Shown: one piece after another, positions 1-64,000 of the stretch
Layout of the letters: the number at the start of each line of letters is the position of its first letter
How positions within the stretch are numbered: position 1 is the stretch's first letter
The notes under the pieces: generated by a model
What the model was told of the DNA's origin: nothing
Database searches by the model: none
Seen by the model: the letters and a program-made list of their open reading frames with translations, nothing else
From: Candidatus Polarisedimenticolaceae bacterium
Lineage (GTDB): Bacteria > Pseudomonadota > Gammaproteobacteria > Chromatiales > Chromatiaceae
DNA: 64,000 nt
Assembly: GCA_021647945.1 (NCBI GenBank)
Contig: JAKITT010000007.1
Location: forward strand, 1-64,000
Reading direction: 5' to 3'
Made by a program: the position numbers and the translations under genes

Positions 1-1
1 A

Positions 2-190
2 TCCGGCTTGATCACCTATCTTCTGTTAGCTATTTACTGCCATGAGGAACATGATGAATGCGTTTCTATAAAGCGCGTGAGAGAGCTGCGAACCAAAATC
101 CTCAATGAAACCCGAGAATCACAGGTCGCACCACCAGATCCTGGGGACGTAGACTCTCGAAATCCGGAGGGTTTACATGCAAGTACCTAA
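2..190 (+). CDS. C-terminal fragment of an unrecognised protein
   Basis: An open frame enters from the left edge and ends with TAA at 188-190, giving about 62 residues. It begins with a hydrophobic stretch (SGLITYLLLAIY) followed by a charged helix-like segment and a Pro/Asp/Gly-rich tail. The hydrophobic GLxxYLLL pattern resembles the end of a PspC-type membrane domain, but that is only a resemblance. The stop codon lies inside ACCTAAC (185-191), which matches the integron inverse-core consensus RYYYAAC, so the frame may end at a cassette boundary. It overlaps the 3' end of the lipoprotein frame on the other strand by 18 bp. It is probably the remainder of a gene lying mostly outside the window. 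Confidence 0.35.
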   Translation, partial: SGLITYLLLAIYCHEEHDECVSIKRVRELRTKILNETRESQVAPPDPGDVDSRNPEGLHAST

Positions 191-526
191 CCGGACACTA
201 CTGATAACGGCTAGAACAAATCCATTATTTGGGTCGGCTGGGCTAGGAATCAGTTCATTGGGTGGAGTAAATGTGACAGTGCTTGCTTGATCAACAATTA
301 CAATGTAATCAGGTTGTGATCCAGCAGCCAACGAAGTACCAACAAACCCTGTGTTTAATTGCGTACCAACTATAGTCGTGTCATCTCCTGATAGTGTTAT
401 TACTCCTGTAGTACTCCCTGATGAATTTTCATCACCATCCTGAGAATCGTCGCTGCCACTGCCACCACCACAAGCAGAAAGAAAGACTGTTAACATAAAA
501 GACGAAACCAATATCTTGATTTTCAT
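173..526 (-). CDS. Small lipoprotein carried in an integron cassette
   Basis: A 117-residue protein of unknown function. The start at 526 is chosen because AAAGGAAAA precedes the ATG and a lipoprotein signal follows at once: MKIKI, a hydrophobic core, and the lipobox LSAC with the Cys near residue 20. After the Cys comes a Gly/Ser/Asp-rich linker (GGGSGSDDSQDGDENSSGS), then a beta-rich region with no recognised domain. It lies immediately downstream, in minus-strand sense, of the attC at 580-692, as expected for the next cassette gene. Its last residues run through GTTAGGT (185-191), a GTTRRRY core-like site, and no attC hairpin is visible beyond it. The 3' end may therefore be a recombination junction that altered the C-terminus. 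Confidence 0.6.
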   Translation of the reverse strand: MKIKILVSSFMLTVFLSACGGGSGSDDSQDGDENSSGSTTGVITLSGDDTTIVGTQLNTGFVGTSLAAGSQPDYIVIVDQASTVTFTPPNELIPSPADPNNGFVLAVISSVRLGTCM

Positions 527-579
527 TATTTTTTCCTTTGCGCCTAAATTAATGGAAATACAGCTAGGCTGACGCCTGA

Positions 580-692
580 GCCTAACGCTTTGCATAACCT
601 GACCGCTGGAGCGTTGTTTGAATTGTGCTAGCGTAGCGGTAAGCACAATTCAAACAGCGCGGAAGCGGGTCAGGTTGATGCTTTTGTTAGCA
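580..692 (-). other. attC site A (integron recombination site)
   Basis: The outer cores are GCCTAAC (580-586) and GTTAGCA (686-692). Inside them the arms ATAACCTGACCGCT and GCGGGTCAGGTT pair, and the centre carries a long hairpin (GCGCTGTTTGAATTGTGCT and its near complement). Length is about 113 bp. Neighbouring minus-strand frames are oriented as cassette genes with attC at their 3' end. It is nearly identical to the site at 2810-2922. Confidence 0.85.
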
Positions 693-1200
693 CTTTTTTG
701 TTACTCAATACGGGCAAAACGACTCCCCTATTTATTGCAACACTATCACAGCGAGATGGGATTTTCATGGTTTGGCTTATCACCTTTATTTGCTATTTGA
801 TTCAACTGAACCAAAGGCTTTTATCATTTTGACTTGCTTTCATTCACACTCGATAAATTGACAGAAGCCGCATTACGGAACTGCGCTGGCGAGTTTGCTC
901 GGTATTGCATTTGCTGCATGAGCCATTATTTTTATTTTGAGTGATTTTGATCTGCCTCAATTATTTGCCATTCGGGTTCACTGAACCAAAGGCTTTTATT
1001 ATTTTGACTGACTTTTATTTACACTCAATAAATTGAAAAATGCGCCATCTCTGAACTGCGCTGATAAGTTTACTCGGTATTACATTAAGCCGCATCTGCA
1101 AATTCTTTTGACTTGCCTCTGATGGGAATTATTTGCTCCGGTTTTCATCTCTCTTTTAACAAAATTAAACTCAGATGGTAGTTTTTTATACCGTGCTAAC
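686..1200 (-). repeat. Near-ORF-less cassette, copy 1
   Basis: About 0.5 kb between attC A and attC B. It is similar along its length to the segments at 1296-1810 and 2916-3395. Each copy contains two diverged direct repeats of about 130 bp that begin CTGAACCAAAGGCTTTTAT and include GGAACTGCGCTG and TTTGCTCGGTATT; in this copy they start near 806 and 980. On the minus strand the frame that stays open in copy 3 is broken here by TGA and TAG just after MKASQNDKSLWFS. Its last codons (ending VLTKAST) are still conserved up to a stop in the attC. I see no long gene. It is either a decayed cassette or one whose product is RNA or a very short peptide. Confidence 0.75.
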
Positions 1201-1302
1201 GTTTTGCATAACCTGACCGCTGTGGAGGCGTTTTTTTGTGCTAGGCTTTTTTAGCACAAAAAAACGCCGCAGCAGCGGGTCAGGTTGATGCTTTTGTTAG
1301 CA
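1194..1302 (-). other. attC site B
   Basis: The outer cores are TGCTAAC (1194-1200) and GTTAGCA (1296-1302), with the same ATAACCTGACCGCTG / CAGCGGGTCAGGTT arms as site A. The central stem differs and is almost perfect: GGCGTTTTTTTGTGCTA pairs with TAGCACAAAAAAACGCC around a short loop. The shared arms with a different centre are typical of related attC sites in one array. Confidence 0.85.
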
Positions 1303-1810
1303 CCTTTTTGTTGCGCAATACGGCCTAAACAGCGCAGTTATTTATTGTAACCCTATCATAACGAGATGGCATTTTCATGGTTTGGCTTATCACCTTTATT
1401 TGCTATTTGATTCCACTGAACCAAAGGCTTTTATCATTTTGACTTGCTTTCATTCACACTCGATAAATTGGCAGATGCTCCATCACGGAACTGCGCTGGC
1501 AAGTTTGCTCGGTATTGCATTTGCTGCATGAGCCATTATTTTTATTTTGAGTGATTTTGATCTGCCTCCATTATTTGCCATTCGGGTTCTCTGAGCCAAA
1601 GGCTTTTATCATTTTGACTTACTTTCATTCACATTCAATAAATTGAAAAATGCTCCATCTTCGGAACTGCGCTGACAAGTTTGTTCAGTATTCCGCAAAC
1701 TGCATATGCAAGCTCTTTTAACTTACCTCCGATGCCTATTATTTGCTCTGCCATTTCCATTCTTTTTTTAGCAAAACTAAGCGCAGGTGGTGATTTTATG
1801 CTGTGCTAAC
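1296..1810 (-). repeat. Near-ORF-less cassette, copy 2
   Basis: The second copy of the ~0.5-kb segment, again with two internal repeats (starting near 1415 and 1590). The minus-strand frame begins MKASQNDKSLWFSGIK and then stops. The second internal repeat can encode a 28-residue peptide starting MKVSQNDKSLWLREPEWQ. Neither has a convincing ribosome binding site. The copies differ by scattered substitutions rather than blocks, so the duplications are not recent. Confidence 0.75.
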
Positions 1811-1934
1811 GTCCAAAATCACCTGCTTGCTGAAGGTTACGCTGCACCTTCCGCACGCAGTTAAATGAAAGAATGCAGCTAACTTAAAAACAAGCACCAC
1901 AGCAGCAAGTCTGCGTGGATTTTGCTTGTTATGC
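1804..1934 (-). other. attC site C (divergent type)
   Basis: The outer cores are TGCTAAC (1804-1810) and GTTATGC (1928-1934). Imperfect arms AAAATCACCTGCTTGCTG and CAGCAGCAAG...GGATTTT face each other over about 131 bp. The sequence differs from sites A, B and D. GTTATGC is the exact complement of GCATAAC at the edge of attC D, as expected if both ends belong to one cassette (1935-2815). Confidence 0.65.
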
Positions 1935-1952
1935 AATTTATTGGGCATAGAT

Positions 1953-2174
1953 ATGAGCGAAGAACCACAAGCTATACTTAACCTTTTAGAAGCTAGAAAA
2001 AGCCTTGTAGAAGCCAAAAAAAGATTTGAAAGCATGGGTCTATATATTGTCCCGCTTGAAGATGGAACTGAGCTTCAAAATATAGACAACTGCACAGCAA
2101 GAATTGCTGGTTTAGATAAGATCATTGCGAGAATGCGCGCACATTTTTCTCAAGAAGAGCGCAAATCTGGTTAA
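1953..2174 (+). CDS. Small coiled-coil-like protein, antisense within a cassette
   Basis: A 73-residue charged, helix-rich protein of unknown function (MSEEPQAILNLLEARKSLVE...). The ATG at 1953 is preferred because the longer frame would begin inside attC C; the upstream Shine-Dalgarno is weak. It runs opposite to the other cassette genes and its end overlaps the end of the minus-strand gene at 2122-2337 by 53 bp. The two proteins look distantly alike: both have Leu-x-Ala...Leu-x-Glu, then Ser-x-x-x-Tyr-x-Ile-x-Pro at matching positions. Possible explanations are a diverged duplicate in opposite orientation or two partner proteins. Confidence is limited by length. Confidence 0.45.
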   Translation: MSEEPQAILNLLEARKSLVEAKKRFESMGLYIVPLEDGTELQNIDNCTARIAGLDKIIARMRAHFSQEERKSG

Positions 2175-2337
2175 TTTTGTTTGATATTTCATTGCATTGG
2201 TCAGTTAGTTTCTCAGCTTCTTCGTGCGGCATGATTGAGTAATCAATTGAATTCAGCTTATTTTCTACTTCAGCTAGATCTTTATGTGCCGCATTTAATT
2301 TATGGAATAGTGATTTATGCTCATTTGTTGATGCCAT
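2122..2337 (-). CDS. Small coiled-coil-like cassette protein
   Basis: A 71-residue hydrophilic protein predicted to be mostly helical, with no recognised domain. The start at 2337 is supported by GAGGAAAAG a few bases upstream of the ATG. It follows the lipoprotein gene at 2406-2789 in the same direction with a 68-bp gap, so one cassette seems to carry both. It converges on the plus-strand gene at 1953-2174, which overlaps its 3' end. Confidence 0.5.
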   Translation of the reverse strand: MASTNEHKSLFHKLNAAHKDLAEVENKLNSIDYSIMPHEEAEKLTDQCNEISNKINQICALLEKNVRAFSQ

Positions 2338-2405
2338 TTGCTTTTCCTCTTTTTTGCATAATGTTGCCAATAATCGGGGTTTTAAAATGGGGTTTATTAG
2401 GCGCA

Positions 2406-2789
2406 CTAGCATACAAGTCGTTTTGGATATCTGATGTCTGTGACAACCCATATCTGACGAGTGCTGTCCCATGTCGTCATATAACTTATTAAGCATCCTT
2501 CACTATGGGCAACACCACCTCCAGTTGTAATCGAGGTTGAAGAAAGCCACGCGCTATTGCCAACAGAGGTTATAGTGCCGTCTGTTGTCGTGGTTCTTGG
2601 GATGCTGTAGGTTCCACCTCCCCACCTGAACTGGAAAGCCCTTACTCCACTACCCATGTCTAATGCATTTAATGGAGGGCCACTGTCGAGTATTACTTCA
2701 CGAATATCTTTCCCCATGTACTGCTTCATGTGTGTCGAAACACAGCCGGATAAGACAAGCAGCAGTACAGCAACGAATATAGTTTTCAT
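2406..2789 (-). CDS. Cassette-encoded lipoprotein, 127 residues
   Basis: The start at 2789 is chosen because GGAG lies 8-9 bases before the ATG and a lipoprotein signal follows (MKTIFVAVLLLVLSGC, with the lipobox Cys at residue 16). The mature part resembles small SmpA/OmlA-like or YgdI-type outer-membrane lipoproteins in its opening pattern: a KQYMGKDIREVILDSGPP stretch, then aromatic beta-rich segments. It carries no diagnostic motif. It is the first gene after attC D in cassette sense. Function is unknown and an envelope location is inferred from the signal. Confidence 0.6.
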   Translation of the reverse strand: MKTIFVAVLLLVLSGCVSTHMKQYMGKDIREVILDSGPPLNALDMGSGVRAFQFRWGGGTYSIPRTTTTDGTITSVGNSAWLSSTSITTGGGVAHSEGCLISYMTTWDSTRQIWVVTDIRYPKRLVC

Positions 2790-2809
2790 GCTATTACTCC
2801 GTCTTTTTT

Positions 2810-2922
2810 GCATAACGCTTAGCATAACCTGACCGCTGGAGCGCTGTTTGAATTGTGCTAGCGTAGCGGTGAGCACAATTTAAACAGCACGGAAGCGGGT
2901 CAGGTTGATGCATTTGTTAGCA
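2810..2922 (-). other. attC site D
   Basis: The outer cores are GCATAAC (2810-2816, imperfect) and GTTAGCA (2916-2922), with the same internal arms and central hairpin as attC A. The two sites differ at only a few positions. It ends the third near-ORF-less cassette and holds the stop codon of the 57-residue frame. Confidence 0.85.
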
Positions 2923-3073
2923 CTTTTTTATTACTCAATACGGGCAAAACAACTCTGTTATTTATTGTGACTCTACCACAAAGAGATAACATTTTAATTG
3001 TTTGATTTTGCACTATTATTTGCCATACGATTTCACTGAGCCAAAGGCTTTTATTATTTTGACTTACTTTCAT
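2900..3073 (-). CDS. Possible 57-residue cassette peptide
   Basis: An ATG frame running from 3073 to a TGA inside attC D (2900-2902). It encodes a short protein starting MKVSQNNKSLWLSE and ending VLTNAST. The same frame is recognisable in the two sister cassettes but is interrupted there by early stops. No clear Shine-Dalgarno precedes the ATG. Ending inside the attC is usual for cassette genes. It could be the intact ancestor of decayed copies or a chance frame; conservation of the last ~18 codons partly reflects conservation of the attC itself. Confidence 0.35.
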   Translation of the reverse strand: MKVSQNNKSLWLSEIVWQIIVQNQTIKMLSLCGRVTINNRVVLPVLSNKKVLTNAST

Positions 3074-3395
3074 TCACACTCGATAAATTGACAGAAGCCA
3101 CATCACGGAACTGTGCTGGCAAGTTTGCTCGGTATTGCACATACCGCATGAGTAAATGTTTTTTGTCATTTTGTTTCACTGAACCAAAATCTTTTATCAT
3201 TTTGACTGGCTTTCATTCACATTTAATAAATTGACAGGAGCTTCATCACGGAACTGCGCGGGCAAATCTGCTTGGTACTGCACGAACCACATCTGCCAGT
3301 TCTTTTGACTTGCCTATGATGCCCATTATTTGCTCTGTCATTTTCATATTTTAGCAAAGCTAAGCTCAGATGGTGATTTTTTATGTTGTGCTAAC
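2916..3395 (-). repeat. Near-ORF-less cassette, copy 3
   Basis: The third copy of the ~0.5-kb cassette, again with two internal direct repeats (starting near 3034 and 3179). Unlike the other two copies, the minus-strand frame from the left internal repeat into attC D is uninterrupted (see 2900-3073). Its starting core (GTTAGCA on the minus strand at 3389-3395) matches the core of its own attC (2916-2922), which supports these boundaries. Confidence 0.75.
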
Positions 3396-3487
3396 GCTTA
3401 GCATCACCGGCTGGAAAAAGTGGTGTGGCTGTAGCGCAGCGAAAGCCGCGCCGCTTTTTCCAGTCCGAGTGTATGCTTTTGTTAGGC
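3389..3487 (-). other. attC site E
   Basis: The outer cores are TGCTAAC (3389-3395) and GTTAGGC (3481-3487). The arms GCATCACCGGCTGGAAAAAG and CTTTTTCCAGTCCGAGTGTATGC largely pair, and the centre (GTGGTGTGGCTGTAGCGCAGCGAAAGCCGCGCC) holds a smaller hairpin. The neighbouring gene at 3482-4210 stops within the GCCTAAC core, the classic cassette arrangement. Confidence 0.85.
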
Positions 3488-4210
3488 GATTTCATCTGGG
3501 AAACGTCCCATATTTTGAGCTTCACGCGCAAACCCTGCTATGCAATCCATGTCTTTAATATCTTTGATTGCCATACGCACCGTACCAGTTTCAGATAAAA
3601 CAAACCCTCTTATTATCTTTGGTACATTATGAGATGCCACAAAATATAACCATGCAATTGACCCAAATATAAACCTATATACAACATACCCGTTTATTCT
3701 TTTTTTCTCTGGCTGGTCGATAAAACTACTCATTGTATCCTCCCCGGCTTTTATTGCCATCATTACACAGCAATACTCTATTGCTGTACCGGGTTTATTA
3801 GACATGAGCATTTTTCTGATAGTTAACTCATGTGGACCAAGACTGACATCTTTGAACATCTTGTGATTTGATATTGACGCCCTCCAAAGTATAGAAAGTT
3901 GAAATAACTTAAAGAGCTTGTAATCAATATCAGATACAACTATTCCACCATCCTCATTAAGAACGGTAATTTCCACACCACCAAACAACACCTTTCTTGC
4001 GTAATTTTCATATCTTGATATGTGCTGCTCACAATCTATGCACAACAGCCTTTCTCTAATACCTTTTTGCTCTTTCTCTCTATCCTTTTGTTTATAGGTA
4101 GAAATGACATGGAACCTATGTTTTTCATCGTATAGCGACTTATATATGAACTCAGGAATAATATGTGAGTTCATTAGTTTTTTATCTTTATTGCATAATT
4201 TGCATAGCAT
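3482..4210 (-). CDS. HNH/treble-clef-like cassette protein
   Basis: A 242-residue protein. It opens with a Cys pair, CKLCNK, then SHIIPEF, then LCIDCE around residue 56. This CxxC...SHIIP...CxxC pattern is shared by a family of HNH-like treble-clef proteins, often annotated hypothetical, whose His may be catalytic. The rest is not recognised. The stop TAA lies in attC E. An in-frame TGA just upstream forces the start to 4210 or later; AAAGGAGG is about 20 bases upstream of that ATG, a longer spacing than usual. It shares one cassette with the repeat protein at 4237-4569, since no attC lies between them. A nuclease, possibly defensive, is only an inference. Confidence 0.55.
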   Translation of the reverse strand: MLCKLCNKDKKLMNSHIIPEFIYKSLYDEKHRFHVISTYKQKDREKEQKGIRERLLCIDCEQHISRYENYARKVLFGGVEITVLNEDGGIVVSDIDYKLFKLFQLSILWRASISNHKMFKDVSLGPHELTIRKMLMSNKPGTAIEYCCVMMAIKAGEDTMSSFIDQPEKKRINGYVVYRFIFGSIAWLYFVASHNVPKIIRGFVLSETGTVRMAIKDIKDMDCIAGFAREAQNMGRFPDEIA

Positions 4211-4236
4211 AGAAAATCAGCCAATAATTTCCTCCT

Positions 4237-4569
4237 TTAGTAATTACTATAGGGGTTCGAGTAGGGCCTCATGGTGTCCGTATTTAATCCCCTGCTTCTA
4301 TCTCGTAGAAGTGATTTTCCACCACCCGGCCCAATAGACTGCCCACCTCCGGGGCCTATTGATTGGCCACCACCCGGGCCTATCGACAAACCACCACCAG
4401 GGCCGATTGACTGCCCGCCTCCAGGGCCAATGGATTGACCGCCACCTGGACCTATTGAATTACAACCTCCAGGGCCAATAGAGCCTGGAACACAATCACG
4501 CCATGCTTGTGCATGAACGCCGGCAGAATTTAATGCCAGAAATGCTGTAACCAGAATAATCTTTTTCAT
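4237..4569 (-). CDS. Secreted SIGPGGGQ-repeat protein
   Basis: A 110-residue protein. The start at 4569 has GAGGAG a few bases upstream, and residues 1-21 form a Sec signal peptide (MKKIILVTAFLALNSAGVHAQA). The mature chain is about seven tandem octapeptides of the type SIGPGGGQ, bounded by a Cys-containing first unit and a short charged C-terminus. The DNA of the octads is only moderately conserved, so the peptide rather than the DNA seems maintained. Gly/Pro repeats suggest a flexible extracytoplasmic polypeptide. Its role is unknown. It is the first gene of the array from the right. Confidence 0.6.
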   Translation of the reverse strand: MKKIILVTAFLALNSAGVHAQAWRDCVPGSIGPGGCNSIGPGGGQSIGPGGGQSIGPGGGLSIGPGGGQSIGPGGGQSIGPGGGKSLLRDRSRGLNTDTMRPYSNPYSNY

Positions 4570-4623
4570 CTTTATTTCTCCTCGCCCAATGTTGGTAATA
4601 AAAGTAGACGCCGGGCGTTTTAC

Positions 4624-4630
4624 GCCTAAC
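4624..4630 (-). other. Core-like site at the right end of the cassette array
   Basis: GCCTAAC here (GTTAGGC on the minus strand) matches the core of attC E (3481-3487) exactly. It is therefore the likely start of the two-gene cassette 3481-4629. It sits 55 bp upstream of the ATG at 4569. It could be the attI-cassette junction, but no attI motif or integrase gene was recognised to its right. Confidence 0.5.
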
Positions 4631-4638
4631 TTATTAGT

Positions 4639-4775
4639 ATCAGGCGCATTTGCCCGGTTTCCCCGTGGTATTAAACTGGAAATCAGGCATATTTGCCTGA
4701 TAAGCACCCCAATTCAGGCAACTTCGCCCTGATAATACGATAACGAACATGTTATCAGGCATATTCGCCAGATAA
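4639..4775. repeat. Four phased palindromes at the array edge
   Basis: Four imperfect palindromes close to ATCAGGCATATTTGCCTGAT begin near 4639, 4682, 4713 and 4754. The start-to-start spacings of 43, 31 and 41 bp are close to whole helical turns, so all would face one side of the helix. A related GGCGTTTTACGCC lies just before them (about 4613-4626). They may be operators of a DNA-binding protein, an accessory region of attI, or an extragenic palindrome cluster. Confidence 0.6.
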
Positions 4776-4875
4776 TTTACCAAAACACTATTCACATCCA
4801 TCAGCTGTGTCAACTTAAAAACCTGGCAAGACCCTGCTTATTGAAATGAGGGCTGTAGGGAGTAATAGCTCGTAG

Positions 4876-4902
4876 GGCGCAATAACTGAAAGGCATTGCG
4901 CC
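4876..4902. repeat. Extragenic hairpin
   Basis: GGCGCAAT and ATTGCGCC form perfect 8-bp arms around an 11-base loop. It lies downstream of the caspase gene on the minus strand but no T-run follows, so a terminator role is uncertain; it may be a REP-like palindrome. Apart from this, 4780-5026 shows nothing I can identify. Confidence 0.4.
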
Positions 4903-5026
4903 GAATGAATTTAATCATGGTACGCCAAAACCCCCTCATAACCACCCGCCCAGTCAACTGGATAAATGCCAGCTTTCACCAGATGATGAAAAGAGGTGGC
5001 GAAATCATCTACTCTGATTGAGCGGG

Positions 5027-7093
5027 TTACCCACTGCTTTTGACAAAGATAAACTCACCGCCACTATGGCCGGTAAATTTAATCGGTGCGTAGGTGGGTG
5101 ACTGCTTGAAACCGATTGAGGCGGCGTTCTTTTGTACCTGAGGGGAGACGTTAAGATAGATTTTATAGGCGTCAATCAGTCCATTTGCGTCCTCTAGTTG
5201 GTCAAGAAAGGCACGGGCAAATACGGAGTTGGCACCGCCGCCACTATCGAGCACTGGGGCGATTCCGCCTGAGGTGAGTACTGTGCGTGAGGCGGTCTTT
5301 GCCATTACTTTGAGCCATTTCTCCTGTTGTTTATCATCTAACTGGATATCCATCCGGGCCACAGAGCTGCGCGTCATGGAGCCTGAGTAGCAGGAGTCTG
5401 CAACCACAAGAATATGTTTTGCTGGCATGGTATTGAGCAGGTCTGAGATGGCGGAGTTGGAGATCCAATTGGCGCTATTCTCTTGCTCGGCATCGACCGG
5501 CAGCCAATAGCCTTGTAACGTGGTGACGTCACGCTCGCCATGCCCGGCGTAGTAGATCAGCAGATTATCCTTTTCTGTCAGCTTGCCTTTGACCTCATTC
5601 AGCGCGGAGAGAATGGTGTATCTATCGGCATTGCGAATAAATCGGGTATCAAAGCCAAACTGCTCGGTAAGAATTTTGGCCACACTCTGCGCATCATTGA
5701 TGGCGGTCTGTAACGGTGAGTAGTTCTGGTACTCATTGTTGCCGATGACGAGGGCGTAGTAGCGGCCAAAATCAACTGAGCCAGCAACACGGCTGAGGTG
5801 AGTGGCATCAACATCTCTTCTCTTCGCACGCTGCTCGGTGACGAGCATGAAAGAGAACTCGGCGCGCTGACCCGATTGGTCAATCACCTGAATCAGCACA
5901 CGTTTTTCACCCTCTGAGATGGTGACTGCGGCGTTAAACAGACCACTGCTATCGAGAGTGATTGCCTGCCCATTGATGGTGGCTGCTTTGAGCCCTGATG
6001 GGGCATCAATCCGTCCACTGATGACACGCACCTTACCCCCTGAGCGCACCCGTACTTTTGGTAACCCGCCTCGCGTTATGACGATAGAGGGATCAAATAC
6101 CTCGATGGATGGTCCAAGGGTATCCTCGGCGATTAAGAGGGTGGTTTGCTGGCTAACTTGTGAGGATTTTCTATCAAGCGTCCGCGTCATTTTTGCCGCA
6201 TCGTCGGCTAGTTGCGATAGACGGCTCTCCAACTGGGTAACTTTCTGCTGTTGTGCCGCATAGCTGCGTTTAAGCTCATTTATGCGAGGCTCTTCTGAGC
6301 TACTCTCCAGCTGGCGCTGCAAATTCACCAACTGCTGCTTGGATATGTCCAGTGCCACTCTACTCTCTGTCGAAGCCTGATAGGCCACCGTGAGAGAGGA
6401 TTTGAGTTGTTTGATATCCGCTGTGCGTCGGTTTATCTCCTGCCGCAGCAGTGCATTCTGCTCTTGCGCCAGCGAGGCGGCTTTAACCTCAATCGCGGCG
6501 GCGTAGTCAATTTCACTGCCATCAACCCCAGAGGCTTTACGATACCAATTGAAGGCAGTCAGGCTATTCTTCTTTACACCTAAACCCTTCTCATAGAGAT
6601 AACCTAGATTGATCTGAGCGCGTGAATAACCCTGCTCGGCGGCCTTGGTGTACCAGACAAAGGCTGTTTTGTAGTCACTTGGCAGACCTAGGCCCTTCTC
6701 ATAGATCTCGCCAACATAGGACTGCGCCTCGGCATCGCCCTGATGCGCCCGCTCCAGCCAAACATTGAGCGAGGTGCGATAATCGGCCCGATCAAATGCG
6801 ACATACTCCCCGCCACGAATTTCACACACCAGGGCGGTAGTTTTGATCGCCTTGCGCGCGGCAAGGTAGACCATCTTGGCCCCCAGTTTTCGCACCTGTG
6901 CGGGCAGCAGGCAGTCAACCGGCATGAGTTGATCAGCGGAGACTCTGCCCTGAATCTCATCCAGTGCGCTCCTCTCTACAGGGCTTGTAACGCAGCCACT
7001 CAGCCCACCTGACAGCGTAGCAATGAGGATAAGTCCACGTAGCCGTGGCCAAACCGAAGCCTCCGATTGATGTGATGTAGCGTGCATATTCAT
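5027..7093 (-). CDS. Lipoprotein with Sel1 repeats and a caspase (C14) domain
   Basis: A 688-residue predicted cysteine protease. The start ATG (7093) overlaps the kinase stop as ATGA, implying coupled translation. An N-terminal hydrophobic segment ends in the lipobox LSGC (about residue 34), so it is probably a membrane lipoprotein. Two Sel1-type repeats follow (about 115-185, with GDAEAQSYVGEIYEKGLG and its copy), then a coiled coil (about 200-310), a beta-rich region (about 330-420) and a caspase-like domain from about 440. The catalytic dyad is visible as His518 in YYAGHGE and Cys568 in ADSCYSG. Caspase-like peptidases of this family cleave after basic or acidic residues; the substrate is unknown. 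It is the last gene of the tpsB-tpsA-barrel-kinase operon, so the exoprotein or a cell-surface partner is a reasonable candidate target. Confidence 0.85.
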   Translation of the reverse strand: MNMHATSHQSEASVWPRLRGLILIATLSGGLSGCVTSPVERSALDEIQGRVSADQLMPVDCLLPAQVRKLGAKMVYLAARKAIKTTALVCEIRGGEYVAFDRADYRTSLNVWLERAHQGDAEAQSYVGEIYEKGLGLPSDYKTAFVWYTKAAEQGYSRAQINLGYLYEKGLGVKKNSLTAFNWYRKASGVDGSEIDYAAAIEVKAASLAQEQNALLRQEINRRTADIKQLKSSLTVAYQASTESRVALDISKQQLVNLQRQLESSSEEPRINELKRSYAAQQQKVTQLESRLSQLADDAAKMTRTLDRKSSQVSQQTTLLIAEDTLGPSIEVFDPSIVITRGGLPKVRVRSGGKVRVISGRIDAPSGLKAATINGQAITLDSSGLFNAAVTISEGEKRVLIQVIDQSGQRAEFSFMLVTEQRAKRRDVDATHLSRVAGSVDFGRYYALVIGNNEYQNYSPLQTAINDAQSVAKILTEQFGFDTRFIRNADRYTILSALNEVKGKLTEKDNLLIYYAGHGERDVTTLQGYWLPVDAEQENSANWISNSAISDLLNTMPAKHILVVADSCYSGSMTRSSVARMDIQLDDKQQEKWLKVMAKTASRTVLTSGGIAPVLDSGGGANSVFARAFLDQLEDANGLIDAYKIYLNVSPQVQKNAASIGFKQSPTYAPIKFTGHSGGEFIFVKSSG

Positions 7094-8613
7094 CCCTTCT
7101 CCAGCTTTTTTAATTGACCATCTAAGGTCTGTAATTTTTTATGATCTGCATAAATATTTAACCCTTCACTGACAAACTTCCTCGCCTGCTCAAGATCGCC
7201 CCCCTCTATCGACTGCATCGCGAGCTGAGCCAGTTGCTCAAGCAGCCCCTCTAGACCGGCAATTGCCTTGCGATCATAGGGGTGCAGTTCCAGTATCTTT
7301 TGGTATTCGTTATAAGCGTTGCCACCGGGTGGGCTAAGTAGCCGTCCAACCATCATGTGCACCTCTGCCACTTCGAGCATATCCCCCAGCTGTTGACTAA
7401 GTTGAGGTGTGACCTCGACCGCAGGCGGGGGATTTTCAAATAGACTGGCTTCAACAATGGTCGGGGGGCGAATGAGGAGATAACCTGCGCCCATCATCGC
7501 GACTAAAGCCAGTGCGAGGGATATCTGCTTCCATGGCTCCCGTCGTTTTGGCAACAAACCATCAAGAAAGTCACTGACACTGGTCACTCTCTCCTTTCGT
7601 GTTAGCGCCAAGCCTGACAGCAGCGCACGCCATTGTGGCTCCTTGAGGCTCTCAATACGAGAGGGCTGCATGCCCTGCGCATAGGCCTCTTCAGCACTAC
7701 GCCTGCGGTAGGGGTGTCTGCCCGTCAGTAGCTGATAGCAGATGCAGGCAAAGGCATAGATATCATCAGCGGGGTCTGGGGCCTCGCCGTTAAACATCTC
7801 AAGACTGGCATAGGATGGGGTGAGTGCAAATAGCGCCTCAACCTCTGCCGATTCGCTGCTATCCATGTGAATGGCGGGTGAAGTTGAGTCCGACTCAATC
7901 ATCGCCCGAGCGATGCCAAAATCGAGAATTTTAGCCCCTTCATCGGTTAAAAATATGTTACCGGGTTTCAGGTCCGAGTGGATGATGCTGTTTGCATGGG
8001 CATATTTAAGACCCGCCGCAATATCATTAATCATCGGCGCGACCTCTTCAATCTTGCTGACGCCATTTTGATTCGCTTTAAGGTAGTCCTCTAATGACTC
8101 GCCTAACATCAGCTCCATGGTCATAAAGACGGCATCACCATCACGGTCAAAATCATAGACGGTGATGATGTTTGGATGGGCCAGTTCCCGCGCTTTTTTG
8201 GTCTCCTGCTGCAACATCCGCAGCGCTTTTGGGTGTGACTTAAACGAGTCAGAGAGCAGCTTGATGGCGACCAGTGAGTGCTCTTCACCCACCCCCTCTT
8301 GAACTAGATCTCGCGCAGTAAAAACAACCCCCATACCGCCACGCCCCAACTCCTCAACCAGTTGAAACCGATTCTTGATCAGTGTGCCGGGCTGGAGGGT
8401 ATTATCTTGATCGTTGTCATGTGCGACGGTGGAGGCCAGCCGGGTAGCATCATCTGCCTCGGCTAGACTCTCCGCTTGGTGCTGCCGGGGCACCACCACT
8501 GTTTTTTCAACCGACACCGGCGTTTGGATACGAGTGGCTTCATCAGCGCCATCTGTGACGGGTAGCTGAATCCGTGTCAAAGCATCTTCCTGTTGATTCA
8601 CTCTCAGCCCCAC
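7090..8613 (-). CDS. Membrane-anchored Ser/Thr protein kinase with Thr-motif N-terminus
   Basis: A 507-residue eukaryote-like (Hanks-type) kinase. Visible motifs are the glycine loop GRGGMGVVF (90-98), VAIK with Lys118, HSDLKPGN (catalytic Asp214) and DFG (231-233). The usual Arg before Asp214 is Ser, making it a non-RD kinase. A transmembrane helix at about 357-378 is followed by an extracytoplasmic TPR-like helical region. The first 60 residues are disordered and carry repeated Thr motifs: TRIQLP (Thr13), TRIQTP (Thr27), KTVVVP (Thr38) and TRLAS (Thr57). Similar motifs occur in the T6SS kinase and TssL, so they may be phosphosites read by an FHA domain. The start is GTG at 8613; a GTG at 8601 is an alternative. 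The stop overlaps the next gene by 4 bp. Confidence 0.88.
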   Translation of the reverse strand: MGLRVNQQEDALTRIQLPVTDGADEATRIQTPVSVEKTVVVPRQHQAESLAEADDATRLASTVAHDNDQDNTLQPGTLIKNRFQLVEELGRGGMGVVFTARDLVQEGVGEEHSLVAIKLLSDSFKSHPKALRMLQQETKKARELAHPNIITVYDFDRDGDAVFMTMELMLGESLEDYLKANQNGVSKIEEVAPMINDIAAGLKYAHANSIIHSDLKPGNIFLTDEGAKILDFGIARAMIESDSTSPAIHMDSSESAEVEALFALTPSYASLEMFNGEAPDPADDIYAFACICYQLLTGRHPYRRRSAEEAYAQGMQPSRIESLKEPQWRALLSGLALTRKERVTSVSDFLDGLLPKRREPWKQISLALALVAMMGAGYLLIRPPTIVEASLFENPPPAVEVTPQLSQQLGDMLEVAEVHMMVGRLLSPPGGNAYNEYQKILELHPYDRKAIAGLEGLLEQLAQLAMQSIEGGDLEQARKFVSEGLNIYADHKKLQTLDGQLKKLEKG

Positions 8614-8716
8614 CCAGTAGCAACAAATAGAGTAAGCATCCCCGCCAGCATTCTGGTTGTAGGTTCGCCTTTAGGCGAGCAGCGGGGAGTTGAGCCATAG
8701 CCATTAATTGGGGTCA
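8614..8716. other. Short spacer with hairpin inside the operon
   Basis: This is the only real gap in the tpsB-to-caspase gene string. It contains GTTCGCC TTTA GGCGAGC (8663-8680). With no T-run after it on the minus strand it is not a convincing terminator; it may trim or attenuate transcription into the kinase and caspase genes. Confidence 0.35.
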
Positions 8717-10399
8717 TTAGAACTCAAATCGGCCACCCGCCGAAATAGTGTGTTGTGTCACATCATCTTGACCTAGCAGGGTCTCATAGTAGAGATAGGC
8801 GGTCTTGCCGCCACCTAGCGTGGAGGTGATGCCGGTGCCTAATTTGAAGTAATCCCTATCGGGGTCATCAGTACTCAGCTTAAATGTGGTGGCTGTCGGG
8901 TCATTAACAAAGGTGGCGTTGATATGGCGACTGTCATTATTAAATTCATGCGCCCACTCAAAACTCACATGGGGCACAAATACGCCTCGAGAGGTGCTGA
9001 TGGCGTAGCTGGCCCTACCACCGACCTGAGAGTTGAGAGAGGTGACACTCTGCCCCTCATAATTGAGTGCCAGGCCAACGGCACTCTCCTCGGTATAGCT
9101 ATCGATATCGGCCTGGATGTAGTTGATCCGGCCATACGGGCCAAAGCTAAAGGCATCTTTGTAGTAGTCATATCCACCGCCAACACTAAGCGAGTATTCG
9201 GTGCCGGTGGTATCACCCGAGGCTTCACCACTAAAGCTGCTAAAACTCATCTTTCTACTATTATCAAAGCGGTTCAAGCCAATGCTGGCAATCGCATCAA
9301 GGTAGATCGCTTCACTATGGTAGTAGGTTGAGTAGAATGAGAGGGTGTGGCCATTGACACTCATCGATCCACGGGAGTCCTGAAAATCGGTATCATTTCT
9401 GACATAACCCAGAGCTCCCCCTAAGATAAACTGATCGCTAAAACGGTAGTCCACACCGACCGTAAGCCCCTTTGTATTGAAATCAAATGCCAGCTCACTG
9501 CTTGAGGCATCTTTCTCCCCCAAGCTGATATTGCCATTGATGAAAAAGCCAAGCCGGCTAAAGAGGGCATTGCCGCCGCCATGCGTTGTCTCAGTGGCGT
9601 TTACAACAAGCGGGGCAAAGAGCGTCCCCGGCAACGTCAACCCTTGATAGTGCAAGGTCAGGCCCAATGTACTCACCCCCTGAACACCACTACGCAGAGC
9701 GGTCATCCGTGACGAGACATTATCAAACTGCTTAGTTGAGGCCTCAATAGAGGAGGTCCCTTGTGCAGGGGCCTGCTTGGGCAACAACTCCCGTATAGCG
9801 CTGACTTGCTCACTACTCGTTCCCGCGTTAATTGCACTACAGGCATCCAGTAGTGCCTGCTGCTGTGTAGTAATAGATTCGCCCATCTCATCTAGACTGG
9901 CACAAGCCGTATCCAATACATTGGCCAACGATTTTTCACTGGTGGTTAAGCCTGGCAGCATGGAGAAGAGTACAACAGAGGTTGTTAGATCGACGCTTCC
10001 TCCGATACAGCCAGCCCCTGAACAGCCAATCTGAAAGGTAAGAGGGTAGTCCGCTATGGCCGGTGGAGAGACCCATTCAAAGCTGTAAACCGCCGTACTG
10101 CCAGGGGTGAGTTCACCACAGTTATAGATACCATCTAGCATACAATTAGCCGATGTATTTCTAAAATTTGGGGTGATGTTCACCCCGGATAAAACAGTAA
10201 TATCTATAAAGGTAGTAGGTTCACTTACCGGATTACTCACCGTGACGGTATAGCTCACATTGTTCCCCACTACCACAGGGTTTTCTGGGTTTTGCACCAC
10301 ACTAACAAGCGTCACATTGGCAAAAGCCGAGGTGGAGAATAGAAGCGAGACAAGCACCGCTAAAGCAAACTGAACATACCGCTGTCGATTAATAATCAT
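8717..10399 (-). CDS. Outer-membrane beta-barrel protein (autotransporter-type C-terminus)
   Basis: A 560-residue protein starting 8 bp after the tpsA stop. A signal peptide (1-27, ending SAFA) precedes a DUF11-like Ig fold (about 30-115, with NPVVVGNNVSYTVTVSNP and a Cys pair), a helical linker (about 150-225) and a region of alternating beta strands from about 265 to the end. The last residues, ISAGGRFEF, end in Phe, the usual signature of a protein inserted by the BAM complex. The barrel length (~280-290 residues) fits an autotransporter beta-domain. No passenger larger than the Ig domain is present. Its place between the exoprotein and the kinase suggests surface anchoring or sensing of TpsA, which is an inference. 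Confidence 0.75.
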   Translation of the reverse strand: MIINRQRYVQFALAVLVSLLFSTSAFANVTLVSVVQNPENPVVVGNNVSYTVTVSNPVSEPTTFIDITVLSGVNITPNFRNTSANCMLDGIYNCGELTPGSTAVYSFEWVSPPAIADYPLTFQIGCSGAGCIGGSVDLTTSVVLFSMLPGLTTSEKSLANVLDTACASLDEMGESITTQQQALLDACSAINAGTSSEQVSAIRELLPKQAPAQGTSSIEASTKQFDNVSSRMTALRSGVQGVSTLGLTLHYQGLTLPGTLFAPLVVNATETTHGGGNALFSRLGFFINGNISLGEKDASSSELAFDFNTKGLTVGVDYRFSDQFILGGALGYVRNDTDFQDSRGSMSVNGHTLSFYSTYYHSEAIYLDAIASIGLNRFDNSRKMSFSSFSGEASGDTTGTEYSLSVGGGYDYYKDAFSFGPYGRINYIQADIDSYTEESAVGLALNYEGQSVTSLNSQVGGRASYAISTSRGVFVPHVSFEWAHEFNNDSRHINATFVNDPTATTFKLSTDDPDRDYFKLGTGITSTLGGGKTAYLYYETLLGQDDVTQHTISAGGRFEF

Positions 10400-10407
10400 T
10401 AAATAAT

Positions 10408-13400
10408 TTATCCTTGAATCGCTCTACTGGCCACTGTTACTGACCCATTATCTTGAATAGATGATAACTCTTCCTCATCATCCTCGTCCTCATCATCTTC
10501 CAACTGATCTTCTGATAGCAGCAGACCATCACCGACAATATTGAAGATTTTGGTCTCCGTCTTGAGCAGCGCGGAGTCGGCATCAACCACCTGTATATCC
10601 GCACTGGCCTGTACCTGACCCGCCAGTTCACGCTGTAGGCCGGCAACATCAACCAGCGAATTACCAAATGCAAAGTCTGAGAGGAAGCCACCACTCGTCT
10701 CGTATTGGCGCAGATCGTTGACAATCGTTGCGGCGCTGGAACCTAGACCACCAATATAGGCGGTGCTGCTAAAGGCAAGGTTGATCACACTAATACCTGA
10801 CTGAAAGGTCAGTGGCGCACCTGAGGTACCAATGGCGCCACTAAATGCGTAGATATTCGCCGTGCCTGTTCCGGTGATATTGACTGCATCAGTCGTCGCT
10901 AAAACATTCCCATTCTGAGACGTCACATTGATATCTGCTGCGCCAGCATTTAGTTGGGCAACGGTAACATTTTGACTGCCGGTATAGACTATTTTATTGC
11001 CCGAAGTGGTGGTGCTAGCGCCTTTGTTCATCGTTATAGCACCCACATCGGCAAAAACTCTGACCTCGCCATCTATTGAGATGGCACCCGATTGGGTTAT
11101 TGAGCCTGATTGGCTCTGTAGCCAAAGATCGCCACTCCCCGTCACCGAGGAGATATTCATTGCGCCCGCATTGACCACTTGCATATCACCCGACCCACTG
11201 TTTGAAAGTGAGAGGTTCGAGACATTGGTTTCCAGCTTATCAGCGACTGTGCCAATCCCTTGCGTCGCGGTTAAGCTGAGGGAGTCAGCAGTGATGTTAT
11301 TGGCTGCACCATTGCTATCGGTTATCCCCAAACCGACCGAAAGGTTGACGTTTTGGCCTGTTGCATCAATATTGTTGAGCGCTAAACTTGCCGCATTCAG
11401 ATCCAGCTGACCACTCACTGTAGAGTCATTCACGATTAGCGCGCCGCTATTGCTAATTGATGTCGCCGCTGTGTTTAGGCTTAAGTTTGAGACCGTTGTT
11501 ACAAGCCCCGTCACCGCATTATTACCGACAATATTCAACGTCTCAGCGGTAATTGTTCCACCGCTAATCTCTCCACCAATGGTTAGGTTAACGGTCTGAC
11601 CTGTTGCATTGAGGTTATTAAATGCGATGGCTGCATCATTGGAGAGATCCAATTGACCTGTCAGGGTGGAGTCATTGAGTGTGAGCGCACCACTGTTGCT
11701 GATTGAGGTTGCCGCAGTGGTTAGTGCCAAGCTGCTGACACTTGTTTCAATATCTGTTACCGCACCATTGCCGGTAATGACGAGATTATTGGCAGTGATA
11801 TTGACGGTGGTGTCAGCACCACTCGCATCCGCATTGCCATCGGTGATGGCACCACCGGCATTTAGCTCAACATCGCCACTGCCCGCATTGACGGTGTTTA
11901 ATGCCAACGCAGCACTCTGATCGATATAGATACCCCCTATACCGTTGGAGGCCGATGCCGTTAGCGCACCCGTTACCACGGTATCAATGGCATCCACCCC
12001 GGTCGCACCGATCGATGCACCAGAGCCATTCGCGATCAACATCAGATCATAGGCCGTTAGTGCACCTGCTCCAGCTGTTATATCACCTGCAGTCACCGTC
12101 AGAATTAGGCTGTCCGTCGCATTGCCAAGATCACCATCAATCACCCAACTGGTGGCGGTGAGATCGACCGTCTGAGCGCTGCCTGCCGTGATCAAGGCCA
12201 CCGCTGAGGTGTTCAGCGCAATGCTATTTACGACGCTGATATTGCCTGCTGCATCCACACCCGCAGAGGTCAGATTGAGAGCGGTTGCTGCGGTATTGAT
12301 GGCACTATCACCGCCGATATCAGTTGCCGAATCTAGGCTCAAGGCATTGGCGGTCAATCTGCCTGTACCGCCCTCTATATCGCCTGTCGTCGCCGTCAGC
12401 TTCAGGTTGTCTGTTGCGCTGCCCAGATCACCACCGACCACCCAACTGGTCGCCGTGAGTTCTACCGTCTGGGCGCTAGCGTCTGTGACCAGCGTGACGG
12501 TGAAGGTATCCAGGGAGCCTGTATCAACCACCCTGATGTCACCTGCTGCATCGACACCTGCAGTGGTCAGATTGAGAGAGGTTGCTGTGGTATCAACCGC
12601 TATGCCACCACCAATATCGGTGGCTGCATTCAAGCTCAGGGCATTGGCTGTCAGTCTGCCTGCACCGCCCTCTATATCGCCTGTCGTTGCTGTCAGCGTC
12701 AGGCTGTCTGTCGCATTGCCAAAATTGCTATCAACCACCCAACTGGCTGCGCTGAGATCTACCGTCTGAGCACTGCCTGCCGTGATCAGGGCCACTGCTG
12801 AGATGTTTAGCGCACCACTATCTACAACGCTGATGTTGCCCGCTGCATCTGCACCCGCAGTGGTCAGACTCAAAGTGGTCGCAGAGGTATTGATGGCTGT
12901 ACCGCCGCCGATATCAGTGGCGGCATCCAGGCTCAAAGCATTGGCGGTCAATCTGCCTGCACCGCCCTCTATATCCCCTGTTGTCGCTCTCAGCGTCAGG
13001 TTATCCGTTGCATCGCCTAGATTGCCACCGACCACCCAGCTGGCCGCCGTGAGCTCTACCGCCTGTACGGTAGCGTCTGTCACCAGCGTGACAGTGGAGG
13101 TGTTGAGGGAAGCTACATCCACAATCGTGATGTTGCCCGCTGCACCGCTACCGGCAGTGGTTAGATTCAACCCGCCCGCACGGGTCACTACAGCGCTGCC
13201 GATACCGATGCCACCGGCTGCACTCAGGGTGACATTACCGGTAGTGATGACCGTTCCACCCCCACCATCAATGTCACCCGCGGTTGATGTGATAGAGACG
13301 GGACTGCCTGTTGCTTGGCTAGAGAGATTTTCTGAGAGGGTAATAGTGCCGGTCGATTCGAGTGTAATGGCACCGGCCGTAGTCACTATTCCGGTGACAC

Positions 13401-16400
13401 CTGCAACGCTATTCACATCAAGGGCACCCGTATTTTCAATGAAGATATCACCTGCGCTGGTGGACGCTGCTGCCAGCGTGCCGGTCACCGTGGTGACATC
13501 GATCCCTCCAGTGGCATCCAGGGCGATAGTGGCTGCGGTGAGTGCACTGCCACCACTACCAACAATCCCATCTGAGATACCACCCGATGTTGCACGTAGC
13601 ACCAAATTATCTGTCCCCACATTGAGTGCGGCATCAATGGTCCAAGCCGTTGCCGACAGATCGATGGTTTGGTTGCTGCCCGCTGTGAGCAGACTCACGG
13701 CTGCTGCATTGAGGGCAGCGCTATTTAGAACGGTGATGTTACCCGCTGCATCTGCCCCGCCGGTGGTCAGATTGAGAGAGGTCGCCGTGGTATTGACGGC
13801 GGTGCCACCACCGATATCGGTCGCGGCATCCAGAGACAATTGATTGGCTGTCAGTCTGCCTGCATCACCCTCTATGCCACCTGTGCTCGCGGTCAGACTC
13901 AGGTTGTCTGTCGCATTGCCCAGATTGCCACCAACGACCCAACTGGCCGCAGTGAGATCTACAGTCTGGGCGGTGCCTGCGGTGGTGATGGTCAGCGCTG
14001 AAGTGTTCATCGCACTGCTATCCACGAGCGTGATGTTGCCAGCTGCATCGATACCGGTTGTGGTCAGGTTCAACGCACCTGCGCTGGTAGCGAGCGCACT
14101 ACCGATGCCGATGCCACCAGCGGCATTCAGGGTGACATTTCCAGTGCTGATGACGCTGCCACCGCCACCAATAATGTCACCACCCGTTGACGTAATGGTG
14201 ACGGGGCTACCTGTTGCTTGGCTGGTGATATTTTCCGAAACAGTGATGCTACCGGTCGATTCGAGTGTAATGGCACTGGCCGTGGTCAATATTCCGCTGA
14301 CACCGGCAACGCTATTCACATCAAGGGCACCTGTATTTTCAATGAAGATGTCGCCCGCTGCGGTCGATTGTGCTGCCAGGATGCCGGTTACAATGGTGGC
14401 GTCAATCGCGCCGGTAGCATCCAACGCAATAGTGGCTGCGCTGAGCGCTATGCCACCTGACCCCGCTGTGCCATCTGAGATATCCCCAGCGGTTGCACGC
14501 AGTGCCAGGTTATCTGTCCCCACATCCAATGCGGTATCAACAACCCAAGCCGCTGCTGTGAGATCAATCGTCTGTGTTGTGGCCGCTGTTGTCAGCGTCA
14601 CTGCTGAGGTGTTGAGGGCGGCTGAATCTGCTATCGCAATGTCGCCTGCTGCGCCGCTGCCTGTGGTGGTCAGATTCAACGCGCCTGCGGTGGTCTCTAT
14701 CGCATCAGCAACACCGATACCCGTCGCAACATTGATAACGATCGTGCCCCTCGCCGCGACGATATCACCATCGCTATCACCGGCATCTGATACGCCACCC
14801 TCGGTGCTATCAATGGTGACGGCTGTCACTGAAGCACTGCTGGTCTGGAGGCTGCCCAAGGCGATATCCTCATCAGCATTTAGGTCAATGGTGCCGCTAC
14901 CTGCATTGATGATGGTGCCATCCGCCATGGTCAAAGCACCACTGGCCGCACCGCCACTATCGAAGTCAGCAGTCACCTCAATGTTGCCACTTGTGCTGCT
15001 GACATCACCATCGGCACCCAAGGTGACATCATCATCTGCTCGCAGAGTGATGGTGCCTGAGTCGCTGTTTATGGTGTCGTTGACCACCAAATCACCCGCT
15101 GCGCCGCCATCGGCCAGCAGCGAGATGGTGCCTGTACCTACCGTGGTTACGCCGAACTGTCCCGCCGCCACCATTACGGTGCCCGTGATGGATGACAGGG
15201 AGATGTTACCCGCAGAGCCTTGAGCCAGTTTGTTGATGGTCAGGCCGTTGCTCTCAACAATTTCGATGTTGCCTGAGGTGCTATTGTCTACGTCCAAGGC
15301 ATCAATCGTGGTCTCGAGTGCATTGCCATTGCCAACCCCCGTTACCGCATTGATAACCAGCGTGCCACTATCCGCGACGATATCTACATCGCTATCACCG
15401 GCATCCATTATGCCGCCCTCGCTGCTATCAATAGTCACCGCCGTGGCCGAGCTGCTGCTGGTCTGAAGGCTACCCAGAGCGATATCCCCATCGGCATTTA
15501 GGTCAATGGTGCCGCTTCCCGCATTGATGATAGTGCCGTCCGCCATGGTCAAAGCACCACTGGCAACACCACCACCGTCGAAATCTGCTGTCACCTCGAC
15601 ACTGCCGCTGGTGCTGCTGACATCGCCACCAGCACCAAAAACCACATCATTATCTGTACGTAGCGTGATATCACCAGAGTCTGTGGTGATGACATCATTG
15701 ACGGTAAGATCACCGCTAGCTGCCGAATCGGCAAACAGGGTGATGCTGCCTGTTGAGGTGGCCGTCACATCATCGGTGACTGTGATGGAACCACCGGTAG
15801 AGGTGATAGTGATAGCACCCGGCCCAGTCTGGGCTATCGCTACGTTATCCCCATCCAGATCCACCAGCTCAAGCGCAGCGCTATCATTGGTGACATCCAA
15901 AACACCGCCTGAGGTGCCATCAAACTGACCTGTTGAGATGGTGATGCTCTCATCCGTTGCCGATTTGAAGAGCAATGCGGTGGTAGCGTCAATATCCAGG
16001 TTGCCCCCGCCGAAGCGGATGATATCTGTCCCTTCCAGGCGCAGATGGGCGGCGATGATGCCGTTGGTCAAGGTCAGCGTACCACTGGTTGAGACTAGGC
16101 CAATCGTGTCAGCCGCATCCAGGCCCGTCGTTGTACTGGCATCAATGTCACCCGTTGCCGTGAACAAAAGCGTTCCTGCGCCACCACTGTTGGCATTCAG
16201 ATTGGTCAGGGTGGGAGAGGCGGTGTCTGATACCGCAATAACACTGCCACTGGTCAGGTCGAGATCATTGGCCGTGGTGGTAATTGGCACATAACCCGTC
16301 TCATCAAATATATTGGTGACGGCACCAATATCACCACCCACATTGATAGTGATCTGGGAGCCACCGGTAGAGGCTGTAATGTTGGTCGCACCGCCGGAGG

Positions 16401-19400
16401 TGCCATCAATCACACTACCGCTGGTGGAGATGATACCCACCGCCGAGGTGGAGGTACTTGTGGTGGCCAATGCACCCAGCGTGATATTGCCATCCGCGCT
16501 TAGAGTGAGCGTGCCTACCCCGCTATCTATATTGATAGCGCCATCTGTGCCACCGTGAGTCATGGCAATGACACCACCGGTGTTGCCAACAGCATTGTCT
16601 GCTGTCAACGTGATGTTACCGCCGTTGCTGGAGAGATCCGCCTCGCCCGCGCCATCCTGGCCCACCAAAATATCATGGTTGGCGGTGATGGTAATGGTGC
16701 CAGCACTCACCCGCCCTGCCGCGATCTGGCCATCAATGATAATATCCATGCCGGTGGCAATAGCGGCCCCTTTAGAGGTGATGGTGACATTGGCATCGGC
16801 AACAACTTGGTTCGTATCTGTGGTGCTATCGGCATCAATTTGAACGCCCGCACCCGCAATGGCACCCGCATCTGCGATATCGGAACCGGAGATCGTTACA
16901 TTATCAACCGAATCAACCAGCCCATCCGCCTTTATCCAGACACCACCAACACCATTATTGCTGGTGTCTGCTATGAGGGTAATGTCACGATCTGAGGCCG
17001 TGCCTTCCACTGTCTCTTGAGTCTGTAGAACTGCATTGATGATGATGTCACGGTCGGCACTCAATGAGATCGCTGTATCTGGGTCGATCAGATCTGAATT
17101 TACAATGGTGTCCTGGCTCGTACCCGTCAGATTAATGTCTCCTCTGCCTAGTGTTGGCGAAACATTCAACGTCACACCATCGACATTAAGAGTACTTCCC
17201 CCCCCATTACCTGTATCAATCACCTCATTCACGGTAAAAACACCGGCATTATCTATGATGATATTGCCACCGTTGTTGCTGCCACTGTCACCTGTGGCTA
17301 CGCCCGTTCCACCCGCTGCAATGGTGAGACTGCCGCCTCCTGTCTGGTTGAAGATGATGGTAGGGGTGCCTGTAACAGTGGAGAGGCTCATGATATCGAC
17401 GGCTGATGCTGAGAGATTATCTAGATTAATATCTCCACCCACGGAGTCCGCCGTAATGGTCTGGCTAGCCAACTCGATAGCGTTGGCTGCACCGATGCCT
17501 GTGGCGGCATTGAGAAACACCACCGCCGCAGTGATGTCGGTAACGCCATCAGCACCCGCCGTGGCATCTTCAATAGCACCTGTGCTGCGAAGTTCCACAG
17601 TACCGCTCGCCGCATCAACGGATGCCACCGACATATCACCCGTCTCACTGATAAAGATACCCCCAGTACCGCTGCTTGCAGTGGCGAACAAGGTGCCACT
17701 CAGGGTGGTGTTGATGTCACTGCCTACGCCACTGGCACCGATGGCTGCATTAGTCGCATCCACCGTCAAAGTGAGGTTACCGGCCGTCACATCCGAGCTG
17801 TTATCGGTGATATTTCCAGTAATTGCACGCAGGTTCAGGTCATTTGCTGCGACATTAACGGTTCCCAAACCGATGCCATTGGCCTCAGTCAGGTAGAGAT
17901 CACCACTGGTGGTGGTGACGGCCAGATTATCTACGCTCAGGTTCAGGGCATCCGTCGCTGACGTGCCTATCCCTGTGGCGTCAATTATGGTCAGCGTTGT
18001 CGCTGTAATATCCGTGGTGGTATCGACACCCACAACATCTGTGATCGCACCCTCGGCATCCAAGCTCACGCTGGCATCACTGACCACTGCATCACCGGCC
18101 ACTGCAAAACCAAAACTATCTGAGTAGATGGTCAGCGGGGCATTGATTGTTACCGCCGCACCTCCGGCGTCGATTAGCGTTGCACCGTTGATGGTCGCTG
18201 AGCCAAATTCAATCGCACCTGAACTATCATCCAACGCCGCCAGATCCGTGGCATCAAGGCCCAAAGTGCCTGCTGCACCGGTGCCGGTGACATCCGCCGC
18301 CGTACCTATCTTCAACTGGGTGCCATTCTCTACAGCACGCAAACTCAATGTCGTGCCACCCTTGATCAGGTCACCACCCGCTGAGTTCAGATCCATCTCA
18401 TCCGCAACCAATGCTACGCTGCTCTCACCGGTGATTGAGGTGTTTGCATCCACCGTTAGAAGATTGTCGGCCGCTAGCGTCAGTGTCACGTTGTTACCGA
18501 CGATATCCGCTGCAGCCGTGGTGCCCATCGTGCCGGTGGTGGTGATCTCTACATCGCCGCCACTGGTCACATCTGCATCAATGGCTCCGATGATCAGATC
18601 ACCCGTCTGATTGATGAAGATACCGCCCGTGCTATTGTTGGCACTGGCCGTTAGGCTGCCGCTTAGTGCGGTATTAATCTCAGCGCCACTGCCACCTATG
18701 GCCGCGCTCGCTGCATTGGCAATTAAGTTCAAGTCACCGGCGGTAATGTTTGAGCCATTATCTAGCAAACTACCTGCGGTAGCGGTGAGCGACACCGTGC
18801 CGGCCCCCGCACCGATTGTCGTCACGTTGATATCACCCGTCTCTGTGGTTAGGCCGAAGTTCAGATTGCCCACCGCTGAAACATCCGTAACATCCACATC
18901 GGCGCCGTTATCCGCCAGTGTGAAGGTCATGCTGCCGTCCGATAGCAGATAGGTGGAATTTGTCGCCGTTGATGGGTTCACCGTCAAGGTCAGATCGGTC
19001 AACACCGTATCTGTCACCACCTCAAAGCTGCCATCGGTATCGATGGTCAGATTTGAGGTGCCACTCAGCTCCAGATCTGCCGTAGCACCAACACCCGATG
19101 CAGCCTTCAGACTCACTGTCGCTGCGGTGATATCTGTCACCGCATCTACATTGGCCGTCGCATCATCAATGCTGGTCACCGCCGTCAGTTCAACAGCGGT
19201 GCTGCCTGCATCAAGACTCGCCACACTGATGTCACCGACTGTCTCATTAACGAAGATACCACCCGTGCCGGTGTTGGCACTGGCGCTCAGGTCTCCTGTC
19301 AACGCAACATCCAGTGCAGCCACACTGGCTCCACCAATCGCCTGATTATTACCATCAGCCGTCAGTGTCAGGTCGCTCGCCGTAATATCGACCAGCGTAT

Positions 19401-21618
19401 CTGATGCCGATTCCGTGATCGAACCTGCTGTTGAGGTGAGGCTTACTGTGCCGGTGCCAGCGTCAATGGTTGTGATGCTGATATCACCGGTTGTGGCGGT
19501 ATAACTGAAGCTTGAAACATTTTGGTTGAGATCGACACTGTTGAGCAGATGCCCACTATTAATATCCACCGCATCGCCATTGAAGTAGCTGATGTCGATA
19601 TTGCCAGAGGTGGCATCAGCCACGGTGATATTGGTTGAGGCGATGGTGGCTGCCACCAGCTCATCAACCCTGATATCTCCCGCCCCGGTATCATTGATAG
19701 TCAGGGTCGTTGCCCCATCTATATCGAGCGTATTGGTCGCGCCGATGGCATCGGCAGTGAGATCTACCGCGCCTGTTGTTTTGATCTCTGCGGTGGCATT
19801 TGCTGCTGTTGTGATGCTGCCACCCGCATTGAGGGTGACGCTGCCTGAACCTGTTGTGATACCACCATCCAAGGCACTAAGGGCGATATTGCCACTCGCT
19901 TCAAGATTGACTGCTCCAGAGGTTCCGCCGCCGTTGCCTGTGGTGTTAAAGCCACCAGCGGTGAGATCTCCGCCTTGAGCCTGCAAGGTGATCGCACCAC
20001 CCTCGGTGCGGATAACATCATTTGTATCGGCAAAGGTGATCGCTCCGCCGGTGGAGGTGATGGTCAAACTACCTGTGGTTAGATCCAGCGTCACCAGATC
20101 ATTGCTGGTAATGGTTCCATCCGCTGTACCATCAACATCATTGATGGTGATGAGCCCCGTTGCTTCGAGCGTAATCGCGGTAGTTGCCGCTAAACTATCA
20201 ATGGCTCCCCAAGAGACCGTGTTACCACCAGAATCGGCAACCCCTTCTAGGATCTCACCGACAGTGGCCGTCGTCGTTAACTCATCATCATGATCAACAC
20301 TTGTATTGGTCTCATCGGTGATGGTCAATGTGGCCGGATCTAACAGCAGAGTGCCTACATCACCATTCGCAGCGCTCGTATCGACATCACCACGGAAAAG
20401 AAGCATCTCCTTGCCTGAGACCTCAACAGAGCCACCACTACCCGACTCAGCGCCACCCTTGGCACTGATATCACCATAATAAGCTGCGATCTCATCTGAC
20501 CAAACGACAACCTTGCCCCCATCACCATTTATGATGGCATCCGCTTTGATGCGACTATTGGCGCTGATATAGGTGCCTTTTGCATTTTTAATATCGGCGT
20601 TGTTGCCTTGGTAATCACCACCGATAAGCACTTCACCACCGCCCAAATCGCCAGAGGCATCAACGCTTGAGTTATCAAACAGGCCAACCTGATCACCGAG
20701 AATGTGGATTGTGCCACCCTCCCCTTCAGCAGATGTGGCACTTACATAACTATCACCCGTGAACAGGGTTGTGTCGTTAGCGATAATCTCAATCGTGCCG
20801 CCGTTGCCAGCAAAACCATCAGCCCTAATGGTGCCGCTATGCTCAACGTTGTCGCCCATAAGAGTGATGGAGCCACCCTGGCTACCTGAAGCGTCGAGGG
20901 TGCCACTATTGGCAACTGAACCACCGATGCCGATTAGGCGAATTTCTCCGCCTGAGTCATCAATACTGCCCGCTTTGATGATGCCGCTATTGTTCACCAC
21001 ACTGCCACTGAGGAAGACCGTCCCCCCCGTCTCAGCAGAGATAATTCCTTCGTTGATCACCTGACCTGCTTCCGCATAATCAGAGAAGATTTCGCTATAG
21101 TCACCCCGCATGAAGCGTGAGGCACTTATCTCTTTCGCTACAGCAAAAAAGCTGCTGACATTAATTACAGCAGTTTTACCAAAAATAAAGCCATTAGGGT
21201 TGGCCAGAAAGACCTTGCCGTTAGCCTCTATGCGACCAAAAATCTGGCTGGGGTTCTGATCAAGAATACGGTTGAGGACAGCAGAGGAGGCGTCGGGCTG
21301 CTCAAAGCGCACCAGCTCTTGTCTATCGACATTGAAGCTCTGCCACTCAACCACCATGCTGTTGCTATTTTGTTGGATCAGCGTGGTAGTGGTATTGGGT
21401 GTAGAGATCGTGCCTGAACCATCGACAATATTGCCCCCTTCAGGCGCTGCAAGTAGCATTCCCGGCTGTAGCAGTAGCATGCTGGCTGGCAGCAGCAGTG
21501 CCCTTCGAATAACGCGAGTCAGCTCTTTCAGCACAAACTGTGGCTGTTGATTCGGCTGGCTAGCCGCCTGTTTGATAACAGATTTCCGTCTTCTAATGCT
21601 GTTACGCATATCACCCAT
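10408..21618 (-). CDS. Giant filamentous haemagglutinin-like TpsA exoprotein
   Basis: A 3736-residue secreted beta-helix protein, the substrate of the adjacent TpsB. The N-terminus has a long charged leader with an extended signal (RRALLLPASMLLLQPGMLLAA). The TPS secretion domain follows (about 60-200), with NSMVVEWQSFNV and the variant ANPNGF in place of NPNGI. The remainder is low-complexity beta-helix built from Asp/Thr/Ala/Gly-rich units (ATTGDI, NLTTAG and similar), with very few Lys or aromatic residues. Long repeats occupy roughly residues 2000-3200. The C-terminus has a very acidic patch (EDDEDEDDEEEL) and ends SRAIQG, with no recognised toxin domain, anchor or Cys pair. It is probably an adhesin or biofilm/surface protein rather than a contact-dependent toxin. 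It lies 17 bp downstream of tpsB. Confidence 0.88.
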   Translation of the reverse strand: MGDMRNSIRRRKSVIKQAASQPNQQPQFVLKELTRVIRRALLLPASMLLLQPGMLLAAPEGGNIVDGSGTISTPNTTTTLIQQNSNSMVVEWQSFNVDRQELVRFEQPDASSAVLNRILDQNPSQIFGRIEANGKVFLANPNGFIFGKTAVINVSSFFAVAKEISASRFMRGDYSEIFSDYAEAGQVINEGIISAETGGTVFLSGSVVNNSGIIKAGSIDDSGGEIRLIGIGGSVANSGTLDASGSQGGSITLMGDNVEHSGTIRADGFAGNGGTIEIIANDTTLFTGDSYVSATSAEGEGGTIHILGDQVGLFDNSSVDASGDLGGGEVLIGGDYQGNNADIKNAKGTYISANSRIKADAIINGDGGKVVVWSDEIAAYYGDISAKGGAESGSGGSVEVSGKEMLLFRGDVDTSAANGDVGTLLLDPATLTITDETNTSVDHDDELTTTATVGEILEGVADSGGNTVSWGAIDSLAATTAITLEATGLITINDVDGTADGTITSNDLVTLDLTTGSLTITSTGGAITFADTNDVIRTEGGAITLQAQGGDLTAGGFNTTGNGGGTSGAVNLEASGNIALSALDGGITTGSGSVTLNAGGSITTAANATAEIKTTGAVDLTADAIGATNTLDIDGATTLTINDTGAGDIRVDELVAATIASTNITVADATSGNIDISYFNGDAVDINSGHLLNSVDLNQNVSSFSYTATTGDISITTIDAGTGTVSLTSTAGSITESASDTLVDITASDLTLTADGNNQAIGGASVAALDVALTGDLSASANTGTGGIFVNETVGDISVASLDAGSTAVELTAVTSIDDATANVDAVTDITAATVSLKAASGVGATADLELSGTSNLTIDTDGSFEVVTDTVLTDLTLTVNPSTATNSTYLLSDGSMTFTLADNGADVDVTDVSAVGNLNFGLTTETGDINVTTIGAGAGTVSLTATAGSLLDNGSNITAGDLNLIANAASAAIGGSGAEINTALSGSLTASANNSTGGIFINQTGDLIIGAIDADVTSGGDVEITTTGTMGTTAAADIVGNNVTLTLAADNLLTVDANTSITGESSVALVADEMDLNSAGGDLIKGGTTLSLRAVENGTQLKIGTAADVTGTGAAGTLGLDATDLAALDDSSGAIEFGSATINGATLIDAGGAAVTINAPLTIYSDSFGFAVAGDAVVSDASVSLDAEGAITDVVGVDTTTDITATTLTIIDATGIGTSATDALNLSVDNLAVTTTSGDLYLTEANGIGLGTVNVAANDLNLRAITGNITDNSSDVTAGNLTLTVDATNAAIGASGVGSDINTTLSGTLFATASSGTGGIFISETGDMSVASVDAASGTVELRSTGAIEDATAGADGVTDITAAVVFLNAATGIGAANAIELASQTITADSVGGDINLDNLSASAVDIMSLSTVTGTPTIIFNQTGGGSLTIAAGGTGVATGDSGSNNGGNIIIDNAGVFTVNEVIDTGNGGGSTLNVDGVTLNVSPTLGRGDINLTGTSQDTIVNSDLIDPDTAISLSADRDIIINAVLQTQETVEGTASDRDITLIADTSNNGVGGVWIKADGLVDSVDNVTISGSDIADAGAIAGAGVQIDADSTTDTNQVVADANVTITSKGAAIATGMDIIIDGQIAAGRVSAGTITITANHDILVGQDGAGEADLSSNGGNITLTADNAVGNTGGVIAMTHGGTDGAINIDSGVGTLTLSADGNITLGALATTSTSTSAVGIISTSGSVIDGTSGGATNITASTGGSQITINVGGDIGAVTNIFDETGYVPITTTANDLDLTSGSVIAVSDTASPTLTNLNANSGGAGTLLFTATGDIDASTTTGLDAADTIGLVSTSGTLTLTNGIIAAHLRLEGTDIIRFGGGNLDIDATTALLFKSATDESITISTGQFDGTSGGVLDVTNDSAALELVDLDGDNVAIAQTGPGAITITSTGGSITVTDDVTATSTGSITLFADSAASGDLTVNDVITTDSGDITLRTDNDVVFGAGGDVSSTSGSVEVTADFDGGGVASGALTMADGTIINAGSGTIDLNADGDIALGSLQTSSSSATAVTIDSSEGGIMDAGDSDVDIVADSGTLVINAVTGVGNGNALETTIDALDVDNSTSGNIEIVESNGLTINKLAQGSAGNISLSSITGTVMVAAGQFGVTTVGTGTISLLADGGAAGDLVVNDTINSDSGTITLRADDDVTLGADGDVSSTSGNIEVTADFDSGGAASGALTMADGTIINAGSGTIDLNADEDIALGSLQTSSASVTAVTIDSTEGGVSDAGDSDGDIVAARGTIVINVATGIGVADAIETTAGALNLTTTGSGAAGDIAIADSAALNTSAVTLTTAATTQTIDLTAAAWVVDTALDVGTDNLALRATAGDISDGTAGSGGIALSAATIALDATGAIDATIVTGILAAQSTAAGDIFIENTGALDVNSVAGVSGILTTASAITLESTGSITVSENITSQATGSPVTITSTGGDIIGGGGSVISTGNVTLNAAGGIGIGSALATSAGALNLTTTGIDAAGNITLVDSSAMNTSALTITTAGTAQTVDLTAASWVVGGNLGNATDNLSLTASTGGIEGDAGRLTANQLSLDAATDIGGGTAVNTTATSLNLTTGGADAAGNITVLNSAALNAAAVSLLTAGSNQTIDLSATAWTIDAALNVGTDNLVLRATSGGISDGIVGSGGSALTAATIALDATGGIDVTTVTGTLAAASTSAGDIFIENTGALDVNSVAGVTGIVTTAGAITLESTGTITLSENLSSQATGSPVSITSTAGDIDGGGGTVITTGNVTLSAAGGIGIGSAVVTRAGGLNLTTAGSGAAGNITIVDVASLNTSTVTLVTDATVQAVELTAASWVVGGNLGDATDNLTLRATTGDIEGGAGRLTANALSLDAATDIGGGTAINTSATTLSLTTAGADAAGNISVVDSGALNISAVALITAGSAQTVDLSAASWVVDSNFGNATDSLTLTATTGDIEGGAGRLTANALSLNAATDIGGGIAVDTTATSLNLTTAGVDAAGDIRVVDTGSLDTFTVTLVTDASAQTVELTATSWVVGGDLGSATDNLKLTATTGDIEGGTGRLTANALSLDSATDIGGDSAINTAATALNLTSAGVDAAGNISVVNSIALNTSAVALITAGSAQTVDLTATSWVIDGDLGNATDSLILTVTAGDITAGAGALTAYDLMLIANGSGASIGATGVDAIDTVVTGALTASASNGIGGIYIDQSAALALNTVNAGSGDVELNAGGAITDGNADASGADTTVNITANNLVITGNGAVTDIETSVSSLALTTAATSISNSGALTLNDSTLTGQLDLSNDAAIAFNNLNATGQTVNLTIGGEISGGTITAETLNIVGNNAVTGLVTTVSNLSLNTAATSISNSGALIVNDSTVSGQLDLNAASLALNNIDATGQNVNLSVGLGITDSNGAANNITADSLSLTATQGIGTVADKLETNVSNLSLSNSGSGDMQVVNAGAMNISSVTGSGDLWLQSQSGSITQSGAISIDGEVRVFADVGAITMNKGASTTTSGNKIVYTGSQNVTVAQLNAGAADINVTSQNGNVLATTDAVNITGTGTANIYAFSGAIGTSGAPLTFQSGISVINLAFSSTAYIGGLGSSAATIVNDLRQYETSGGFLSDFAFGNSLVDVAGLQRELAGQVQASADIQVVDADSALLKTETKIFNIVGDGLLLSEDQLEDDEDEDDEEELSSIQDNGSVTVASRAIQG
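12040..14690 (-). repeat. Higher-order tandem repeats within tpsA
   Basis: Modules of about 95-100 codons recur with the order NLTT-G-AAGNI, ALNTSAV, QTVDLTAASWVV, NATDNL-L-ATTGDIEGG, AGRLTANALSLDAATDIGGG. At least seven are recognisable. A larger unit of about 320 codons, which adds a segment with DIFIENTGALDVNSVAG, is itself duplicated. A second pair of repeats (ALTMADGTIINAGSGTIDL) lies at about 14.73-15.03 and 15.34-15.62 kb. Boundaries are approximate. Copies have diverged at the DNA level, yet length could still vary by recombination. Confidence 0.7.
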
Positions 21619-21635
21619 TCCTGTTCCCTAACGAT

Positions 21636-23513
21636 CTAGAAAAGTTTCCACTGCATACTCATAAAGAACTGTGGATCCTCTTCATTACTCGGCTCCACAT
21701 CACCCAAAGGTTTCGCCAGCGTCATCTTCACCATCAATGCCGGGGTCTCGAAATTGAGGCCGAACCCCGCACCGCTCAGTTCGGCAAACTCCTCTTCATT
21801 ACCTAGTGGATTATTGCGCTGTCCAGCGGCATGATCAACAAACAGCGAGAAGCTCAATGCCTGTTCCCAACTGACCTGGCGACCCGCAGATAACCACTTC
21901 GGCACCATCTCATCTGTCAAAAATGGCAGCGTAAAAATCCAGTCAGCGGAGACAAAATAGCCACTATCACGTAGCACTTCTGCCGTCGGATAGGCCCTAA
22001 CACTGTCGGGCCCACCGAGTGACATCTGCTCCAGTGAGACCAGCAGGTCATCTGAGTACTGACCGTTCAGGCGCAACGAGAGTAGCGTGCCCCAGAAAAA
22101 CCGCTGTCTACGGCTCAACTCCACCACCAATTTGTCAAATTCGGCACCGGCCTGCTCCCCCTCTTCGCCCTGACGGCTTGAGTCGGGGTCATCACGGGCC
22201 TCCATTGAGCCGAGCAGATCACCAAAACCGTGAGAGTAGGTGGCGACAAAAAGCGTCTGACTGGAACCGCTGCTGGCCAGTAACCACTCATCGGAAAAGA
22301 GACCGCCCGCATTCAGATCAAGCACGGTCAGGCGGTCTATTGCCACCGTTTCCCCCGCCTGTCGGGTCACCGCCTCTTTGACATTGAGGCGACTCCCCAA
22401 CATCAAACGCTCGCGGAAAGTCTGTTTGGCTATCCAACCTAGTGAGAGATAGCTCTGCTCACTAAAGCCATCGATTTCAAGCTCTTTAAGCTCCTGACCC
22501 AATACAAATTGGTTGCCACTATGACCGATACCGAATTTTAGATCTGATGAGAAAACCGGCCGCTCATAGCTGATCGAATAGAAGTCACTGTTATCTGGAT
22601 TAAAGTTGTTCATCCATGCCACCGACAGTTGGTCAGCGGCATCCGTTGGGTCATTGAGATCGATATCTATCCGGGTACGATAGACACCTGAATAGTCCGA
22701 ACCAGAATTGTCTGCCGAGAGGGCAATATTGAAGGGGTACTTCTCTTCAGAGACATCCAACTCAAGGTTAGTCAGCCCGGTCTGCTCGCCTGGTAGAAAG
22801 GTCAATTGCGCCTTCCGCTCCGCAAACCGTAAGCCAGGATAGTCCCACACATTGAGTAGCGCTTGGGTGATCTCATCACGGCGTACCGTTCGGCCAACCA
22901 TGCCCCTAAACGGTGTCAGCAGTGTGTAATCAAAATAGCGCTCATTGCCTTTGGTTGTAATCTTACCGAGCCGTCCCTGCAACACATGAATAAAAACCGT
23001 TTGATCCTTAACGGTTTGTGGCGGCAAAAAAGCGGCATCCAGAATCAGCTCACGTTGGCGGAAAAACTGCGTAACACGAGTGGCAACATCCTCTAGATCA
23101 AAGATGGTAAATTGGTTCTCATATTGAGTGAGCAGCGTGCCAAGCAACAACTCAAGATCAGGGTTTTCCAACGGCACTGCACAAAACTCATCAACACACT
23201 CACCCTCAACCTCTGCTTTGGGGATCAAACGCTTAACAACAAAACGTTTGATATTAACGGTTTTCTCATCCGGCAGACGCGCCCGCTTCTCCGGCACATC
23301 AAAATCGCTAAAGGGGGAGGTCTCCGCATCATCAGAGAGTGCTGGCATCTCATAACCAGAGAAAGGGCTCTGTAGTCCTCGAGGCTGCCCCGCATCGGGT
23401 ATGGTTGCTGAGTACCCGATTGAGGGTATCGCAAGAGAGATAATTAACAGCAAGTTCCCAATAGATAGGGATCGTTGACTTGCCTTGTTGCTATTCATGA
23501 TGTGCCGACCCAT
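21636..23513 (-). CDS. Two-partner secretion outer-membrane transporter (TpsB, ShlB/FhaC family)
   Basis: A 625-residue Omp85-family transporter that recognises the TPS domain of TpsA in the periplasm and passes it across the outer membrane. A signal peptide (about 1-36, ending GYSA) is followed by a proline-rich linker and POTRA-type domains (about 75-240, with ENQFTIFDLEDVATRVTQFFRQR). The 16-strand barrel extends to the C-terminal WKLF. The conserved loop motif appears as GGPDSVRAYPT, equivalent to the VRGY motif of the family. Start 23513 is used; an internal ATG at 23498 is possible, and neither has a strong ribosome binding site. It is the first gene of the minus-strand operon and diverges from the T6SS genes across 23514-24002. 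Confidence 0.88.
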   Translation of the reverse strand: MGRHIMNSNKASQRSLSIGNLLLIISLAIPSIGYSATIPDAGQPRGLQSPFSGYEMPALSDDAETSPFSDFDVPEKRARLPDEKTVNIKRFVVKRLIPKAEVEGECVDEFCAVPLENPDLELLLGTLLTQYENQFTIFDLEDVATRVTQFFRQRELILDAAFLPPQTVKDQTVFIHVLQGRLGKITTKGNERYFDYTLLTPFRGMVGRTVRRDEITQALLNVWDYPGLRFAERKAQLTFLPGEQTGLTNLELDVSEEKYPFNIALSADNSGSDYSGVYRTRIDIDLNDPTDAADQLSVAWMNNFNPDNSDFYSISYERPVFSSDLKFGIGHSGNQFVLGQELKELEIDGFSEQSYLSLGWIAKQTFRERLMLGSRLNVKEAVTRQAGETVAIDRLTVLDLNAGGLFSDEWLLASSGSSQTLFVATYSHGFGDLLGSMEARDDPDSSRQGEEGEQAGAEFDKLVVELSRRQRFFWGTLLSLRLNGQYSDDLLVSLEQMSLGGPDSVRAYPTAEVLRDSGYFVSADWIFTLPFLTDEMVPKWLSAGRQVSWEQALSFSLFVDHAAGQRNNPLGNEEEFAELSGAGFGLNFETPALMVKMTLAKPLGDVEPSNEEDPQFFMSMQWKLF

Positions 23514-23590
23514 TTAGATATATTTAGAGTTTTGTTAGGGTGTCTTTGATATCGTTGGGTATGAGAGCCGCTCAATCTTGGCGGGCTAAA

Positions 23591-23655
23591 GAAACTCTGA
23601 ATAAGTCATGATTGTTTTCAATCTAAATTTAACCAGACTTAATCAGAGGTTCCTT
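23591..23655. repeat. Short palindromic element, internally deleted form
   Basis: The left end GAAACTCTGAATAAGTCATG and the right end CAGACTTAATCAGAGGTTCC are imperfect inverted repeats. They match the two ends of the 244-bp element at 40532-40775, so this looks like the same family with the interior lost. It lies in the divergent promoter region between tpsB and fha. Confidence 0.6.
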
Positions 23656-23764
23656 AAACAACATAGCTTGGCCCCATCCGTAGATTTTTGGCGTATTATT
23701 CACCCTACCGTGGCAATTGCACCACACTCTTAGGCAGAGTGCGAAGGAATATCGCATAAAGATC

Positions 23765-23932
23765 TAACCCGGACATTTCATAAATTTGCGCAAACATTGC
23801 GCAGGATATTGGTTTCACAAGGAAATTTCTGAAGAGATCCCGTATCAGTGATTACGGGTGATTGAAGAAATATTTCTTGTGAAATCAATAGACAAGCAAG
23901 ATTGTACATAATTTATGAATTGTTCGGGCTAA
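23765..23932. repeat. 168-bp palindromic element, copy 1
   Basis: The ends TAACCCGGACATTTCATAAA and TTTATGAATTGTTCGGGCTAA are inverted repeats of each other. Inside are a second inverted pair (TTTCACAAGGAAATTTCT / AGAAATATTTCTTGTGAAA) and a central hairpin CCCGTA TCAGTGAT TACGGG, so the whole unit could fold into one long hairpin. It has no coding capacity and resembles a MITE. An inverted second copy lies at 25453-25620. It fills most of the leader of the fha gene; promoters for both divergent operons must lie within or beside it, but I could not identify them. Confidence 0.8.
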
Positions 23933-24002
23933 ACTAGAATTGATAATATTTCAGCAGTTACGGAAAATAGAGCGCAACAGGCCACCGACAAAACCACTTA
24001 AA

Positions 24003-25439
24003 ATGAATCTCCAACTCACTGTAACGACCTATCGCAACCACCCTCCCGCTACGCCCATGTCCATCAATTACACTGAACAGGGTGGCTCACTAGGGCGTGC
24101 GACGAGTAACAGCTGGGTGCTGCCTGATCCAGAACGGCTCATCTCAAGCAAACACGCCACCATCGCCTGCAAAAATGGCCAGTTCAACATTACTGACATC
24201 AGCACCAACGGCCTCTTCATCAATAATGCAGCACAACCCCTCGGCCGCGGGAACAGCACCGCACTCAACAATGGAGACCGTCTGATTATCGGCGACTATA
24301 TTATTGAAGTGGTTATTGAAGGTCTCACACCGGCCGCCATGAGTGACAGCCCACTGCCCGCCATGGATGCATCGCCATTTAGTAGTGATAATTTTTTCAA
24401 TGCCCCCCCCTCTTCAACCGCTGAGAGTGGACTCAGCGCATTTGGTCTGGCTAAAACCGTACCCACGATGGAGGAGAGCAACTCACTCCTCTTTGAAGTA
24501 GCAAAACCGCCCCCCTCACAATCCACCCCAGCAGCCATTGATGATATCGCTGCAACCAATGAGTTTTTTCAGGCACCACAAAGTATCCCCGACAATTGGG
24601 ATATCGACCTCCTAGGCGAGGGGGGAACAGTAGAGCCCGCCGCCAACGCAGTTGAAACCCCATTCACAGAATCGCCTGCCGCCTTCTTCATTCCAGATGA
24701 TGCATTTGGCCCCGAACCCCCTGCCGCCGGCCCTCCTGCTGATGAGCCAAAGAGCGCTCCACTCGCCACAGAGCCACCCCCTCCGGCTCAGCCAACCCAC
24801 GCACCTGCCACAACCACTTCACCGGCCAGTGAGTGGGATGCACTCAATGTGATTTTACAGGGAGCGGGCATTGAGAAGGTGGAGATCCCCCCCGAGCAGA
24901 GCCATGAAACGCTGCTGTTGATCGGCAAGCTAATGCGCGAAATGACGGGCGGTCTATTGGAGGTCCTACGCGCACGGGCCGAGATCAAGAGTGAGTTTCG
25001 CATGCAGCTCACCACCATCCGTGCGGTCGAAAATAATCCGCTGAAATTCTCCGTCAACGTAGATGATGCCCTGCAACATCTGCTCACCGCTGAGAATTCA
25101 GCCTACCTACCCGCCCAAGAGGCGGTGCGTGAAGCGATTGATAATATCGAAGCGCACCAACTCGCCGTCATGGCGGGTATACAAGGCGCACTCTCCGCCA
25201 TGCTGCAACGCTTTGAACCAAAAACGTTGGAGGCCTACTTCACCCAGAAGGGGGGGAAAAGCCTACTCGAGAGTAAAAAAGCGTGGTACTGGGAGCAGTT
25301 TGGTGAAAAACATAAGGATATTTTGGCAGAGGCAGAAGATAACTTTCAGGAGCTGTTTGGCGAGGCATTTGCCCGCGCCTATGAGGAGCAGGTGGCCAAC
25401 CTAATCAAAGCGCGCAAAGCCTCAGGCAGCACTGAATAA
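24003..25439 (+). CDS. tagH: Type VI secretion FHA-domain protein (TagH/Fha family)
   Basis: A 478-residue cytoplasmic scaffold that binds phospho-threonine and promotes T6SS assembly. The N-terminal FHA domain spans about residues 25-105 with the family residues visible: GR (31-32), ISSKH (47-51) and STNG (67-70). A long Pro/Ala-rich, probably disordered linker (about 110-290) leads to a helical C-terminal domain (about 300-475) with LLIGKLMREMTGGLLEVLRAR and the YFTQKGG...WYWEQF region typical of T6SS FHA proteins. The start at 24003 is chosen because the FHA fold begins at once; the ribosome binding site is poor. The gene sits alone between two inverted 168-bp elements, 299 bp before tssJ. 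Confidence 0.85.
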   Translation: MNLQLTVTTYRNHPPATPMSINYTEQGGSLGRATSNSWVLPDPERLISSKHATIACKNGQFNITDISTNGLFINNAAQPLGRGNSTALNNGDRLIIGDYIIEVVIEGLTPAAMSDSPLPAMDASPFSSDNFFNAPPSSTAESGLSAFGLAKTVPTMEESNSLLFEVAKPPPSQSTPAAIDDIAATNEFFQAPQSIPDNWDIDLLGEGGTVEPAANAVETPFTESPAAFFIPDDAFGPEPPAAGPPADEPKSAPLATEPPPPAQPTHAPATTTSPASEWDALNVILQGAGIEKVEIPPEQSHETLLLIGKLMREMTGGLLEVLRARAEIKSEFRMQLTTIRAVENNPLKFSVNVDDALQHLLTAENSAYLPAQEAVREAIDNIEAHQLAVMAGIQGALSAMLQRFEPKTLEAYFTQKGGKSLLESKKAWYWEQFGEKHKDILAEAEDNFQELFGEAFARAYEEQVANLIKARKASGSTE

Positions 25440-25452
25440 ATCCTGTTTGAAT

Positions 25453-25620
25453 TTAACCCGGATAATTCATAAATTATGTACGATCTTGCTTGTCTATTAA
25501 TTCCACAAGAAATATTTCTTCAGTCACCTGTAATCACTGATACCGGATTCCTCCAGAAATTTCCTTGTGAAACCAATATCCTGCGCAATCTTTGCACAAA
25601 TTTATGAAATATCCGTGTTA
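25453..25620. repeat. 168-bp palindromic element, copy 2 (inverted)
   Basis: The same length as copy 1 and, in reverse complement, similar to it throughout by eye. For example TTCATAAATTATGTAC, CTTGCTTGTCTATT, ACAAGAAATATTTCTTCA and GAAATTTCCTTGTGAAACC all recur. It lies between fha and tssJ, where it may act as a transcription terminator or processing hairpin. Downstream, 25621-25738 holds the tssJ leader with GATTTTC...GAAAATC and AGGAGAGAG before the ATG. Confidence 0.8.
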
Positions 25621-25738
25621 GGGGTGGGAAGCGAATCGATCTCTATGTAGTATCCTCAATCAGAATGATTTTCCTGACATCAGAAAATCAACACCCATTG
25701 GGATAAAAACAAGATCCTGAATCAGGAGAGAGAGCGGC

Positions 25739-26329
25739 ATGTTATTTCACAAGGAAAATAGAATAAAAAATACTCTTTACGCACTTCCACTCATCATGCT
25801 CATGCTGAGTGGCTGTATGACAAAAGAGATTCCACCCACCTATCTAACAATGATGTTTCAAGCCTCCTATGAGTTGAACCCCAATTCAGATGGCAAACCC
25901 TCACCTATCATTGTCCGACTCTATGAGTTGAAAAAGGAGGCACTATTTCAAGATAGTGACTTTTTTGACCTCTATGATAATGATCTAAAAATATTGGCCA
26001 CCGACCTGATCAGCCGCAATGAGCTGGAATTTCGCCCGGGCGAAGATCGCACCATCAAATATGAGCTCGATCCAGCCACCCGTTTTATCGCGCTAATCGC
26101 CGCCTACCGTGACCTGGACAGTGCTCAATGGCGCGTCTCAACCAAGGTTGCTCAACAGATGACCAACACCTTTATTGTCAATCTGGAGCGCGAAAAAATC
26201 ACCCTCTCGGGAACACCCACCCCGATTGAAGAGGAGATGCCTGAAATTAAAGCACCTGAAGCTAAAGTGCCTGAAGTTAAGGTACCTGAGATCCAAATAC
26301 CAGACACCCCAACTGTTGAAATCAAATAA
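25739..26329 (+). CDS. tssJ: T6SS outer-membrane lipoprotein TssJ
   Basis: A 196-residue lipoprotein that anchors the TssLM inner-membrane complex to the outer membrane. The signal and lipobox (MLMLSGC, Cys near residue 26) are clear. The transthyretin-like core carries the family features PSPIIVRLYELK, FFDLYDNDLKILATDL and RYELDPATRFIALIAAYRD-like segments. AGGAGAGAG precedes the start. The protein is longer than usual: a C-terminal tail of about 25 residues has four EIKAPE / EAKVPE / EVKVPE / EIQIP repeats, which may reach toward peptidoglycan or TssM. It starts the tssJKLM operon. Confidence 0.88.
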   Translation: MLFHKENRIKNTLYALPLIMLMLSGCMTKEIPPTYLTMMFQASYELNPNSDGKPSPIIVRLYELKKEALFQDSDFFDLYDNDLKILATDLISRNELEFRPGEDRTIKYELDPATRFIALIAAYRDLDSAQWRVSTKVAQQMTNTFIVNLEREKITLSGTPTPIEEEMPEIKAPEAKVPEVKVPEIQIPDTPTVEIK

Positions 26330-26341
26330 CGGAATTAAGGC

Positions 26342-27679
26342 ATGACCTGGCGTAACAAAACTATCTGGAGCGAAGGCATGTTCCTTCGCCCACAACATTT
26401 CCAGCAGCATGACCGCTATATCGAAAATTTAGTCGAGTCTCGCGCCGGCCCACTGCGCGCCTATAGCTGGGGCCTGCGTGAGATAAAGATTGACCACGAT
26501 CTGCTCACCCAGGGCAAGCTATCACTCTCACTCTGCCGGGGCATTCTGCCGGATGGCACCCCCTTTGATGTGGGTGGTGAGGATGAGCCGCCGCCCATTC
26601 TGGATATCCCAGAGAATACGCGCGACACTCTGATCTACCTCTCGCTACCTACCCGCCGCCAAGGCACTATTGAGACCGATAGTAACGATACACCCGAGAT
26701 CCTGGCCCGCTACCTGACCCGCGAGACCGAAGTGGCCGACAATAACGCGGGCAATAGCACGGCGGCTGTATTGCAGACCGGTCGGATACATCTACAGTTG
26801 ATGCTGGAGCATGACAAACGCGAACAGTTTATCTGCCTGCCCATCACCCGCGTGGTCGAGAAGCGCGCCGATAAAAATCTGCTGTTGGATGATGAGTTCA
26901 TCCCACCCTGCCTAAATTGTCGCGCAAAACCCCGTCTGCACGGTTATCTAGAAGAGCTGCACGGCATGCTGCACCATCGAGGTGAAACGCTGGCTAGTCG
27001 CATCACAGGATCGGGCCGGGGCGGTGCCGCAGAGATTGCCGACTTTATGATGTTACAGGCGGTTAACCGCTTGCAGCCTCTGCTCGCTCATCTAACAGAT
27101 ATCAACACGCTGCATCCAGAGGAGTTCTACCGCGTTGGCATTCAGATGGCCGGTGAGTTAACCACCTTCACCTCCCGATCAAAACGCCCCGACAAAATTC
27201 CGCCCTATCACCATGAAGATCTACAAGGCACCTTCAATGGTTTGATGAACACCATCCGCCAGTCACTCAGCATGGTATTGGAGCAGACAGCGGTAGCCAT
27301 TGAACTTCAGGCGCGAAAATATGGCATCCATGTCGCGACTCTCAATGACAAAAATCTGCTCCGCAGCAGCAACTTTGTACTGGCCGTAAGCGCACAGATG
27401 TCAACTGAACTGCTACGCACCCACTTCCCAAACCAAGTCAAAGTGGGGCCTGTCGAGCAGATCAAACAGCTGGTCAATTCACAACTGCCAGGAATCCCCA
27501 TGCATCCACTCTCCGTGGCACCACGGCAGATTCCATACCATGCCGGTTTTACCTATTTTGAACTTGATCGTAGCGGTCCACTATGGGAGCAACTAAAAAG
27601 CTCCAGCGGTTTCGCATTCCATATTGCAGGTGAATTCCCCGGGCTTGAGATTGAGTTCTGGGCCATAAAAGGCGCATAG
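26342..27679 (+). CDS. tssK: T6SS baseplate protein TssK
   Basis: A 445-residue trimeric baseplate component that connects the TssFG wedges to the TssL/TssM membrane complex. The start of the family is unmistakable (TIWSEGMFLRPQHFQQHDRY), followed by the DLLTQGKLSL-type shell region. The C-terminal head contains HVATLNDKNLLRSSNFVLAV and a receptor-like end with FELDRSGPLWEQL. Length fits the family. It lies 12 bp after tssJ and 2 bp before tssL. The other baseplate genes (tssE, F, G) are not nearby. Confidence 0.93.
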   Translation: MTWRNKTIWSEGMFLRPQHFQQHDRYIENLVESRAGPLRAYSWGLREIKIDHDLLTQGKLSLSLCRGILPDGTPFDVGGEDEPPPILDIPENTRDTLIYLSLPTRRQGTIETDSNDTPEILARYLTRETEVADNNAGNSTAAVLQTGRIHLQLMLEHDKREQFICLPITRVVEKRADKNLLLDDEFIPPCLNCRAKPRLHGYLEELHGMLHHRGETLASRITGSGRGGAAEIADFMMLQAVNRLQPLLAHLTDINTLHPEEFYRVGIQMAGELTTFTSRSKRPDKIPPYHHEDLQGTFNGLMNTIRQSLSMVLEQTAVAIELQARKYGIHVATLNDKNLLRSSNFVLAVSAQMSTELLRTHFPNQVKVGPVEQIKQLVNSQLPGIPMHPLSVAPRQIPYHAGFTYFELDRSGPLWEQLKSSSGFAFHIAGEFPGLEIEFWAIKGA

Positions 27680-27681
27680 CA

Positions 27682-28992
27682 GTGACTACAGACGACCCTT
27701 TTTTTAACGACGACAGTGATCGCACGGTTATCCGTCCTTCACCGGGTGGGCGACGGGCAACGGGTTCAACTCCGCCTCCGCCTCCATCTCGTCCTGCCGC
27801 ACCACCCAGAGCCAGCGCCGATTGCTCAATCGATAGTGGCATCAATCCTCTGGTGACCTCCGCCTCATCACTGCTCTCATTAATCAGCAAACTGCGCAAT
27901 ACCTTGACTCATCCCGATGTGAACAGTCTGCGTCTACGCCTTGAGCAGGAGCTACAGCGCTACGAAGCGAAGGCAACATCGGCGGGCATTGACCGTGAAA
28001 CCATTCACGCGGCTCGTTACTGCCTCTGCACCGTGATCGACGAAACGGTACTCAACACCCCGTGGGGTAATGAGAGTAGCTGGAGCAACAACTCACTGTT
28101 GGTGCATTTCCACCAAGAGGCGTGGGGGGGCGAGAAGGTGTTCGCCATCCTGGAGCGCATGTTAAAAGAGCCAGGGCGCCACCTCCACATGCTGGAGCTG
28201 CTCTACATCAGCCTCAGCATGGGTTTTCAGGGTCGCTATCGGGTGGTTGAGGGTGGCCAACATCAGCTTGAACAGATCAGTGATTCGATCTACAACGCCA
28301 TCCGCGGACAACGCGGTGAATTTGAACGTGATCTCTCACCACACGGCTACGACAAACAGCAACTAACCACTGGGCTACGCAACTATCTGCCACTCTGGGT
28401 GGTGGGTACCATTGCCGGTGCACTGCTGCTCAGCACCTTTTTGGTCTTCAGCTACTTTATCAACACCGCCTCTGATCCGCTCTTCAAAGAGCTGAATCAG
28501 ATCGGCCGCGAACAACCACCCACCGTGGAGGCGGCACTCGCACCCAAACCGATTCAGAGCAATCTCTATGAGCGCTTGAGCCAACTCCTGGCCGCAGAGA
28601 TCCAAGAAGGGTTGATTGAGGTGATTGATGGTTACAGCGATATCGTCATCAGACTGCGCAACAAAGGGCTCTTCCCCTCCGGTAGCGTTCAGGTCAGCGC
28701 CCAATTTAAACCGCTGCTGAAACGCATTTCGGAGGTGTTATCGACCACTGACAGCACCGTCATTGTTGCCGGTCACTCAGACAACACGCCCATCCATAGC
28801 GTGCGTTTCCCCTCCAACTGGCACCTCTCACTTGCCCGTGCTGAGGCGGTCACCACCATCATGCAAGCCAATCTGAGCAATTCTGTAGAGATCACCGCCG
28901 AAGGCCGCGCAGATAACGAACCTCTGGTCTCTAACGACACACCTAAAAACCGGGCGATCAACCGCCGGGTTGAAATCATTCTGGAAAAGTGA
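27682..28992 (+). CDS. tssL: T6SS membrane protein TssL with C-terminal OmpA domain
   Basis: A 436-residue DotU/IcmH-family protein. The cytoplasmic domain (about 50-225) has the conserved DETVLNTPWG and SWSNNSLLVHFHQEAWGGEKVF regions. A single transmembrane helix follows (about 235-258), then a peptidoglycan-binding OmpA-like domain (about 325-436, with VAGHSDNTP and NRRVEI). Near the N-terminus, Thr15 lies in DRTVIRPSPGG. In Agrobacterium TssL a Thr in the same region is phosphorylated by PpkA and bound by Fha; Thr15 is the obvious equivalent here, by inference. The start is GTG. The stop overlaps the tssM start. Confidence 0.93.
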   Translation: MTTDDPFFNDDSDRTVIRPSPGGRRATGSTPPPPPSRPAAPPRASADCSIDSGINPLVTSASSLLSLISKLRNTLTHPDVNSLRLRLEQELQRYEAKATSAGIDRETIHAARYCLCTVIDETVLNTPWGNESSWSNNSLLVHFHQEAWGGEKVFAILERMLKEPGRHLHMLELLYISLSMGFQGRYRVVEGGQHQLEQISDSIYNAIRGQRGEFERDLSPHGYDKQQLTTGLRNYLPLWVVGTIAGALLLSTFLVFSYFINTASDPLFKELNQIGREQPPTVEAALAPKPIQSNLYERLSQLLAAEIQEGLIEVIDGYSDIVIRLRNKGLFPSGSVQVSAQFKPLLKRISEVLSTTDSTVIVAGHSDNTPIHSVRFPSNWHLSLARAEAVTTIMQANLSNSVEITAEGRADNEPLVSNDTPKNRAINRRVEIILEK

Positions 28993-31900
28993 TGCAAGCT
29001 ATCATCGAATTTTTTAAGAAAAAATGGGTCATTCAGCTGCTCGGCATCATCGCCTTGAGCATCATCATATGGTTCGTCGGCCCACTCATCGCCATCGCAG
29101 GTGCCGTACCGCTAGAGAGCGAAATAGTGCGTGGCGGTGTGCTGCTTTTCATCTTTCTGTTGTGGATCATCCTACTGCTGCTACAGCAGGTAAAGGCCAA
29201 CAAAACAGAGCAGCAGATGATGGAGGGTATCGTCCAGGCCGATACCACTGGCGATCAATCGGCCGAAGAGCTGCAACTGTTGAAAGAGCGTTTCGATGAG
29301 GCGCTAGGGGTCTTAAAGAAGAGCGGTAAAGGGGGCATGGCCAGTGGTAGCCAATATCTCTATGAACTGCCCTGGTACATCATCATCGGCCCACCCGGTT
29401 CCGGCAAAACCACTGCACTGATCAACTCTGGCCTCAACTTCCCACTGTCGGAGAAGTTCGGCGGCGACGCCATTCGTGGTGTCGGCGGTACACGCAACTG
29501 CGACTGGTGGTTCACCGAAAACGCCGTGCTGCTCGATACCGCAGGACGTTACACCACACAAGATAGCCACGAGGCCGTCGACTCCAGCGCATGGCTCGGC
29601 TTCTTAGATCTACTCAAAAAGCACCGTAAACGTCGCCCCATCAACGGCATTATCATCGCCATCAGCCTCTCAGACCTGATGCTGCAAAGCGAAGAGGAGC
29701 GTAGCCAACACGCACGCGCTATCCGCAGCCGTATTGAAGAGCTCAATGAACGGCTCGGCATACAGGCACCCATCTATATGAACTTCACTAAAGCCGACCT
29801 AGTGGCCGGTTTCACCGAGTTTTTTGATGATTTAGGTCGTGAAGATCGCAATCAGGTGTGGGGCAGTACGCTACAGCTTGAGAGTAAGGCGGGCGTCGAG
29901 ACGATACCGAGTGAATTTGATGCGCTACTAAACCGTCTCAATGAACGTGTACTGTGGCGTATGCAACAGGAGCGCGACATCCAGCGCCGCACCCTGATCC
30001 ACGGCTTTCCACTGGAGATGGCCAGCCTGAAGCAGCCCATCTGTCAGTTCCTGGATGAGGCATTTCGACCCAACCGCTATCAGGATGCCCCGCACTTGCG
30101 CGGTATCTACTTCACCAGCGGCACCCAAGAGGGCACCCCGATTGATCGCCTCATGGGCAACCTGGCGGCCAATTTTGGTCTCAACCGCGCCTCTCTAGCC
30201 GCCTTCAGTGGGCGTGGACGTAGCTACTTTATCCATGACCTCTTCACCCGCGTACTCTTCCCTGAGGCCAATCTTGTCGGCAGTGACCAGAAGGTTGAGC
30301 GCCGCCGTGCTTGGTTACAGCGCAGTACCTATATAGGTGCGCTCGGCCTGACCATTTTGACCGCCCTTGGCTGGACCACCAGCTTCACCACTAACCAGCT
30401 CAATATCGGTGGGTTAGAGGAGAGGGTGACAGAGTATCAACAGAGCGTCAGTGAGCTGCCCTACCAAACTACTGACTTTGCCACACTGCTCAAACCACTC
30501 GATGATCTGCGCCAAGCGGCCGGTCACTACAATCCCGATGATGTGCCGCTGACGATGGGGCTCGGCCTCTATCAAGGGGACAAACTCGACCCTGCGGCCA
30601 ATGCCGCCTATCTGCGTCTACTTCAGGGGCGCTTCCTCTATTCACTCGGTGCCCGCCTAGAGCAGCAGTTACAACATAGTAGCCACCCCGAACTACTGCT
30701 AGAGGCGCTAAAGGCTTATCTGATGCTTGGGCAGCCAGAGCATCTACAGGTAGATAATCTTAAACTTTTTATGTCGGTGGACTGGTCCAACACCTTAGCG
30801 GGTGAGAGCGAGCAGCAGAATAGATTGCTGTCTCACCTGGAGAGCCTGCTAGCCAGCCGCTTCACACCGCTGCCACTCAACCAAAATATAGTCCGTCAGG
30901 CACGCCATATATTGACCGCTGTGCCGATGTCGCGCCAGCTATATGCCCGTATCCAGCAGCAAGCAACGGCTAAACGTGATCTCGATTTCCTACTCAGTAA
31001 CACGCTCGGCCGAAACGGCGGTGAGCTATTCAGCTATAAGGGTGGCCCACTTGAGCAGGGGCGTATTCCGGCGCTCTACACCTACAAAGGTTTCTATCAG
31101 ATATTCCTGCCTGAAGGGCAACGTCTGGCAGAGGAGATCCTCAGTGAACGCTGGGTCTACCAAAACGATGCCGGTACCAGCCAGGCAAGTGATGTCGAAC
31201 TGAGTAAGCTCATCACGGAGTTGAAGGAGATCTACATCGACGACTACATCAACATCTGGCGTCAAATGTTGAATAACCTAAAGATTGTTAAGCTCAACAA
31301 TCTGTCACAGAGCGTTGAGATGCTGGATATCGCCTCCAGCCCCACCTCACCACTGCGCAAACTGTTACTGGCGGTTAAAGTTAACACCACACTCAGTACC
31401 CTTCCGGAAGAGAAGGGGAGCCAACCTATAGGCGAAGGCAAGCTGGCCTCTGCGGCCGGTAGCCTAGGCACCGCGCTAAATCTGGGACGTGAATCAGACT
31501 ATCAGAAACGACGGCTACGGGCGCTGATGAGCGCGGCCAACACCATATCTGAAGATGGCCAAACAGTGGGGGTCAAAGACCCACTGCTGAGTCAGGTCGA
31601 GGAGAGCTTTGATAAACTCAACCAGCTGATGAAAAAAGAGGGTGATGCCCCCATGCCATTAGAGGGGTTGATCAAGGATCTCGGCGATCTGATGAACTAT
31701 CTTGCCGATCTTGATGCGGTGGGCGGAAGTGCCGCACTCGCCGCCGCCAAACAGCGTGTTGCCGGTACCAGCAAAGATCCCCTTAAACGCCTACAGCGAC
31801 GTACCAAACGGTTACCAAAACCACTCAAAGAGTGGATCTTCGCCATGGCTGACCGTGGCTGGGGAACTGTCGTCAAGAGTACACGCACTGAGCTTTCAGT

Positions 31901-32585
31901 GATCTGGCGGGCCGATGTGCTACCGCTCTGTAAGAGCAGTATTCAGGGGCGTTATCCCATTGTCAGTGGCAGCCAAAATGAGGTCACTTTAGCCGATTTT
32001 GCCCGCTTCTTTGGCCCGGGTCAGATCATGGACACCTTTTTTAACGAGCAGATCAAACCATTCGCCAACACCAGTAAGCGACCATGGCGCTGGCGTAAAG
32101 CGGGCGGCCATCCGGTAGGCATCTCCACCGCTAACCTCCGGCAGTTTGAACGTGCGGCACAGATCAGAGATGTATTTTTCAGTGCGGGTGCCAAAAAACC
32201 AAGCATCACGTTTAATATGAAACCGACCCATCTCGCCTCAACCATCAAGCGCGTGGTACTCGATATTGATGGCCAGAAATTGACCTATCGTCATGGCCCC
32301 AGCCGCAGCACCAAGATGGTTTGGCCTCCGACCAACGCCTCTGGCAAGGCACAGATATCGTTTGAAGATCTAAACGGAAAGATCCATATACAGAAGAAGG
32401 AGGGGGTCTGGAGCTGGTTTAGACTGCTCGGCACCGCTGATATCAAGAGTAAATCACAAGCAGACCGGTTTGAAGTGACCTTTAAGCAGGGCGGCCAAAC
32501 GGCGCGTTTTGAACTACAGGCCAGCAGCGTGACCAACCCATTCCGTCTACCCGAGTTGGAGCAGTTTCGTTGTCCAGCCCTGTAG
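28992..32585 (+). CDS. tssM: T6SS inner-membrane protein TssM (IcmF family)
   Basis: About 1197 residues, the central membrane-complex component. Two N-terminal transmembrane helices (about 15-38 and 50-67) are followed by a cytoplasmic NTPase-like domain. A full Walker A motif, GPPGSGKTTAL (about 133-143), is present, with DTAGRY as switch region, so nucleotide binding is plausible. A third helix lies at about 445 (YIGALGLTILTALGW), then the long periplasmic part with the C-terminal beta domain that binds TssJ. The ATG at 28992 overlaps the tssL TGA; a GTG at 28989 is also possible. Confidence 0.93.
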   Translation: MQAIIEFFKKKWVIQLLGIIALSIIIWFVGPLIAIAGAVPLESEIVRGGVLLFIFLLWIILLLLQQVKANKTEQQMMEGIVQADTTGDQSAEELQLLKERFDEALGVLKKSGKGGMASGSQYLYELPWYIIIGPPGSGKTTALINSGLNFPLSEKFGGDAIRGVGGTRNCDWWFTENAVLLDTAGRYTTQDSHEAVDSSAWLGFLDLLKKHRKRRPINGIIIAISLSDLMLQSEEERSQHARAIRSRIEELNERLGIQAPIYMNFTKADLVAGFTEFFDDLGREDRNQVWGSTLQLESKAGVETIPSEFDALLNRLNERVLWRMQQERDIQRRTLIHGFPLEMASLKQPICQFLDEAFRPNRYQDAPHLRGIYFTSGTQEGTPIDRLMGNLAANFGLNRASLAAFSGRGRSYFIHDLFTRVLFPEANLVGSDQKVERRRAWLQRSTYIGALGLTILTALGWTTSFTTNQLNIGGLEERVTEYQQSVSELPYQTTDFATLLKPLDDLRQAAGHYNPDDVPLTMGLGLYQGDKLDPAANAAYLRLLQGRFLYSLGARLEQQLQHSSHPELLLEALKAYLMLGQPEHLQVDNLKLFMSVDWSNTLAGESEQQNRLLSHLESLLASRFTPLPLNQNIVRQARHILTAVPMSRQLYARIQQQATAKRDLDFLLSNTLGRNGGELFSYKGGPLEQGRIPALYTYKGFYQIFLPEGQRLAEEILSERWVYQNDAGTSQASDVELSKLITELKEIYIDDYINIWRQMLNNLKIVKLNNLSQSVEMLDIASSPTSPLRKLLLAVKVNTTLSTLPEEKGSQPIGEGKLASAAGSLGTALNLGRESDYQKRRLRALMSAANTISEDGQTVGVKDPLLSQVEESFDKLNQLMKKEGDAPMPLEGLIKDLGDLMNYLADLDAVGGSAALAAAKQRVAGTSKDPLKRLQRRTKRLPKPLKEWIFAMADRGWGTVVKSTRTELSVIWRADVLPLCKSSIQGRYPIVSGSQNEVTLADFARFFGPGQIMDTFFNEQIKPFANTSKRPWRWRKAGGHPVGISTANLRQFERAAQIRDVFFSAGAKKPSITFNMKPTHLASTIKRVVLDIDGQKLTYRHGPSRSTKMVWPPTNASGKAQISFEDLNGKIHIQKKEGVWSWFRLLGTADIKSKSQADRFEVTFKQGGQTARFELQASSVTNPFRLPELEQFRCPAL

Positions 32586-33370
32586 TTTCCGCCCCCGGTT
32601 TCTTCGGCAAACTACCCAGCCACGGAGATTTTCTCTCGCGGCGACTACCGCGTAGCTTTATCGACCCGTGGGACCGCTGGTTACAAAGCGCTGTGGCCAA
32701 TAGTCGTGAACAGCTCGCTGATGAGTGGCTCGATATCTACCTCACCAGTCCGCTATGGCGTTTTGCCCTGTCACCCGGTTTGGCTGGGCCATCCGCATGG
32801 GTCGGTGTACTGATGCCCAGTGTTGACCGTGTGGGTCGCTACTTCCCTTTCACCCTGGCGATACCTCTTGATCAGCCCTCTAATCTGCTCCAACTGCTAA
32901 GCAGCAATGAAGCGTGGTTCAACCAGTGTGAGGAGTTGTTGCTCGATGCACTGAATGATAACTTCAACCTGGATGAGTTTGATCAAGCCCTGCAAGCGTT
33001 GCCACTCCCCGAACAACCCCAGGCCACGCCATCATGCAGTTCTCACTCGGGCAGCCGCCCCGCTTGGCAGTTTGAGTTGCCCAGTATGGACTGCTTAAAT
33101 GAGGGCATGGGCAGCCTCTCCTACACTCTGTTAAGCCGCCTCATGCCCGGCCACTCCATCTGGAGCAGCCACGGTTCCGAACGGATAGCGCCTTCACTTC
33201 TGATCAACGAAGGGCTGCCCCCCATCAAGGCCTACACCGGCCTGTTGGATGGTGACTGGCAACGTTGGGGCTGGGACCAAACCCGCTTCAAGCTACCCAA
33301 GCAGACACCTCCGCCCTCTGAGATGGGGCAAATGGATCGATCTGAACCTGCCGCTGATAGTGAAAAATGA
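32570..33370 (+). CDS. tagF: T6SS accessory protein TagF
   Basis: A 266-residue protein of the TagF family, a post-translational repressor of T6SS activity that in some species binds Fha. The signature start VSAPGFFGKLPSHGDFLSRRLPR and the segment GVLMPSVDRVGRYFPFTLA are visible. The probable start is TTG at 32570, overlapping the end of tssM by 16 bp. The C-terminal ~35 residues are polar and not conserved by eye. In some species TagF and PppA are one fused protein; here they are separate but overlap by 4 bp. Confidence 0.88.
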   Translation: MSSPVVSAPGFFGKLPSHGDFLSRRLPRSFIDPWDRWLQSAVANSREQLADEWLDIYLTSPLWRFALSPGLAGPSAWVGVLMPSVDRVGRYFPFTLAIPLDQPSNLLQLLSSNEAWFNQCEELLLDALNDNFNLDEFDQALQALPLPEQPQATPSCSSHSGSRPAWQFELPSMDCLNEGMGSLSYTLLSRLMPGHSIWSSHGSERIAPSLLINEGLPPIKAYTGLLDGDWQRWGWDQTRFKLPKQTPPPSEMGQMDRSEPAADSEK

Positions 33371-34113
33371 GTGCGAGTCATCACCATTTCCAGTGGGACT
33401 CCTGCGCACTCACCCATCAAGGCTGTGTACGTGACCACAATGAAGATGCCGGTATGGAGTGGCCAGAGATAGGCCTTTGGGTCGTGGCCGACGGCATGGG
33501 TGGGCACAGCTCAGGGGATCTGGCCAGCAATATGATCATTGACCATATCAGCCATCTTCTACTGCCGGAAAAGCTCAGTGATATTATTGACCTACTGGAG
33601 GATACCCTAGAAGAGGTCAACCAACAGCTCTTACAAACAGCCCAGCAACGTGGTGGCAACACCACCATCGGCAGTACCGTTGTCGTGATGCTGGTCTACA
33701 ATAATCTCGCGCTACTCTTGTGGGTCGGTGATAGCCGCGCTTATCTGTTTCGAGAGGGCCAGCTGACACGGTTAACCCAAGACCATACGCAGGTCGAGGA
33801 GCTTATTGAGCAGGGCTTGCTGCTGCGTGAGGATGCTGAAAAGCACCCATCAGCCAATATCATCACCCGCGCGGTAGGTGCGACGGAGGATTTTTTTGTT
33901 GATATAACGAGTTATGAGATCCGCGAGGGGGATATTTTTCTGCTCTGTAGCGATGGTCTCGACAAAGAGGTTAACGAGCAGGAGATCAGCGAGCTGTTGG
34001 GCAAAACGGGCAGCGCCAAGCAACTCGCCCAATCACTATTGGATCTCACCCTTGAACGTGGCGCACGTGACAATGTCACCATCACACTGGCCAAAGCCTT
34101 AAAATACCCCTAA
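33367..34113 (+). CDS. pppA: PP2C-type protein phosphatase (PppA)
   Basis: A 248-residue metal-dependent Ser/Thr phosphatase expected to reverse the kinase encoded next, switching T6SS off. PP2C motifs appear in order: GCVRDHNEDA (metal-binding Asp), WVVADGMGGHSSGDLAS, GSTVVVMLVYNNLALLLWVGDSRAYL, LTQDHTQ, ITRAVGA and LLCSDGLDKEV, with GARDNVTITLA at the end. No transmembrane segment, so cytoplasmic. Its ATG overlaps the tagF stop (ATGA), and the kinase follows after 6 bp. Confidence 0.92.
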   Translation: MSASHHHFQWDSCALTHQGCVRDHNEDAGMEWPEIGLWVVADGMGGHSSGDLASNMIIDHISHLLLPEKLSDIIDLLEDTLEEVNQQLLQTAQQRGGNTTIGSTVVVMLVYNNLALLLWVGDSRAYLFREGQLTRLTQDHTQVEELIEQGLLLREDAEKHPSANIITRAVGATEDFFVDITSYEIREGDIFLLCSDGLDKEVNEQEISELLGKTGSAKQLAQSLLDLTLERGARDNVTITLAKALKYP

Positions 34114-34119
34114 CAAAAA

Positions 34120-37100
34120 ATGAACGAACCAAAAGATATATTTAAAGCTTTTATCCAGGGCACGATCTCTTTCGACAGACTGCTCGCAGCGATCGATAAA
34201 ATCAGCAGCGAAGCGCCCAACAAGATCCCTCAGCTCCAGGCGCTGACGGCGCTATTAGAGAAAAAGGGTAAGTTATCCGCAGAGCAACGGGGCACCCTTC
34301 AAGCACACCTGGCCCTCCCCTCTGATGCGGCAGATAAGACCCAGATTGCCCCTAACAAAGTGGATGATAAGACACAAATTGCACCAGCAGCAGTGAACGA
34401 TAAGACCGTCATCGCCATTGATCATGCCACCCCAGACACAGATAAGACCCAGATCTCTAGTAGAGCCACCACAGCCGACACCTCTGCACCACCCCCTACA
34501 ACCTCTGGCATCAAGACCGCCACCCGCAAAATCAGCCATGAGCCACAGGTGGGTGATACCCTAAAAGGTCGCTTTGTACTGGAGAAGGTGATCGGCCGTG
34601 GCGGCATGGGAGTGGTCTTTAAGGCGCTGGATAATCGTAAGGTGGAAGCGAGAGATCGTCACCCTTACGTGGCGCTGAAGCTGCTAAATGAGAGCTTTAA
34701 AAATCATGAAGATTCACTGATTGCCCTACAGCGTGAGGCGCGCAAAGCACAAGATCTGAAACACCCCAATGTCATTGGCATTTTTGACTTTGATCGTGAT
34801 GAAAATGACAACTACTTCATCGCGATGGAGCTGTTGCAGGGGCGGCCGCTGGATGAGGTGATCAAAGAGCAACATGGCGTTGGTATGCCACAAGATCGTG
34901 CCATGCGTATGATCACCATGATGGGGCTAGCACTCGCCGCAGCACATAATCAAAACCCACCCATCGTGCATTCCGACTTCAAACCAGGCAACGTTTTCCT
35001 GGCAGATGATGACGATATCAAGGTGTTTGATTTTGGCATCGCCCGCGCCGCCAAACCAAAGGATATCAATAGCCAAGGCAGCGATGTAACCGCCTTCGAT
35101 GCCAGCACCCTCGGAGCACTAACACCCACCTACGCCAGCCTAGAGATGCTGGAGGGGATCGAGCCTGATCCATCAGACGACATCTATGCACTCGCCATCG
35201 TCGCCTATGAACTCTTCACAGGTAACCGCCCCTTCGGGCGCCTGCCCGCCACCGAGGCGAAAAAACAGGGGCTTAAACCTCAGCAAATATCTAGCCTAAC
35301 TCATCGGCAGTGGAAGGGATTGCAGCGCGGCCTCGCCTTTGATCGCAAAGAGCGCACCGCGACCGCTGAAGAGTTCCTTGATGATCTCCGTTTTAGAAAG
35401 TCAAAACTCCCCCTGATCGCCAGCCTATCGGCAATCACCATCGGTTTGATAAGCTGGCTATTTATCCCTCCCTATCTTGAGAAGCGCCAAGAGGAGGAGA
35501 TCAGCAAGGCCATCAAAGCAGCTGAGCCAGCGCAGATTCCCACCCTGCTGGAGAGCGGCGCTGAGCTGAGCGATGAGAATCGGCAGCAGCTCGCCGAGGT
35601 GGCCCTGCAACAGATCATCAACACCATCCGCGAAGGGGATTCAGCAGAGATTCAGCGTACGCTGAATATGATCAAGCGATTACCAACAGCGCTACACAAA
35701 CAGGTCATCAGCAACACCAAAGAGTTGATTCTGAGCTACTACATTGGCGAGGCGGAGAGGCTCTTTGCACCACAGCAACAGCACTACAACTACTTAACCG
35801 CCAGTCAGACACTCAGCCAAGCCAGTGCGCTCTATCCCGATTCGGTGCTGATATTCAAAACCCAGCAACGCATGGATGATAGCCGTAACGATCTACTGAA
35901 TGCTTTGGATGAACGCTTCAACAAGAGTCTAATGGCTGGGCGGCTACTGCCCGTTGAAGATGAGGATGACATTCCAGAGATCCTCACCATCATCAGCCAA
36001 CTCGACCCGCTACATGACCTGCTCAACGATGCACGCCTTGCCAACGCCTATACAGAGGCAGCAACAAAAGCGCTGCAAAAAACCGCCTTTGCCGAGGCGG
36101 AACAGTATGCCAACGCCGGTCTGGCGCTCTTTAATGACGATGTTGCACTGAGCAACATCAAAGCGAAAATCCATATCGCACGCCGCGGTGTCGAGGCACG
36201 TAAGCGACTGGCGGCCATTCAGAAGAGCCTGCAACAGAATCTGGCCAGTGCCGCCACCATTGATGACTACCAAGATTTAACAGAAGAGCTGCTTGACCTG
36301 AAGGCAGCCGCCCCCAAAGATCCACTACTAAAACGGGCCGAGAAACAGCTGCGTCTGTTACTTAACAAAGAGATCAGCCGCCTGCTTGAATCACATGACT
36401 GGCAACAGAGTGAGAAGCTACTGAGCCACTTCAACTATCTACTCTCTACCGCCTACCAGATCACCCAGCAGAAGAGACTGGACAAGATAAAACACCAGGA
36501 TGAGCAGCGCAGCAACAGGCTATTTGCCAATCTCCTACAGGCCGTAGCAGAAGAGAAATTAAGCCAACCAGAAGGCGAAAGCGCCATAGCGCTGCTGGCC
36601 AAAGCTTCACGCATCGTACCTAATGACCCACGCATCAACCAGAGCCGGAATAGCATCGCATATGGCTACCTTCTGTTGGCCCGTGCAGAGCGTGCTGAAG
36701 GGCAATGGCAGCAGGCCAAAGAGAAGATAATCAGCGGTTTAGAGATTGGTCCCTCTGAGCTAATCAAGCAGTCACTACAGGCTGAACAACAGAGCATCAG
36801 CACCGCTGAAAAGGGACTCCAGCCGCCACAGACTGAGAGAGAAGAGCGCAGCAAACAGCTTCAGCAAGAGTTTACTCAAGCAGAAAAAAAGATGACCAGC
36901 ACGGCCCGTAGCAGTGAATCGCTGCTCGCCATTCTTGATCAATTGGCAGAGGTCAGCCCATCCGACCCATTGCTTAGCAGCGGGCGTAAGCAGATTGCAG
37001 AGCAGTTCCATGCCGATTCCGAGCGCCTGGGGCAAGCCCAAGAGTGGCAGCAAGCCATCACATTGGCACAACAGGGAATTGAGGTCATTCCTGAATCAAT

Positions 37101-38736
37101 TTCACTCTCACAGCAACTGATTCAGCTACAACAGGCTCAGCAGAAACAGCACTCCGCAGGGCAGCAACTGGAGATCCAAGCCCACAAAGAGAAGGTTGAA
37201 AAACTACTGACCAAGGCGACCTACAGTAACGGCTGGCAAGAAGATCTTAACCAAGCCTTCGCCAAGCTGGAAAACTGGCTACTGGCAGATGACCACTGGA
37301 TGGTTGAGATCCGCGAAAAGACCGGCCGCCTCTACCTAGAAGAGGCACTGCGTAAGCGCGCTAATAAGCGCTTCACCAACGCTGAATCATTGCTGCAAAT
37401 CGGTGAGCAGTTTGCACCGATGATGGCTAACACCTTTAACATGGAGCGTACAGCACTTGCCGCCGATGAGGTGGCATGGCAAAAGGATAACAAGGCGCGT
37501 GCCGAACAGGCTCGGCTGGACGGTTTTAAGAAATCACTGCTCACCCAGGCCAAAGCCAATGATACTGGAAAGGCACTTTTGAGCCTGAAATCACTGCGCA
37601 ACAAGCTGCCACAGCATGACCATTTTCTAACCAAAACCGCCCCCACAGCAATCGGCAATGCCTATCTTAGGTTGGCTGAGCGACGGGCAAAACGTAGAGA
37701 TTACGCCAACGCGGTGACCCTGATCGAGAACGGTTTAAAGGTTGCACCAGCCCTCTCATCTCTACAACAGAAGCTGACTCAATACCGTGAAGAGCGCACC
37801 ATCCATAAGGTACGGGTTGCGCTCAATAAGAGTTCTGCGGAGGATCTAGCCCACCTTAAATCAGAGCTGCAATCTCTACAAAAGCGCCTGCCAAAACGTT
37901 ACCCCAGCCTCAGCAAAGAGTTCTCAGAAAATCTAGCCCAACGCATCAGGGCTACACAAAATCGCAAGGTGGCACAGGCTCTGTTGGATGCCACCTTGAA
38001 GCTTTTCCCAGAGAGCAAAACGTTACAAAACATCAACCTGGCTACGCGCACCCCAACTAAAACAGCACAAACCACCAAGAGTAGCCCCACGGCAAAGGAT
38101 CGCTGCCAGGCCAAGTTCGCCGGATACGGCAAACGTAGTAGCAAATTCCGCTGTTATGACATGATCAGCAGCAAGCAAAAGGGGCCTATCATGGTTGTGA
38201 TACCGGCAGGTGGTGGTCAAGATAGACCCTATGCCATCGGCCGTTATGAGATTTCAGTCGGCGACTACAACAACTACTGCAAACTGAGCGGTCACTGTAC
38301 AGCGATCACGGGTATGAGCACTCGGCTACCTCTGAGTGGTATATCATTGGAAAGCGCTCAACAGTATGCCCGCTGGTTATCTGAAAAAAGTGGTGCAACC
38401 TACCGCCTACCAACCGACCAAGAGTGGTTACATGCCGCACGCGGTAAAGGGTCCCAACCGCTATCAACAGACTTCAACTGCCTGCTGTTGAGCGGGGGTG
38501 CTGCGGTGAAGGGAGGCACACCTGTTAACGTCAATGTTGCCCCACAAAATAGCTGGGGGCTGTTCAACTATGTTGGTAATCTTCAGGAGTGGGTCGCTGT
38601 CGGCAGTGGATGGCAGGCCATTGGCGGGCACTATAATGATACGGCCGCAAGTTGCAGCATCAACCTGCTTCGCGAACATAGCGGCAGCAGTGATAAGTTG
38701 ACCGGTTTTCGTCTATTGCGTGAGATAAAAGGGTAA
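34120..38736 (+). CDS. ppkA: PpkA-like Ser/Thr kinase fused to an FGE-sulfatase (TagR-like) domain
   Basis: A 1538-residue protein. Residues 70-115 hold four Thr motifs (DKTQIAP at Thr74 and Thr85, DKTVIA at Thr96, DKTQIS at Thr110). The kinase domain (about 148-425) shows GRGGMGVVF, Lys187, HSDFKPGN (Asp286) and DFG (304-306); the residue before Asp286 is Ser, so it is non-RD. A transmembrane helix (about 430-451) leads to about 900 residues of periplasmic alpha-helical, TPR-like sequence. From about 1400 to the end comes a formylglycine-generating-enzyme-like domain (VVIPAGGG, GRYEISVGDYNNYC, TYRLPTDQEWLHAARG, NLQEWVAVGS, TGFRLLRE). In Pseudomonas the equivalents PpkA and TagR are separate, and TagR activates PpkA. 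Here sensor and kinase are one chain, a known but less common arrangement. Catalytic FGE activity is doubtful. Confidence 0.85.
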   Translation: MNEPKDIFKAFIQGTISFDRLLAAIDKISSEAPNKIPQLQALTALLEKKGKLSAEQRGTLQAHLALPSDAADKTQIAPNKVDDKTQIAPAAVNDKTVIAIDHATPDTDKTQISSRATTADTSAPPPTTSGIKTATRKISHEPQVGDTLKGRFVLEKVIGRGGMGVVFKALDNRKVEARDRHPYVALKLLNESFKNHEDSLIALQREARKAQDLKHPNVIGIFDFDRDENDNYFIAMELLQGRPLDEVIKEQHGVGMPQDRAMRMITMMGLALAAAHNQNPPIVHSDFKPGNVFLADDDDIKVFDFGIARAAKPKDINSQGSDVTAFDASTLGALTPTYASLEMLEGIEPDPSDDIYALAIVAYELFTGNRPFGRLPATEAKKQGLKPQQISSLTHRQWKGLQRGLAFDRKERTATAEEFLDDLRFRKSKLPLIASLSAITIGLISWLFIPPYLEKRQEEEISKAIKAAEPAQIPTLLESGAELSDENRQQLAEVALQQIINTIREGDSAEIQRTLNMIKRLPTALHKQVISNTKELILSYYIGEAERLFAPQQQHYNYLTASQTLSQASALYPDSVLIFKTQQRMDDSRNDLLNALDERFNKSLMAGRLLPVEDEDDIPEILTIISQLDPLHDLLNDARLANAYTEAATKALQKTAFAEAEQYANAGLALFNDDVALSNIKAKIHIARRGVEARKRLAAIQKSLQQNLASAATIDDYQDLTEELLDLKAAAPKDPLLKRAEKQLRLLLNKEISRLLESHDWQQSEKLLSHFNYLLSTAYQITQQKRLDKIKHQDEQRSNRLFANLLQAVAEEKLSQPEGESAIALLAKASRIVPNDPRINQSRNSIAYGYLLLARAERAEGQWQQAKEKIISGLEIGPSELIKQSLQAEQQSISTAEKGLQPPQTEREERSKQLQQEFTQAEKKMTSTARSSESLLAILDQLAEVSPSDPLLSSGRKQIAEQFHADSERLGQAQEWQQAITLAQQGIEVIPESISLSQQLIQLQQAQQKQHSAGQQLEIQAHKEKVEKLLTKATYSNGWQEDLNQAFAKLENWLLADDHWMVEIREKTGRLYLEEALRKRANKRFTNAESLLQIGEQFAPMMANTFNMERTALAADEVAWQKDNKARAEQARLDGFKKSLLTQAKANDTGKALLSLKSLRNKLPQHDHFLTKTAPTAIGNAYLRLAERRAKRRDYANAVTLIENGLKVAPALSSLQQKLTQYREERTIHKVRVALNKSSAEDLAHLKSELQSLQKRLPKRYPSLSKEFSENLAQRIRATQNRKVAQALLDATLKLFPESKTLQNINLATRTPTKTAQTTKSSPTAKDRCQAKFAGYGKRSSKFRCYDMISSKQKGPIMVVIPAGGGQDRPYAIGRYEISVGDYNNYCKLSGHCTAITGMSTRLPLSGISLESAQQYARWLSEKSGATYRLPTDQEWLHAARGKGSQPLSTDFNCLLLSGGAAVKGGTPVNVNVAPQNSWGLFNYVGNLQEWVAVGSGWQAIGGHYNDTAASCSINLLREHSGSSDKLTGFRLLREIKG

Positions 38737-38740
38737 CGCT

Positions 38741-39349
38741 GTGCCTAATACTCAACCACAATTCACTCTGCGGCAACTGGCCAGTGATTATGCAGAAAAC
38801 CGTATCAGCAGAGCAATCTACCGCCAACGCCGCCATCAGTTGCTTGACCGACTGGCCAATACCAGTGAACAGCTGCTACAAAATACCTCCAGCCCAGCCG
38901 CAGAAAAAAGTGGCCGCCATGCTGCCAAGCAGATCAATAAACTGCTTCTGTTGGCCCTATTTCTATTTTTATTTTTATTGATGCTAACCGGCTGGCTCTT
39001 TTTGGGTTCAAACGAGCGCACCACAACAGAACCACCGGCATCACCTCAGCAAACGGCAACACTTGATAATAGAACGGAGCTTGAAGGTGTGATTAAAGCC
39101 TTTATCGATAACAACAACTGGCACCATGATGCGCGAGAAAAATTGCTTAAGCGCTGGCACCACTATGATGCTCAAACACACACGGCGGTACGGCAGTCAC
39201 ACTGGTTTCGCATCCTAGAAGCTGATCTGCGCACGTTAATCAAAGAGGAGCGCAGCCTGACCAATGGTGAGTTTAATCGTGAAGCGAAGGCCTTGGCTGC
39301 TTTCGGCCATGACTTTGAGATGGCACTACCCAACGGCTCACTTGATTAG
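38741..39349 (+). CDS. Bitopic membrane protein of unknown function
   Basis: A 202-residue protein starting with GTG 4 bp after the kinase stop, so presumably in the same operon. The N-terminal ~65 residues are basic and helical (LRQLASDYAENRISRAIYRQRRHQLLDRL). A strong transmembrane helix follows (about 68-88, LLLLALFLFLFLLMLTGWLF), then a Ser/Pro/Thr linker and a helical domain of about 90 residues. The N-terminal segment resembles the short SHOCT/helical regions found in regulators, without a firm match. It may be a T6SS accessory membrane protein analogous in position to TagS/TagT components, but no homology is visible. Confidence 0.65.
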   Translation: MPNTQPQFTLRQLASDYAENRISRAIYRQRRHQLLDRLANTSEQLLQNTSSPAAEKSGRHAAKQINKLLLLALFLFLFLLMLTGWLFLGSNERTTTEPPASPQQTATLDNRTELEGVIKAFIDNNNWHHDAREKLLKRWHHYDAQTHTAVRQSHWFRILEADLRTLIKEERSLTNGEFNREAKALAAFGHDFEMALPNGSLD

Positions 39350-39476
39350 CCACCCGATCACTCTATAGCATGCTCAGAAGTGGCAGTGAATATGGTAACG
39401 TCTCAGCAGAGGCCTAAAATATTCACTTTATTGGAACCTAATCGTGCACCAGACATGGAAAATAAGAGTTTCTCAG

Positions 39477-39878
39477 ATGCGATATAACCGACAACCTGGG
39501 TTTACCATAATCAAAAATCAAAAGTTATATAGACTCATTTTATCGCTTCTTGCTGTCACCCTGATCACAACAGGCTGCGCCATAAACCCAACCTACAGTA
39601 GCGATAATGAGCGGTTTATAGCTGCCAAAAAGGCATTCATGAATCATGAATATGTGCAGGCAGCCTATCTACTTGAGCCCCTCTCCATCAAAGGAGATGA
39701 CCAAGCCCAATACACGCTCGGTTATCTCTACTTTTATGGATTGGGAGTCACTCAGAACCTTGATCTGGCAAAAAAATGGATCATAAGCTCCGCATCAAAA
39801 GGCAATGAGATGGCACTCGAAGCACTGGAGCTTGTCGCCCAACGCCCCTATGCAGCGGAGAGTGGAGATCCGCAATAG
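39477..39878 (+). CDS. Sel1-repeat lipoprotein
   Basis: A 133-residue lipoprotein. The start at 39477 is preferred (AAGAG a few bases upstream); an in-frame GTG at 39444 would lengthen it. After a basic N-region come a hydrophobic core and the lipobox ITTGC. The mature part contains two Sel1-type helical repeats (KAFMNHEYVQAAYLLEPLSIKG... and DDQAQYTLGYLYFYGLGV). Such repeats mediate protein contacts. It may belong to the preceding T6SS operon as an outer-membrane lipoprotein, but the 127-bp gap makes that uncertain. It converges on rsmG, 13 bp away. Confidence 0.7.
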   Translation: MRYNRQPGFTIIKNQKLYRLILSLLAVTLITTGCAINPTYSSDNERFIAAKKAFMNHEYVQAAYLLEPLSIKGDDQAQYTLGYLYFYGLGVTQNLDLAKKWIISSASKGNEMALEALELVAQRPYAAESGDPQ

Positions 39879-39891
39879 CCCGATTCAATCT

Positions 39892-40530
39892 CTATGGTGA
39901 TTTTTGGATGGCCACTAAGCAGCGCTCCCCCTCTAACAGCGGGACAGTTAGATCGATAATATCCACTTGGTAACCACTATCCGTCAGCTGTTTGATCTCT
40001 TCCGTGGGGGGGATCGCCTTCATCGCAAGCAGCCGGTTTTCACTATTTAACAGATGGCCAGCAAGTTTGACCATATTGGGTAGCGCAGTGAAGGCACGAG
40101 CAGTGATGCTGTTATAGGGTACGTCTGGTTGCAGCTGTTCAATTCGGCTGTGGATCGCTTCAACATTTTTCAGGCCAAGTTCCATTGTGGCTTGGCGTAC
40201 AAAACGGATCTTTTTGCTGCTGCTGTCGAGCAGGGTGAAGCTGCGTTGTGGGTTGATGATGGCCAGCGGGGTTCCAGGAATACCAGCGCCGGTGGCCATG
40301 TCGAGTATTCGCTCACCCACGAGGTAAGGTGAGATCGCAAGACTGTCGAGTAGGTGTTTGGAGACCATCTCCAGTGGGTCACGAACGGCGGTGAGGTTGT
40401 AGGTTTTATTCCAACGATCAAGCAGAGCGATATATTCACAGAGCTGTTGCTGCTGCTCTTCTGTGACCTGTAGCGTCATCTGGCCAAGACCTTGCTGTAG
40501 ACGTTGTAGCCAACTAGATTCAAATGCCAT
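39892..40530 (-). CDS. rsmG: 16S rRNA (guanine-N7)-methyltransferase RsmG (GidB)
   Basis: A 212-residue SAM-dependent enzyme that methylates G527 of 16S rRNA. The family features are clear: LCEYIALLDRWNKTYNLTAVRDP, KHLLDSLAISPYL, the SAM loop LDMATGAGIPGTPLAI and SITARAFTALPNMV. Note MATGAG where DVGTGAG is commoner. It follows mnmG on the same strand, as in most gammaproteobacteria, but a 244-bp palindromic element separates them. Downstream, where parA-parB usually follow, is the convergent T6SS cluster. Confidence 0.95.
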   Translation of the reverse strand: MAFESSWLQRLQQGLGQMTLQVTEEQQQQLCEYIALLDRWNKTYNLTAVRDPLEMVSKHLLDSLAISPYLVGERILDMATGAGIPGTPLAIINPQRSFTLLDSSSKKIRFVRQATMELGLKNVEAIHSRIEQLQPDVPYNSITARAFTALPNMVKLAGHLLNSENRLLAMKAIPPTEEIKQLTDSGYQVDIIDLTVPLLEGERCLVAIQKSP

Positions 40531-40531
40531 T

Positions 40532-40775
40532 AGGGAACCCTCTGATTAAGTCTGATTGTACTAAAGCATAAGATTCGCTAAATCTCAGCTAAAATTTAGG
40601 GTGATGCCTACAGGGATGTAGGTAATTAGGGCAATGCAGGAGCAATTGCCGAGATAAAACTGTTCTGATTTGTTTTGAAGATCGCTGTAATAGTTGTTCT
40701 ATTGCAGCAATCTTCGAGGCGAGTCGGGACAGTTTTAGCCAGTCTAAAACAATCATGACTTATTCAGAGTTCCCT
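40532..40775. repeat. 244-bp multi-hairpin palindromic element between mnmG and rsmG
   Basis: The terminal inverted repeats are AGGGAACCCTCTGATTAAGTC and its near complement GACTTATTCAGAGTTCCCT. The interior has several stems, including CCTACAGGGATGTAGG, and GAAGATCGCTGTAATAG pairing with CTATTGCAGCAATCTTC around TTGTT, itself bracketed by AAAACTGTTCTG/GGGACAGTTTT. It is non-coding and fills exactly the gap between the rsmG start and the mnmG stop, consistent with insertion of a MITE-like unit. Related ends occur at 23591-23655 and 45273-45289. Confidence 0.8.
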
Positions 40776-42661
40776 TAGCCTGTTTTCCGTTTGAGATGGA
40801 TGAGTAGCAGCGAGATTGCCGCTGGGGTAATGCCCGATATACGGCTTGCATGGCCAAGAGTGGCTGGGCGTTGTTTGATCAGTTTTTCACGCACTTCAAT
40901 GGAGAGGCCACGTACCTTTTCATAGTCAAAATCATCAGGCAGTTTGACCGATTCATTGGCCATTTGGCGCTCAATTTCTCGCTGCTGATGTTCAATGTAC
41001 CCGGCATATTTTGCCTCAACTTCTAGCTGTTCAGCCACTTTTTGGTCATCAACACCTGGGCCAAATGCGGGCAATTTCATTAGATTACGGTAGCGAACAG
41101 GAGGGCGAGCCAGCAGCTCAAGCAGGGTGGCAGGTTTACTAAAACCACCGCCGAGTAGTGCTTCTGCCTCGGTGGGTGACAAGTCACTCGGTTTGAGTCG
41201 ACAGCTACGCAGGCGTTGCCGCTCCTGCTCTAGCATCTCTCGTTTGGTCTCAAATAGTCGCCAGCGGTGATCATCAATTAGCCCCAGTTTGCGCCCCTCT
41301 TCGGTGAGGCGCAGGTCGGCATTATCTTCACGCAGTAGTAGGCGGTGTTCGGCACGGCTGGTAAACATGCGGTAGGGCTCTTTGGTGCCTTGGGTGATTA
41401 GGTCATCAACTAATACGCCAAGGTAGGCTTGGTCACGTCGGGGTGTCCACGCCTCCTGCTCACGCACCAGGCGAACCGCATTGAGACCGGCCAGAAGCCC
41501 TTGAGCCGCCGCCTCTTCATAGCCGGTGGTACCGTTGATCTGGCCTGCAAAGAAGAGCCCTTGAATATGGCGACACTCAAGTGATGGGCGCAGATCTCGC
41601 GGGTCGAAAAAGTCATACTCAATCGCATAACCAGGGCGCATGATGCGGGCCTTTTCAAACCCTTTCATCGACTGCACCAGGGCCTGCTGTACATCAAACG
41701 GCAAACTAGTGGAGATACCGTTGGGGTAGACTTCGTTGCTCTCTAACCCTTCTGGTTCGATAAAGATTTGGTGTGAGTTACGCTCATGGAAACGCACCAC
41801 TTTATCTTCAATCGAGGGGCAGTAACGCGGGCCAATACCATCAATCACGCCGGTAAAGAGTGGTGAGCGAGAGAGACCGGCACGGATGATGTCGTGAGTA
41901 CGCTCATTGGTGTGGGTGATGTGACAACTGACCTGCTTGGGATGATCAGCCGCACTGCCGATGAAGGAGAAGTAAGGTAACGGTTGGTCGCCCGGCTGCT
42001 CCTCCAGCTGTGAGTAGTCGATGCTACGGCTATCGATGCGTGGTGGCGTACCGGTCTTCAGGCGTTCAACCCGTAGTGGCAGCGCACGCAGGCGTTCAGC
42101 CAGGGCGTTGGCCGGTGGATCTCCGGCACGCCCCCCTGGGTAGTTGGCGAGTCCAATATGGATGCGGCCACCCAGGAATGTGCCCACCGTCAGCACAACG
42201 GCTGACGCTTTGAAACGCAGGCCCATTTGAGTGACCACACCAATCACACGATCATTCTCTACAACAAGGTCATCAACCGCTTGTTGGAACAGATCTAGAT
42301 TGGGTTGGTTCTCTAATGCATGGCGGATAGCATTTCGATAGAGGGCACGATCGGCCTGCGCGCGAGTGGCACGCACCGCAGGGCCTTTGCGTGAGTTAAG
42401 GGTGCGAAATTGGATGCCAGCCAGATCAGCGGCACGACCCATGATGCCACCAAGAGCATCGACCTCTTTAACGAGATGACCCTTGCCGATACCGCCGATG
42501 GCGGGGTTGCAGCTCATCTGACCAAGGGTATCGATATTGTGGGTCAGCAGTAGGGTTTTGGCCCCCATGCGCGCAGCTGCCAAGGCCGCATCGGTCCCGG
42601 CATGGCCACCACCTACGATGATGACATCGTAGCTATCGGCAAAAAACATATCTCTAGCCAT
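40775..42661 (-). CDS. mnmG: tRNA uridine-34 modification enzyme MnmG (GidA)
   Basis: A 628-residue FAD protein that works with MnmE to install the cmnm5/nm5 group on U34 of certain tRNAs. The N-terminal dinucleotide fold has [21 protein letters not shown] (about 14-34). The family signatures [30 protein letters not shown] (here LKTGTPPRI), the [16 protein letters not shown] block and the C-terminal MnmE/tRNA-binding helices ([17 protein letters not shown]) are present. Length is normal. The start ATG at 42661 is used; an ATG 12 bp further in is possible. Transcription into rsmG must cross the palindromic element at 40532-40775. Confidence 0.96.
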
Positions 42662-42769
42662 TTTAGAAAAAGGGCTATTGTAACTTACTGGCTAGTCAGG
42701 GATGAGTGGAAATTACGCACCTGTAGTGAGATCAAACCTCTGCAGTTACTGGCAGAGGCCGATGCAACA

Positions 42770-43078
42770 CTACAGACTGTTGATATACCGCCCCAGTGCT
42801 TCAGCATTTTTCTGATCAATATTGGGGAAAGCGGGCATGATATGACCACCATTGATCACCTTCGCTGCAACCTCTGACTCAAGATGCGGCTGTTCACTTC
42901 CGGCAAGCTTCAGCAGAAAACCAAACTTGCCCGTACCCGCAGCACCATGACAACTGGCACACGCTTCAGCAAAAATCGTCCCTGCACCCACGCCTGTGGC
43001 GGGTGTGTAATCATTTTGACCACAAGCACTTAGGCCCAATGCGGCCAGTGTTACCCAAGCCAATTTTCTATAACTCAT
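42770..43078 (-). CDS. Class I cytochrome c lipoprotein
   Basis: A 102-residue small c-type cytochrome. The start at 43078 is supported by AAGGAG ahead of the ATG, with a short lipoprotein signal (MSYRKLAWVTLAALGLSAC) directly after. The heme motif CASCH lies near residue 41, and Met in GHIMPAF is the likely sixth ligand. It is tethered to a membrane and should carry electrons in the periplasm. The overall pattern is similar to cytochrome c5-type proteins. It is a single gene, divergent from the rhodanese operon. Confidence 0.88.
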   Translation of the reverse strand: MSYRKLAWVTLAALGLSACGQNDYTPATGVGAGTIFAEACASCHGAAGTGKFGFLLKLAGSEQPHLESEVAAKVINGGHIMPAFPNIDQKNAEALGRYINSL

Positions 43079-43346
43079 TGTCGTCTGCTCCTTGATGAGC
43101 GCTACGTCTAAAAAACCTAGATTATACGCAGTCACAAGCCAATTCGCCTGTATGTTTCAGCACCAATTTCACCTACAAATATTGCCGGATAATAGGCTGA
43201 GGAGAGTGCATTTCGACAAAGCGGTCATTCACCAGCGCCCTGATCGTCTTATCAGACGCTGTTTTTAACGCATTTGTTTGGCGTCAAATCCAATAGGGTA
43301 TAGAATCTGTCGCCTTATTCCGTATGAAAAATTTTAGAGATACTCT

Positions 43347-43763
43347 ATGCAACAGCTTGTTGAATTTGCTGGCAATCACATATTGTTGGTCAGCGCACTC
43401 ACCGTGACCGGTAGTCTGCTCCTTTTTACCCTATTCCGCGACAGCAAGGGTTCGTTGGTACCCAACGAAGCAACCACCTTGATCAACCGCAAAGAGGCCG
43501 TTGTTATTGATGTGCGCTCACAGGCCGATTTCGCCCGAGGCCATATCATCAATGCCATTAGTATTCCAAGTAATGGCTTTGCTGATCAGCTCAATGTGCT
43601 GGAGAAGCATAAAGCGAAACCCATTATTATCTATTGCGCCTCTGGTGCAACATCGACACAGGCCTGTAGCACCCTCAAAAAGGCAGGGTTTGAACAAGTA
43701 TTCAATCTAAAAGGTGGCATCATGGCTTGGCTGAATGACAGTCTGCCCACCACTCGTAAATAG
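43347..43763 (+). CDS. yibN: Membrane-anchored rhodanese-like protein (YibN type)
   Basis: A 138-residue protein: an N-terminal transmembrane helix (about 10-30) and one rhodanese domain (about 38-135) with VVIDVRSQADFARGHI and the active loop CASGATS (Cys97). Rhodaneses transfer sulfane sulfur, but the physiological acceptor of YibN is not settled. The gene order yibN-(grxC)-secB-gpsA is common in gammaproteobacteria; here grxC is absent and secB starts 24 bp later. Confidence 0.88.
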   Translation: MQQLVEFAGNHILLVSALTVTGSLLLFTLFRDSKGSLVPNEATTLINRKEAVVIDVRSQADFARGHIINAISIPSNGFADQLNVLEKHKAKPIIIYCASGATSTQACSTLKKAGFEQVFNLKGGIMAWLNDSLPTTRK

Positions 43764-43787
43764 TTTCCACGCTTAAAGGACCGTATC

Positions 43788-44267
43788 ATGTCAGAAAAAG
43801 AACAGGCACCCGCCACTGATCAGCGCAACTTCTCTATCCAACGCATCTACACGCGTGATATCTCATTTGAGACACCCAATTCACCCGGTATTTTTCGCCA
43901 GCAGTGGAAACCTGAGACTGCTCTTGACATCAACACCAATGTCAAAGATCTTGAAGAGGGCAGCTTTGAGGTGACACTCACCGTCACCGTCACCACTAAA
44001 GTTGAAGAGAAAACCGCCTATTTGGCTGAAGTTCAGCAGTCCGGCATCTTCACCATCAGTGGTTTTCCTGAGAAAGAGAAGGGCCCTCTGATCGGTGCCT
44101 ACTGCCCAAATGTGCTGTTCCCTTATGCACGTGAGGTGATCTCTGATCTGGTCACCAAGGGCAGCTTTCCACAGCTAATGCTACAACCCGTTAACTTTGA
44201 TGCGCTCTACGCCCAGCACCAGCAAGAGCTGGCTAAGCAGGGTGATAAGCAGCCAACAACGCACTAA
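43788..44267 (+). CDS. secB: Protein-export chaperone SecB
   Basis: A 159-residue cytosolic chaperone, a tetramer that keeps preproteins unfolded and hands them to SecA. Typical segments are IQRIYTRDISFETPNSP, FEVTLTVTVTT, AYLAEVQQSGIFTISGF, CPNVLFPYAREVISDLVTKGSFPQLMLQPVNFDALY. Length and ends match the family. It sits between the rhodanese and gpsA genes. It may also serve secretion of the large envelope proteins encoded nearby, which is general knowledge rather than evidence here. Confidence 0.96.
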   Translation: MSEKEQAPATDQRNFSIQRIYTRDISFETPNSPGIFRQQWKPETALDINTNVKDLEEGSFEVTLTVTVTTKVEEKTAYLAEVQQSGIFTISGFPEKEKGPLIGAYCPNVLFPYAREVISDLVTKGSFPQLMLQPVNFDALYAQHQQELAKQGDKQPTTH

Positions 44268-44282
44268 GCGGCAGCCACTATT

Positions 44283-45275
44283 TTGACTGATTCCATCGCC
44301 ATATTGGGAGCCGGATCTTGGGGTACCGCCCTTGCATTGCTGCTCAGCCGCAATGGGCACCCGGTACGACTTTGGGGGCTGGCTGAAGAGATTCAACAAC
44401 TTCAGCTGGATCGTGAAAATAGACGCTTCCTGCCGGGTTATCCATTTCCAGACAACCTATCCCTTGAAGCGGATCTTCATCTTGCAATTGAGGGGGTTGC
44501 AGAGGTATTGGTCGCCGTGCCAAGCCACGCGTTTAGTAAAGTGCTGCAGGCCATTGAACCTCATCTCACAGATAAGACCACGCTCTGCTGGGCAACCAAG
44601 GGGTTTGAATACTCTACCCAACGGCTCCTCTCCGATGTCGCTCACCAACAGCTGGGTGAACGCAGCATTGCGGTGATATCTGGCCCCAGTTTTGCGGGTG
44701 AGGTGGCAAAAGGCCTACCTACGGCTATCACTGTCGCTGCAACCACGGATGATCACGCCAACCGACTTGCGGGTTACCTTCACTCTGAAACATTTCGCGC
44801 CTACACCACGCATGATTTGATCGGCGTACAGGTGGGTGGTGCTTGCAAAAATGTACTCGCCATTGCCGCTGGAATCTCTGATGGTCTCAACTTTGGTGCC
44901 AATGCACGTTCTGCACTGATCACCCGCGGGCTAAGTGAGATCATGCGTCTCGGCAAGGCGCTCGGTGGTCAAAGTGAAACCTTTATGGGGCTAGCTGGCA
45001 TGGGCGATCTAGTACTCACCTGCACCGACAACCAATCTCGTAATCGCCGCATGGGGCTGGCACTGGCTAGCGGCTTGTCAATTGCAGAGGCCAAGGTGGA
45101 GATTGGCCAGGAGGTCGAGGGGGTGCAGACCACCAAAGAGGTCTACCAACTGGCACTACGGCTGGATGTTGAGATGCCTATTACAACCCAGGTTCACCGC
45201 ATCCTGTTTGAGGGTGTCAGCCCGGAAGAGGCGGTTAAGACACTACTGCTCAGAAAACAGAAGACCGAACATTAG
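44283..45275 (+). CDS. gpsA: Glycerol-3-phosphate dehydrogenase [NAD(P)+]
   Basis: A 330-residue enzyme that reduces dihydroxyacetone phosphate to sn-glycerol-3-phosphate for phospholipid synthesis. The N-terminal Rossmann motif is ILGAGSWGTALA. Further signatures are VAVPSHAF, WATKGFE, ISGPSFAGEVAKGLPTA, the catalytic Lys in GACKNVLAIAAGISDGL and GLAGMGDLVLTCTDNQSRNRRMG. The start is TTG at 44283, 15 bp after secB, placing it directly before the Rossmann strand. The stop codon adjoins a short sequence resembling the end of the 244-bp element. Confidence 0.96.
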   Translation: MTDSIAILGAGSWGTALALLLSRNGHPVRLWGLAEEIQQLQLDRENRRFLPGYPFPDNLSLEADLHLAIEGVAEVLVAVPSHAFSKVLQAIEPHLTDKTTLCWATKGFEYSTQRLLSDVAHQQLGERSIAVISGPSFAGEVAKGLPTAITVAATTDDHANRLAGYLHSETFRAYTTHDLIGVQVGGACKNVLAIAAGISDGLNFGANARSALITRGLSEIMRLGKALGGQSETFMGLAGMGDLVLTCTDNQSRNRRMGLALASGLSIAEAKVEIGQEVEGVQTTKEVYQLALRLDVEMPITTQVHRILFEGVSPEEAVKTLLLRKQKTEH

Positions 45276-45289
45276 GAAACCTCTGATTA
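45273..45289. repeat. Solitary end of the palindromic element family
   Basis: TAGGAAACCTCTGATTA, immediately at the gpsA stop, matches the end of the element at 40532 (TAGGGAACCCTCTGATTA) with few differences. No partner end was found in the 10-bp gap before trmL, so it may be a remnant or a chance match. Confidence 0.35.
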
Positions 45290-45299
45290 CGGCTGCCTA

Positions 45300-45764
45300 C
45301 TAAGACGCACCATTAAAACCAAGCTGCCGCCACGCCTCATAGAGAATAATTGATACTGAGTTGGAGAGGTTTAGACTCCGATTATCCGGCCGCATCGGTA
45401 TCCGAATACGGTTTGCCTCTGCGAGGCTATCAATCACCGCCTGCGGTAGGCCACGTGTCTCTGGACCAAACAGCAACGCATCACCCTCTTCATACTCAGC
45501 ATCGCAATAGTTAACTTTGCCTCGCGTGCTACAGGCATAGAGCCGGTTGTAATCTGCTCTCTCAATAAACTGCTGTAGTGATGGATACTCTTTCACCTCA
45601 GAAAACTCATGATAATCCAGGCCAGCTCGGCGCAGTTTGCGATCAGACAACTCAAATCCAAGCGGATGAATTAGGTGCAAAGTGCTGCCAGTGTTAGAAC
45701 AAAGGCGTATGATATTGCCGGTATTGGGTGGAATCTCTGGCTCAAAAAGTACAATGTGTAACAT
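45300..45764 (-). CDS. trmL: tRNA (cytidine/uridine-34-2'-O)-methyltransferase TrmL
   Basis: A 154-residue SPOUT-class enzyme that 2'-O-methylates position 34 of tRNA-Leu isoacceptors. Visible motifs are [17 protein letters not shown], the Asn/Arg-containing motif 1, [11 protein letters not shown] (motif 2) and [26 protein letters not shown] (motif 3, the knot). Start 45764 (ATG) is preferred; a TTG four codons upstream is also open. It converges with gpsA, a pairing found in many related genomes. Confidence 0.93.
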
Positions 45765-45794
45765 CGTTAGATTCAACTACCTCGTGGACATAAC

Positions 45795-46736
45795 ATGACA
45801 AAAAATGCTTCGCTCGCAACCGAATTCTGTGGCATGAAATTTAACACACCGTTGGTGCTACTCTCCGGCTGCGTCGGTTTTGGTGAAGAGTACACGCGCG
45901 TGCATGGCTTTTCCAACCGGGATGCAGGTGCCATCTGCCTTAAGGGGACGACACTGGATGCACGCCCCGGTAACCCGGCTCATCGAGTCTGCGAAACGCC
46001 TAATGGCATGATCAATGCCATCGGCCTACAGAATCCCGGTGTTGATTATGTGGTGAATGAGATTTTGCCTACGCTCGATTTTGAAGAGACCCGGTTTATC
46101 GCCAATGTCTCTGGCTCCACCATTGAGGAATATATTGAGGTCACCCGTCGCTTTGACGACTCACCAATTGATGCCATCGAGATTAACATCTCCTGCCCCA
46201 ACGTGAAGGAGGGTGGAGTTGCGTTTGGTAATGATCCGGCCATGTCCGCTCGGGTAGTTGAAGCGTGCCGTAAGGTGACTAACAAGCCACTGATTACCAA
46301 ACTATCACCCAATCAAACCGATATTGCGGGCAATGCCAAAGGGTGCATCGAGGCAGGCACCGATGCTTTTGCCGCCATCAATACCTTGATGGGCATGGCC
46401 ATCGACATCGACAGTCGCGTCCCGATTATTGGTAACAACCAGGGGGGGCTCTCTGGTCCTGCAATCAAACCGGTTGCGCTACTGAAGGTGCATCAGGTCT
46501 ATCAAGTCTGTCGCCCACACGGTATCCCGATTATTGGTCAGGGCGGTATATGTAGTGCAGAGGATGCGTTGGAGTTCATCATTGCCGGAGCGTCGGCCGT
46601 GGGTATTGGCACGGCGCTATTCTATGATCCACTGGTCTGTGACAAGATCAATAGAGGGATCGCTGCCTATCTTGAACAGCATCAACTGACCTCCATCGAC
46701 CAGCTCGTTGGCACTCTGCAACTTAATCAGCGTTAA
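45795..46736 (+). CDS. pyrD: Dihydroorotate dehydrogenase, class 1B catalytic-subunit type
   Basis: A 313-residue FMN enzyme of the dihydroorotate dehydrogenase family (pyrimidine synthesis). NISCPNVKEGG carries the active-site Cys134, which marks class 1 rather than the membrane class 2 enzyme of most gammaproteobacteria (Ser base). Other signatures are CLKGTTLDARPGNPAHRVCETPNGMINAIGLQNPG, NNQGGLSGPAIKPVAL and GQGGICSAEDALEFIIAGASAVGIGTA. Class 1B enzymes usually need the PyrK electron-transfer subunit, but no pyrK is adjacent. A related dihydropyrimidine or other oxidoreductase is the alternative. Confidence 0.85.
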   Translation: MTKNASLATEFCGMKFNTPLVLLSGCVGFGEEYTRVHGFSNRDAGAICLKGTTLDARPGNPAHRVCETPNGMINAIGLQNPGVDYVVNEILPTLDFEETRFIANVSGSTIEEYIEVTRRFDDSPIDAIEINISCPNVKEGGVAFGNDPAMSARVVEACRKVTNKPLITKLSPNQTDIAGNAKGCIEAGTDAFAAINTLMGMAIDIDSRVPIIGNNQGGLSGPAIKPVALLKVHQVYQVCRPHGIPIIGQGGICSAEDALEFIIAGASAVGIGTALFYDPLVCDKINRGIAAYLEQHQLTSIDQLVGTLQLNQR

Positions 46737-46747
46737 GCTCTTCTGAA

Positions 46748-48001
46748 TCAGGAACTCATCAAGGCTTCGGTTTCGGCTAGCCGTTCCGAGGCCTTCTCTA
46801 GAATCGACAGACTCATCTCTGGAGAGAACTCATCCAGTGAGAGTTTGTGGAAAGCAGGCACCTGGTCAAGCATCGGCATCTCATGCATTCGAGGTGTACC
46901 GATAAAGCAGTGCAACTGGGCAATATTGACCAGATCTGCATAGTCAGGCCCATCAGGTATGTCACGATGCCAGTTCTCAGCCTCTTCGGTCACCTGGATT
47001 AGATCTTCCGAAAAATCCCAGCTGCGTAGAATCATGCTGCCAACGGGCCCACGCATATCCATCAGGATCTGCTCCATCTGCGCCTCATCATTAGCGGCCT
47101 CTGGAAACTTCTCGGCATAGGTGAGGATGGCTACCTCGCCAATATCATGTAACAGACCCGCAAGCATGGCATGTTCAGGATTGAACTGACCGGTCATTTT
47201 CGCCAACACATAGCTAATGGCTGAAACCTGTAAGCTGTGTGCCCACAACAACTTCATATGCTTTTTGAGAATACCGGATTTTGTACGGAACAGTTCACGC
47301 AAGGCAAAGCTCAGAACTAAACGGTGGGTGGTATGTACACCAAGGCGCACCACGGCAGCTGTACAGCTATCCGCTGGGCTTCTGACTGAATACATAGCGC
47401 TATTCGCCACATGTATAATCTTCGCTGTCATGGCAACATCGGTCTGAATAATCTTTGCTATCCGTTCAGCATCGGTCGACTCATCCTCCAGTGCCTTGCC
47501 AATTTTTACCGCGACATCCGGCAGACTGGGAAGATAGAGGCGCTCATTGACCAGATCATTATTAAGACACTGCTCTAGCGTGCTTTCAGTATTTTCAACG
47601 CCATAATCAAGGAAGATCTCTTCACTCTCCTTTCTCACAACATCAGGATGTTCCGTTAAACCCGCCAGTAGCCGATTATCCACATGAATAAACTCTATTG
47701 CGGTAATAGCAATCACATCATAAAGCCGGGGTATCAACTGAGCGATAGGGTTTTCAGCCGAGGCATCACTGTGTGAAATCTTGCTAGCACTGCCATCTTT
47801 GGCCTGTAGGGCAATATCACCATCAAGCAAAAAGAAGCTGAAGCTCTCTGTTGCACCCAGCTCAATCACCTTCTTTCCGCGTGGTGCTCTCTTAATCACT
47901 AGCGCCCGAGTCAACAGCTCAAGCTGATCATCAGAGAGACTCGCCAGAATATGGAATCGCTGTAGCGTCTCAGCCGAAGGGTGCATTCCTGTTGATGCCA
48001 T
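46748..48001 (-). CDS. HDOD-domain signalling protein with N-terminal cyclic-nucleotide-binding-like domain
   Basis: A 417-residue cytoplasmic protein. Residues about 15-125 have the strand pattern of a cNMP-binding fold (LSDDQLELLTRALVIKRAPRGKKVIELG, FFLLDGDIALQAKDG). The HDOD domain (about 150-350) begins LPSLPDVAVKIGKALED and continues TDVAMTAKIIHVANSAMYS and LAGLLHDIGEVAILTYAEKFP. HDOD proteins are regulators related to HD phosphohydrolases and commonly appear in stress, motility and cyclic-di-GMP networks. Here an HD pair is visible in LLHDIGE, so residual activity cannot be excluded. GAGGAG precedes the start. It converges on pyrD (11-bp gap). Confidence 0.8.
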   Translation of the reverse strand: MASTGMHPSAETLQRFHILASLSDDQLELLTRALVIKRAPRGKKVIELGATESFSFFLLDGDIALQAKDGSASKISHSDASAENPIAQLIPRLYDVIAITAIEFIHVDNRLLAGLTEHPDVVRKESEEIFLDYGVENTESTLEQCLNNDLVNERLYLPSLPDVAVKIGKALEDESTDAERIAKIIQTDVAMTAKIIHVANSAMYSVRSPADSCTAAVVRLGVHTTHRLVLSFALRELFRTKSGILKKHMKLLWAHSLQVSAISYVLAKMTGQFNPEHAMLAGLLHDIGEVAILTYAEKFPEAANDEAQMEQILMDMRGPVGSMILRSWDFSEDLIQVTEEAENWHRDIPDGPDYADLVNIAQLHCFIGTPRMHEMPMLDQVPAFHKLSLDEFSPEMSLSILEKASERLAETEALMSS

Positions 48002-48150
48002 ATCAGAGGTACTCCTCTACTAGATTGCATATTATTTTATGATCTTCATCCTACCCCAATTGGAGTGATAGATGAGCCATTGTAATCAAACAAACGAGGC
48101 TATTATAGGTCAGGAGTGGTTGCACCGATATACGGGCCAAACCCATGCCA

Positions 48151-48178
48151 AAAAAAAACCCCGCACGAGGCGGGGTTT
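48151..48178 (-). terminator. Rho-independent terminator of the PEP-CTERM gene
   Basis: AAACCCCGC ACGAG GCGGGGTTT forms a 9-bp stem. On the minus strand it is followed by eight T residues (A-run at 48151-48158 on the plus strand). It lies about 50 bp downstream of the gene at 48227-48817. Confidence 0.88.
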
Positions 48179-48226
48179 CTAATACAGTGCTATTTATTAT
48201 TATTATTAGATCTCGTTGCGTCTCTT

Positions 48227-48817
48227 TTAAGCGCGACGGCGACGTGCAGCACCCATACCCAACAGGCCAAGTCCCATCAAAGCAAGAGTAGCTGGCTCAG
48301 GAACTGTGCCATGAATCTGCTCTCCATTTTCCCGGATTTCAGTATAAATACCAAAACCTGATAAATTCATTCCATCTAATTCATCGTCATAAAACCAGTC
48401 CCACATAAAGTGATAGGAATCACCCTCATTGAGAAGAACAGCCGTGTTATCTGGTAAAGCTGGGGTATCAGTACTTGAAGAACTTAGCGCATAGTGAGTG
48501 GTCTCACCGCTAATCGCATACAAATCAACATACATTGCTGTTTCTGAACTATTAACAATTGTAATATCCAGGCCTGTTGCATCTACGCCATCGGTTGTAC
48601 CAAATGTAGCCCAACCTGCTACTAGATCAGCACCATCTAGAAAGATGGCTCCAAAAGTACCCGTACTACTAGTGTAGGAAATCGCCGTAGCAGGATTACT
48701 ATCTTGCTCGGTCCAAGCATTAAATTCTGCACCAGTCGGTGTGTAAAGAGCTGAGGAGGCCACGCCACTCAATAGGAGGCTTAACCCACCCACTAATCCA
48801 AACAATATTTTTTTCAT
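48227..48817 (-). CDS. PEP-CTERM sorting-domain protein
   Basis: A 196-residue exported protein. A signal peptide (about 1-23, MKKILFGLVGGLSLLLSGVASS) leads to a Ser/Thr/Asp-rich beta-type body with no recognised domain. The C-terminus is a textbook PEP-CTERM tail: VPEPATLALMGLGLLGMGAARRRRA, i.e. Pro-Glu-Pro, a hydrophobic helix, then an Arg cluster. Such proteins are processed by exosortase (EpsH) and are usually tied to exopolysaccharide or biofilm matrix. No exosortase gene is in the window. It stands alone, with its own terminator. Confidence 0.9.
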   Translation of the reverse strand: MKKILFGLVGGLSLLLSGVASSALYTPTGAEFNAWTEQDSNPATAISYTSSTGTFGAIFLDGADLVAGWATFGTTDGVDATGLDITIVNSSETAMYVDLYAISGETTHYALSSSSTDTPALPDNTAVLLNEGDSYHFMWDWFYDDELDGMNLSGFGIYTEIRENGEQIHGTVPEPATLALMGLGLLGMGAARRRRA

Positions 48818-49151
48818 AATTACAGATCCTTATATGGAAACAAATTTCATTAGTTATTCACTTAAAGCAATCACCATGCCAATATCCGTATATCATTGAT
48901 ATATATGCCTTATTCATGATTTTAAGATATCTTCATCTTTTGCATGTAAACATTTCCGACATTTAAACCAACTTTTTCCGTGCATTACCCATTTCAAGAA
49001 ATGCAATCTTCACAATAAACACCTAAACACCTAAACACCTGAGCCTACACATTCAATAATCCTATTCAACTCACTGTTTTAAATGCATTTATTACTAATA
49101 ATAACAAAGAATTATTGCTCAACCTTCTCCTGTAAACTATCCCGACAAAAC
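48818..49151. other. AT-rich intergenic region
   Basis: 334 bp upstream of the PEP-CTERM gene and downstream of ntrC. It is AT-rich and includes a short tandem repeat, three units of AAACACCT (about 49017-49040). A promoter for the PEP-CTERM gene must lie in the left part, but no box is convincing. No frame or RNA was recognised. Confidence 0.4.
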
Positions 49152-50561
49152 TCAATTCCCATTACCCATACCAAGCTCTTTTATCTTTCTAGTTAGTGTA
49201 TTTCTCCCCCAACCCAGTAGTTTGGCTGCATCCTGCTTGCGTCCTCCTGTCTGCGCCAGTGCTGTCTCAATCATCACACGTTCAAATTGTGGAACCACTT
49301 CATCTAACACTGCCTGCTCGCCCTGCTGAAACGCCTCTTTTGCCCACTGCCGCAATAGTGTCTGCCAATCACCCTTCTCTGCGCCTACTCGTTTCTCCTG
49401 AATCAACTCTTCAGGCAGATCTTCAACATGAATATCCTGACCTGAGGCCATCACCGTCAACCAGCGTGCAGTATTCTCCAATTGGCGCACATTGCCTGGC
49501 CAGGGCAGCGCTTGTAGCTTTTTTATCGTTTCTGGCAACAGCTGTTTGCTCTCCACCTGTAGCTCATCTGCTGCTTTTGTCAGAAAATGGTTCATCAGCA
49601 GTGGAACGTCTTCACGCCGTTCAGAGAGTGATGGGATGTGGATGCGGATCACATTGAGACGATGAAACAGATCCTCACGAAAATGGCCCAGTTCAACCAG
49701 TCGATGTAGGTTCTGGTGGGTCGCGGCGATTATCCGTACATCAACCTTAACTGTAGTATGACCACCGATACGGTAGAACTCACCATCGGCTAGCACTCTC
49801 AACAGTCGTGTCTGCAACTCAGCAGGCATATCACCAATCTCATCTAGAAAGAGTGTGCCCCCGTTGGCCTGCTCAAACCGCCCTTCCCGCCTATTTTGCG
49901 CGCCAGTGAATGCGCCACGCTCATGACCAAACAGCTCTGACTCCAGCAGATCTTTTGGGATGGCGGCCATATTGAGTGCGATAAAGGCCTTATTAACCCT
50001 CGGGCTATGCCGGTGCAGTGCCTTGGCAACCAGCTCTTTACCGGTACCAGATTCGCCATTAATCAGCACAGTTATATTAGAACGCGCTAAACGGCCAATG
50101 GCCCGAAACACCTCCTGCATGGCAGGTGCTTTACCAATAATTTCTGGATTACTCTGCTGCGTAGTACGGCTCTTTGCTCCCATAACAGACTGACGATGCC
50201 GATAGGCACGCCTCACTTGGTCAACTGCTTCATTGACATCAAAGGGCTTTGGCAGATACTCAAACGCGCCACTATGGAAGGCTGAGACGGCACTCTCAAG
50301 ATCAGAGTGTGCGGTCATGATGATCACCGGTAGCTCTGGGTACGCCTCCTGTACCTGTCGCAATAGCTTTAATCCATCAATACCGGGCATGCGTATATCT
50401 GAAACCAACACATCGGGCTGTTCCAACTGCAATGCGTCCATCACCCCCTCACCACTGGTGAAGCTACGCACCTCCATCTCATCCCGCTGTAGCGCCTTCT
50501 CCAGCACCCAACGGATTGAACGGTCATCATCAATAACCCATACACGGCAAGTTTCAGCCAT
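49152..50561 (-). CDS. glnG: Nitrogen regulator NtrC (NR(I)), sigma-54 activator
   Basis: A 469-residue response regulator. The receiver domain (about 5-120) has the acidic pocket DDD, phosphoacceptor Asp in VSDIRMPG (about 54) and the Lys in PKPFD. The AAA+ domain (about 140-370) shows GESGTGKE (Walker A), [15 protein letters not shown] (GAFTGA contacts sigma-54) and [13 protein letters not shown] (Walker B). The C-terminal Fis-type helix-turn-helix is [27 protein letters not shown]. Start 50561 with AGAAAAGAG upstream; it overlaps ntrB by 8 bp. It should act on the NtrC-type sites seen upstream of ntrB and glnA. Confidence 0.95.
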
Positions 50562-51621
50562 CTCTTTTCTCCATTGGCAGCAGTACGGTAAACACCGTCT
50601 TACCTGGCTCACTTTGATATTCGATAAGGCCATCGTGTTGATTTATCAATGATTGGGCAATCGACAGCCCCAGACCGGTACCATCTTCGCTTGCGGTCAC
50701 CAGTGGATAGAACATTTTCCCCTCCAATGATGGATCAATGCCTGGGCCGTTATCCTCAATCTCAACCTGGACCACCAGGCGGTGGCAGCGTGTGCCGATC
50801 GTGAACTGGCGCAGGATACGGCTACGAAAATGGAGCACGCCTTGACTGCCCGCAGCACGGGCACCATTTCGTGCAATATTTAGAATGGCCTGGATTAGCT
50901 GGTCGGTATCACCAAACAGTGACGGAATACTGGGATCATAATCACGGCTGATTAACAGATCGGCACCAAACTCAACCTGTACCAGACTCGCTACCCGCTC
51001 CAGCACCAGATGAATATTAACCTCACCATTATTGGGCAGCCGATTTGAACCCAGCATACGGTTGACGAGCGACTGCAAACGATCAGCCTCATCGATGATA
51101 ATTTGGGTATATTCACACAGCGCAGGATCGGGCAGTTCACCCTCCAATAGCTGTGCGGCTCCTCGCAGGCCTCCCAGTGGGTTTTTGATCTCATGTGCCA
51201 AATTGCGTACCAGTGCATGTGCCACCTGATGTTGGCTAATCAGGTTCTCCTCTCGATTGATACGCAGTTGGCGGTCAACCTGTTGCAACTCAACCAGCAC
51301 CTCCCCATCACACTCACTGAGCGGTGTGACGGTACAGTCCACGGTGATCTCACGCATACTCAACAAAACTAAGCGAAGCTCTCGATCGGTAAAAACAACA
51401 TTGCTATCCACCGCCATCTGCAAATTCTCGGAGGCCAAACCAGACGAGGCGTGCATCAGCCCATCAATTCGCCGACCTAGAATATGCTTGGCACTGACAT
51501 CAAACATCATTTCAGCCGCAGGATTGGCATATGACAACTCAAGCTCGGCATTAAACAACAACACCGCTCTGCTGATGTTATCCAGCACCCGCTGTTCCAT
51601 TTTGTAAGGTTCACTACTCAT
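50554..51621 (-). CDS. glnL: Nitrogen sensor kinase NtrB (NR(II))
   Basis: A 355-residue cytoplasmic histidine kinase/phosphatase that phosphorylates NtrC when nitrogen is scarce and is controlled by PII. A PAS domain (about 10-110, RAVLLFNAELELSYANPAAEMMF) precedes the H-box RNLAHEIKNPLGGLRGAAQLLE, the N-box LNIARNGARAA and the G-boxes IEDNGPGID and GTGLGLSIAQSLI. Start 51621 is used; a TTG at 51639 is possible. The genes form an ntrB-ntrC operon. Confidence 0.95.
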   Translation of the reverse strand: MSSEPYKMEQRVLDNISRAVLLFNAELELSYANPAAEMMFDVSAKHILGRRIDGLMHASSGLASENLQMAVDSNVVFTDRELRLVLLSMREITVDCTVTPLSECDGEVLVELQQVDRQLRINREENLISQHQVAHALVRNLAHEIKNPLGGLRGAAQLLEGELPDPALCEYTQIIIDEADRLQSLVNRMLGSNRLPNNGEVNIHLVLERVASLVQVEFGADLLISRDYDPSIPSLFGDTDQLIQAILNIARNGARAAGSQGVLHFRSRILRQFTIGTRCHRLVVQVEIEDNGPGIDPSLEGKMFYPLVTASEDGTGLGLSIAQSLINQHDGLIEYQSEPGKTVFTVLLPMEKRDG

Positions 51622-51737
51622 AGTTTTAACTACTAGCAATTAGCACACCAGAATCAACTATTTAAGATAATTCTACTGTTTTAAAGACAAACGACGTGGG
51701 ATTGAGATCAGAGCGTAACCGCATCACAGGATACTAC

Positions 51738-51752
51738 GCACCAATATAGTGC
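51738..51752. promoter_or_regulatory. NtrC-type binding site upstream of ntrB
   Basis: GCACCAATATAGTGC, one mismatch from the dyad GCACC-N5-GGTGC. It lies about 117 bp upstream of the ntrB start and between ntrB and the DUF4124 gene. NtrC would be expected to autoregulate ntrBC here. The site nearly repeats the one upstream of glnA. Confidence 0.7.
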
Positions 51753-51793
51753 AGTATAGCGGGTGTAGAGGAAATAGGGGGGGTGCAGGTCTC

Positions 51794-52261
51794 TTACAGA
51801 CCCGCTTGTCGCAGGTGGAAACGTACTGCTGAACTGATTTTTATGGTATTGCCACCATCATCAATGATTTGAGCCTTCAGACTATGGCTGCCCATGGTGA
51901 TACTTTTCAGTGTGATACGGCTCGACTTGAGATCCTCAGTCAACGCCCTACCATCAACAAAATAGCGAATGACATGCCCCTCTTGCAGTGCGGGTGTGAT
52001 GCTTAATGCCACCGGCACCTCCCCTTTTACACCACGGAACGTCTGCTCATTTGTAGGCACTTCAATCTCAAATAGTGTGTAACCGTCTTCGGCCTGATCC
52101 TGCTGAGCCGCAGGTTCCATTGCCGGCATCACCATCTCTACCGCCCCTTTATGTGGAACATCAGAGTAGTGAACCACACCATCATCTGAATTCCACTTAT
52201 AGACGCCTGCCTGCAGCGGCAGTGCAACAACCAATAGTAGAGGGATTAAACGTAGAGTCAT
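51794..52261 (-). CDS. DUF4124-domain periplasmic protein
   Basis: A 155-residue exported protein of unknown function. A signal peptide (about 1-18, ending LQAG) is followed at once by the DUF4124 motif VYKWNSDDGVVHYSDVPHKG (Tyr-Lys-Trp...His-Tyr-Ser-Asp). The second half has Ig-like strands (PVALSITPALQEGHVIRYFVDG). A gene of this kind commonly lies between glnA and ntrB in gammaproteobacteria, as here. It has its own position after the glnA terminator. Confidence 0.8.
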   Translation of the reverse strand: MTLRLIPLLLVVALPLQAGVYKWNSDDGVVHYSDVPHKGAVEMVMPAMEPAAQQDQAEDGYTLFEIEVPTNEQTFRGVKGEVPVALSITPALQEGHVIRYFVDGRALTEDLKSSRITLKSITMGSHSLKAQIIDDGGNTIKISSAVRFHLRQAGL

Positions 52262-52312
52262 GCTACAGAGAATAGCCTAGCCAGTGGTTAGCAACAAGAA
52301 TATTGTCGATAC

Positions 52313-52337
52313 AAAAACGCCCCCTTACGGGGGCGTT
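52313..52337 (-). terminator. Rho-independent terminator after glnA
   Basis: AACGCCCCC TTAC GGGGGCGTT is a perfect 9-bp stem with a 4-base loop, followed on the minus strand by five T residues including two in the stem foot. It lies 23 bp downstream of the glnA stop. Confidence 0.88.
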
Positions 52338-52359
52338 GGTCACATCTTTAGCAATAAGC

Positions 52360-53766
52360 TTAGAGTGAGTAGTACATATCAAACTCAACAGGATGTGTGG
52401 TCATACGCATGCGGGTGACCTCTTCCATCTTCAGTTCGATGTAAGCATCGATCAGATCATCGGTGAATACGCCGCCAGCGGTGAGGAACGCGCGATCAGC
52501 ATCCAACGCGTCCAATGCCTGATCCAGTGAGTGACAGACGGTGGGGATGTTAGCAGCCTCTTCAGCAGGCAGATCATAGAGATCTTTATCCATCGCATCG
52601 CCAGGGTGGATCTTGTTCTGGATACCGTCCAGACCCGCCATCAGCAGTGCAGCAAAAGCGAGGTATGAGTTGGCGGTTGGATCAGGGAAACGCACTTCGA
52701 TACGACGCCCTTTAGGGCCAGAAACCCAAGGAATACGAATAGAAGCAGAACGGTTACGTGCTGAGTAAGCCAGCATAACAGGGGCTTCAAAACCTGGAAC
52801 CAGACGTTTGTATGAGTTGGTTGAGGCGTTGGTGAAGGCATTCAGTGCACGGGCGTGTTTGATGATACCGCCGATGTAGAAGAGTGCTGTCTCTGAAAGA
52901 CCACCATACTGATCACCCGCAAAGGTGTTTTCGCCTTTCTTAAAGATCGACATATGCACATGCATACCAGAACCGTTATCACCCACTAGCGGTTTAGGCA
53001 TGAAGGTGGCGGTCTTGCCGTAGGCGTGGGCCACGTTCTGGATGACGTATTTCATGATCTGGTTCTGGTCGGCACGTCTGACTAGGGTGTCAAACTTGGT
53101 ACCAATCTCACACTGGCCAGCGGTGGCTACTTCATGGTGATGCACTTCAACCGGTACACCCATCTCTTCGAGTGTGAGACACATGGCACCACGAATGTCG
53201 TGCAGTGAATCGACGGGAGGAACTGGAAAATAACCCCCTTTCAGGCCTGGACGGTGACCGATGTTGCCATCTTCGTAGACGCGTGCAGAGTTCCACTCCG
53301 CTTCGTCTGAATCAACCTTATAGAAAGCGCCACTCATATCGGCACCCCAGCGAACATCATCAAAGATGAAGAATTCAGGCTCAGGACCAAAGTAGGCGGC
53401 ATCGCCAATTCCGGTAGACTTCAGGTAGGCTTCAGCACGTTTACCCACAGAGCGAGGATCACGTTCGTAACCCTCCATGGTTGACGGCTCAAGGATGTCA
53501 CAGCGAATATTTAGGGTCACTTCATCGGTGAATGGGTCAAGAACGGCGGTGGCTGCCTCAGGCATCAGCACCATGTCTGACTCATCGATACCTTTCCAAC
53601 CAGCAATGGATGATCCATCGAACATCTTGCCATCGGTAAAGTCATCTTCAGAGACTACAGTCGCAGGCACGGTGACATGCTGCTCTTTACCGCGGGTATC
53701 GGTAAAACGGAAGTCAACAAATTTGACCTCTTTATCTTTGATCATTTTCAGGACGCTTGAGGCCAT
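52360..53766 (-). CDS. glnA: Glutamine synthetase, type I
   Basis: A 468-residue dodecameric enzyme that forms glutamine from glutamate, ammonia and ATP. The start at 53766 has GGAGAGAAAG upstream; the longer frame would add 11 non-conserved residues. Signatures: [65 protein letters not shown] (active site), [10 protein letters not shown] and the adenylylation site KDLYDLP (Tyr about 397). Regulation is visible: a sigma-54 promoter at 53877-53892 and an NtrC dyad at 53996-54010. Confidence 0.97.
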
Positions 53767-53876
53767 CTTTCTCTCCAAATCTGAATGGTTGATTGCCACC
53801 TGTCGAAACAGGTTAATTAGAAATTAAATTTAGGTGTACAACATTACGAGGCATCGCTAAATTCTGATACGAGAAA

Positions 53877-53892
53877 TGCAATAGTCATGCCA
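53877..53892 (-). promoter_or_regulatory. Sigma-54 (-24/-12) promoter of glnA
   Basis: On the minus strand TGGCATGACTATTGCA matches the consensus TGGCAC-N5-TTGCA with the invariant GG and GC correctly spaced. Transcription would start near 53865, giving a leader of about 100 bases. Confidence 0.85.
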
Positions 53893-53995
53893 CGATTAAA
53901 ATTTACCTTATAATACCATCAGTTTTTCTAATGATATCAAAGTGATTTGAGACTCATTTGGGTAGATAGCCTAATCTGTACCACCAACACATGTA

Positions 53996-54010
53996 GCACC
54001 AATATGGTGC
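53996..54010. promoter_or_regulatory. NtrC enhancer site upstream of glnA
   Basis: GCACCAATATGGTGC is a perfect dyad of the NtrC type (GCACC-N5-GGTGC). It lies about 105-120 bp upstream of the -24 box, a standard enhancer distance. It also sits just past the end of the convergent-side gene at 54042. Confidence 0.85.
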
Positions 54011-54041
54011 GTGTTGCCTGGCAACGCCCGATAATGGGGCG

Positions 54042-55193
54042 TTATTCAAAGAGCAGTCGAATCTGACCCAGTGACTTTAGCGCAGTCGCATGATCTTGTA
54101 ACTCAGTTTTTTGTGCTTCTGCCCACTCCAGCCCCTGATAACCCTCAAGTGGTAAGATCAGCTCAACATCAATTTTGCCGTTTAGATAGTGCAACAGCAC
54201 CCTTTTACGTCGCTGGTAACTGAGCTGATCACGCCACTGTACATCAAGCAGCTGCTCAATTTCGGTACGCAGCGGCAGGCCAACACAGAGCGCGCCAGCC
54301 TCATCATTCTCTGGATCAATATGCACTGTGACATCAATCAAATCACTGATCTCACTCATCAGCGTTCGCTGCACCACATCAGCAATCATGTGCCCCTCAG
54401 AGACACTTAGCCAAGGCTCCACCTGAACATGCAGATCAGCGGAGGCGCTTCCTCCCAGGCGGCGGGTGCGCAGCATGTGGACATCACGTACGCCACCCAC
54501 TGCAAAGATGGTCTGTCGGATATGCTCAACCTGCTCCCTATCTAGGCTAGTGTCGACCAGCTCATGCATGGCGGCCCGAATCACATCCCAACCAATCTTC
54601 GCCACCATCAGGCCAACGATAATCGCTGCAATAGCATCCAAGTAGGGCAAACCGGCCAGACTGCCACCAATGGCGACCAAAACCACAACGGAGGAGATGG
54701 CATCAGAGCGATGGTGCCAAGCGTTGGCGCGCAACAGATCAGAGCTTATTTTTTTGGCGGCCAGGTTGGTGTATTGGAACAGCCCCTCATTGGCCAATAT
54801 CGAAACGAGGGCGACGAAGAGGGTGAAAGAGTCAGGCTGAAGTAGTGATTCTGGGGTAAAGAGTCGCTCCTGCGCGTCCCATATAATGCCCAGAGAAACA
54901 AGAATAAGCAGCGTTCCCAGCCCCATTGCACCCATCGTCTCATAACGGCCATGGCCATAAGGGTGGCGCTCATCAGGTGCCTCATTCGCATGATAAGCGG
55001 CAAACAGAACGAGGCCATCGGAGAGCAGATCAGAGAAAGAGTGAATGCCATCAGCCAGTAGCGCTGATGACTGGCCCAGCAGACCAAATATCACTTTACC
55101 AAACGCAAGTAACGTATTGACCAACGCACCGACGATGGTCACATTTCGTGTCACCCGATAGCGTTCATCACCTTTTTCGTTACTATTGCTCAT
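54042..55193 (-). CDS. Cation diffusion facilitator family efflux protein
   Basis: A 383-residue membrane transporter (CDF family; Zn, Fe, Mn or Cd out in exchange for protons). The start at 55193 has AGGTGGGTG before the ATG and overlaps the TusA gene by 11 bp. The metal site is visible as LLADGIHSFSDLLSDG in helix 2 and HRSDAISSVVVLVAIGG in helix 5 (His and Asp ligands), with HPYGHGRYE between helices 2 and 3. Six helices, then a C-terminal cytoplasmic domain with DVHMLRTRRLGGSASADLHVQVEP. The far C-terminus is longer than usual by about 80 residues. Hairpins AACGCCC/GGGCGTT (54023-54043) and GTTGC/GCAAC overlap its stop but lack a T-run. Confidence 0.88.
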   Translation of the reverse strand: MSNSNEKGDERYRVTRNVTIVGALVNTLLAFGKVIFGLLGQSSALLADGIHSFSDLLSDGLVLFAAYHANEAPDERHPYGHGRYETMGAMGLGTLLILVSLGIIWDAQERLFTPESLLQPDSFTLFVALVSILANEGLFQYTNLAAKKISSDLLRANAWHHRSDAISSVVVLVAIGGSLAGLPYLDAIAAIIVGLMVAKIGWDVIRAAMHELVDTSLDREQVEHIRQTIFAVGGVRDVHMLRTRRLGGSASADLHVQVEPWLSVSEGHMIADVVQRTLMSEISDLIDVTVHIDPENDEAGALCVGLPLRTEIEQLLDVQWRDQLSYQRRKRVLLHYLNGKIDVELILPLEGYQGLEWAEAQKTELQDHATALKSLGQIRLLFE

Positions 55194-55416
55194 CACCCAC
55201 CTGGAGCAGGACAATATACTCATCGCCTTCACGACGCGTTTCCAATACTTGGTGACCATTAATACGGCACCAAGCCGGAATATCATTCAATACGCCAGGA
55301 TCGGTGCAAATCGCCTCAACTTGGCTACCTGGTGGCAACATTTTCACGCAATTTTGCACTTTGATAACAGGCATTGGGCAGAGCATGCGATGAAGTTTTA
55401 GGCTGATTTTTTCCAT
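55183..55416 (-). CDS. TusA-family sulfur carrier protein
   Basis: A 77-residue SirA/TusA-like protein. MEKISLKLHRMLCPMPVIKVQNCVK contains the family CPxP motif (Cys near residue 13), which holds a persulfide in sulfur relay. A second Cys lies in AICTDPG and a third in AWCRINGH. It starts 2 bp after the PP-loop gene and its end overlaps the CDF gene, so the three are probably co-transcribed. Passing sulfur to the neighbouring PP-loop enzyme is a natural inference. Confidence 0.88.
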   Translation of the reverse strand: MEKISLKLHRMLCPMPVIKVQNCVKMLPPGSQVEAICTDPGVLNDIPAWCRINGHQVLETRREGDEYIVLLQVGDEQ

Positions 55417-55418
55417 AC

Positions 55419-56462
55419 TCAGATGATCCACGCTTTAGGTATCTCATGGGCCAACATCGGTTTAACCTTGATCAGGCGGGTCTCACCGGAAAGCTGCCGC
55501 ACCTCAAGTTCCACCTGCTCTTCAGCACGGCCCTGGCTATAACGGGCAATCAAGCGAGCTGCCAGCTCAATATCTGCCTCACTCACCCGGCCATCAATCA
55601 GCGCCAACGGCCCTGCATGGCTGGTGGTCTTCAGGCTGATGAACTGTTTACGATACCCCTGCATGAAGTTACCTTCACCCTGCTCACGCGAGATAATCAC
55701 CTTAAAATCTGGACTTAGGCGTAGATGACGGCCCACTTTGAGCAGCATGATGTCATCCATCTCATACTCTTTATGGCCACGCGCCTGCCACAGATCAGCC
55801 AGTTTATGTGAGTAGGTCGCATCGGTCAGGAAGCAGCAGCCGCCCGCAGGCTGGGCATAATCTTCAAATCCAAACTGCTTGGCCAGCGCCATCTGTGGTT
55901 TGCGGCTACGGCCACTAAAACCAAACAGCTCATCACGTTTAACCCACCCCTCACGCTCAGCCTTAGTCTCCGGCAGATTCTGTGCACAGAGTGGTCGCAG
56001 CAGCAGATCATCGGCCCCCGACTCATTCGCTATAATCGGCATGGTCTCTTTGCGCTGTGACATCGGCCGCTGGCCGATCACCTCACCGGTGATGATAAAA
56101 TCAAATCCATTCTCAACGATCCACTCCTGTGCCTTCTTCACCATAAATATTTTGCAATCGAGGCAGGGGTTCAGATGCGCTCCATAACCATGTTTCGGGT
56201 TGAACAAGATCGGCTTGTACTCTTCGATCACATCGATGATATGCAGTTTAATACCCAGCTTCTCAGCCACCCAAAGGGCATTATTGCGCTTCTCTTTGGA
56301 TTGATCTTTTTTGCGGATAGCGTGGGTGTGCCCCTCGACACAGAAACCAGTGAAGAAGTTAATCCCCTCCACGTGGATACCTTGCTCTTGGATCACTTTG
56401 GTGGCCAATAGCGAATCGAGTCCGCCTGAGATCAGGGAGACGGCCTTGCGTTGTTTGCTCAT
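55419..56462 (-). CDS. PP-loop ATPase related to tRNA 2-thiouridine synthases
   Basis: A 347-residue protein of the adenine-nucleotide alpha-hydrolase (PP-loop) superfamily. The loop is SLISGGLDSLLATKV (about 9-23). Cys pairs NPCLDCK (about 98-104) and PAGGCCFL (about 214-221) are in positions reminiscent of MnmA/ThiI-like thiolases. The C-terminal third (about 255-347) is a small separate domain. It is likely to adenylate a nucleotide, probably in RNA, and insert sulfur delivered by the adjacent TusA-like protein; substrate unknown. It differs from canonical MnmA in domain order and length. First gene of a three-gene operon with tusA-like and CDF genes. Confidence 0.8.
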   Translation of the reverse strand: MSKQRKAVSLISGGLDSLLATKVIQEQGIHVEGINFFTGFCVEGHTHAIRKKDQSKEKRNNALWVAEKLGIKLHIIDVIEEYKPILFNPKHGYGAHLNPCLDCKIFMVKKAQEWIVENGFDFIITGEVIGQRPMSQRKETMPIIANESGADDLLLRPLCAQNLPETKAEREGWVKRDELFGFSGRSRKPQMALAKQFGFEDYAQPAGGCCFLTDATYSHKLADLWQARGHKEYEMDDIMLLKVGRHLRLSPDFKVIISREQGEGNFMQGYRKQFISLKTTSHAGPLALIDGRVSEADIELAARLIARYSQGRAEEQVELEVRQLSGETRLIKVKPMLAHEIPKAWII

Positions 56463-56627
56463 AATGCTGGAGATTTAAGTGGAAATGGCGACCTATTATA
56501 AACCCATGCAGCGCCTAACGTCTTGCCAACATATGGCCTCTCATCATGCCTGTTACAGATATAAAGGGGCCAAAACGAACCGTTTATGCACAATTCACCC
56601 TAAATACGGCAGGGTCGTTGATTCAAT

Positions 56628-56778
56628 GTAACAATTCAGCACCCTTGAAAATATGTTGTAACTGTTCAGATTGCCCCTGAAATTCGTCAGTTCAAGGCGC
56701 AAAATGTGAGTTTACAAGTGTAAATGATCATTTTGTAACGTAGAAATGGCGGATTCCAGGGGTGAGCTAAATAGTTAC
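56628..56778. repeat. Palindromic element upstream of glyQ
   Basis: GTAACAATTCAGCACCC (56628 on) and GGGTGAGCTAAATAGTTAC (ending 56778) are imperfect inverted ends. A second pair (TTGCCCCTGAA / TTCCAGGGGTG) lies inside. Non-coding, about 151 bp; likely another MITE-like unit. The remainder of 56463-56840 must hold promoters for glyQ and for the divergent PP-loop gene, but I see no clear box. Confidence 0.5.
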
Positions 56779-56840
56779 GATTCAATCACCTAATAATAGC
56801 GGCTATACTTGGCGGCTTGTCTGAATAGGAACTGAGAACG

Positions 56841-57767
56841 TTGAGAATAAAATCAGAGTACGATGTATCGACCTTTCAAGGTCTAATCTTTGCCCTACAA
56901 CACTACTGGGCAAAACAGGGCTGTGTCATTCTCCAACCATACGATATGGAGATGGGTGCTGGCACCTTCCACTCTGCCACATTTCTTCGCTCGATCGGGC
57001 CTGAGCCTTGGAGTTGTGCCTATGTGCAACCTTCACGGCGTCCAACTGATGGGCGTTATGGTAAAAATCCTAACCGCCTACAGCACTACTATCAGTTTCA
57101 GGTGGTACTGAAGCCATCACCAAAGAATATTCAGCAACTCTATCTCGACTCACTGCAACTTCTCGGCTTAGACCCTCTGGTACATGACATCCGTTTTGTC
57201 GAAGATAACTGGGAGTCCCCCACCCTCGGCGCATGGGGATTAGGCTGGGAGGTGTGGCTCAACGGCATGGAGGTGACACAGTTCACCTACTTCCAACAGG
57301 TGGGCGGTCTCGATTGCAGCCCGGTCACTGGCGAAATCACCTACGGGCTAGAGCGCATTGCGATGTATCTCCAGGGCGTTGAGAGCGTCTACGATTTGGT
57401 CTGGACCAACGGCCCACAAGGGGCGGTCAGTTATGGTGATGTCTTCCATCAGAATGAGGTTGAGCAATCCACCTACAACTTTGAACACGCCGATGTTGAT
57501 TTCCTGTTCCAACTCTTCGATCAGTGTGAAAAAGAGAGCCAAGCGTTGATTGAGGCCGATCTGCCCCTGCCCGCCTACGAGCAGGTCTTAAAGGCCTCTC
57601 ACGCCTTCAACCTACTTGATGCTCGCCACGCCATCTCAGTCACAGAGCGGCAACGTTATATCCTGCGCGTCCGTTCACTCTCACGTGCAGTGGCCCAAGC
57701 CTACTACAACCGCCGCGAGGCACTCGGCTTTCCGATGTTGCAGAAGCAGGAGATGACCCATGGGTAA
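56841..57767 (+). CDS. glyQ: Glycyl-tRNA synthetase alpha subunit
   Basis: A 308-residue catalytic subunit of the alpha2beta2 enzyme; it activates glycine and binds [66 protein letters not shown] and [42 protein letters not shown] are near-invariant family blocks. The start is TTG at 56841, placing TFQG at its usual distance. The end overlaps glyS by 8 bp. Confidence 0.97.
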
Positions 57768-59838
57768 TTCTGCCGATCTGCTATTTGAACTGGGTACCGA
57801 AGAGCTGCCACCCGTTGCACTAAAATCCCTCTCCAACGCCCTCTGCGCTGAGTTTCAGCGTGGCTTAGAGGATGCCGGTCTCAGCTTTGGTGAGCTGAAA
57901 CCCTACGCCACGCCACGCCGGCTGGCACTGACGATTGAATCACTCAGCCTCTCTCAACCTGATCAAAATGTCGAACGACGCGGCCCAGCGGTACAAGCCG
58001 CCTTTGATGCCGACGGCAACGCCACCAAAGCGGCTGAAGGTTTTGCCCGCTCTTGCGGTGTCACCGTCGGCCAACTTGACCGCCTAAAGACGGATAAGGG
58101 CGAGTGGCTCAACTTCTGCAAACAGCAGAAGGGCAAACTCGCCATTGATCTGCTACCGGAGATCGCTGAAAACGCACTGGCAAAACTACCCATTCCAAAA
58201 CGGATGCGCTGGGGCAGCTCTACGGTTGAGTTTGTGCGCCCGGTTCAGTGGCTGCTATTCCTGCTAGGATCCGACGTCGTGCCCTGCACCATCCTCGATG
58301 CCAAGGCATCAAACATCTCATTTGGTCATCGCTTCCACTACCCTAAAGCGATCAGAATCTCTACAGCTACTGACTACGCCCCACTGCTTAAAAAACAGGG
58401 CCATGTGTTGGTTGATTATCAACTGCGTCGGGCGGAGATTCACCGCCAGATCGGAGAGAGTGCAGCAAAACTGGGAGGTACCGCCGAGATTGATGAGAAA
58501 CTGTTAGATGAGGTCACCGCCCTGGTCGAGTGGCCATCACCCATTGTCGGCAGTTTTGAAGCACGTTTTCTTGAGGTGCCTAATGAGGCGCTGATTCTAT
58601 CGATGAAGAAGAACCAGAAATACTTCCATCTGGTTGATGCATCAGGTGCCCTACTGCCCTACTTCATCACCATCAGCAACATTGTCAGTTCAAACCCGGA
58701 GGCGATCAAATCGGGCAATGAACGGGTGATTCGCCCTCGACTCGCCGATGCCCAATTCTTCTGGCAACAAGATGGCAAAAAACGTCTTGAAGATCACCTC
58801 AGCTCACTGAAGAAGGTGGTCTTTCAAAAACAGCTTGGCAGCTTAGCTGATAAATCTGAGCGTATCGCATCACTGGCTGGCAACATCGCCGATCAGATCA
58901 ATGGTGACCGTGTTTTAACAGAACGTGCCGCACGTCTCAGCCGTTGTGACCTGATGACCGAAATGGTCAACGAGTTTGCCGATATGCAGGGCATCATGGG
59001 GCGCTATCAAGCAACTCGCGACGGTGAGCCGGCAGAGCTGGCCACTGCGATGGATGAGTTCTACATGCCACGCTTCTCCGGTGACCAGCTACCTCAGAGT
59101 AGAATCGGCATCGCCATCGCCCTGGCTGACCGCCTCGATACCCTGGTTGCGATCTTCGGCATCGGCCAGCGCCCGACTGGCACCAAAGACCCTTTCGCGC
59201 TACGCCGGGCAGCGCTGGCTGCGCTACGCATCATGCTGGATCATGCATTGCCACTCAATCTGAAAGCGCTGCTCACCACGGCCAAATTAAACCTTGCCGA
59301 CGTACTCACTGAGGCATCTGTGGTCGATGATGTTCACAGTTTTATGCTTGAGCGCCTGAAAGGAATCTATGCCGAACAGGGGTTCCAGAGCGACCTCTAT
59401 GAGGCGATTGCCGCGACAGAGCCTGACAGCCTAATCGATTTTGATCAGCGCATTAAAGCTGTGGCCCACTTTCAGGCACTCCCTGAAGCGGCATCACTCG
59501 CCGCTGCAAACAAGCGCATCAGCAATATTTTGAAGAAATCTGCCAAAGATGAACTACCTCAACAGGTTGATACAACGCTGTTTGACTCTGCCCATGAGCA
59601 GGCGCTCTTCAGCCAAATTGAGCAGCTCACCAATATTGTCACCCCTCTCTTTGCCGCACGAGATTATGAGGGCTCACTTCGCCACCTCTCACAACTCAAA
59701 GAACCCATTGATCTCTTCTTCGACAACGTGATGGTGATGACAGACGATATTGCCATACGTAATAACCGCCTAGCGCTTCTTAATCAGATGCGCAGCCTAT
59801 TTCTACAGGTCGCAGATATATCCAAACTACCGTCATGA
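57760..59838 (+). CDS. glyS: Glycyl-tRNA synthetase beta subunit
   Basis: A 692-residue subunit that binds the tRNA anticodon and acceptor. Typical features are [22 protein letters not shown] at the start, PTPKRMRWG-type block ([21 protein letters not shown]), HRFHYP, the HD-like [32 protein letters not shown] and the C-terminal anticodon-binding helices with FFDNVMVM. The length is normal. It overlaps glyQ by 8 bp and gmhB by 4 bp (ATGA). Confidence 0.97.
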
Positions 59839-60377
59839 AGCTGATTATTCTTGACCGTGATGGGGTCATCAACGAAGATTCTGATGACTACATCAAGTCA
59901 CCTGATGAGTGGATTGCAATACCCGGTAGCCTTGAGGCTATCGCCCGCCTAAACCGGGCGGGTGTTAAGGTTGCGGTGGCGACTAATCAATCTGGTATTG
60001 CAAGAAAATACTTTAGTATCAATATATTAGAATTGATCCATGATAAAATGACACGCTCACTAGCACATGTTGACGGCCATATTGACACCATTGTTTTCTG
60101 CCCTCATGGCCCTGATGATGGCTGTGAATGTCGAAAACCAAAAGCGGGCATGCTGCAACAGATTGCAGACCATTTTGGCTGTGACCTAAATGGCGTCTAC
60201 GTTATTGGCGATTCACTACGCGATATACAGGCGGCACAGACCGCTGGTGCCGAAGGAATATTGGTTAGGACCGGTAAGGGGTTAAGAACATTAGCCGCCA
60301 AGCCTAGCGAACTTGATAATCTAGCCATATTTGACGACCTGAGTCAGGCTGTCGATAATCTACTCAACAATGCTTGA
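59835..60377 (+). CDS. gmhB: D-glycero-D-manno-heptose 1,7-bisphosphate 7-phosphatase
   Basis: A 180-residue HAD-family phosphatase in the ADP-heptose pathway for lipopolysaccharide core. HAD motif I is LDRDGVIN, motif II ATNQSG and motif IV GDSLRDIQAA. The Zn-binding loop CPHGPDDGCECRKPK is typical of GmhB. Translational overlap with glyS and proximity to plsC reproduce a common glyQS-gmhB-plsC order. Confidence 0.94.
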   Translation: MKLIILDRDGVINEDSDDYIKSPDEWIAIPGSLEAIARLNRAGVKVAVATNQSGIARKYFSINILELIHDKMTRSLAHVDGHIDTIVFCPHGPDDGCECRKPKAGMLQQIADHFGCDLNGVYVIGDSLRDIQAAQTAGAEGILVRTGKGLRTLAAKPSELDNLAIFDDLSQAVDNLLNNA

Positions 60378-60497
60378 ATTTAAGCACCATTAAAAGAGCA
60401 TAAGATTTTGACTCAAAACGAATTAATATATTTCATATCCACTTTTTTATCACATCAACCCACCACCACTTTGGATATTGGCTAGGTTAATTCAGTT

Positions 60498-61214
60498 ATG
60501 GTCCTCCTTCGCTCATTGCTATTTTTTAGCTCTCTTGTTCTAAATACCTTTCTCTTCGCCACCTTAATGCTACTGACGGGTCTCGCACCCTTCTCGGTAC
60601 GGAATAGAATCTCCGTAATCTGGAGCCACTTAAATCTTTGGTTATTAAAGCATATTTGCGGCCTGAGCTATCGAGTTAGCGGGAGCGAAAATATCCCCGA
60701 TGAGCCGTGCATCTTCCTGGTAAAACATCAGTCCGCATGGGAGACCATCGCACTATTTTCCATTCTACCTCACCAAATTGTCTGGGTATTGAAGAGAGAG
60801 CTGATGTGGGTGCCTGTTTTTGGTTGGGCACTGGCACTTAATCGTCCCATCGCAATTAACCGATCAGCCGGTAGAGCTGCGGTAAAAGAGATGATTCAGA
60901 AGGGCACATCGCGTCTTGCCAGTGGCAACTCCGTTATCATCTTCCCAGAGGGTACGCGCGTAGCACCGGGTACACGCAAACGATATGGCATTGGTGGCTC
61001 ACTATTAGCAGAGAAGAGCCAACACCTTGTTGTGCCCATTTGTCACAATGCGGGGATCTTTTGGCGCCGACGTGATATCTGCAAATATCCTGGCACTATC
61101 GATGTTGTTATTGGTAAAGCCTATCAAACCGACGGCTTAACAGCGCAAGCGATTAACAACAATATTGAGGAATGGATTGAATCGACGCTTGAGAAGTTAC
61201 CTCAACAACGTTAA
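60498..61214 (+). CDS. plsC: 1-acyl-sn-glycerol-3-phosphate acyltransferase family protein
   Basis: A 238-residue membrane enzyme that adds the second acyl chain to make phosphatidic acid. An N-terminal transmembrane helix (about 5-30) precedes motif I, which reads KHQSAWET: the usual HxxxxD is here H-Q-S-A-W-E, a variant known in this subfamily. FPEGTR (motif III) and the PICHNAG block (motif IV) are present. It starts 120 bp after gmhB, so it may have its own promoter. Confidence 0.9.
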   Translation: MVLLRSLLFFSSLVLNTFLFATLMLLTGLAPFSVRNRISVIWSHLNLWLLKHICGLSYRVSGSENIPDEPCIFLVKHQSAWETIALFSILPHQIVWVLKRELMWVPVFGWALALNRPIAINRSAGRAAVKEMIQKGTSRLASGNSVIIFPEGTRVAPGTRKRYGIGGSLLAEKSQHLVVPICHNAGIFWRRRDICKYPGTIDVVIGKAYQTDGLTAQAINNNIEEWIESTLEKLPQQR

Positions 61215-61484
61215 TAATCAATGAGTTAAGTAATGTTTAGCTATTTATTAAACAATTAGAATAGCATTCAGCTGCCACTGACATCGCTATGGATCTAATT
61301 CTCCGCTGGTCGCCTAAAGCGCCTACTGTTGGTACAGCGAAATATTTCTGTAGGTGCACATTCATGTGCACGTTTGCAGGTTCGGCTGGTCGCATAAATG
61401 CAACCCTACACGAGCATAAAGTGTCTGGAGTAGATACTCCCTTATTTATTATTTTAGGGGTGATCTGCTAGGAGTTAGCATTGA
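61215..61484. other. Intergenic region with palindromes between plsC and gyrB
   Basis: 270 bp between convergent genes. It contains the perfect hairpin GTGCACA TTCA TGTGCAC (61354-61371) and the repeated words GGCTGGTCGC / GCTGGTCGCC (about 61304 and 61384), giving a REP-like palindromic cluster. No U-rich terminator was found. A short open frame here (61289-61471) looks fortuitous. Confidence 0.4.
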
Positions 61485-63896
<2,412 letters not shown>

Positions 63897-63936
63897 CTAT
63901 TCCAGACAGTAAAAACCATCATATTTTCAGGCGGCT

Positions 63937-63942
63937 AGTATA
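63937..63942 (-). promoter_or_regulatory. Possible -10 element of gyrB
   Basis: TATACT on the minus strand, 53 bp upstream of the gyrB ATG. No good -35 box is 17 bp further up, so the promoter is tentative; the 87-bp gap before the likely recF end leaves room for one. Confidence 0.35.
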
Positions 63943-63971
63943 CCCTTTTTTCATCGCTACATAGATGAATA

Positions 63972-64000
63972 TTATCTACCCACCTGCTGAACTTCACCCT
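63972..64000 (-). CDS. recF: Possible last codons of recF
   Basis: A minus-strand frame open to the window edge ends in TAA at 63972-63974 and encodes GEVQQVGR. RecF proteins often end with a similar short polar tail after a beta strand, and recF normally precedes gyrB on the same strand. Evidence is positional only. Confidence 0.3.

Follow-up and report, generated by a model that had tools for sequence, protein, structure and literature searches.

Integrons collect mobile cassettes, and the locus described here raises the question of why a cassette with almost no coding capacity is present in several copies in one array. In the stretch of DNA analysed (64,000 nucleotides, hereafter the window), three attC-bounded cassettes of one family lie on the minus strand within positions 586-3394 (614, 610 and 579 bp). 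We consider it probable that they belong to a gene-less integron cassette family whose copies were captured separately and moved by integron recombination, and which is mainly a passenger, with neither a selected peptide nor a structured RNA.

Boundaries, attC sites and internal repeats of the cassettes

Copy 1 (586-1199; 614 bp; body GC 37%) was delimited by GTTAGCAC/attC cores together with the alignment, its start lying just past the G of GTTAGCAC and its end being the G of the next GTTAG. Copy 2 (1200-1809; 610 bp) was bounded by attC sites and the alignment, and copy 3 (2816-3394; 579 bp) has a 32-bp gap relative to the other copies, located between its two repeats. Each unit combines an AT-rich body of 0.47-0.50 kb with an attC of its own, roughly 110 bp long, the GC content of the bodies being 0.36-0.39 versus 0.515 in the rest of the window. 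The initial annotation had reported three similar segments of about 0.5 kb, and these align end to end (686-1205, 1296-1812 and 2916-3400); its count of three copies stands, while their strand and limits are corrected to the minus strand and the attC-inclusive coordinates given above. With copy 1 as the query, the other two copies in the window gave BLAST E-values of 4e-171 and 9e-103, and identity over ungapped columns was 0.867 between copies 1 and 2, 0.805 between copies 1 and 3, and 0.81 between copies 2 and 3.

At its 3' end each of the three units has a site with R''/R' core ends that forms a long imperfect hairpin. The attC sites, all on the minus strand, are located at 580-692 for copy 1 (113 nt, 39 long-range pairs with the bottom strand folded), at 1194-1302 for copy 2 (109 nt, 41 pairs, with an apical part unlike that of the other two) and at 2810-2922 for copy 3 (113 nt, 38 pairs, 94% identical to the copy 1 site). 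Their bottom strands fold at -31.7 to -41.3 kcal/mol with DNA parameters. On the same strand, the attC of the cassette preceding copy 3 (ORF 3482-4210) occupies 3389-3487, and that of the cassette preceding copy 2, which holds two convergent small ORFs, occupies 1803-1935 (read by eye); in both cases the R' end coincides with the start of the following copy. The attC script also returned spurious sites, reported most sites on both strands owing to their palindromic nature, and recovered 1803-1935 in part; a stricter version was used as well. A short attC near 2340-2400, missed by the script, was read by eye. The two convergent ORFs at 1926-2337 looked alike by eye, a homology that was discarded when BLASTP gave no alignment.

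The two direct repeats per cassette described previously are confirmed as six units of about 148 nt in the three copies. On the minus strand, repeat a lies at 962-1129, 1572-1740 and 3148-3326 in copies 1, 2 and 3, respectively, and repeat b at 770-933, 1380-1543 and 3000-3147. Repeat starts are spaced by 175 nt in copies 1 and 2 and by 143 nt in copy 3. Alignment of repeat a with repeat b of the same cassette gives 80-85% identity across 110-125 nt, with E-values of 6e-27 to 2e-33 for a search space of 64 Mb, a likeness that is far above chance. The internal tandem duplication is present in every full copy of the family, and it would be old, predating the divergence of the copies.

Copies in other arrays and their probable recombination

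Another gammaproteobacterial MAG, G055, has a cassette array (locus L009) with one further full copy (copy 4) and part of a fifth; copy 4 is on a 4.3-kb contig, and one of the two is placed at the contig end. A genome of the same family as the window genome, G225, contains two copy heads, both of which end at contig ends. Seven insertion contexts were read, comprising the three of the window, both of those in L009 and the two G225 heads; the unit adjoins different cassettes, and the preceding attC sites differ. The family is both paralogous within one array and shared with the arrays of other genomes, the bodies of the known copies being 80-89% identical. Genome contigs were scanned with a 28-base pattern that had to match exactly, so the scan may have passed over diverged copies elsewhere. 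No match was obtained in viral contigs with the exact pattern or in plasmids and phages by blastn, and no Vibrio locus was among the matches of the genome scan with this pattern. Matches of 21-30 nt in three other genomes of the class were taken as chance, as was a match with an E-value of 0.23 in G055 contig C124, located among cell-wall genes by reading of the sequence.

The G055 copy is 0.891 identical to copy 1 and 0.891 identical to copy 2, whereas the glnA genes of the window genome and G055 are 72% identical. This indicates that the cassette, rather than the chromosome, is shared, and that it travels if the contig is binned correctly; the copy-bearing genomes are draft or metagenome assemblies, and the 4.3-kb contig could be misbinned. 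Copies seem to move between genomes whose glnA genes share just 72% identity. Copy 4 has a mosaic structure: it resembles copy 1 up to column 134 of the alignment and copy 2 beyond that, starting at column 141. Its 67 sites fall into 10 runs, a number as low as which was seen in 0 of 20000 shuffles, so recombination between paralogous copies probably occurs. Homologous recombination of this kind would probably keep the copies alike. In assemblies of the draft and metagenome type such a mosaic could be an assembly chimera; we infer that the recombination was cellular and not produced by the assembler.

The initial annotation had offered, beside an RNA, promoter or peptide function, repeated capture of one decayed cassette. 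The capture half of this proposal holds for a gene-less cassette: the copies differ by 13-20%, and copies 1 and 2 are at least as close to the G055 copy as to each other. More than one capture is most likely, and the three diverged copies would result from separate, old entries or duplications, not from one recent local duplication. The integron integrase, IntI, would recombine the unit at attC and so excise, move and re-insert it. Against this account, in the assembly of the window genome no intact integron integrase was found, the two matches over the cut-off both being defective (one has an in-frame TGA, the other lacks the first 121 model positions); intact integrases are present in G055 and G225.

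Known gene-less cassettes and possible promoter activity

The window family is in keeping with a class already known from Vibrio, that of gene-less, paralogous integron cassettes. In the sections of PMC1382264 cited here, Vibrio arrays hold paralogous non-coding cassettes that are 84-89% identical, for which gene conversion was proposed. Like those of Vibrio sp. DAT722 and others, the cassettes of the window are attC-bounded, lack a substantial ORF and occur as several diverged copies per array; both groups show no codon-position pattern, and gene conversion is likely in both (PMC1382264). Identities are also comparable (84-88% among Vibrio paralogues and 89% with other species, versus 80-89% in the window family). 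The window host is not a Vibrio. The likeness is to the cassettes as described in that paper, and copies 1 and 2 are within its 150-bp ORF limit (sense strand, ATG starts), while the 57-codon ORF of copy 3 (174 bp with stop) exceeds it. The ORF-less cassettes reported from oral metagenomes and Treponema (PMC6557892, PMC8876359, in the passages concerned) likewise have an attC and no ORF, but come from another host group. The window thus adds a gene-less cassette family beyond the hosts of the cited studies (Vibrio, Treponema and Xanthomonas), although as a passenger the cassette would be ordinary.

Retention of such a passenger would be due mainly to attC mobility and low cost, and if the host is affected at all, it would be through transcription that the unit supplies to neighbouring cassettes. 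A promoter reading agrees with the passenger view on what the unit is and differs on why it is kept: one or more promoters in the body, perhaps one per repeat, would drive neighbouring cassettes, and the unit would be kept in several copies for this reason. We regard this as possible but rather unlikely. According to the portion of PMC11014356 cited here, most of 29 gene-less Vibrio cassettes assayed drive sense-strand transcription, and these cassettes (491-666 bp, attC 101-127 bp) share with the window copies their size, attC length, AT-richness and sense-strand ORFs of at most 210 bp; promoter activity is a measured trait of the Vibrionaceae cassettes and a possible one of the window family. 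Conservation within the repeat is slightly uneven, the best-conserved part spanning 20-50 nt (lowest-divergence windows p 0.015-0.15, uncorrected; 8 of 9 units, L9p left out), a pattern compatible with a short conserved element. Against a promoter, sigma-70-like sites occurred at chance level (10 found versus 10.4 expected in region 1-4700), and no site passing the scan was common to all six repeats. Promoters of gene-less cassettes are reported not to be recognisable in silico (PMC11014356, same portion), and the chance-level scan is therefore weak evidence against one. A plus-strand TTGACT-N17-GATAAA in the b repeats (with AATAAA as its last hexamer in the a repeats), promoter-like by eye, was rejected under the scan rule. 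If the body is a promoter, the promoter-cassette idea extends to integrons of environmental gammaproteobacteria.

A more elaborate and clearly less probable version would make the cassette a travelling two-unit regulatory element. Each repeat would then have a working control site (promoter or regulator-binding) whose core is near GTCAAAATGATAAAAGCCTTTGG, the duplication serving strength or two-step control; recombination would homogenise the element, and distant gammaproteobacteria would share it as an integron expression module.

Proposed peptide and RNA functions and the possible origin of the unit

The repeats may instead be remnants of a small gene that was tandemly duplicated and then broken, with a product such as MK.SQNDKSLW..EPEWQIMG..GKSKELA..IPSKLASAVP.WSFCQF; we give this origin about the same modest chance as the promoter. 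Four of the six units in the window contain the exact short frame MK[AV]SQN[DN]KSLW[FL] noted in the initial annotation together with its start codon, while repeat a of copy 1 has ATA for ATG and repeat a of copy 3 has KRFW for KSLW. As stated there, the frame remains open in copy 3 only, where it spans 57 codons and ends inside the attC (2900-3073, minus strand). Chance alone would readily give such a length (P 0.22), an ATG frame of at least 57 codons being present on the sense strand in 22% of 1000 dinucleotide shuffles and on either strand in 46%; the longest sense-strand ATG frames of copies 1, 2 and 3 are 32, 41 and 57 codons.

Variable columns were distributed over the three codon positions as 14/19/14 in the 57-codon frame, and, among nine units, as 20/20/20 in frame A (34 codons) and 7/7/6 in frame B (19 codons). 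In a sliding codon test over all phases, 138-215 of 500 permutations reached the maximum. In the glnA control the counts were 13/8/112 for sequences 91% identical and 49/33/219 for those 78% identical. Indels among the copies measure 1, 2, 3, 4 and 32 nt and do not keep the frame. The peptide function suggested in the initial annotation did not survive the codon-substitution test proposed there, no third-position excess being seen, unlike in the control, and a selected peptide was rejected in the 57-codon frame, the 41-codon head frame, frame A and the sliding test. Purifying selection on a frame was not detected among the cassette homologues by these codon-position tests. The cassette evolves like non-coding DNA, which makes an ordinary travelling passenger, perhaps with a promoter, the most likely reading.

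Several features agree with a broken gene. Frames A and B meet at CAAATAATGG in the alignment with overlapping stop and start codons (GAATGA), copy 2 and L009 have an open 41-codon frame that is broken in copy 1, and degenerate genes are described among some gene-less Vibrio cassettes in the relevant part of PMC11014356. A match to DUF3969 (PF13108; E 0.0019) scored 18.7 bits, short of its cut-off of 25, fell to E 0.08 once the frames were joined, and was treated as chance. Third positions show no excess even in the most diverged units, so any coding phase ended before the units split. A tblastn search of 210 family genomes matched only one, the window's own, with no intact relative, and plasmids, phages, NCBIfam, PHROGs and solved structures gave nothing significant (tblastn matches in plasmids and phages, with E-values of 1 to 9, were disregarded). 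As for the word decayed in the earlier proposal, an intact coding ancestor was not found in these searches.

A small regulatory RNA gene is improbable. It would have a precedent in the Xanthomonas integron RNA sRNA-Xcc1 (as cited in PMC8876359), a non-coding product on an integron cassette, and antisense RNAs without structure would escape structure tests; in contrast, the window family has zero Rfam matches at gathering scores. At E up to 1 there were seven (models of six miRNA families and one Flavo-1), all below the cut-off, six of which fall on the attC hairpin of copy 2. Folding z-scores ranged from -2.1 to +1.3 (both strands, four copies), the lowest occurring only in the first 150 nt of L009 with no counterpart in copies 1 to 3, and alignment folding predicted 24 and 126 pairs, of which 1 and 6, respectively, had two-sided changes. 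Covariation and folding excess were both absent, and a structured RNA, which found no support in the z-scores, in the folded alignments or in Rfam searches at either threshold, was rejected.

The weakest alternative, recent local tandem duplication of one cassette, would account for copy 1 adjoining copy 2, but is very improbable, as these two differ by 13%, each is closer to the G055 copy (0.891) than to the other (0.867), and the copy 2 attC is nearer to the attC of another G225 cassette (89% identical) than to that of copy 1 (85%).

Cassette array in the window

The window begins at base 1 of contig C63 of G000, a draft genome in 163 contigs, and from 1 to about 4.2 kb it holds a minus-strand integron cassette array in which small ORFs alternate with attC hairpins, the recombination sites that close each cassette. 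The GC content is 0.412 in 1-4620 compared to 0.515 in the remaining window. On the minus strand of the array, attC hairpins lie at 3389-3487, 2810-2922, 1803-1935 (read by eye), 1194-1302 and 580-692, and a short attC near 2340-2400 was also read by eye. Three minus-strand cassettes, c1 (586-1199), c2 (1200-1809) and c3 (2816-3394), start with GTTAGCAC, have no substantial ORF, and are terminated by an attC of 109-113 nt. Their bodies are alignable end to end, with pairwise identities of 0.867, 0.805 and 0.81, and each contains two direct repeats (a and b) that are 80-85% identical across 110-125 nt. The six repeat units form one family, with 62-95% identity to the reference unit. These results confirm the initial annotation, which described three related cassettes with internal repeats.

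One cassette contains two small ORFs at 1926-2337, convergent and overlapping (1926-2174, plus; 2122-2337, minus); their likeness was a by-eye impression for which BLASTP gave no alignment. A small protein, predicted to be secreted, is encoded at 4237-4579 (minus), with a SIGPGGGQ-type 8-residue repeat arising from 24-nt direct repeats, and a 22-nt short repeat of the ATCAGGC type occurs three times at 4639-4775, in the stretch separating the array from the following gene. A 3736-residue repeat-rich protein and an adjoining gene occupy 10408-21618 and 21636-23513 (minus), respectively; we take the former to be haemagglutinin-like and the latter, from its appearance, to be its outer-membrane partner.

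Two sequences in G000 scored above the cut-off for the integron integrase IntI, one with an in-frame TGA and the other spanning model positions 122-315 only. These broken genes, L010 (G000:C145:5283-6221) and L011 (G000:C86:498-1079), are not beside a clear cassette array, and no convincing attC was found next to them, the two weak script matches at L010 falling inside or between other genes. The array may be without a working integrase of its own, or the integrase may lie outside the assembly. Above-cut-off IntI matches without stops number three in the gammaproteobacterial MAG G055 and one in G225, a genome of the same family as the window.

Copies in other genomes and probable repeated capture

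When GTDB species genomes were scanned for an exact pattern, a single contig was detected, L009 (JAJRUF010000094.1) of G055, which carries a full fourth copy (copy 4) at about 3.56-4.18 kb and a diverged partial copy in its first 140 bases. The only match among 55 relatives was G000 itself, and the two among 210 genomes of the family were G000 and G225. In G225, two copy heads are each cut off by the end of a contig, both at a similar point within repeat a, a behavior that we liken to that of repeats in short-read assemblies. The 369 class genomes drawn gave four matches, namely G000 and three genomes with 21-30-nt matches only. A sequence model of the repeat unit matched six times in G000, not in G001, four times in G055 (one match, at E 0.23, was regarded as chance) and twice in G225. 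No cassette copy was found in the viral contigs, plasmids and phages searched.

The glnA gene of G000 shares 91% identity with its counterpart in G001, 78% with that in G225, and 72% with that in G055, whereas c1 and c2 match the G055 copy at 89% identity. Since unconstrained DNA inherited by descent should not surpass glnA in likeness by so wide a margin, either the cassette moved between hosts or L009 was binned wrongly. L009 and G225 also have some attC types in common, at 87% and 88%. The repeated capture of one cassette, proposed initially as one of several explanations, is supported.

Recombination among copies was assessed at the 67 sites that distinguish c1 from c2 and at which copy 4 shares the state of one or the other. 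In copy 4 the c1 state is seen as far as column 134, apart from two sites, and the c2 state from column 141 onwards, apart from three; this gives 10 runs, and a number as low as this occurred in 0 of 20000 shuffles. The c2 attC (1194-1302) is 89% identical to the attC of an unrelated G225 cassette (L022 1269-1379), whereas its identity is 85% to the c1 attC and 79% to the c3 attC; therefore parts of the hairpins may also be exchanged. Both the mosaic and the attC likeness could be partly assembly effects.

Candidate functions of the cassettes

The cassettes may have a promoter role. Sigma-70-like sites in 1-4700 number 10, versus 10.4 expected. The proposed regulatory RNA, taken as a structured RNA, is without support from folding, consensus folding or Rfam. 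Folding z-scores for whole copies and 150-nt pieces on both strands ranged from -2.1 to +1.3. In the covariance check, two-sided changes occurred in 1 of 24 pairs of the consensus fold of nine units and in 6 of 126 pairs of that of four cassettes. Rfam gave no match at gathering scores; at E up to 1 there were seven matches, all under the cut-off (six miRNA models and one Flavo-1), six of which fall on the c2 attC hairpin, at 1205-1292.

A peptide function is likewise unsupported, with variable columns spread evenly across codon positions, unlike the glnA control. The short motif reported in the repeats (in frame B) is present with its ATG in four of six units, while c1a has ATA and c3a reads KRFW; as reported, only in c3 does the frame continue without a stop for 57 codons and into the attC. 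A frame of this length was reached by 22% (sense) and 46% (both strands) of 1000 cassette shuffles, and the longest sense-strand ATG frames of c1 and c2 (32 and 41 codons) are not above the expected length. Counted by codon position from first to third, variable columns numbered 7, 7 and 6 (of 19 each) for frame B and 20, 20 and 20 (of 34 each) for a second candidate, frame A, both in nine repeat units; 14, 19 and 14 of 50 for the part of the 57-codon frame that precedes the attC; and 14, 15 and 13 of 41 for the 41-codon frame. By comparison, glnA differences by codon position were 13, 8 and 112 at 91% identity and 49, 33 and 219 at 78%, with a third-position excess in 107/107 and 105/105 pieces (156 nt, at least six differences). 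Over the whole cassette, the maximum phase imbalance was matched by 138 to 215 of 500 permutations, giving no coding signal. Indels among the copies measure 1, 2, 3, 4 and 32 nt.

Relation to known gene-less cassettes

In Vibrio arrays, non-coding cassettes are described as making up 6-49%, as often paralogous at about 84-89% identity, and as without homologues outside the vibrios; gene conversion may act on them, and they are described as selfish or else regulatory (PMC1382264). Most of 29 Vibrio gene-less cassettes (491-666 bp) are reported to show promoter activity that is not predictable in silico (PMC11014356). Expression of non-coding cassettes has been described (PMC2945992), and ORF-less cassettes, sRNA-Xcc1 among them, have been reviewed (PMC8876359). 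The window cassettes are ordinary members of this known class, which they resemble in size, copy number, divergence and the absence of a codon signal, although the host differs. Their internal tandem duplication is a candidate difference from the class as described in these publications.

Follow-up and report, generated by a model that had tools for sequence, protein, structure and literature searches.

A conserved barrel–kinase–caspase envelope module between a two-partner secretion pair and an integron-like cassette array, beside a T6SS cluster

The conserved unit at this locus is a module comprising an autotransporter barrel (BARREL), a PpkA-type Ser/Thr kinase (KIN) and a caspase lipoprotein (CASP), frequently accompanied in relatives by an alpha/beta-hydrolase lipoprotein that is absent from the operon described here. 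The locus as a whole is made up of two independently conserved units, the two-partner secretion (TPS) pair tpsBA and this envelope signalling module, beside a T6SS cluster. From the sequence we infer, with a probability of roughly one in two, that the module most likely senses the state of the envelope through a PpkA-type kinase with a proteolytic component, and controls the T6SS or another FHA output.

All five open reading frames lie co-directionally on the minus strand of the window (the whole 64-kb stretch of DNA analysed), exactly as a preliminary description had placed them (Table 1). The gaps are 17 bp between tpsB and tpsA, 8 bp between tpsA and the barrel gene and 103 bp between the barrel and kinase genes, and the kinase and caspase genes share a 4-bp ATGA overlap. 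A strong promoter or terminator between the barrel and kinase genes had been named as evidence against a common operon. Since promoter-like (17, against 18.9 ± 4.8 by chance) and terminator-like (17, against 14.8 ± 4.1) consensus sites show no excess across the region, and the 103-bp gap folds as a stem without a U tract, it is possible that the five genes form a single transcription unit. No Rfam family was matched in positions 1-40000. The range covered by the preliminary description, 5027-23513, ends just before the T6SS cluster, which is key context for the locus.

Table 1. Features of the locus (window coordinates).
Feature	Position	Strand	Description
CASP	5027..7093	-	688 aa; lipoprotein signal, Sel1 repeats, C14 caspase domain
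CASP catalytic Cys568 codon	5390..5392	-	motif DSCYSG
CASP catalytic His518 codon	5540..5542	-	motif YAGHGE
KIN	7090..8613	-	507 aa, GTG start; PpkA-type Ser/Thr kinase
KIN N-terminal extension	8389..8613	-	repeated D/E-x-T-R/Q/V-I/L/V motifs, candidate FHA-binding phosphothreonine sites
BARREL	8717..10399	-	560 aa; short-passenger autotransporter, beta-domain 286-539
TpsA	10408..21618	-	3736-aa exoprotein, TPS secretion domain (NPXG type)
TpsB	21636..23513	-	625 aa; POTRA + FhaC/ShlB barrel transporter
T6SS cluster	23940-39349	+	begins 430 bp past tpsB, opposite direction
TagH-type FHA protein	23940..25439	+	divergent from tpsB
tssJ, tssK, tssL, tssM	25739..32585	+	T6SS membrane/baseplate genes
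tagF + pppA	32570..34113	+	PppA (PP2C phosphatase) = 33367-34113
Second PpkA-type kinase of T6SS cluster	34120..38736	+	C-terminal FGE-sulfatase (TagR-like) domain

CASP matches the Peptidase_C14 profile (2.4e-25) and two Sel1 repeats, and is built, in order, from a CLLP domain (conserved, including Cys61 and Cys90), the Sel1 repeats, long helices (198-264, 268-324), an Ig-like beta domain (329-419) and the C14 domain (about 440-687). It has the properties of a C14 caspase-type protease: its structure matches the caspase fold of MALT1 (Z 24.3), and both residues of the His-Cys dyad, including the Cys568 correctly picked out as catalytic in the preliminary description, are the same in 81/81 relatives. 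As in the MALT1 paracaspase and metacaspases, an Ig-like domain adjoins the protease. The acidic residues of the Arg-specific pocket of MALT1 are matched by D566, before the Cys, and D467, which aligns with a MALT1 Asp; cleavage after Arg or Lys is predicted from these two residues only. In contrast to those proteins, CASP lacks a death domain and is a lipoprotein of the bacterial envelope, in which Sel1 repeats and a coiled coil are combined with the protease. Its lipobox (LSGC, with Cys34) is followed by Val at +2, and it is predicted to be anchored in the outer membrane or elsewhere in the envelope, the choice between outer and inner membrane being predicted from the +2 residue only.

Conflict systems of prokaryotes often include caspases and Ser/Thr kinases, and PADLOC returned generic caspase and kinase matches, as would be expected if this were a cell-suicide or anti-phage module with the caspase as its killing effector. 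We regard this as very improbable, because the lipoprotein signal, the conserved periplasmic-type cysteines and the partnership with an outer membrane barrel and a second lipoprotein indicate that CASP is exposed on the envelope side and kept apart from targets in the cytoplasm; moreover, the set contains no nucleotide or nucleic-acid sensor. The set does not correspond to a known anti-phage system either, since PADLOC matched individual domains and no whole component set.

KIN matches the Pkinase profile (5e-40) and, as read from the sequence, consists of a cytoplasmic kinase domain (84-354), a hydrophobic segment (about 365-383) and a C-terminal periplasmic part of about 124 residues. Its catalytic residues are intact, as in PpkA-type kinases of the T6SS threonine phosphorylation (TPP) pathway: H212, D214, N219 and D231 are conserved in 63/63 relatives and K118 in 62, which bears out the earlier assignment of Asp214 as catalytic. 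BARREL has the features of a type Va autotransporter, namely a beta-domain (PF03797, 7.8e-61) with an aromatic last residue (...GGRFEF), a passenger and a signal peptide (by eye); Cys166 and Cys187, ahead of the beta-domain, are invariant. The tpsBA pair has the standard domains of two-partner secretion (FhaB/FhaC), with ShlB (8.7e-25) and POTRA_2 (8.2e-5, slightly under its cut-off) in TpsB and the TPS signal domain (TIGR01901, 9.7e-24) in TpsA, in which no Pfam domain was matched. It departs from FhaB/FhaC in its surroundings, being divergent from tagH and the T6SS cluster and having the signalling module behind it.

The composition of the conserved unit emerges from the genes within 5 kb of the 80 closest caspase relatives. 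KIN is present in 62/80 of these loci, BARREL in 48/80 (on the caspase strand in 25 of the 48) and the alpha/beta-hydrolase lipoprotein in 42/80, while TPS genes are nearby in 0/80. The suggestion that kinase and caspase act as a signalling and proteolysis unit is thus supported, the two being neighbours in most relatives, with the 4-bp overlap kept in 9 loci and the catalytic residues conserved. The wider proposal of a five-gene TPS operon, in which barrel, kinase and caspase would sense, release or process TpsA, fares differently: kinase–caspase pairs lie mostly away from tpsBA, the very outcome that had been said to refute it, and nothing points to TpsA being processed.

We consider such an extended TPS system unlikely, despite the shared strand and the short gaps of 8 and 17 bp. 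Among 57 genomes of the family, tpsA followed by kinase and caspase genes occurs in the window and in one relative (G036) only, these being the two family loci in which the 3' side of tpsA is visible, so that the kinase and caspase lie behind tpsA in both loci that can be read. However, the five-gene order is not kept even between these two: no barrel gene was found in G036, and its caspase is 37% identical to CASP and lacks the Sel1/lipoprotein half. Furthermore, co-occurrence of TPS and caspase is not significant (4/25, p=0.12, 369 genomes). In another genome, G025, the tpsBA–T6SS pair and the module sit on separate contigs, and in G001, the other genome of the window's genus, the module has no TPS beside it. 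Together with the 0/80 loci, these two genomes rule out TPS as an obligatory partner of the module, and the TPS–module junction looks recent. A motif at the C-terminus of TpsA, KIFNIVGDGLLL, has a close match in the TpsA of G036. The C-terminal motif IFNIVGxG was dropped as a marker of PpkA-linked TPS, being found in the window and G036 only.

An integron-like cassette array starts directly beyond the caspase gene and integron integrase genes are present in the genome, raising the question of whether rearrangement brought these genes together by chance. For kinase, caspase and barrel this is contradicted by their adjacency across dozens of genomes from numerous genera, and as an account of the locus we find it improbable; for the pairing of TPS with the module it stands for now, pending further relatives. 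The TPS loci have recurrent neighbours of their own. In the branch to which TpsB belongs, 22/38 loci lie beside T6SS genes (11/38) or PpkA-PppA (11/38), a point in favour of the extended TPS system, and all four tpsBA loci of the family (4/4) are divergent from tagH. With genes for PP2C phosphatases, FHA proteins and PpkA-type kinases recurring beside this branch, TPS may really be tied to Ser/Thr phosphorylation, via PpkA/PppA/FHA instead of the caspase. In the kinase tree, which has open forks and long branches, KIN is nested with T6SS-linked and TPS-linked PpkAs; the PpkA of TPS loci belongs to another clade than KIN, a point against the extended TPS system.

The module's neighbour is more often a T6SS than a TPS pair. 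T6SS genes lie within 10 kb in 12/80 caspase loci, and in 8/37 of those with full flanks, where about 1% would be expected; these loci come from Sedimenticola-like, Hahella and Methylomonas lineages, and outside the window's family the linkage concerns a minority of loci. TssK is present in 14/25 genomes with the CASP architecture and in 57/344 others (OR 6.4, p=2e-5), and within the family in 10/13 against 10/44 (p=6e-4), counts drawn from genomes that share phylogeny, and so are not independent, and that include many fragmented MAGs. Caspases of other architectures show no such link (4/17). In G001 the order is BARREL-KIN-CASP-TagH-TssJKLM-TagF/PppA, all in one direction; the T6SS differs from that of the window, the module is orthologous, tagH directly follows casp, and KIN is the sole PpkA-like kinase in the genome at E<=1e-40. 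In three further family members (G022, G024 and G038) the block just upstream of tagH consists of BARREL, the hydrolase, a large kinase (of FGE type in G024) and a Sel1 lipoprotein that lacks the caspase. In Methylomonas, for example M. lenta and Methylomonas sp. SURF-2, the module is located within the T6SS cluster.

The same surveys bear on a broader reading, namely a general envelope-stress module without a fixed output, its vicinity to T6SS reflecting shared kinase ancestry and use in surface-attached, competing bacteria. TssK is absent from 19/50 module-bearing genomes, among them Arenimonas isolates as well as some incomplete MAGs, which rules out the T6SS as an obligatory partner or universal output. 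Arenimonas and Silanimonas carry a kinase-PP2C-(barrel)-caspase set without T6SS, and in G025 the module sits directly behind rpoE-rseABC-degP-like genes (identities read from sequence). Against this, the T6SS co-occurrence is specific to this caspase architecture, and in G001, Methylomonas, G022, G024 and G038 genes of the module are embedded in the T6SS cluster or abut it; we therefore hold this reading to be a reasonable but doubtful alternative to a sensing module that controls T6SS or another FHA output.

How the proposed sensing module might reach the T6SS is suggested by the kinase tails. The N-terminal tails of KIN and its relatives contain 66 candidate pThr-FHA motifs in 38 relatives, against 4.3 ± 2.0 in shuffles, and the N-terminus of TssL holds a similar motif, DRTVIRPSPGGR. 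In Agrobacterium, TssL is phosphorylated at Thr14 by PpkA and then bound by Fha (PMC3953482). We envisage that BARREL, with its variable passenger, and the lipoprotein(s) would detect cell-surface contact or damage, and that CASP would cleave a periplasmic partner, which could be the barrel plug, the kinase tail or another lipoprotein. This cut would switch KIN on; active KIN would phosphorylate threonines of its own N-terminal tail and of TssL/TagH, binding by TagH would promote T6SS assembly, and PppA would reset the phosphorylation state. Since some genomes lack a T6SS, the module must drive another output there. Module conservation, intact active sites, the lipoprotein signal and the T6SS association are the parts of this model read directly from sequence. 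The T6SS cluster of the window already has a second PpkA, so KIN may be dispensable there, which counts against the model.

Several known systems share parts of this design. Proteolysis of ExoR, a periplasmic protein with Sel1 repeats, relieves repression of the T6SS; in contrast to CASP, ExoR is itself the substrate and signals via a two-component system. ExoR and ChvG/ChvI are T6SS regulators in Agrobacterium (PMC10482370). In Acinetobacter, TslA (TslA/OmpA), a periplasmic protein from the T6SS cluster, couples cell-cell contact to T6SS assembly (PMC10564176, PMC10482370); at about 25 kDa it is too small for the whole CASP architecture, a comparison made by size only. The Pseudomonas T6SS is triggered via an outer membrane lipoprotein, a periplasmic protein and PpkA (TagQRST; PMC10482370). 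This TPP pathway (PpkA-PppA-Fha1 with TagQRST in the P. aeruginosa H1-T6SS; RtkS-PpkA in Serratia) shares with the module a membrane-bound PpkA-type kinase that extends into the periplasm, a nearby PP2C phosphatase and FHA protein (here PppA and TagH, in the same cluster), an envelope lipoprotein as likely sensor and a gene block inside T6SS loci. It differs in that no TagS/TagT-like ABC transporter gene is found among the annotated window genes, and in that the presumed sensor side of the module is made up of BARREL, the Sel1-bearing CASP and the hydrolase lipoprotein, with the protease built in.

The titles and abstracts listed from open-licence papers contained no account of a T6SS with a caspase, Sel1 or autotransporter component, nor of TPS with PpkA or T6SS, which is weak evidence of absence; the module is widespread in bacteria and apparently undescribed. 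Tentatively, it might represent an undescribed class of envelope signalling, in which a PpkA-like kinase acts with a lipoprotein caspase and an autotransporter barrel to relay a surface signal inwards by proteolysis and then phosphorylation, chiefly as a T6SS trigger but with other outputs, including the TPS adhesin. To our knowledge, few prokaryotic caspases have an assigned function; through the module, a bacterial caspase of the periplasm would gain a role that is open to testing and lies outside cell death. T6SS contact or damage sensing is known for few species (TagQRST, RtkS, TslA/OmpA), and the module, spread over many gammaproteobacterial genera including the culturable Methylomonas, Hahella, Marinobacter and Arenimonas, would add a sensor input with a caspase. 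Finally, since TPS exoprotein genes are repeatedly paired with those for PpkA, PppA and FHA proteins, one kind of phosphorylation switch may serve both adhesin secretion and the T6SS.

The five minus-strand open reading frames of the preliminary description lie at exactly the positions, and with the gaps, that it gave, and profile searches bore out their identities: a two-partner secretion (TPS) pair of TpsB and TpsA, in which TpsA has the TPS signal domain; a protein with an autotransporter beta-domain (BARREL); a Ser/Thr kinase (KIN); and a Sel1/caspase lipoprotein (CASP). A strong promoter or terminator between BARREL and KIN had been named as evidence against a single unit; a consensus scan found promoter-like and terminator-like sites at no more than chance level in the region, and the 103-bp gap 5' of the kinase folds into a stem without a U tract. 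A type VI secretion (T6SS) cluster begins directly past tpsB and is read the opposite way; the TssC of this genome is located away from it, on contig C118. Directly after the caspase gene, on the opposite side, is an integron-like cassette array; integron integrase genes occur on contigs C145 (internal TGA) and C86 (partial). The closest named relatives in the caspase scan were Sedimenticola MAGs.

Features of the window and of relative genomes
Feature	Position (strand)	Remarks
T6SS cluster		TagH(FHA)-TssJ-TssK-TssL-TssM-TagF-PppA-PpkA(FGE)
T6SS PpkA kinase	34120-38736 (+)	C-terminal FGE-sulfatase domain; resembles PpkA-TagR fusion
Probable integron cassette array	1-5000	repeated 300-nt units; small lipoprotein ORFs and ORFs of unknown type
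attC-like inverted repeats, 27 nt	~603-668, 1217-1278, 2833-2898	within 1-5000
Small secreted ORF	4237-4707 (-)	eight-residue repeat SIGPGGGQ; adjoins caspase gene
CsgG/LpoB-like secreted protein gene	G013 L022:8509-9735	after kinase in non-lipoprotein caspase subtype; similar 408-aa gene in G036

All five genes had been proposed to form one system acting on the exoprotein. When the 80 closest caspase-relative loci from a genome-wide scan were annotated, the genes lying within 5 kb of the caspase included KIN in 62, BARREL in 48 and an alpha/beta-hydrolase lipoprotein in 42 (GHSGG motif in 36 of 41 such proteins); TpsA or TpsB was present in none (0/80). The association of BARREL, KIN and CASP (the module) was therefore upheld and that with TPS was not. 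Nevertheless, kinase and caspase follow tpsA in both loci where this is visible (the window and G036), so a weak version of the idea may still hold. In G036 (L024/L025), tpsA seems split into several frames between an intact tpsB and the caspase gene, and appears to be a broken gene or to reflect assembly errors. The 4-bp kinase-caspase overlap is retained in 9 loci.

At least two T6SS core genes lie within 10 kb at 12/80 loci (8/37 with full flanks), and such loci span several gene orders and lineages. TssK was present in 14/25 class genomes with the CLLP-Sel1-caspase architecture versus 57/344 others (OR 6.4, p=2e-5; 369 genomes), and in 10/13 versus 10/44 of the family sample (p=6e-4), p-values that ignore the relatedness of the genomes. 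Caspases only partly matching the profile showed no link (4/17), and TssK is missing from 19/50 module genomes. A kinase search of 92 relatives, followed by reading of gene neighbourhoods, found an orthologous module in G001, of the same genus (BARREL, KIN and CASP 64, 63 and 73% identical), leading directly into TagH-TssJ-TssK-TssL-TssM-TagF/PppA at a locus without TPS; KIN is the sole kinase at E<=1e-40 in this 91% complete genome. Its TssK and TssM are 49 and 41% identical to those of the window, versus 70 and 62% for G036, of another genus. Judged by these identities, the window's T6SS has a closer relative than the one joined to the G001 module; a single genus thus has the module joined to two different T6SSs, with TPS in one only. 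The module also stands at or near T6SS genes in G011, G013 and G008, has no T6SS in view at its locus in G043 and G046, and in G025 (L019) immediately follows genes whose sequences resemble rpoE-rseA-rseB-rseC-degP, which suggests an envelope-stress context. In G022, G024 and G038, a Sel1 protein of ~350-360 residues, corresponding to the N-terminal half only, takes the place of the caspase gene and, with barrel, hydrolase lipoprotein and large kinase (FGE-type in G024), forms a block that immediately precedes tagH and tssJ-tssM. The caspase therefore looks like an optional C-terminal add-on to a T6SS-associated Sel1 protein.

Turning to TPS, its genome-level co-occurrence with the caspase was not significant (p=0.12, 369 class genomes). 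T6SS genes adjoin 11 of the 38 TpsB loci read and a PpkA-PppA kinase-phosphatase pair adjoins another 11, with a cyclase-FHA type protein intervening at several of the latter (one Pfam-confirmed); in the window, G025, G036 and G046, which supply all four strong TpsB matches of the family sample, tpsB diverges from tagH. Taken together, these results indicate that TPS is a partner of PpkA/PppA/FHA genes rather than of the caspase. At L203, L210, L211, L221, L226, L229 and others, a PppA-PpkA pair recurs in divergent orientation to tpsBA, frequently accompanied by a cyclase-FHA type gene, and most of these genomes lack TssK; such loci possibly constitute a TPS-specific Ser/Thr phosphorylation system. 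In a kinase tree containing some long branches, ten TPS-linked PpkAs form a separate clade (100/96), the window KIN clusters with G001 and G025 (100/99), and the window PpkA with G036 and G046. Another TpsB type lies beside VgrG-DUF2169-PAAR effector islands in four genomes (L165 on contig C99 of G001, L212, L232, L233), three with an Hcp-like gene.

Asp214, Asn219 and Asp231 are invariant in 63/63 kinases, and Lys118 in 62/63. The N-terminal tails of KIN are rich in acidic-x-T-R/Q/V-hydrophobic motifs (66 in 38 tails versus 4.3 in shuffles); the T6SS PpkA shares them (DKTQIAP...), and the N-terminus of the window TssL, DRTVIRPSPGGR, has a similar motif. PpkA-dependent phosphorylation of TssL Thr14, and FHA binding, are established in Agrobacterium (PMC3953482), and we infer that the motifs in the kinase tails and TssL may be phosphorylated here. 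In the caspase, His518 and Cys568 are invariant (81/81 sequences), and the lipobox, with Val at +2, predicts an outer membrane location. In an AlphaFold2 model (38 sequences, mean pLDDT 80.7), a Sel1 block is followed by a pair of long helices (198-264, 268-324), then by an Ig-like beta domain and finally by a caspase domain, which aligns with MALT1 at Z 24.3 across 206 residues. Asp467 aligns with the MALT1 Asp that, together with the Asp before the Cys, forms the Arg pocket of that protein.

The genes, active sites, topology signals and associations of the module are established. It is most likely a threonine-phosphorylation module of the T6SS type, in which an autotransporter barrel and a protease-bearing lipoprotein make up the sensor side. 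In such a scheme, barrel and lipoprotein would sense at the surface, the caspase would cleave a putative target, the kinase would be activated and the T6SS would be the output. The part of the open literature covered gave no account of this module, nor of a linkage between TPS and PpkA. The module would be a variation on T6SS phosphorylation as already known, and there is a reasonable chance that it forms a separate class of its own.
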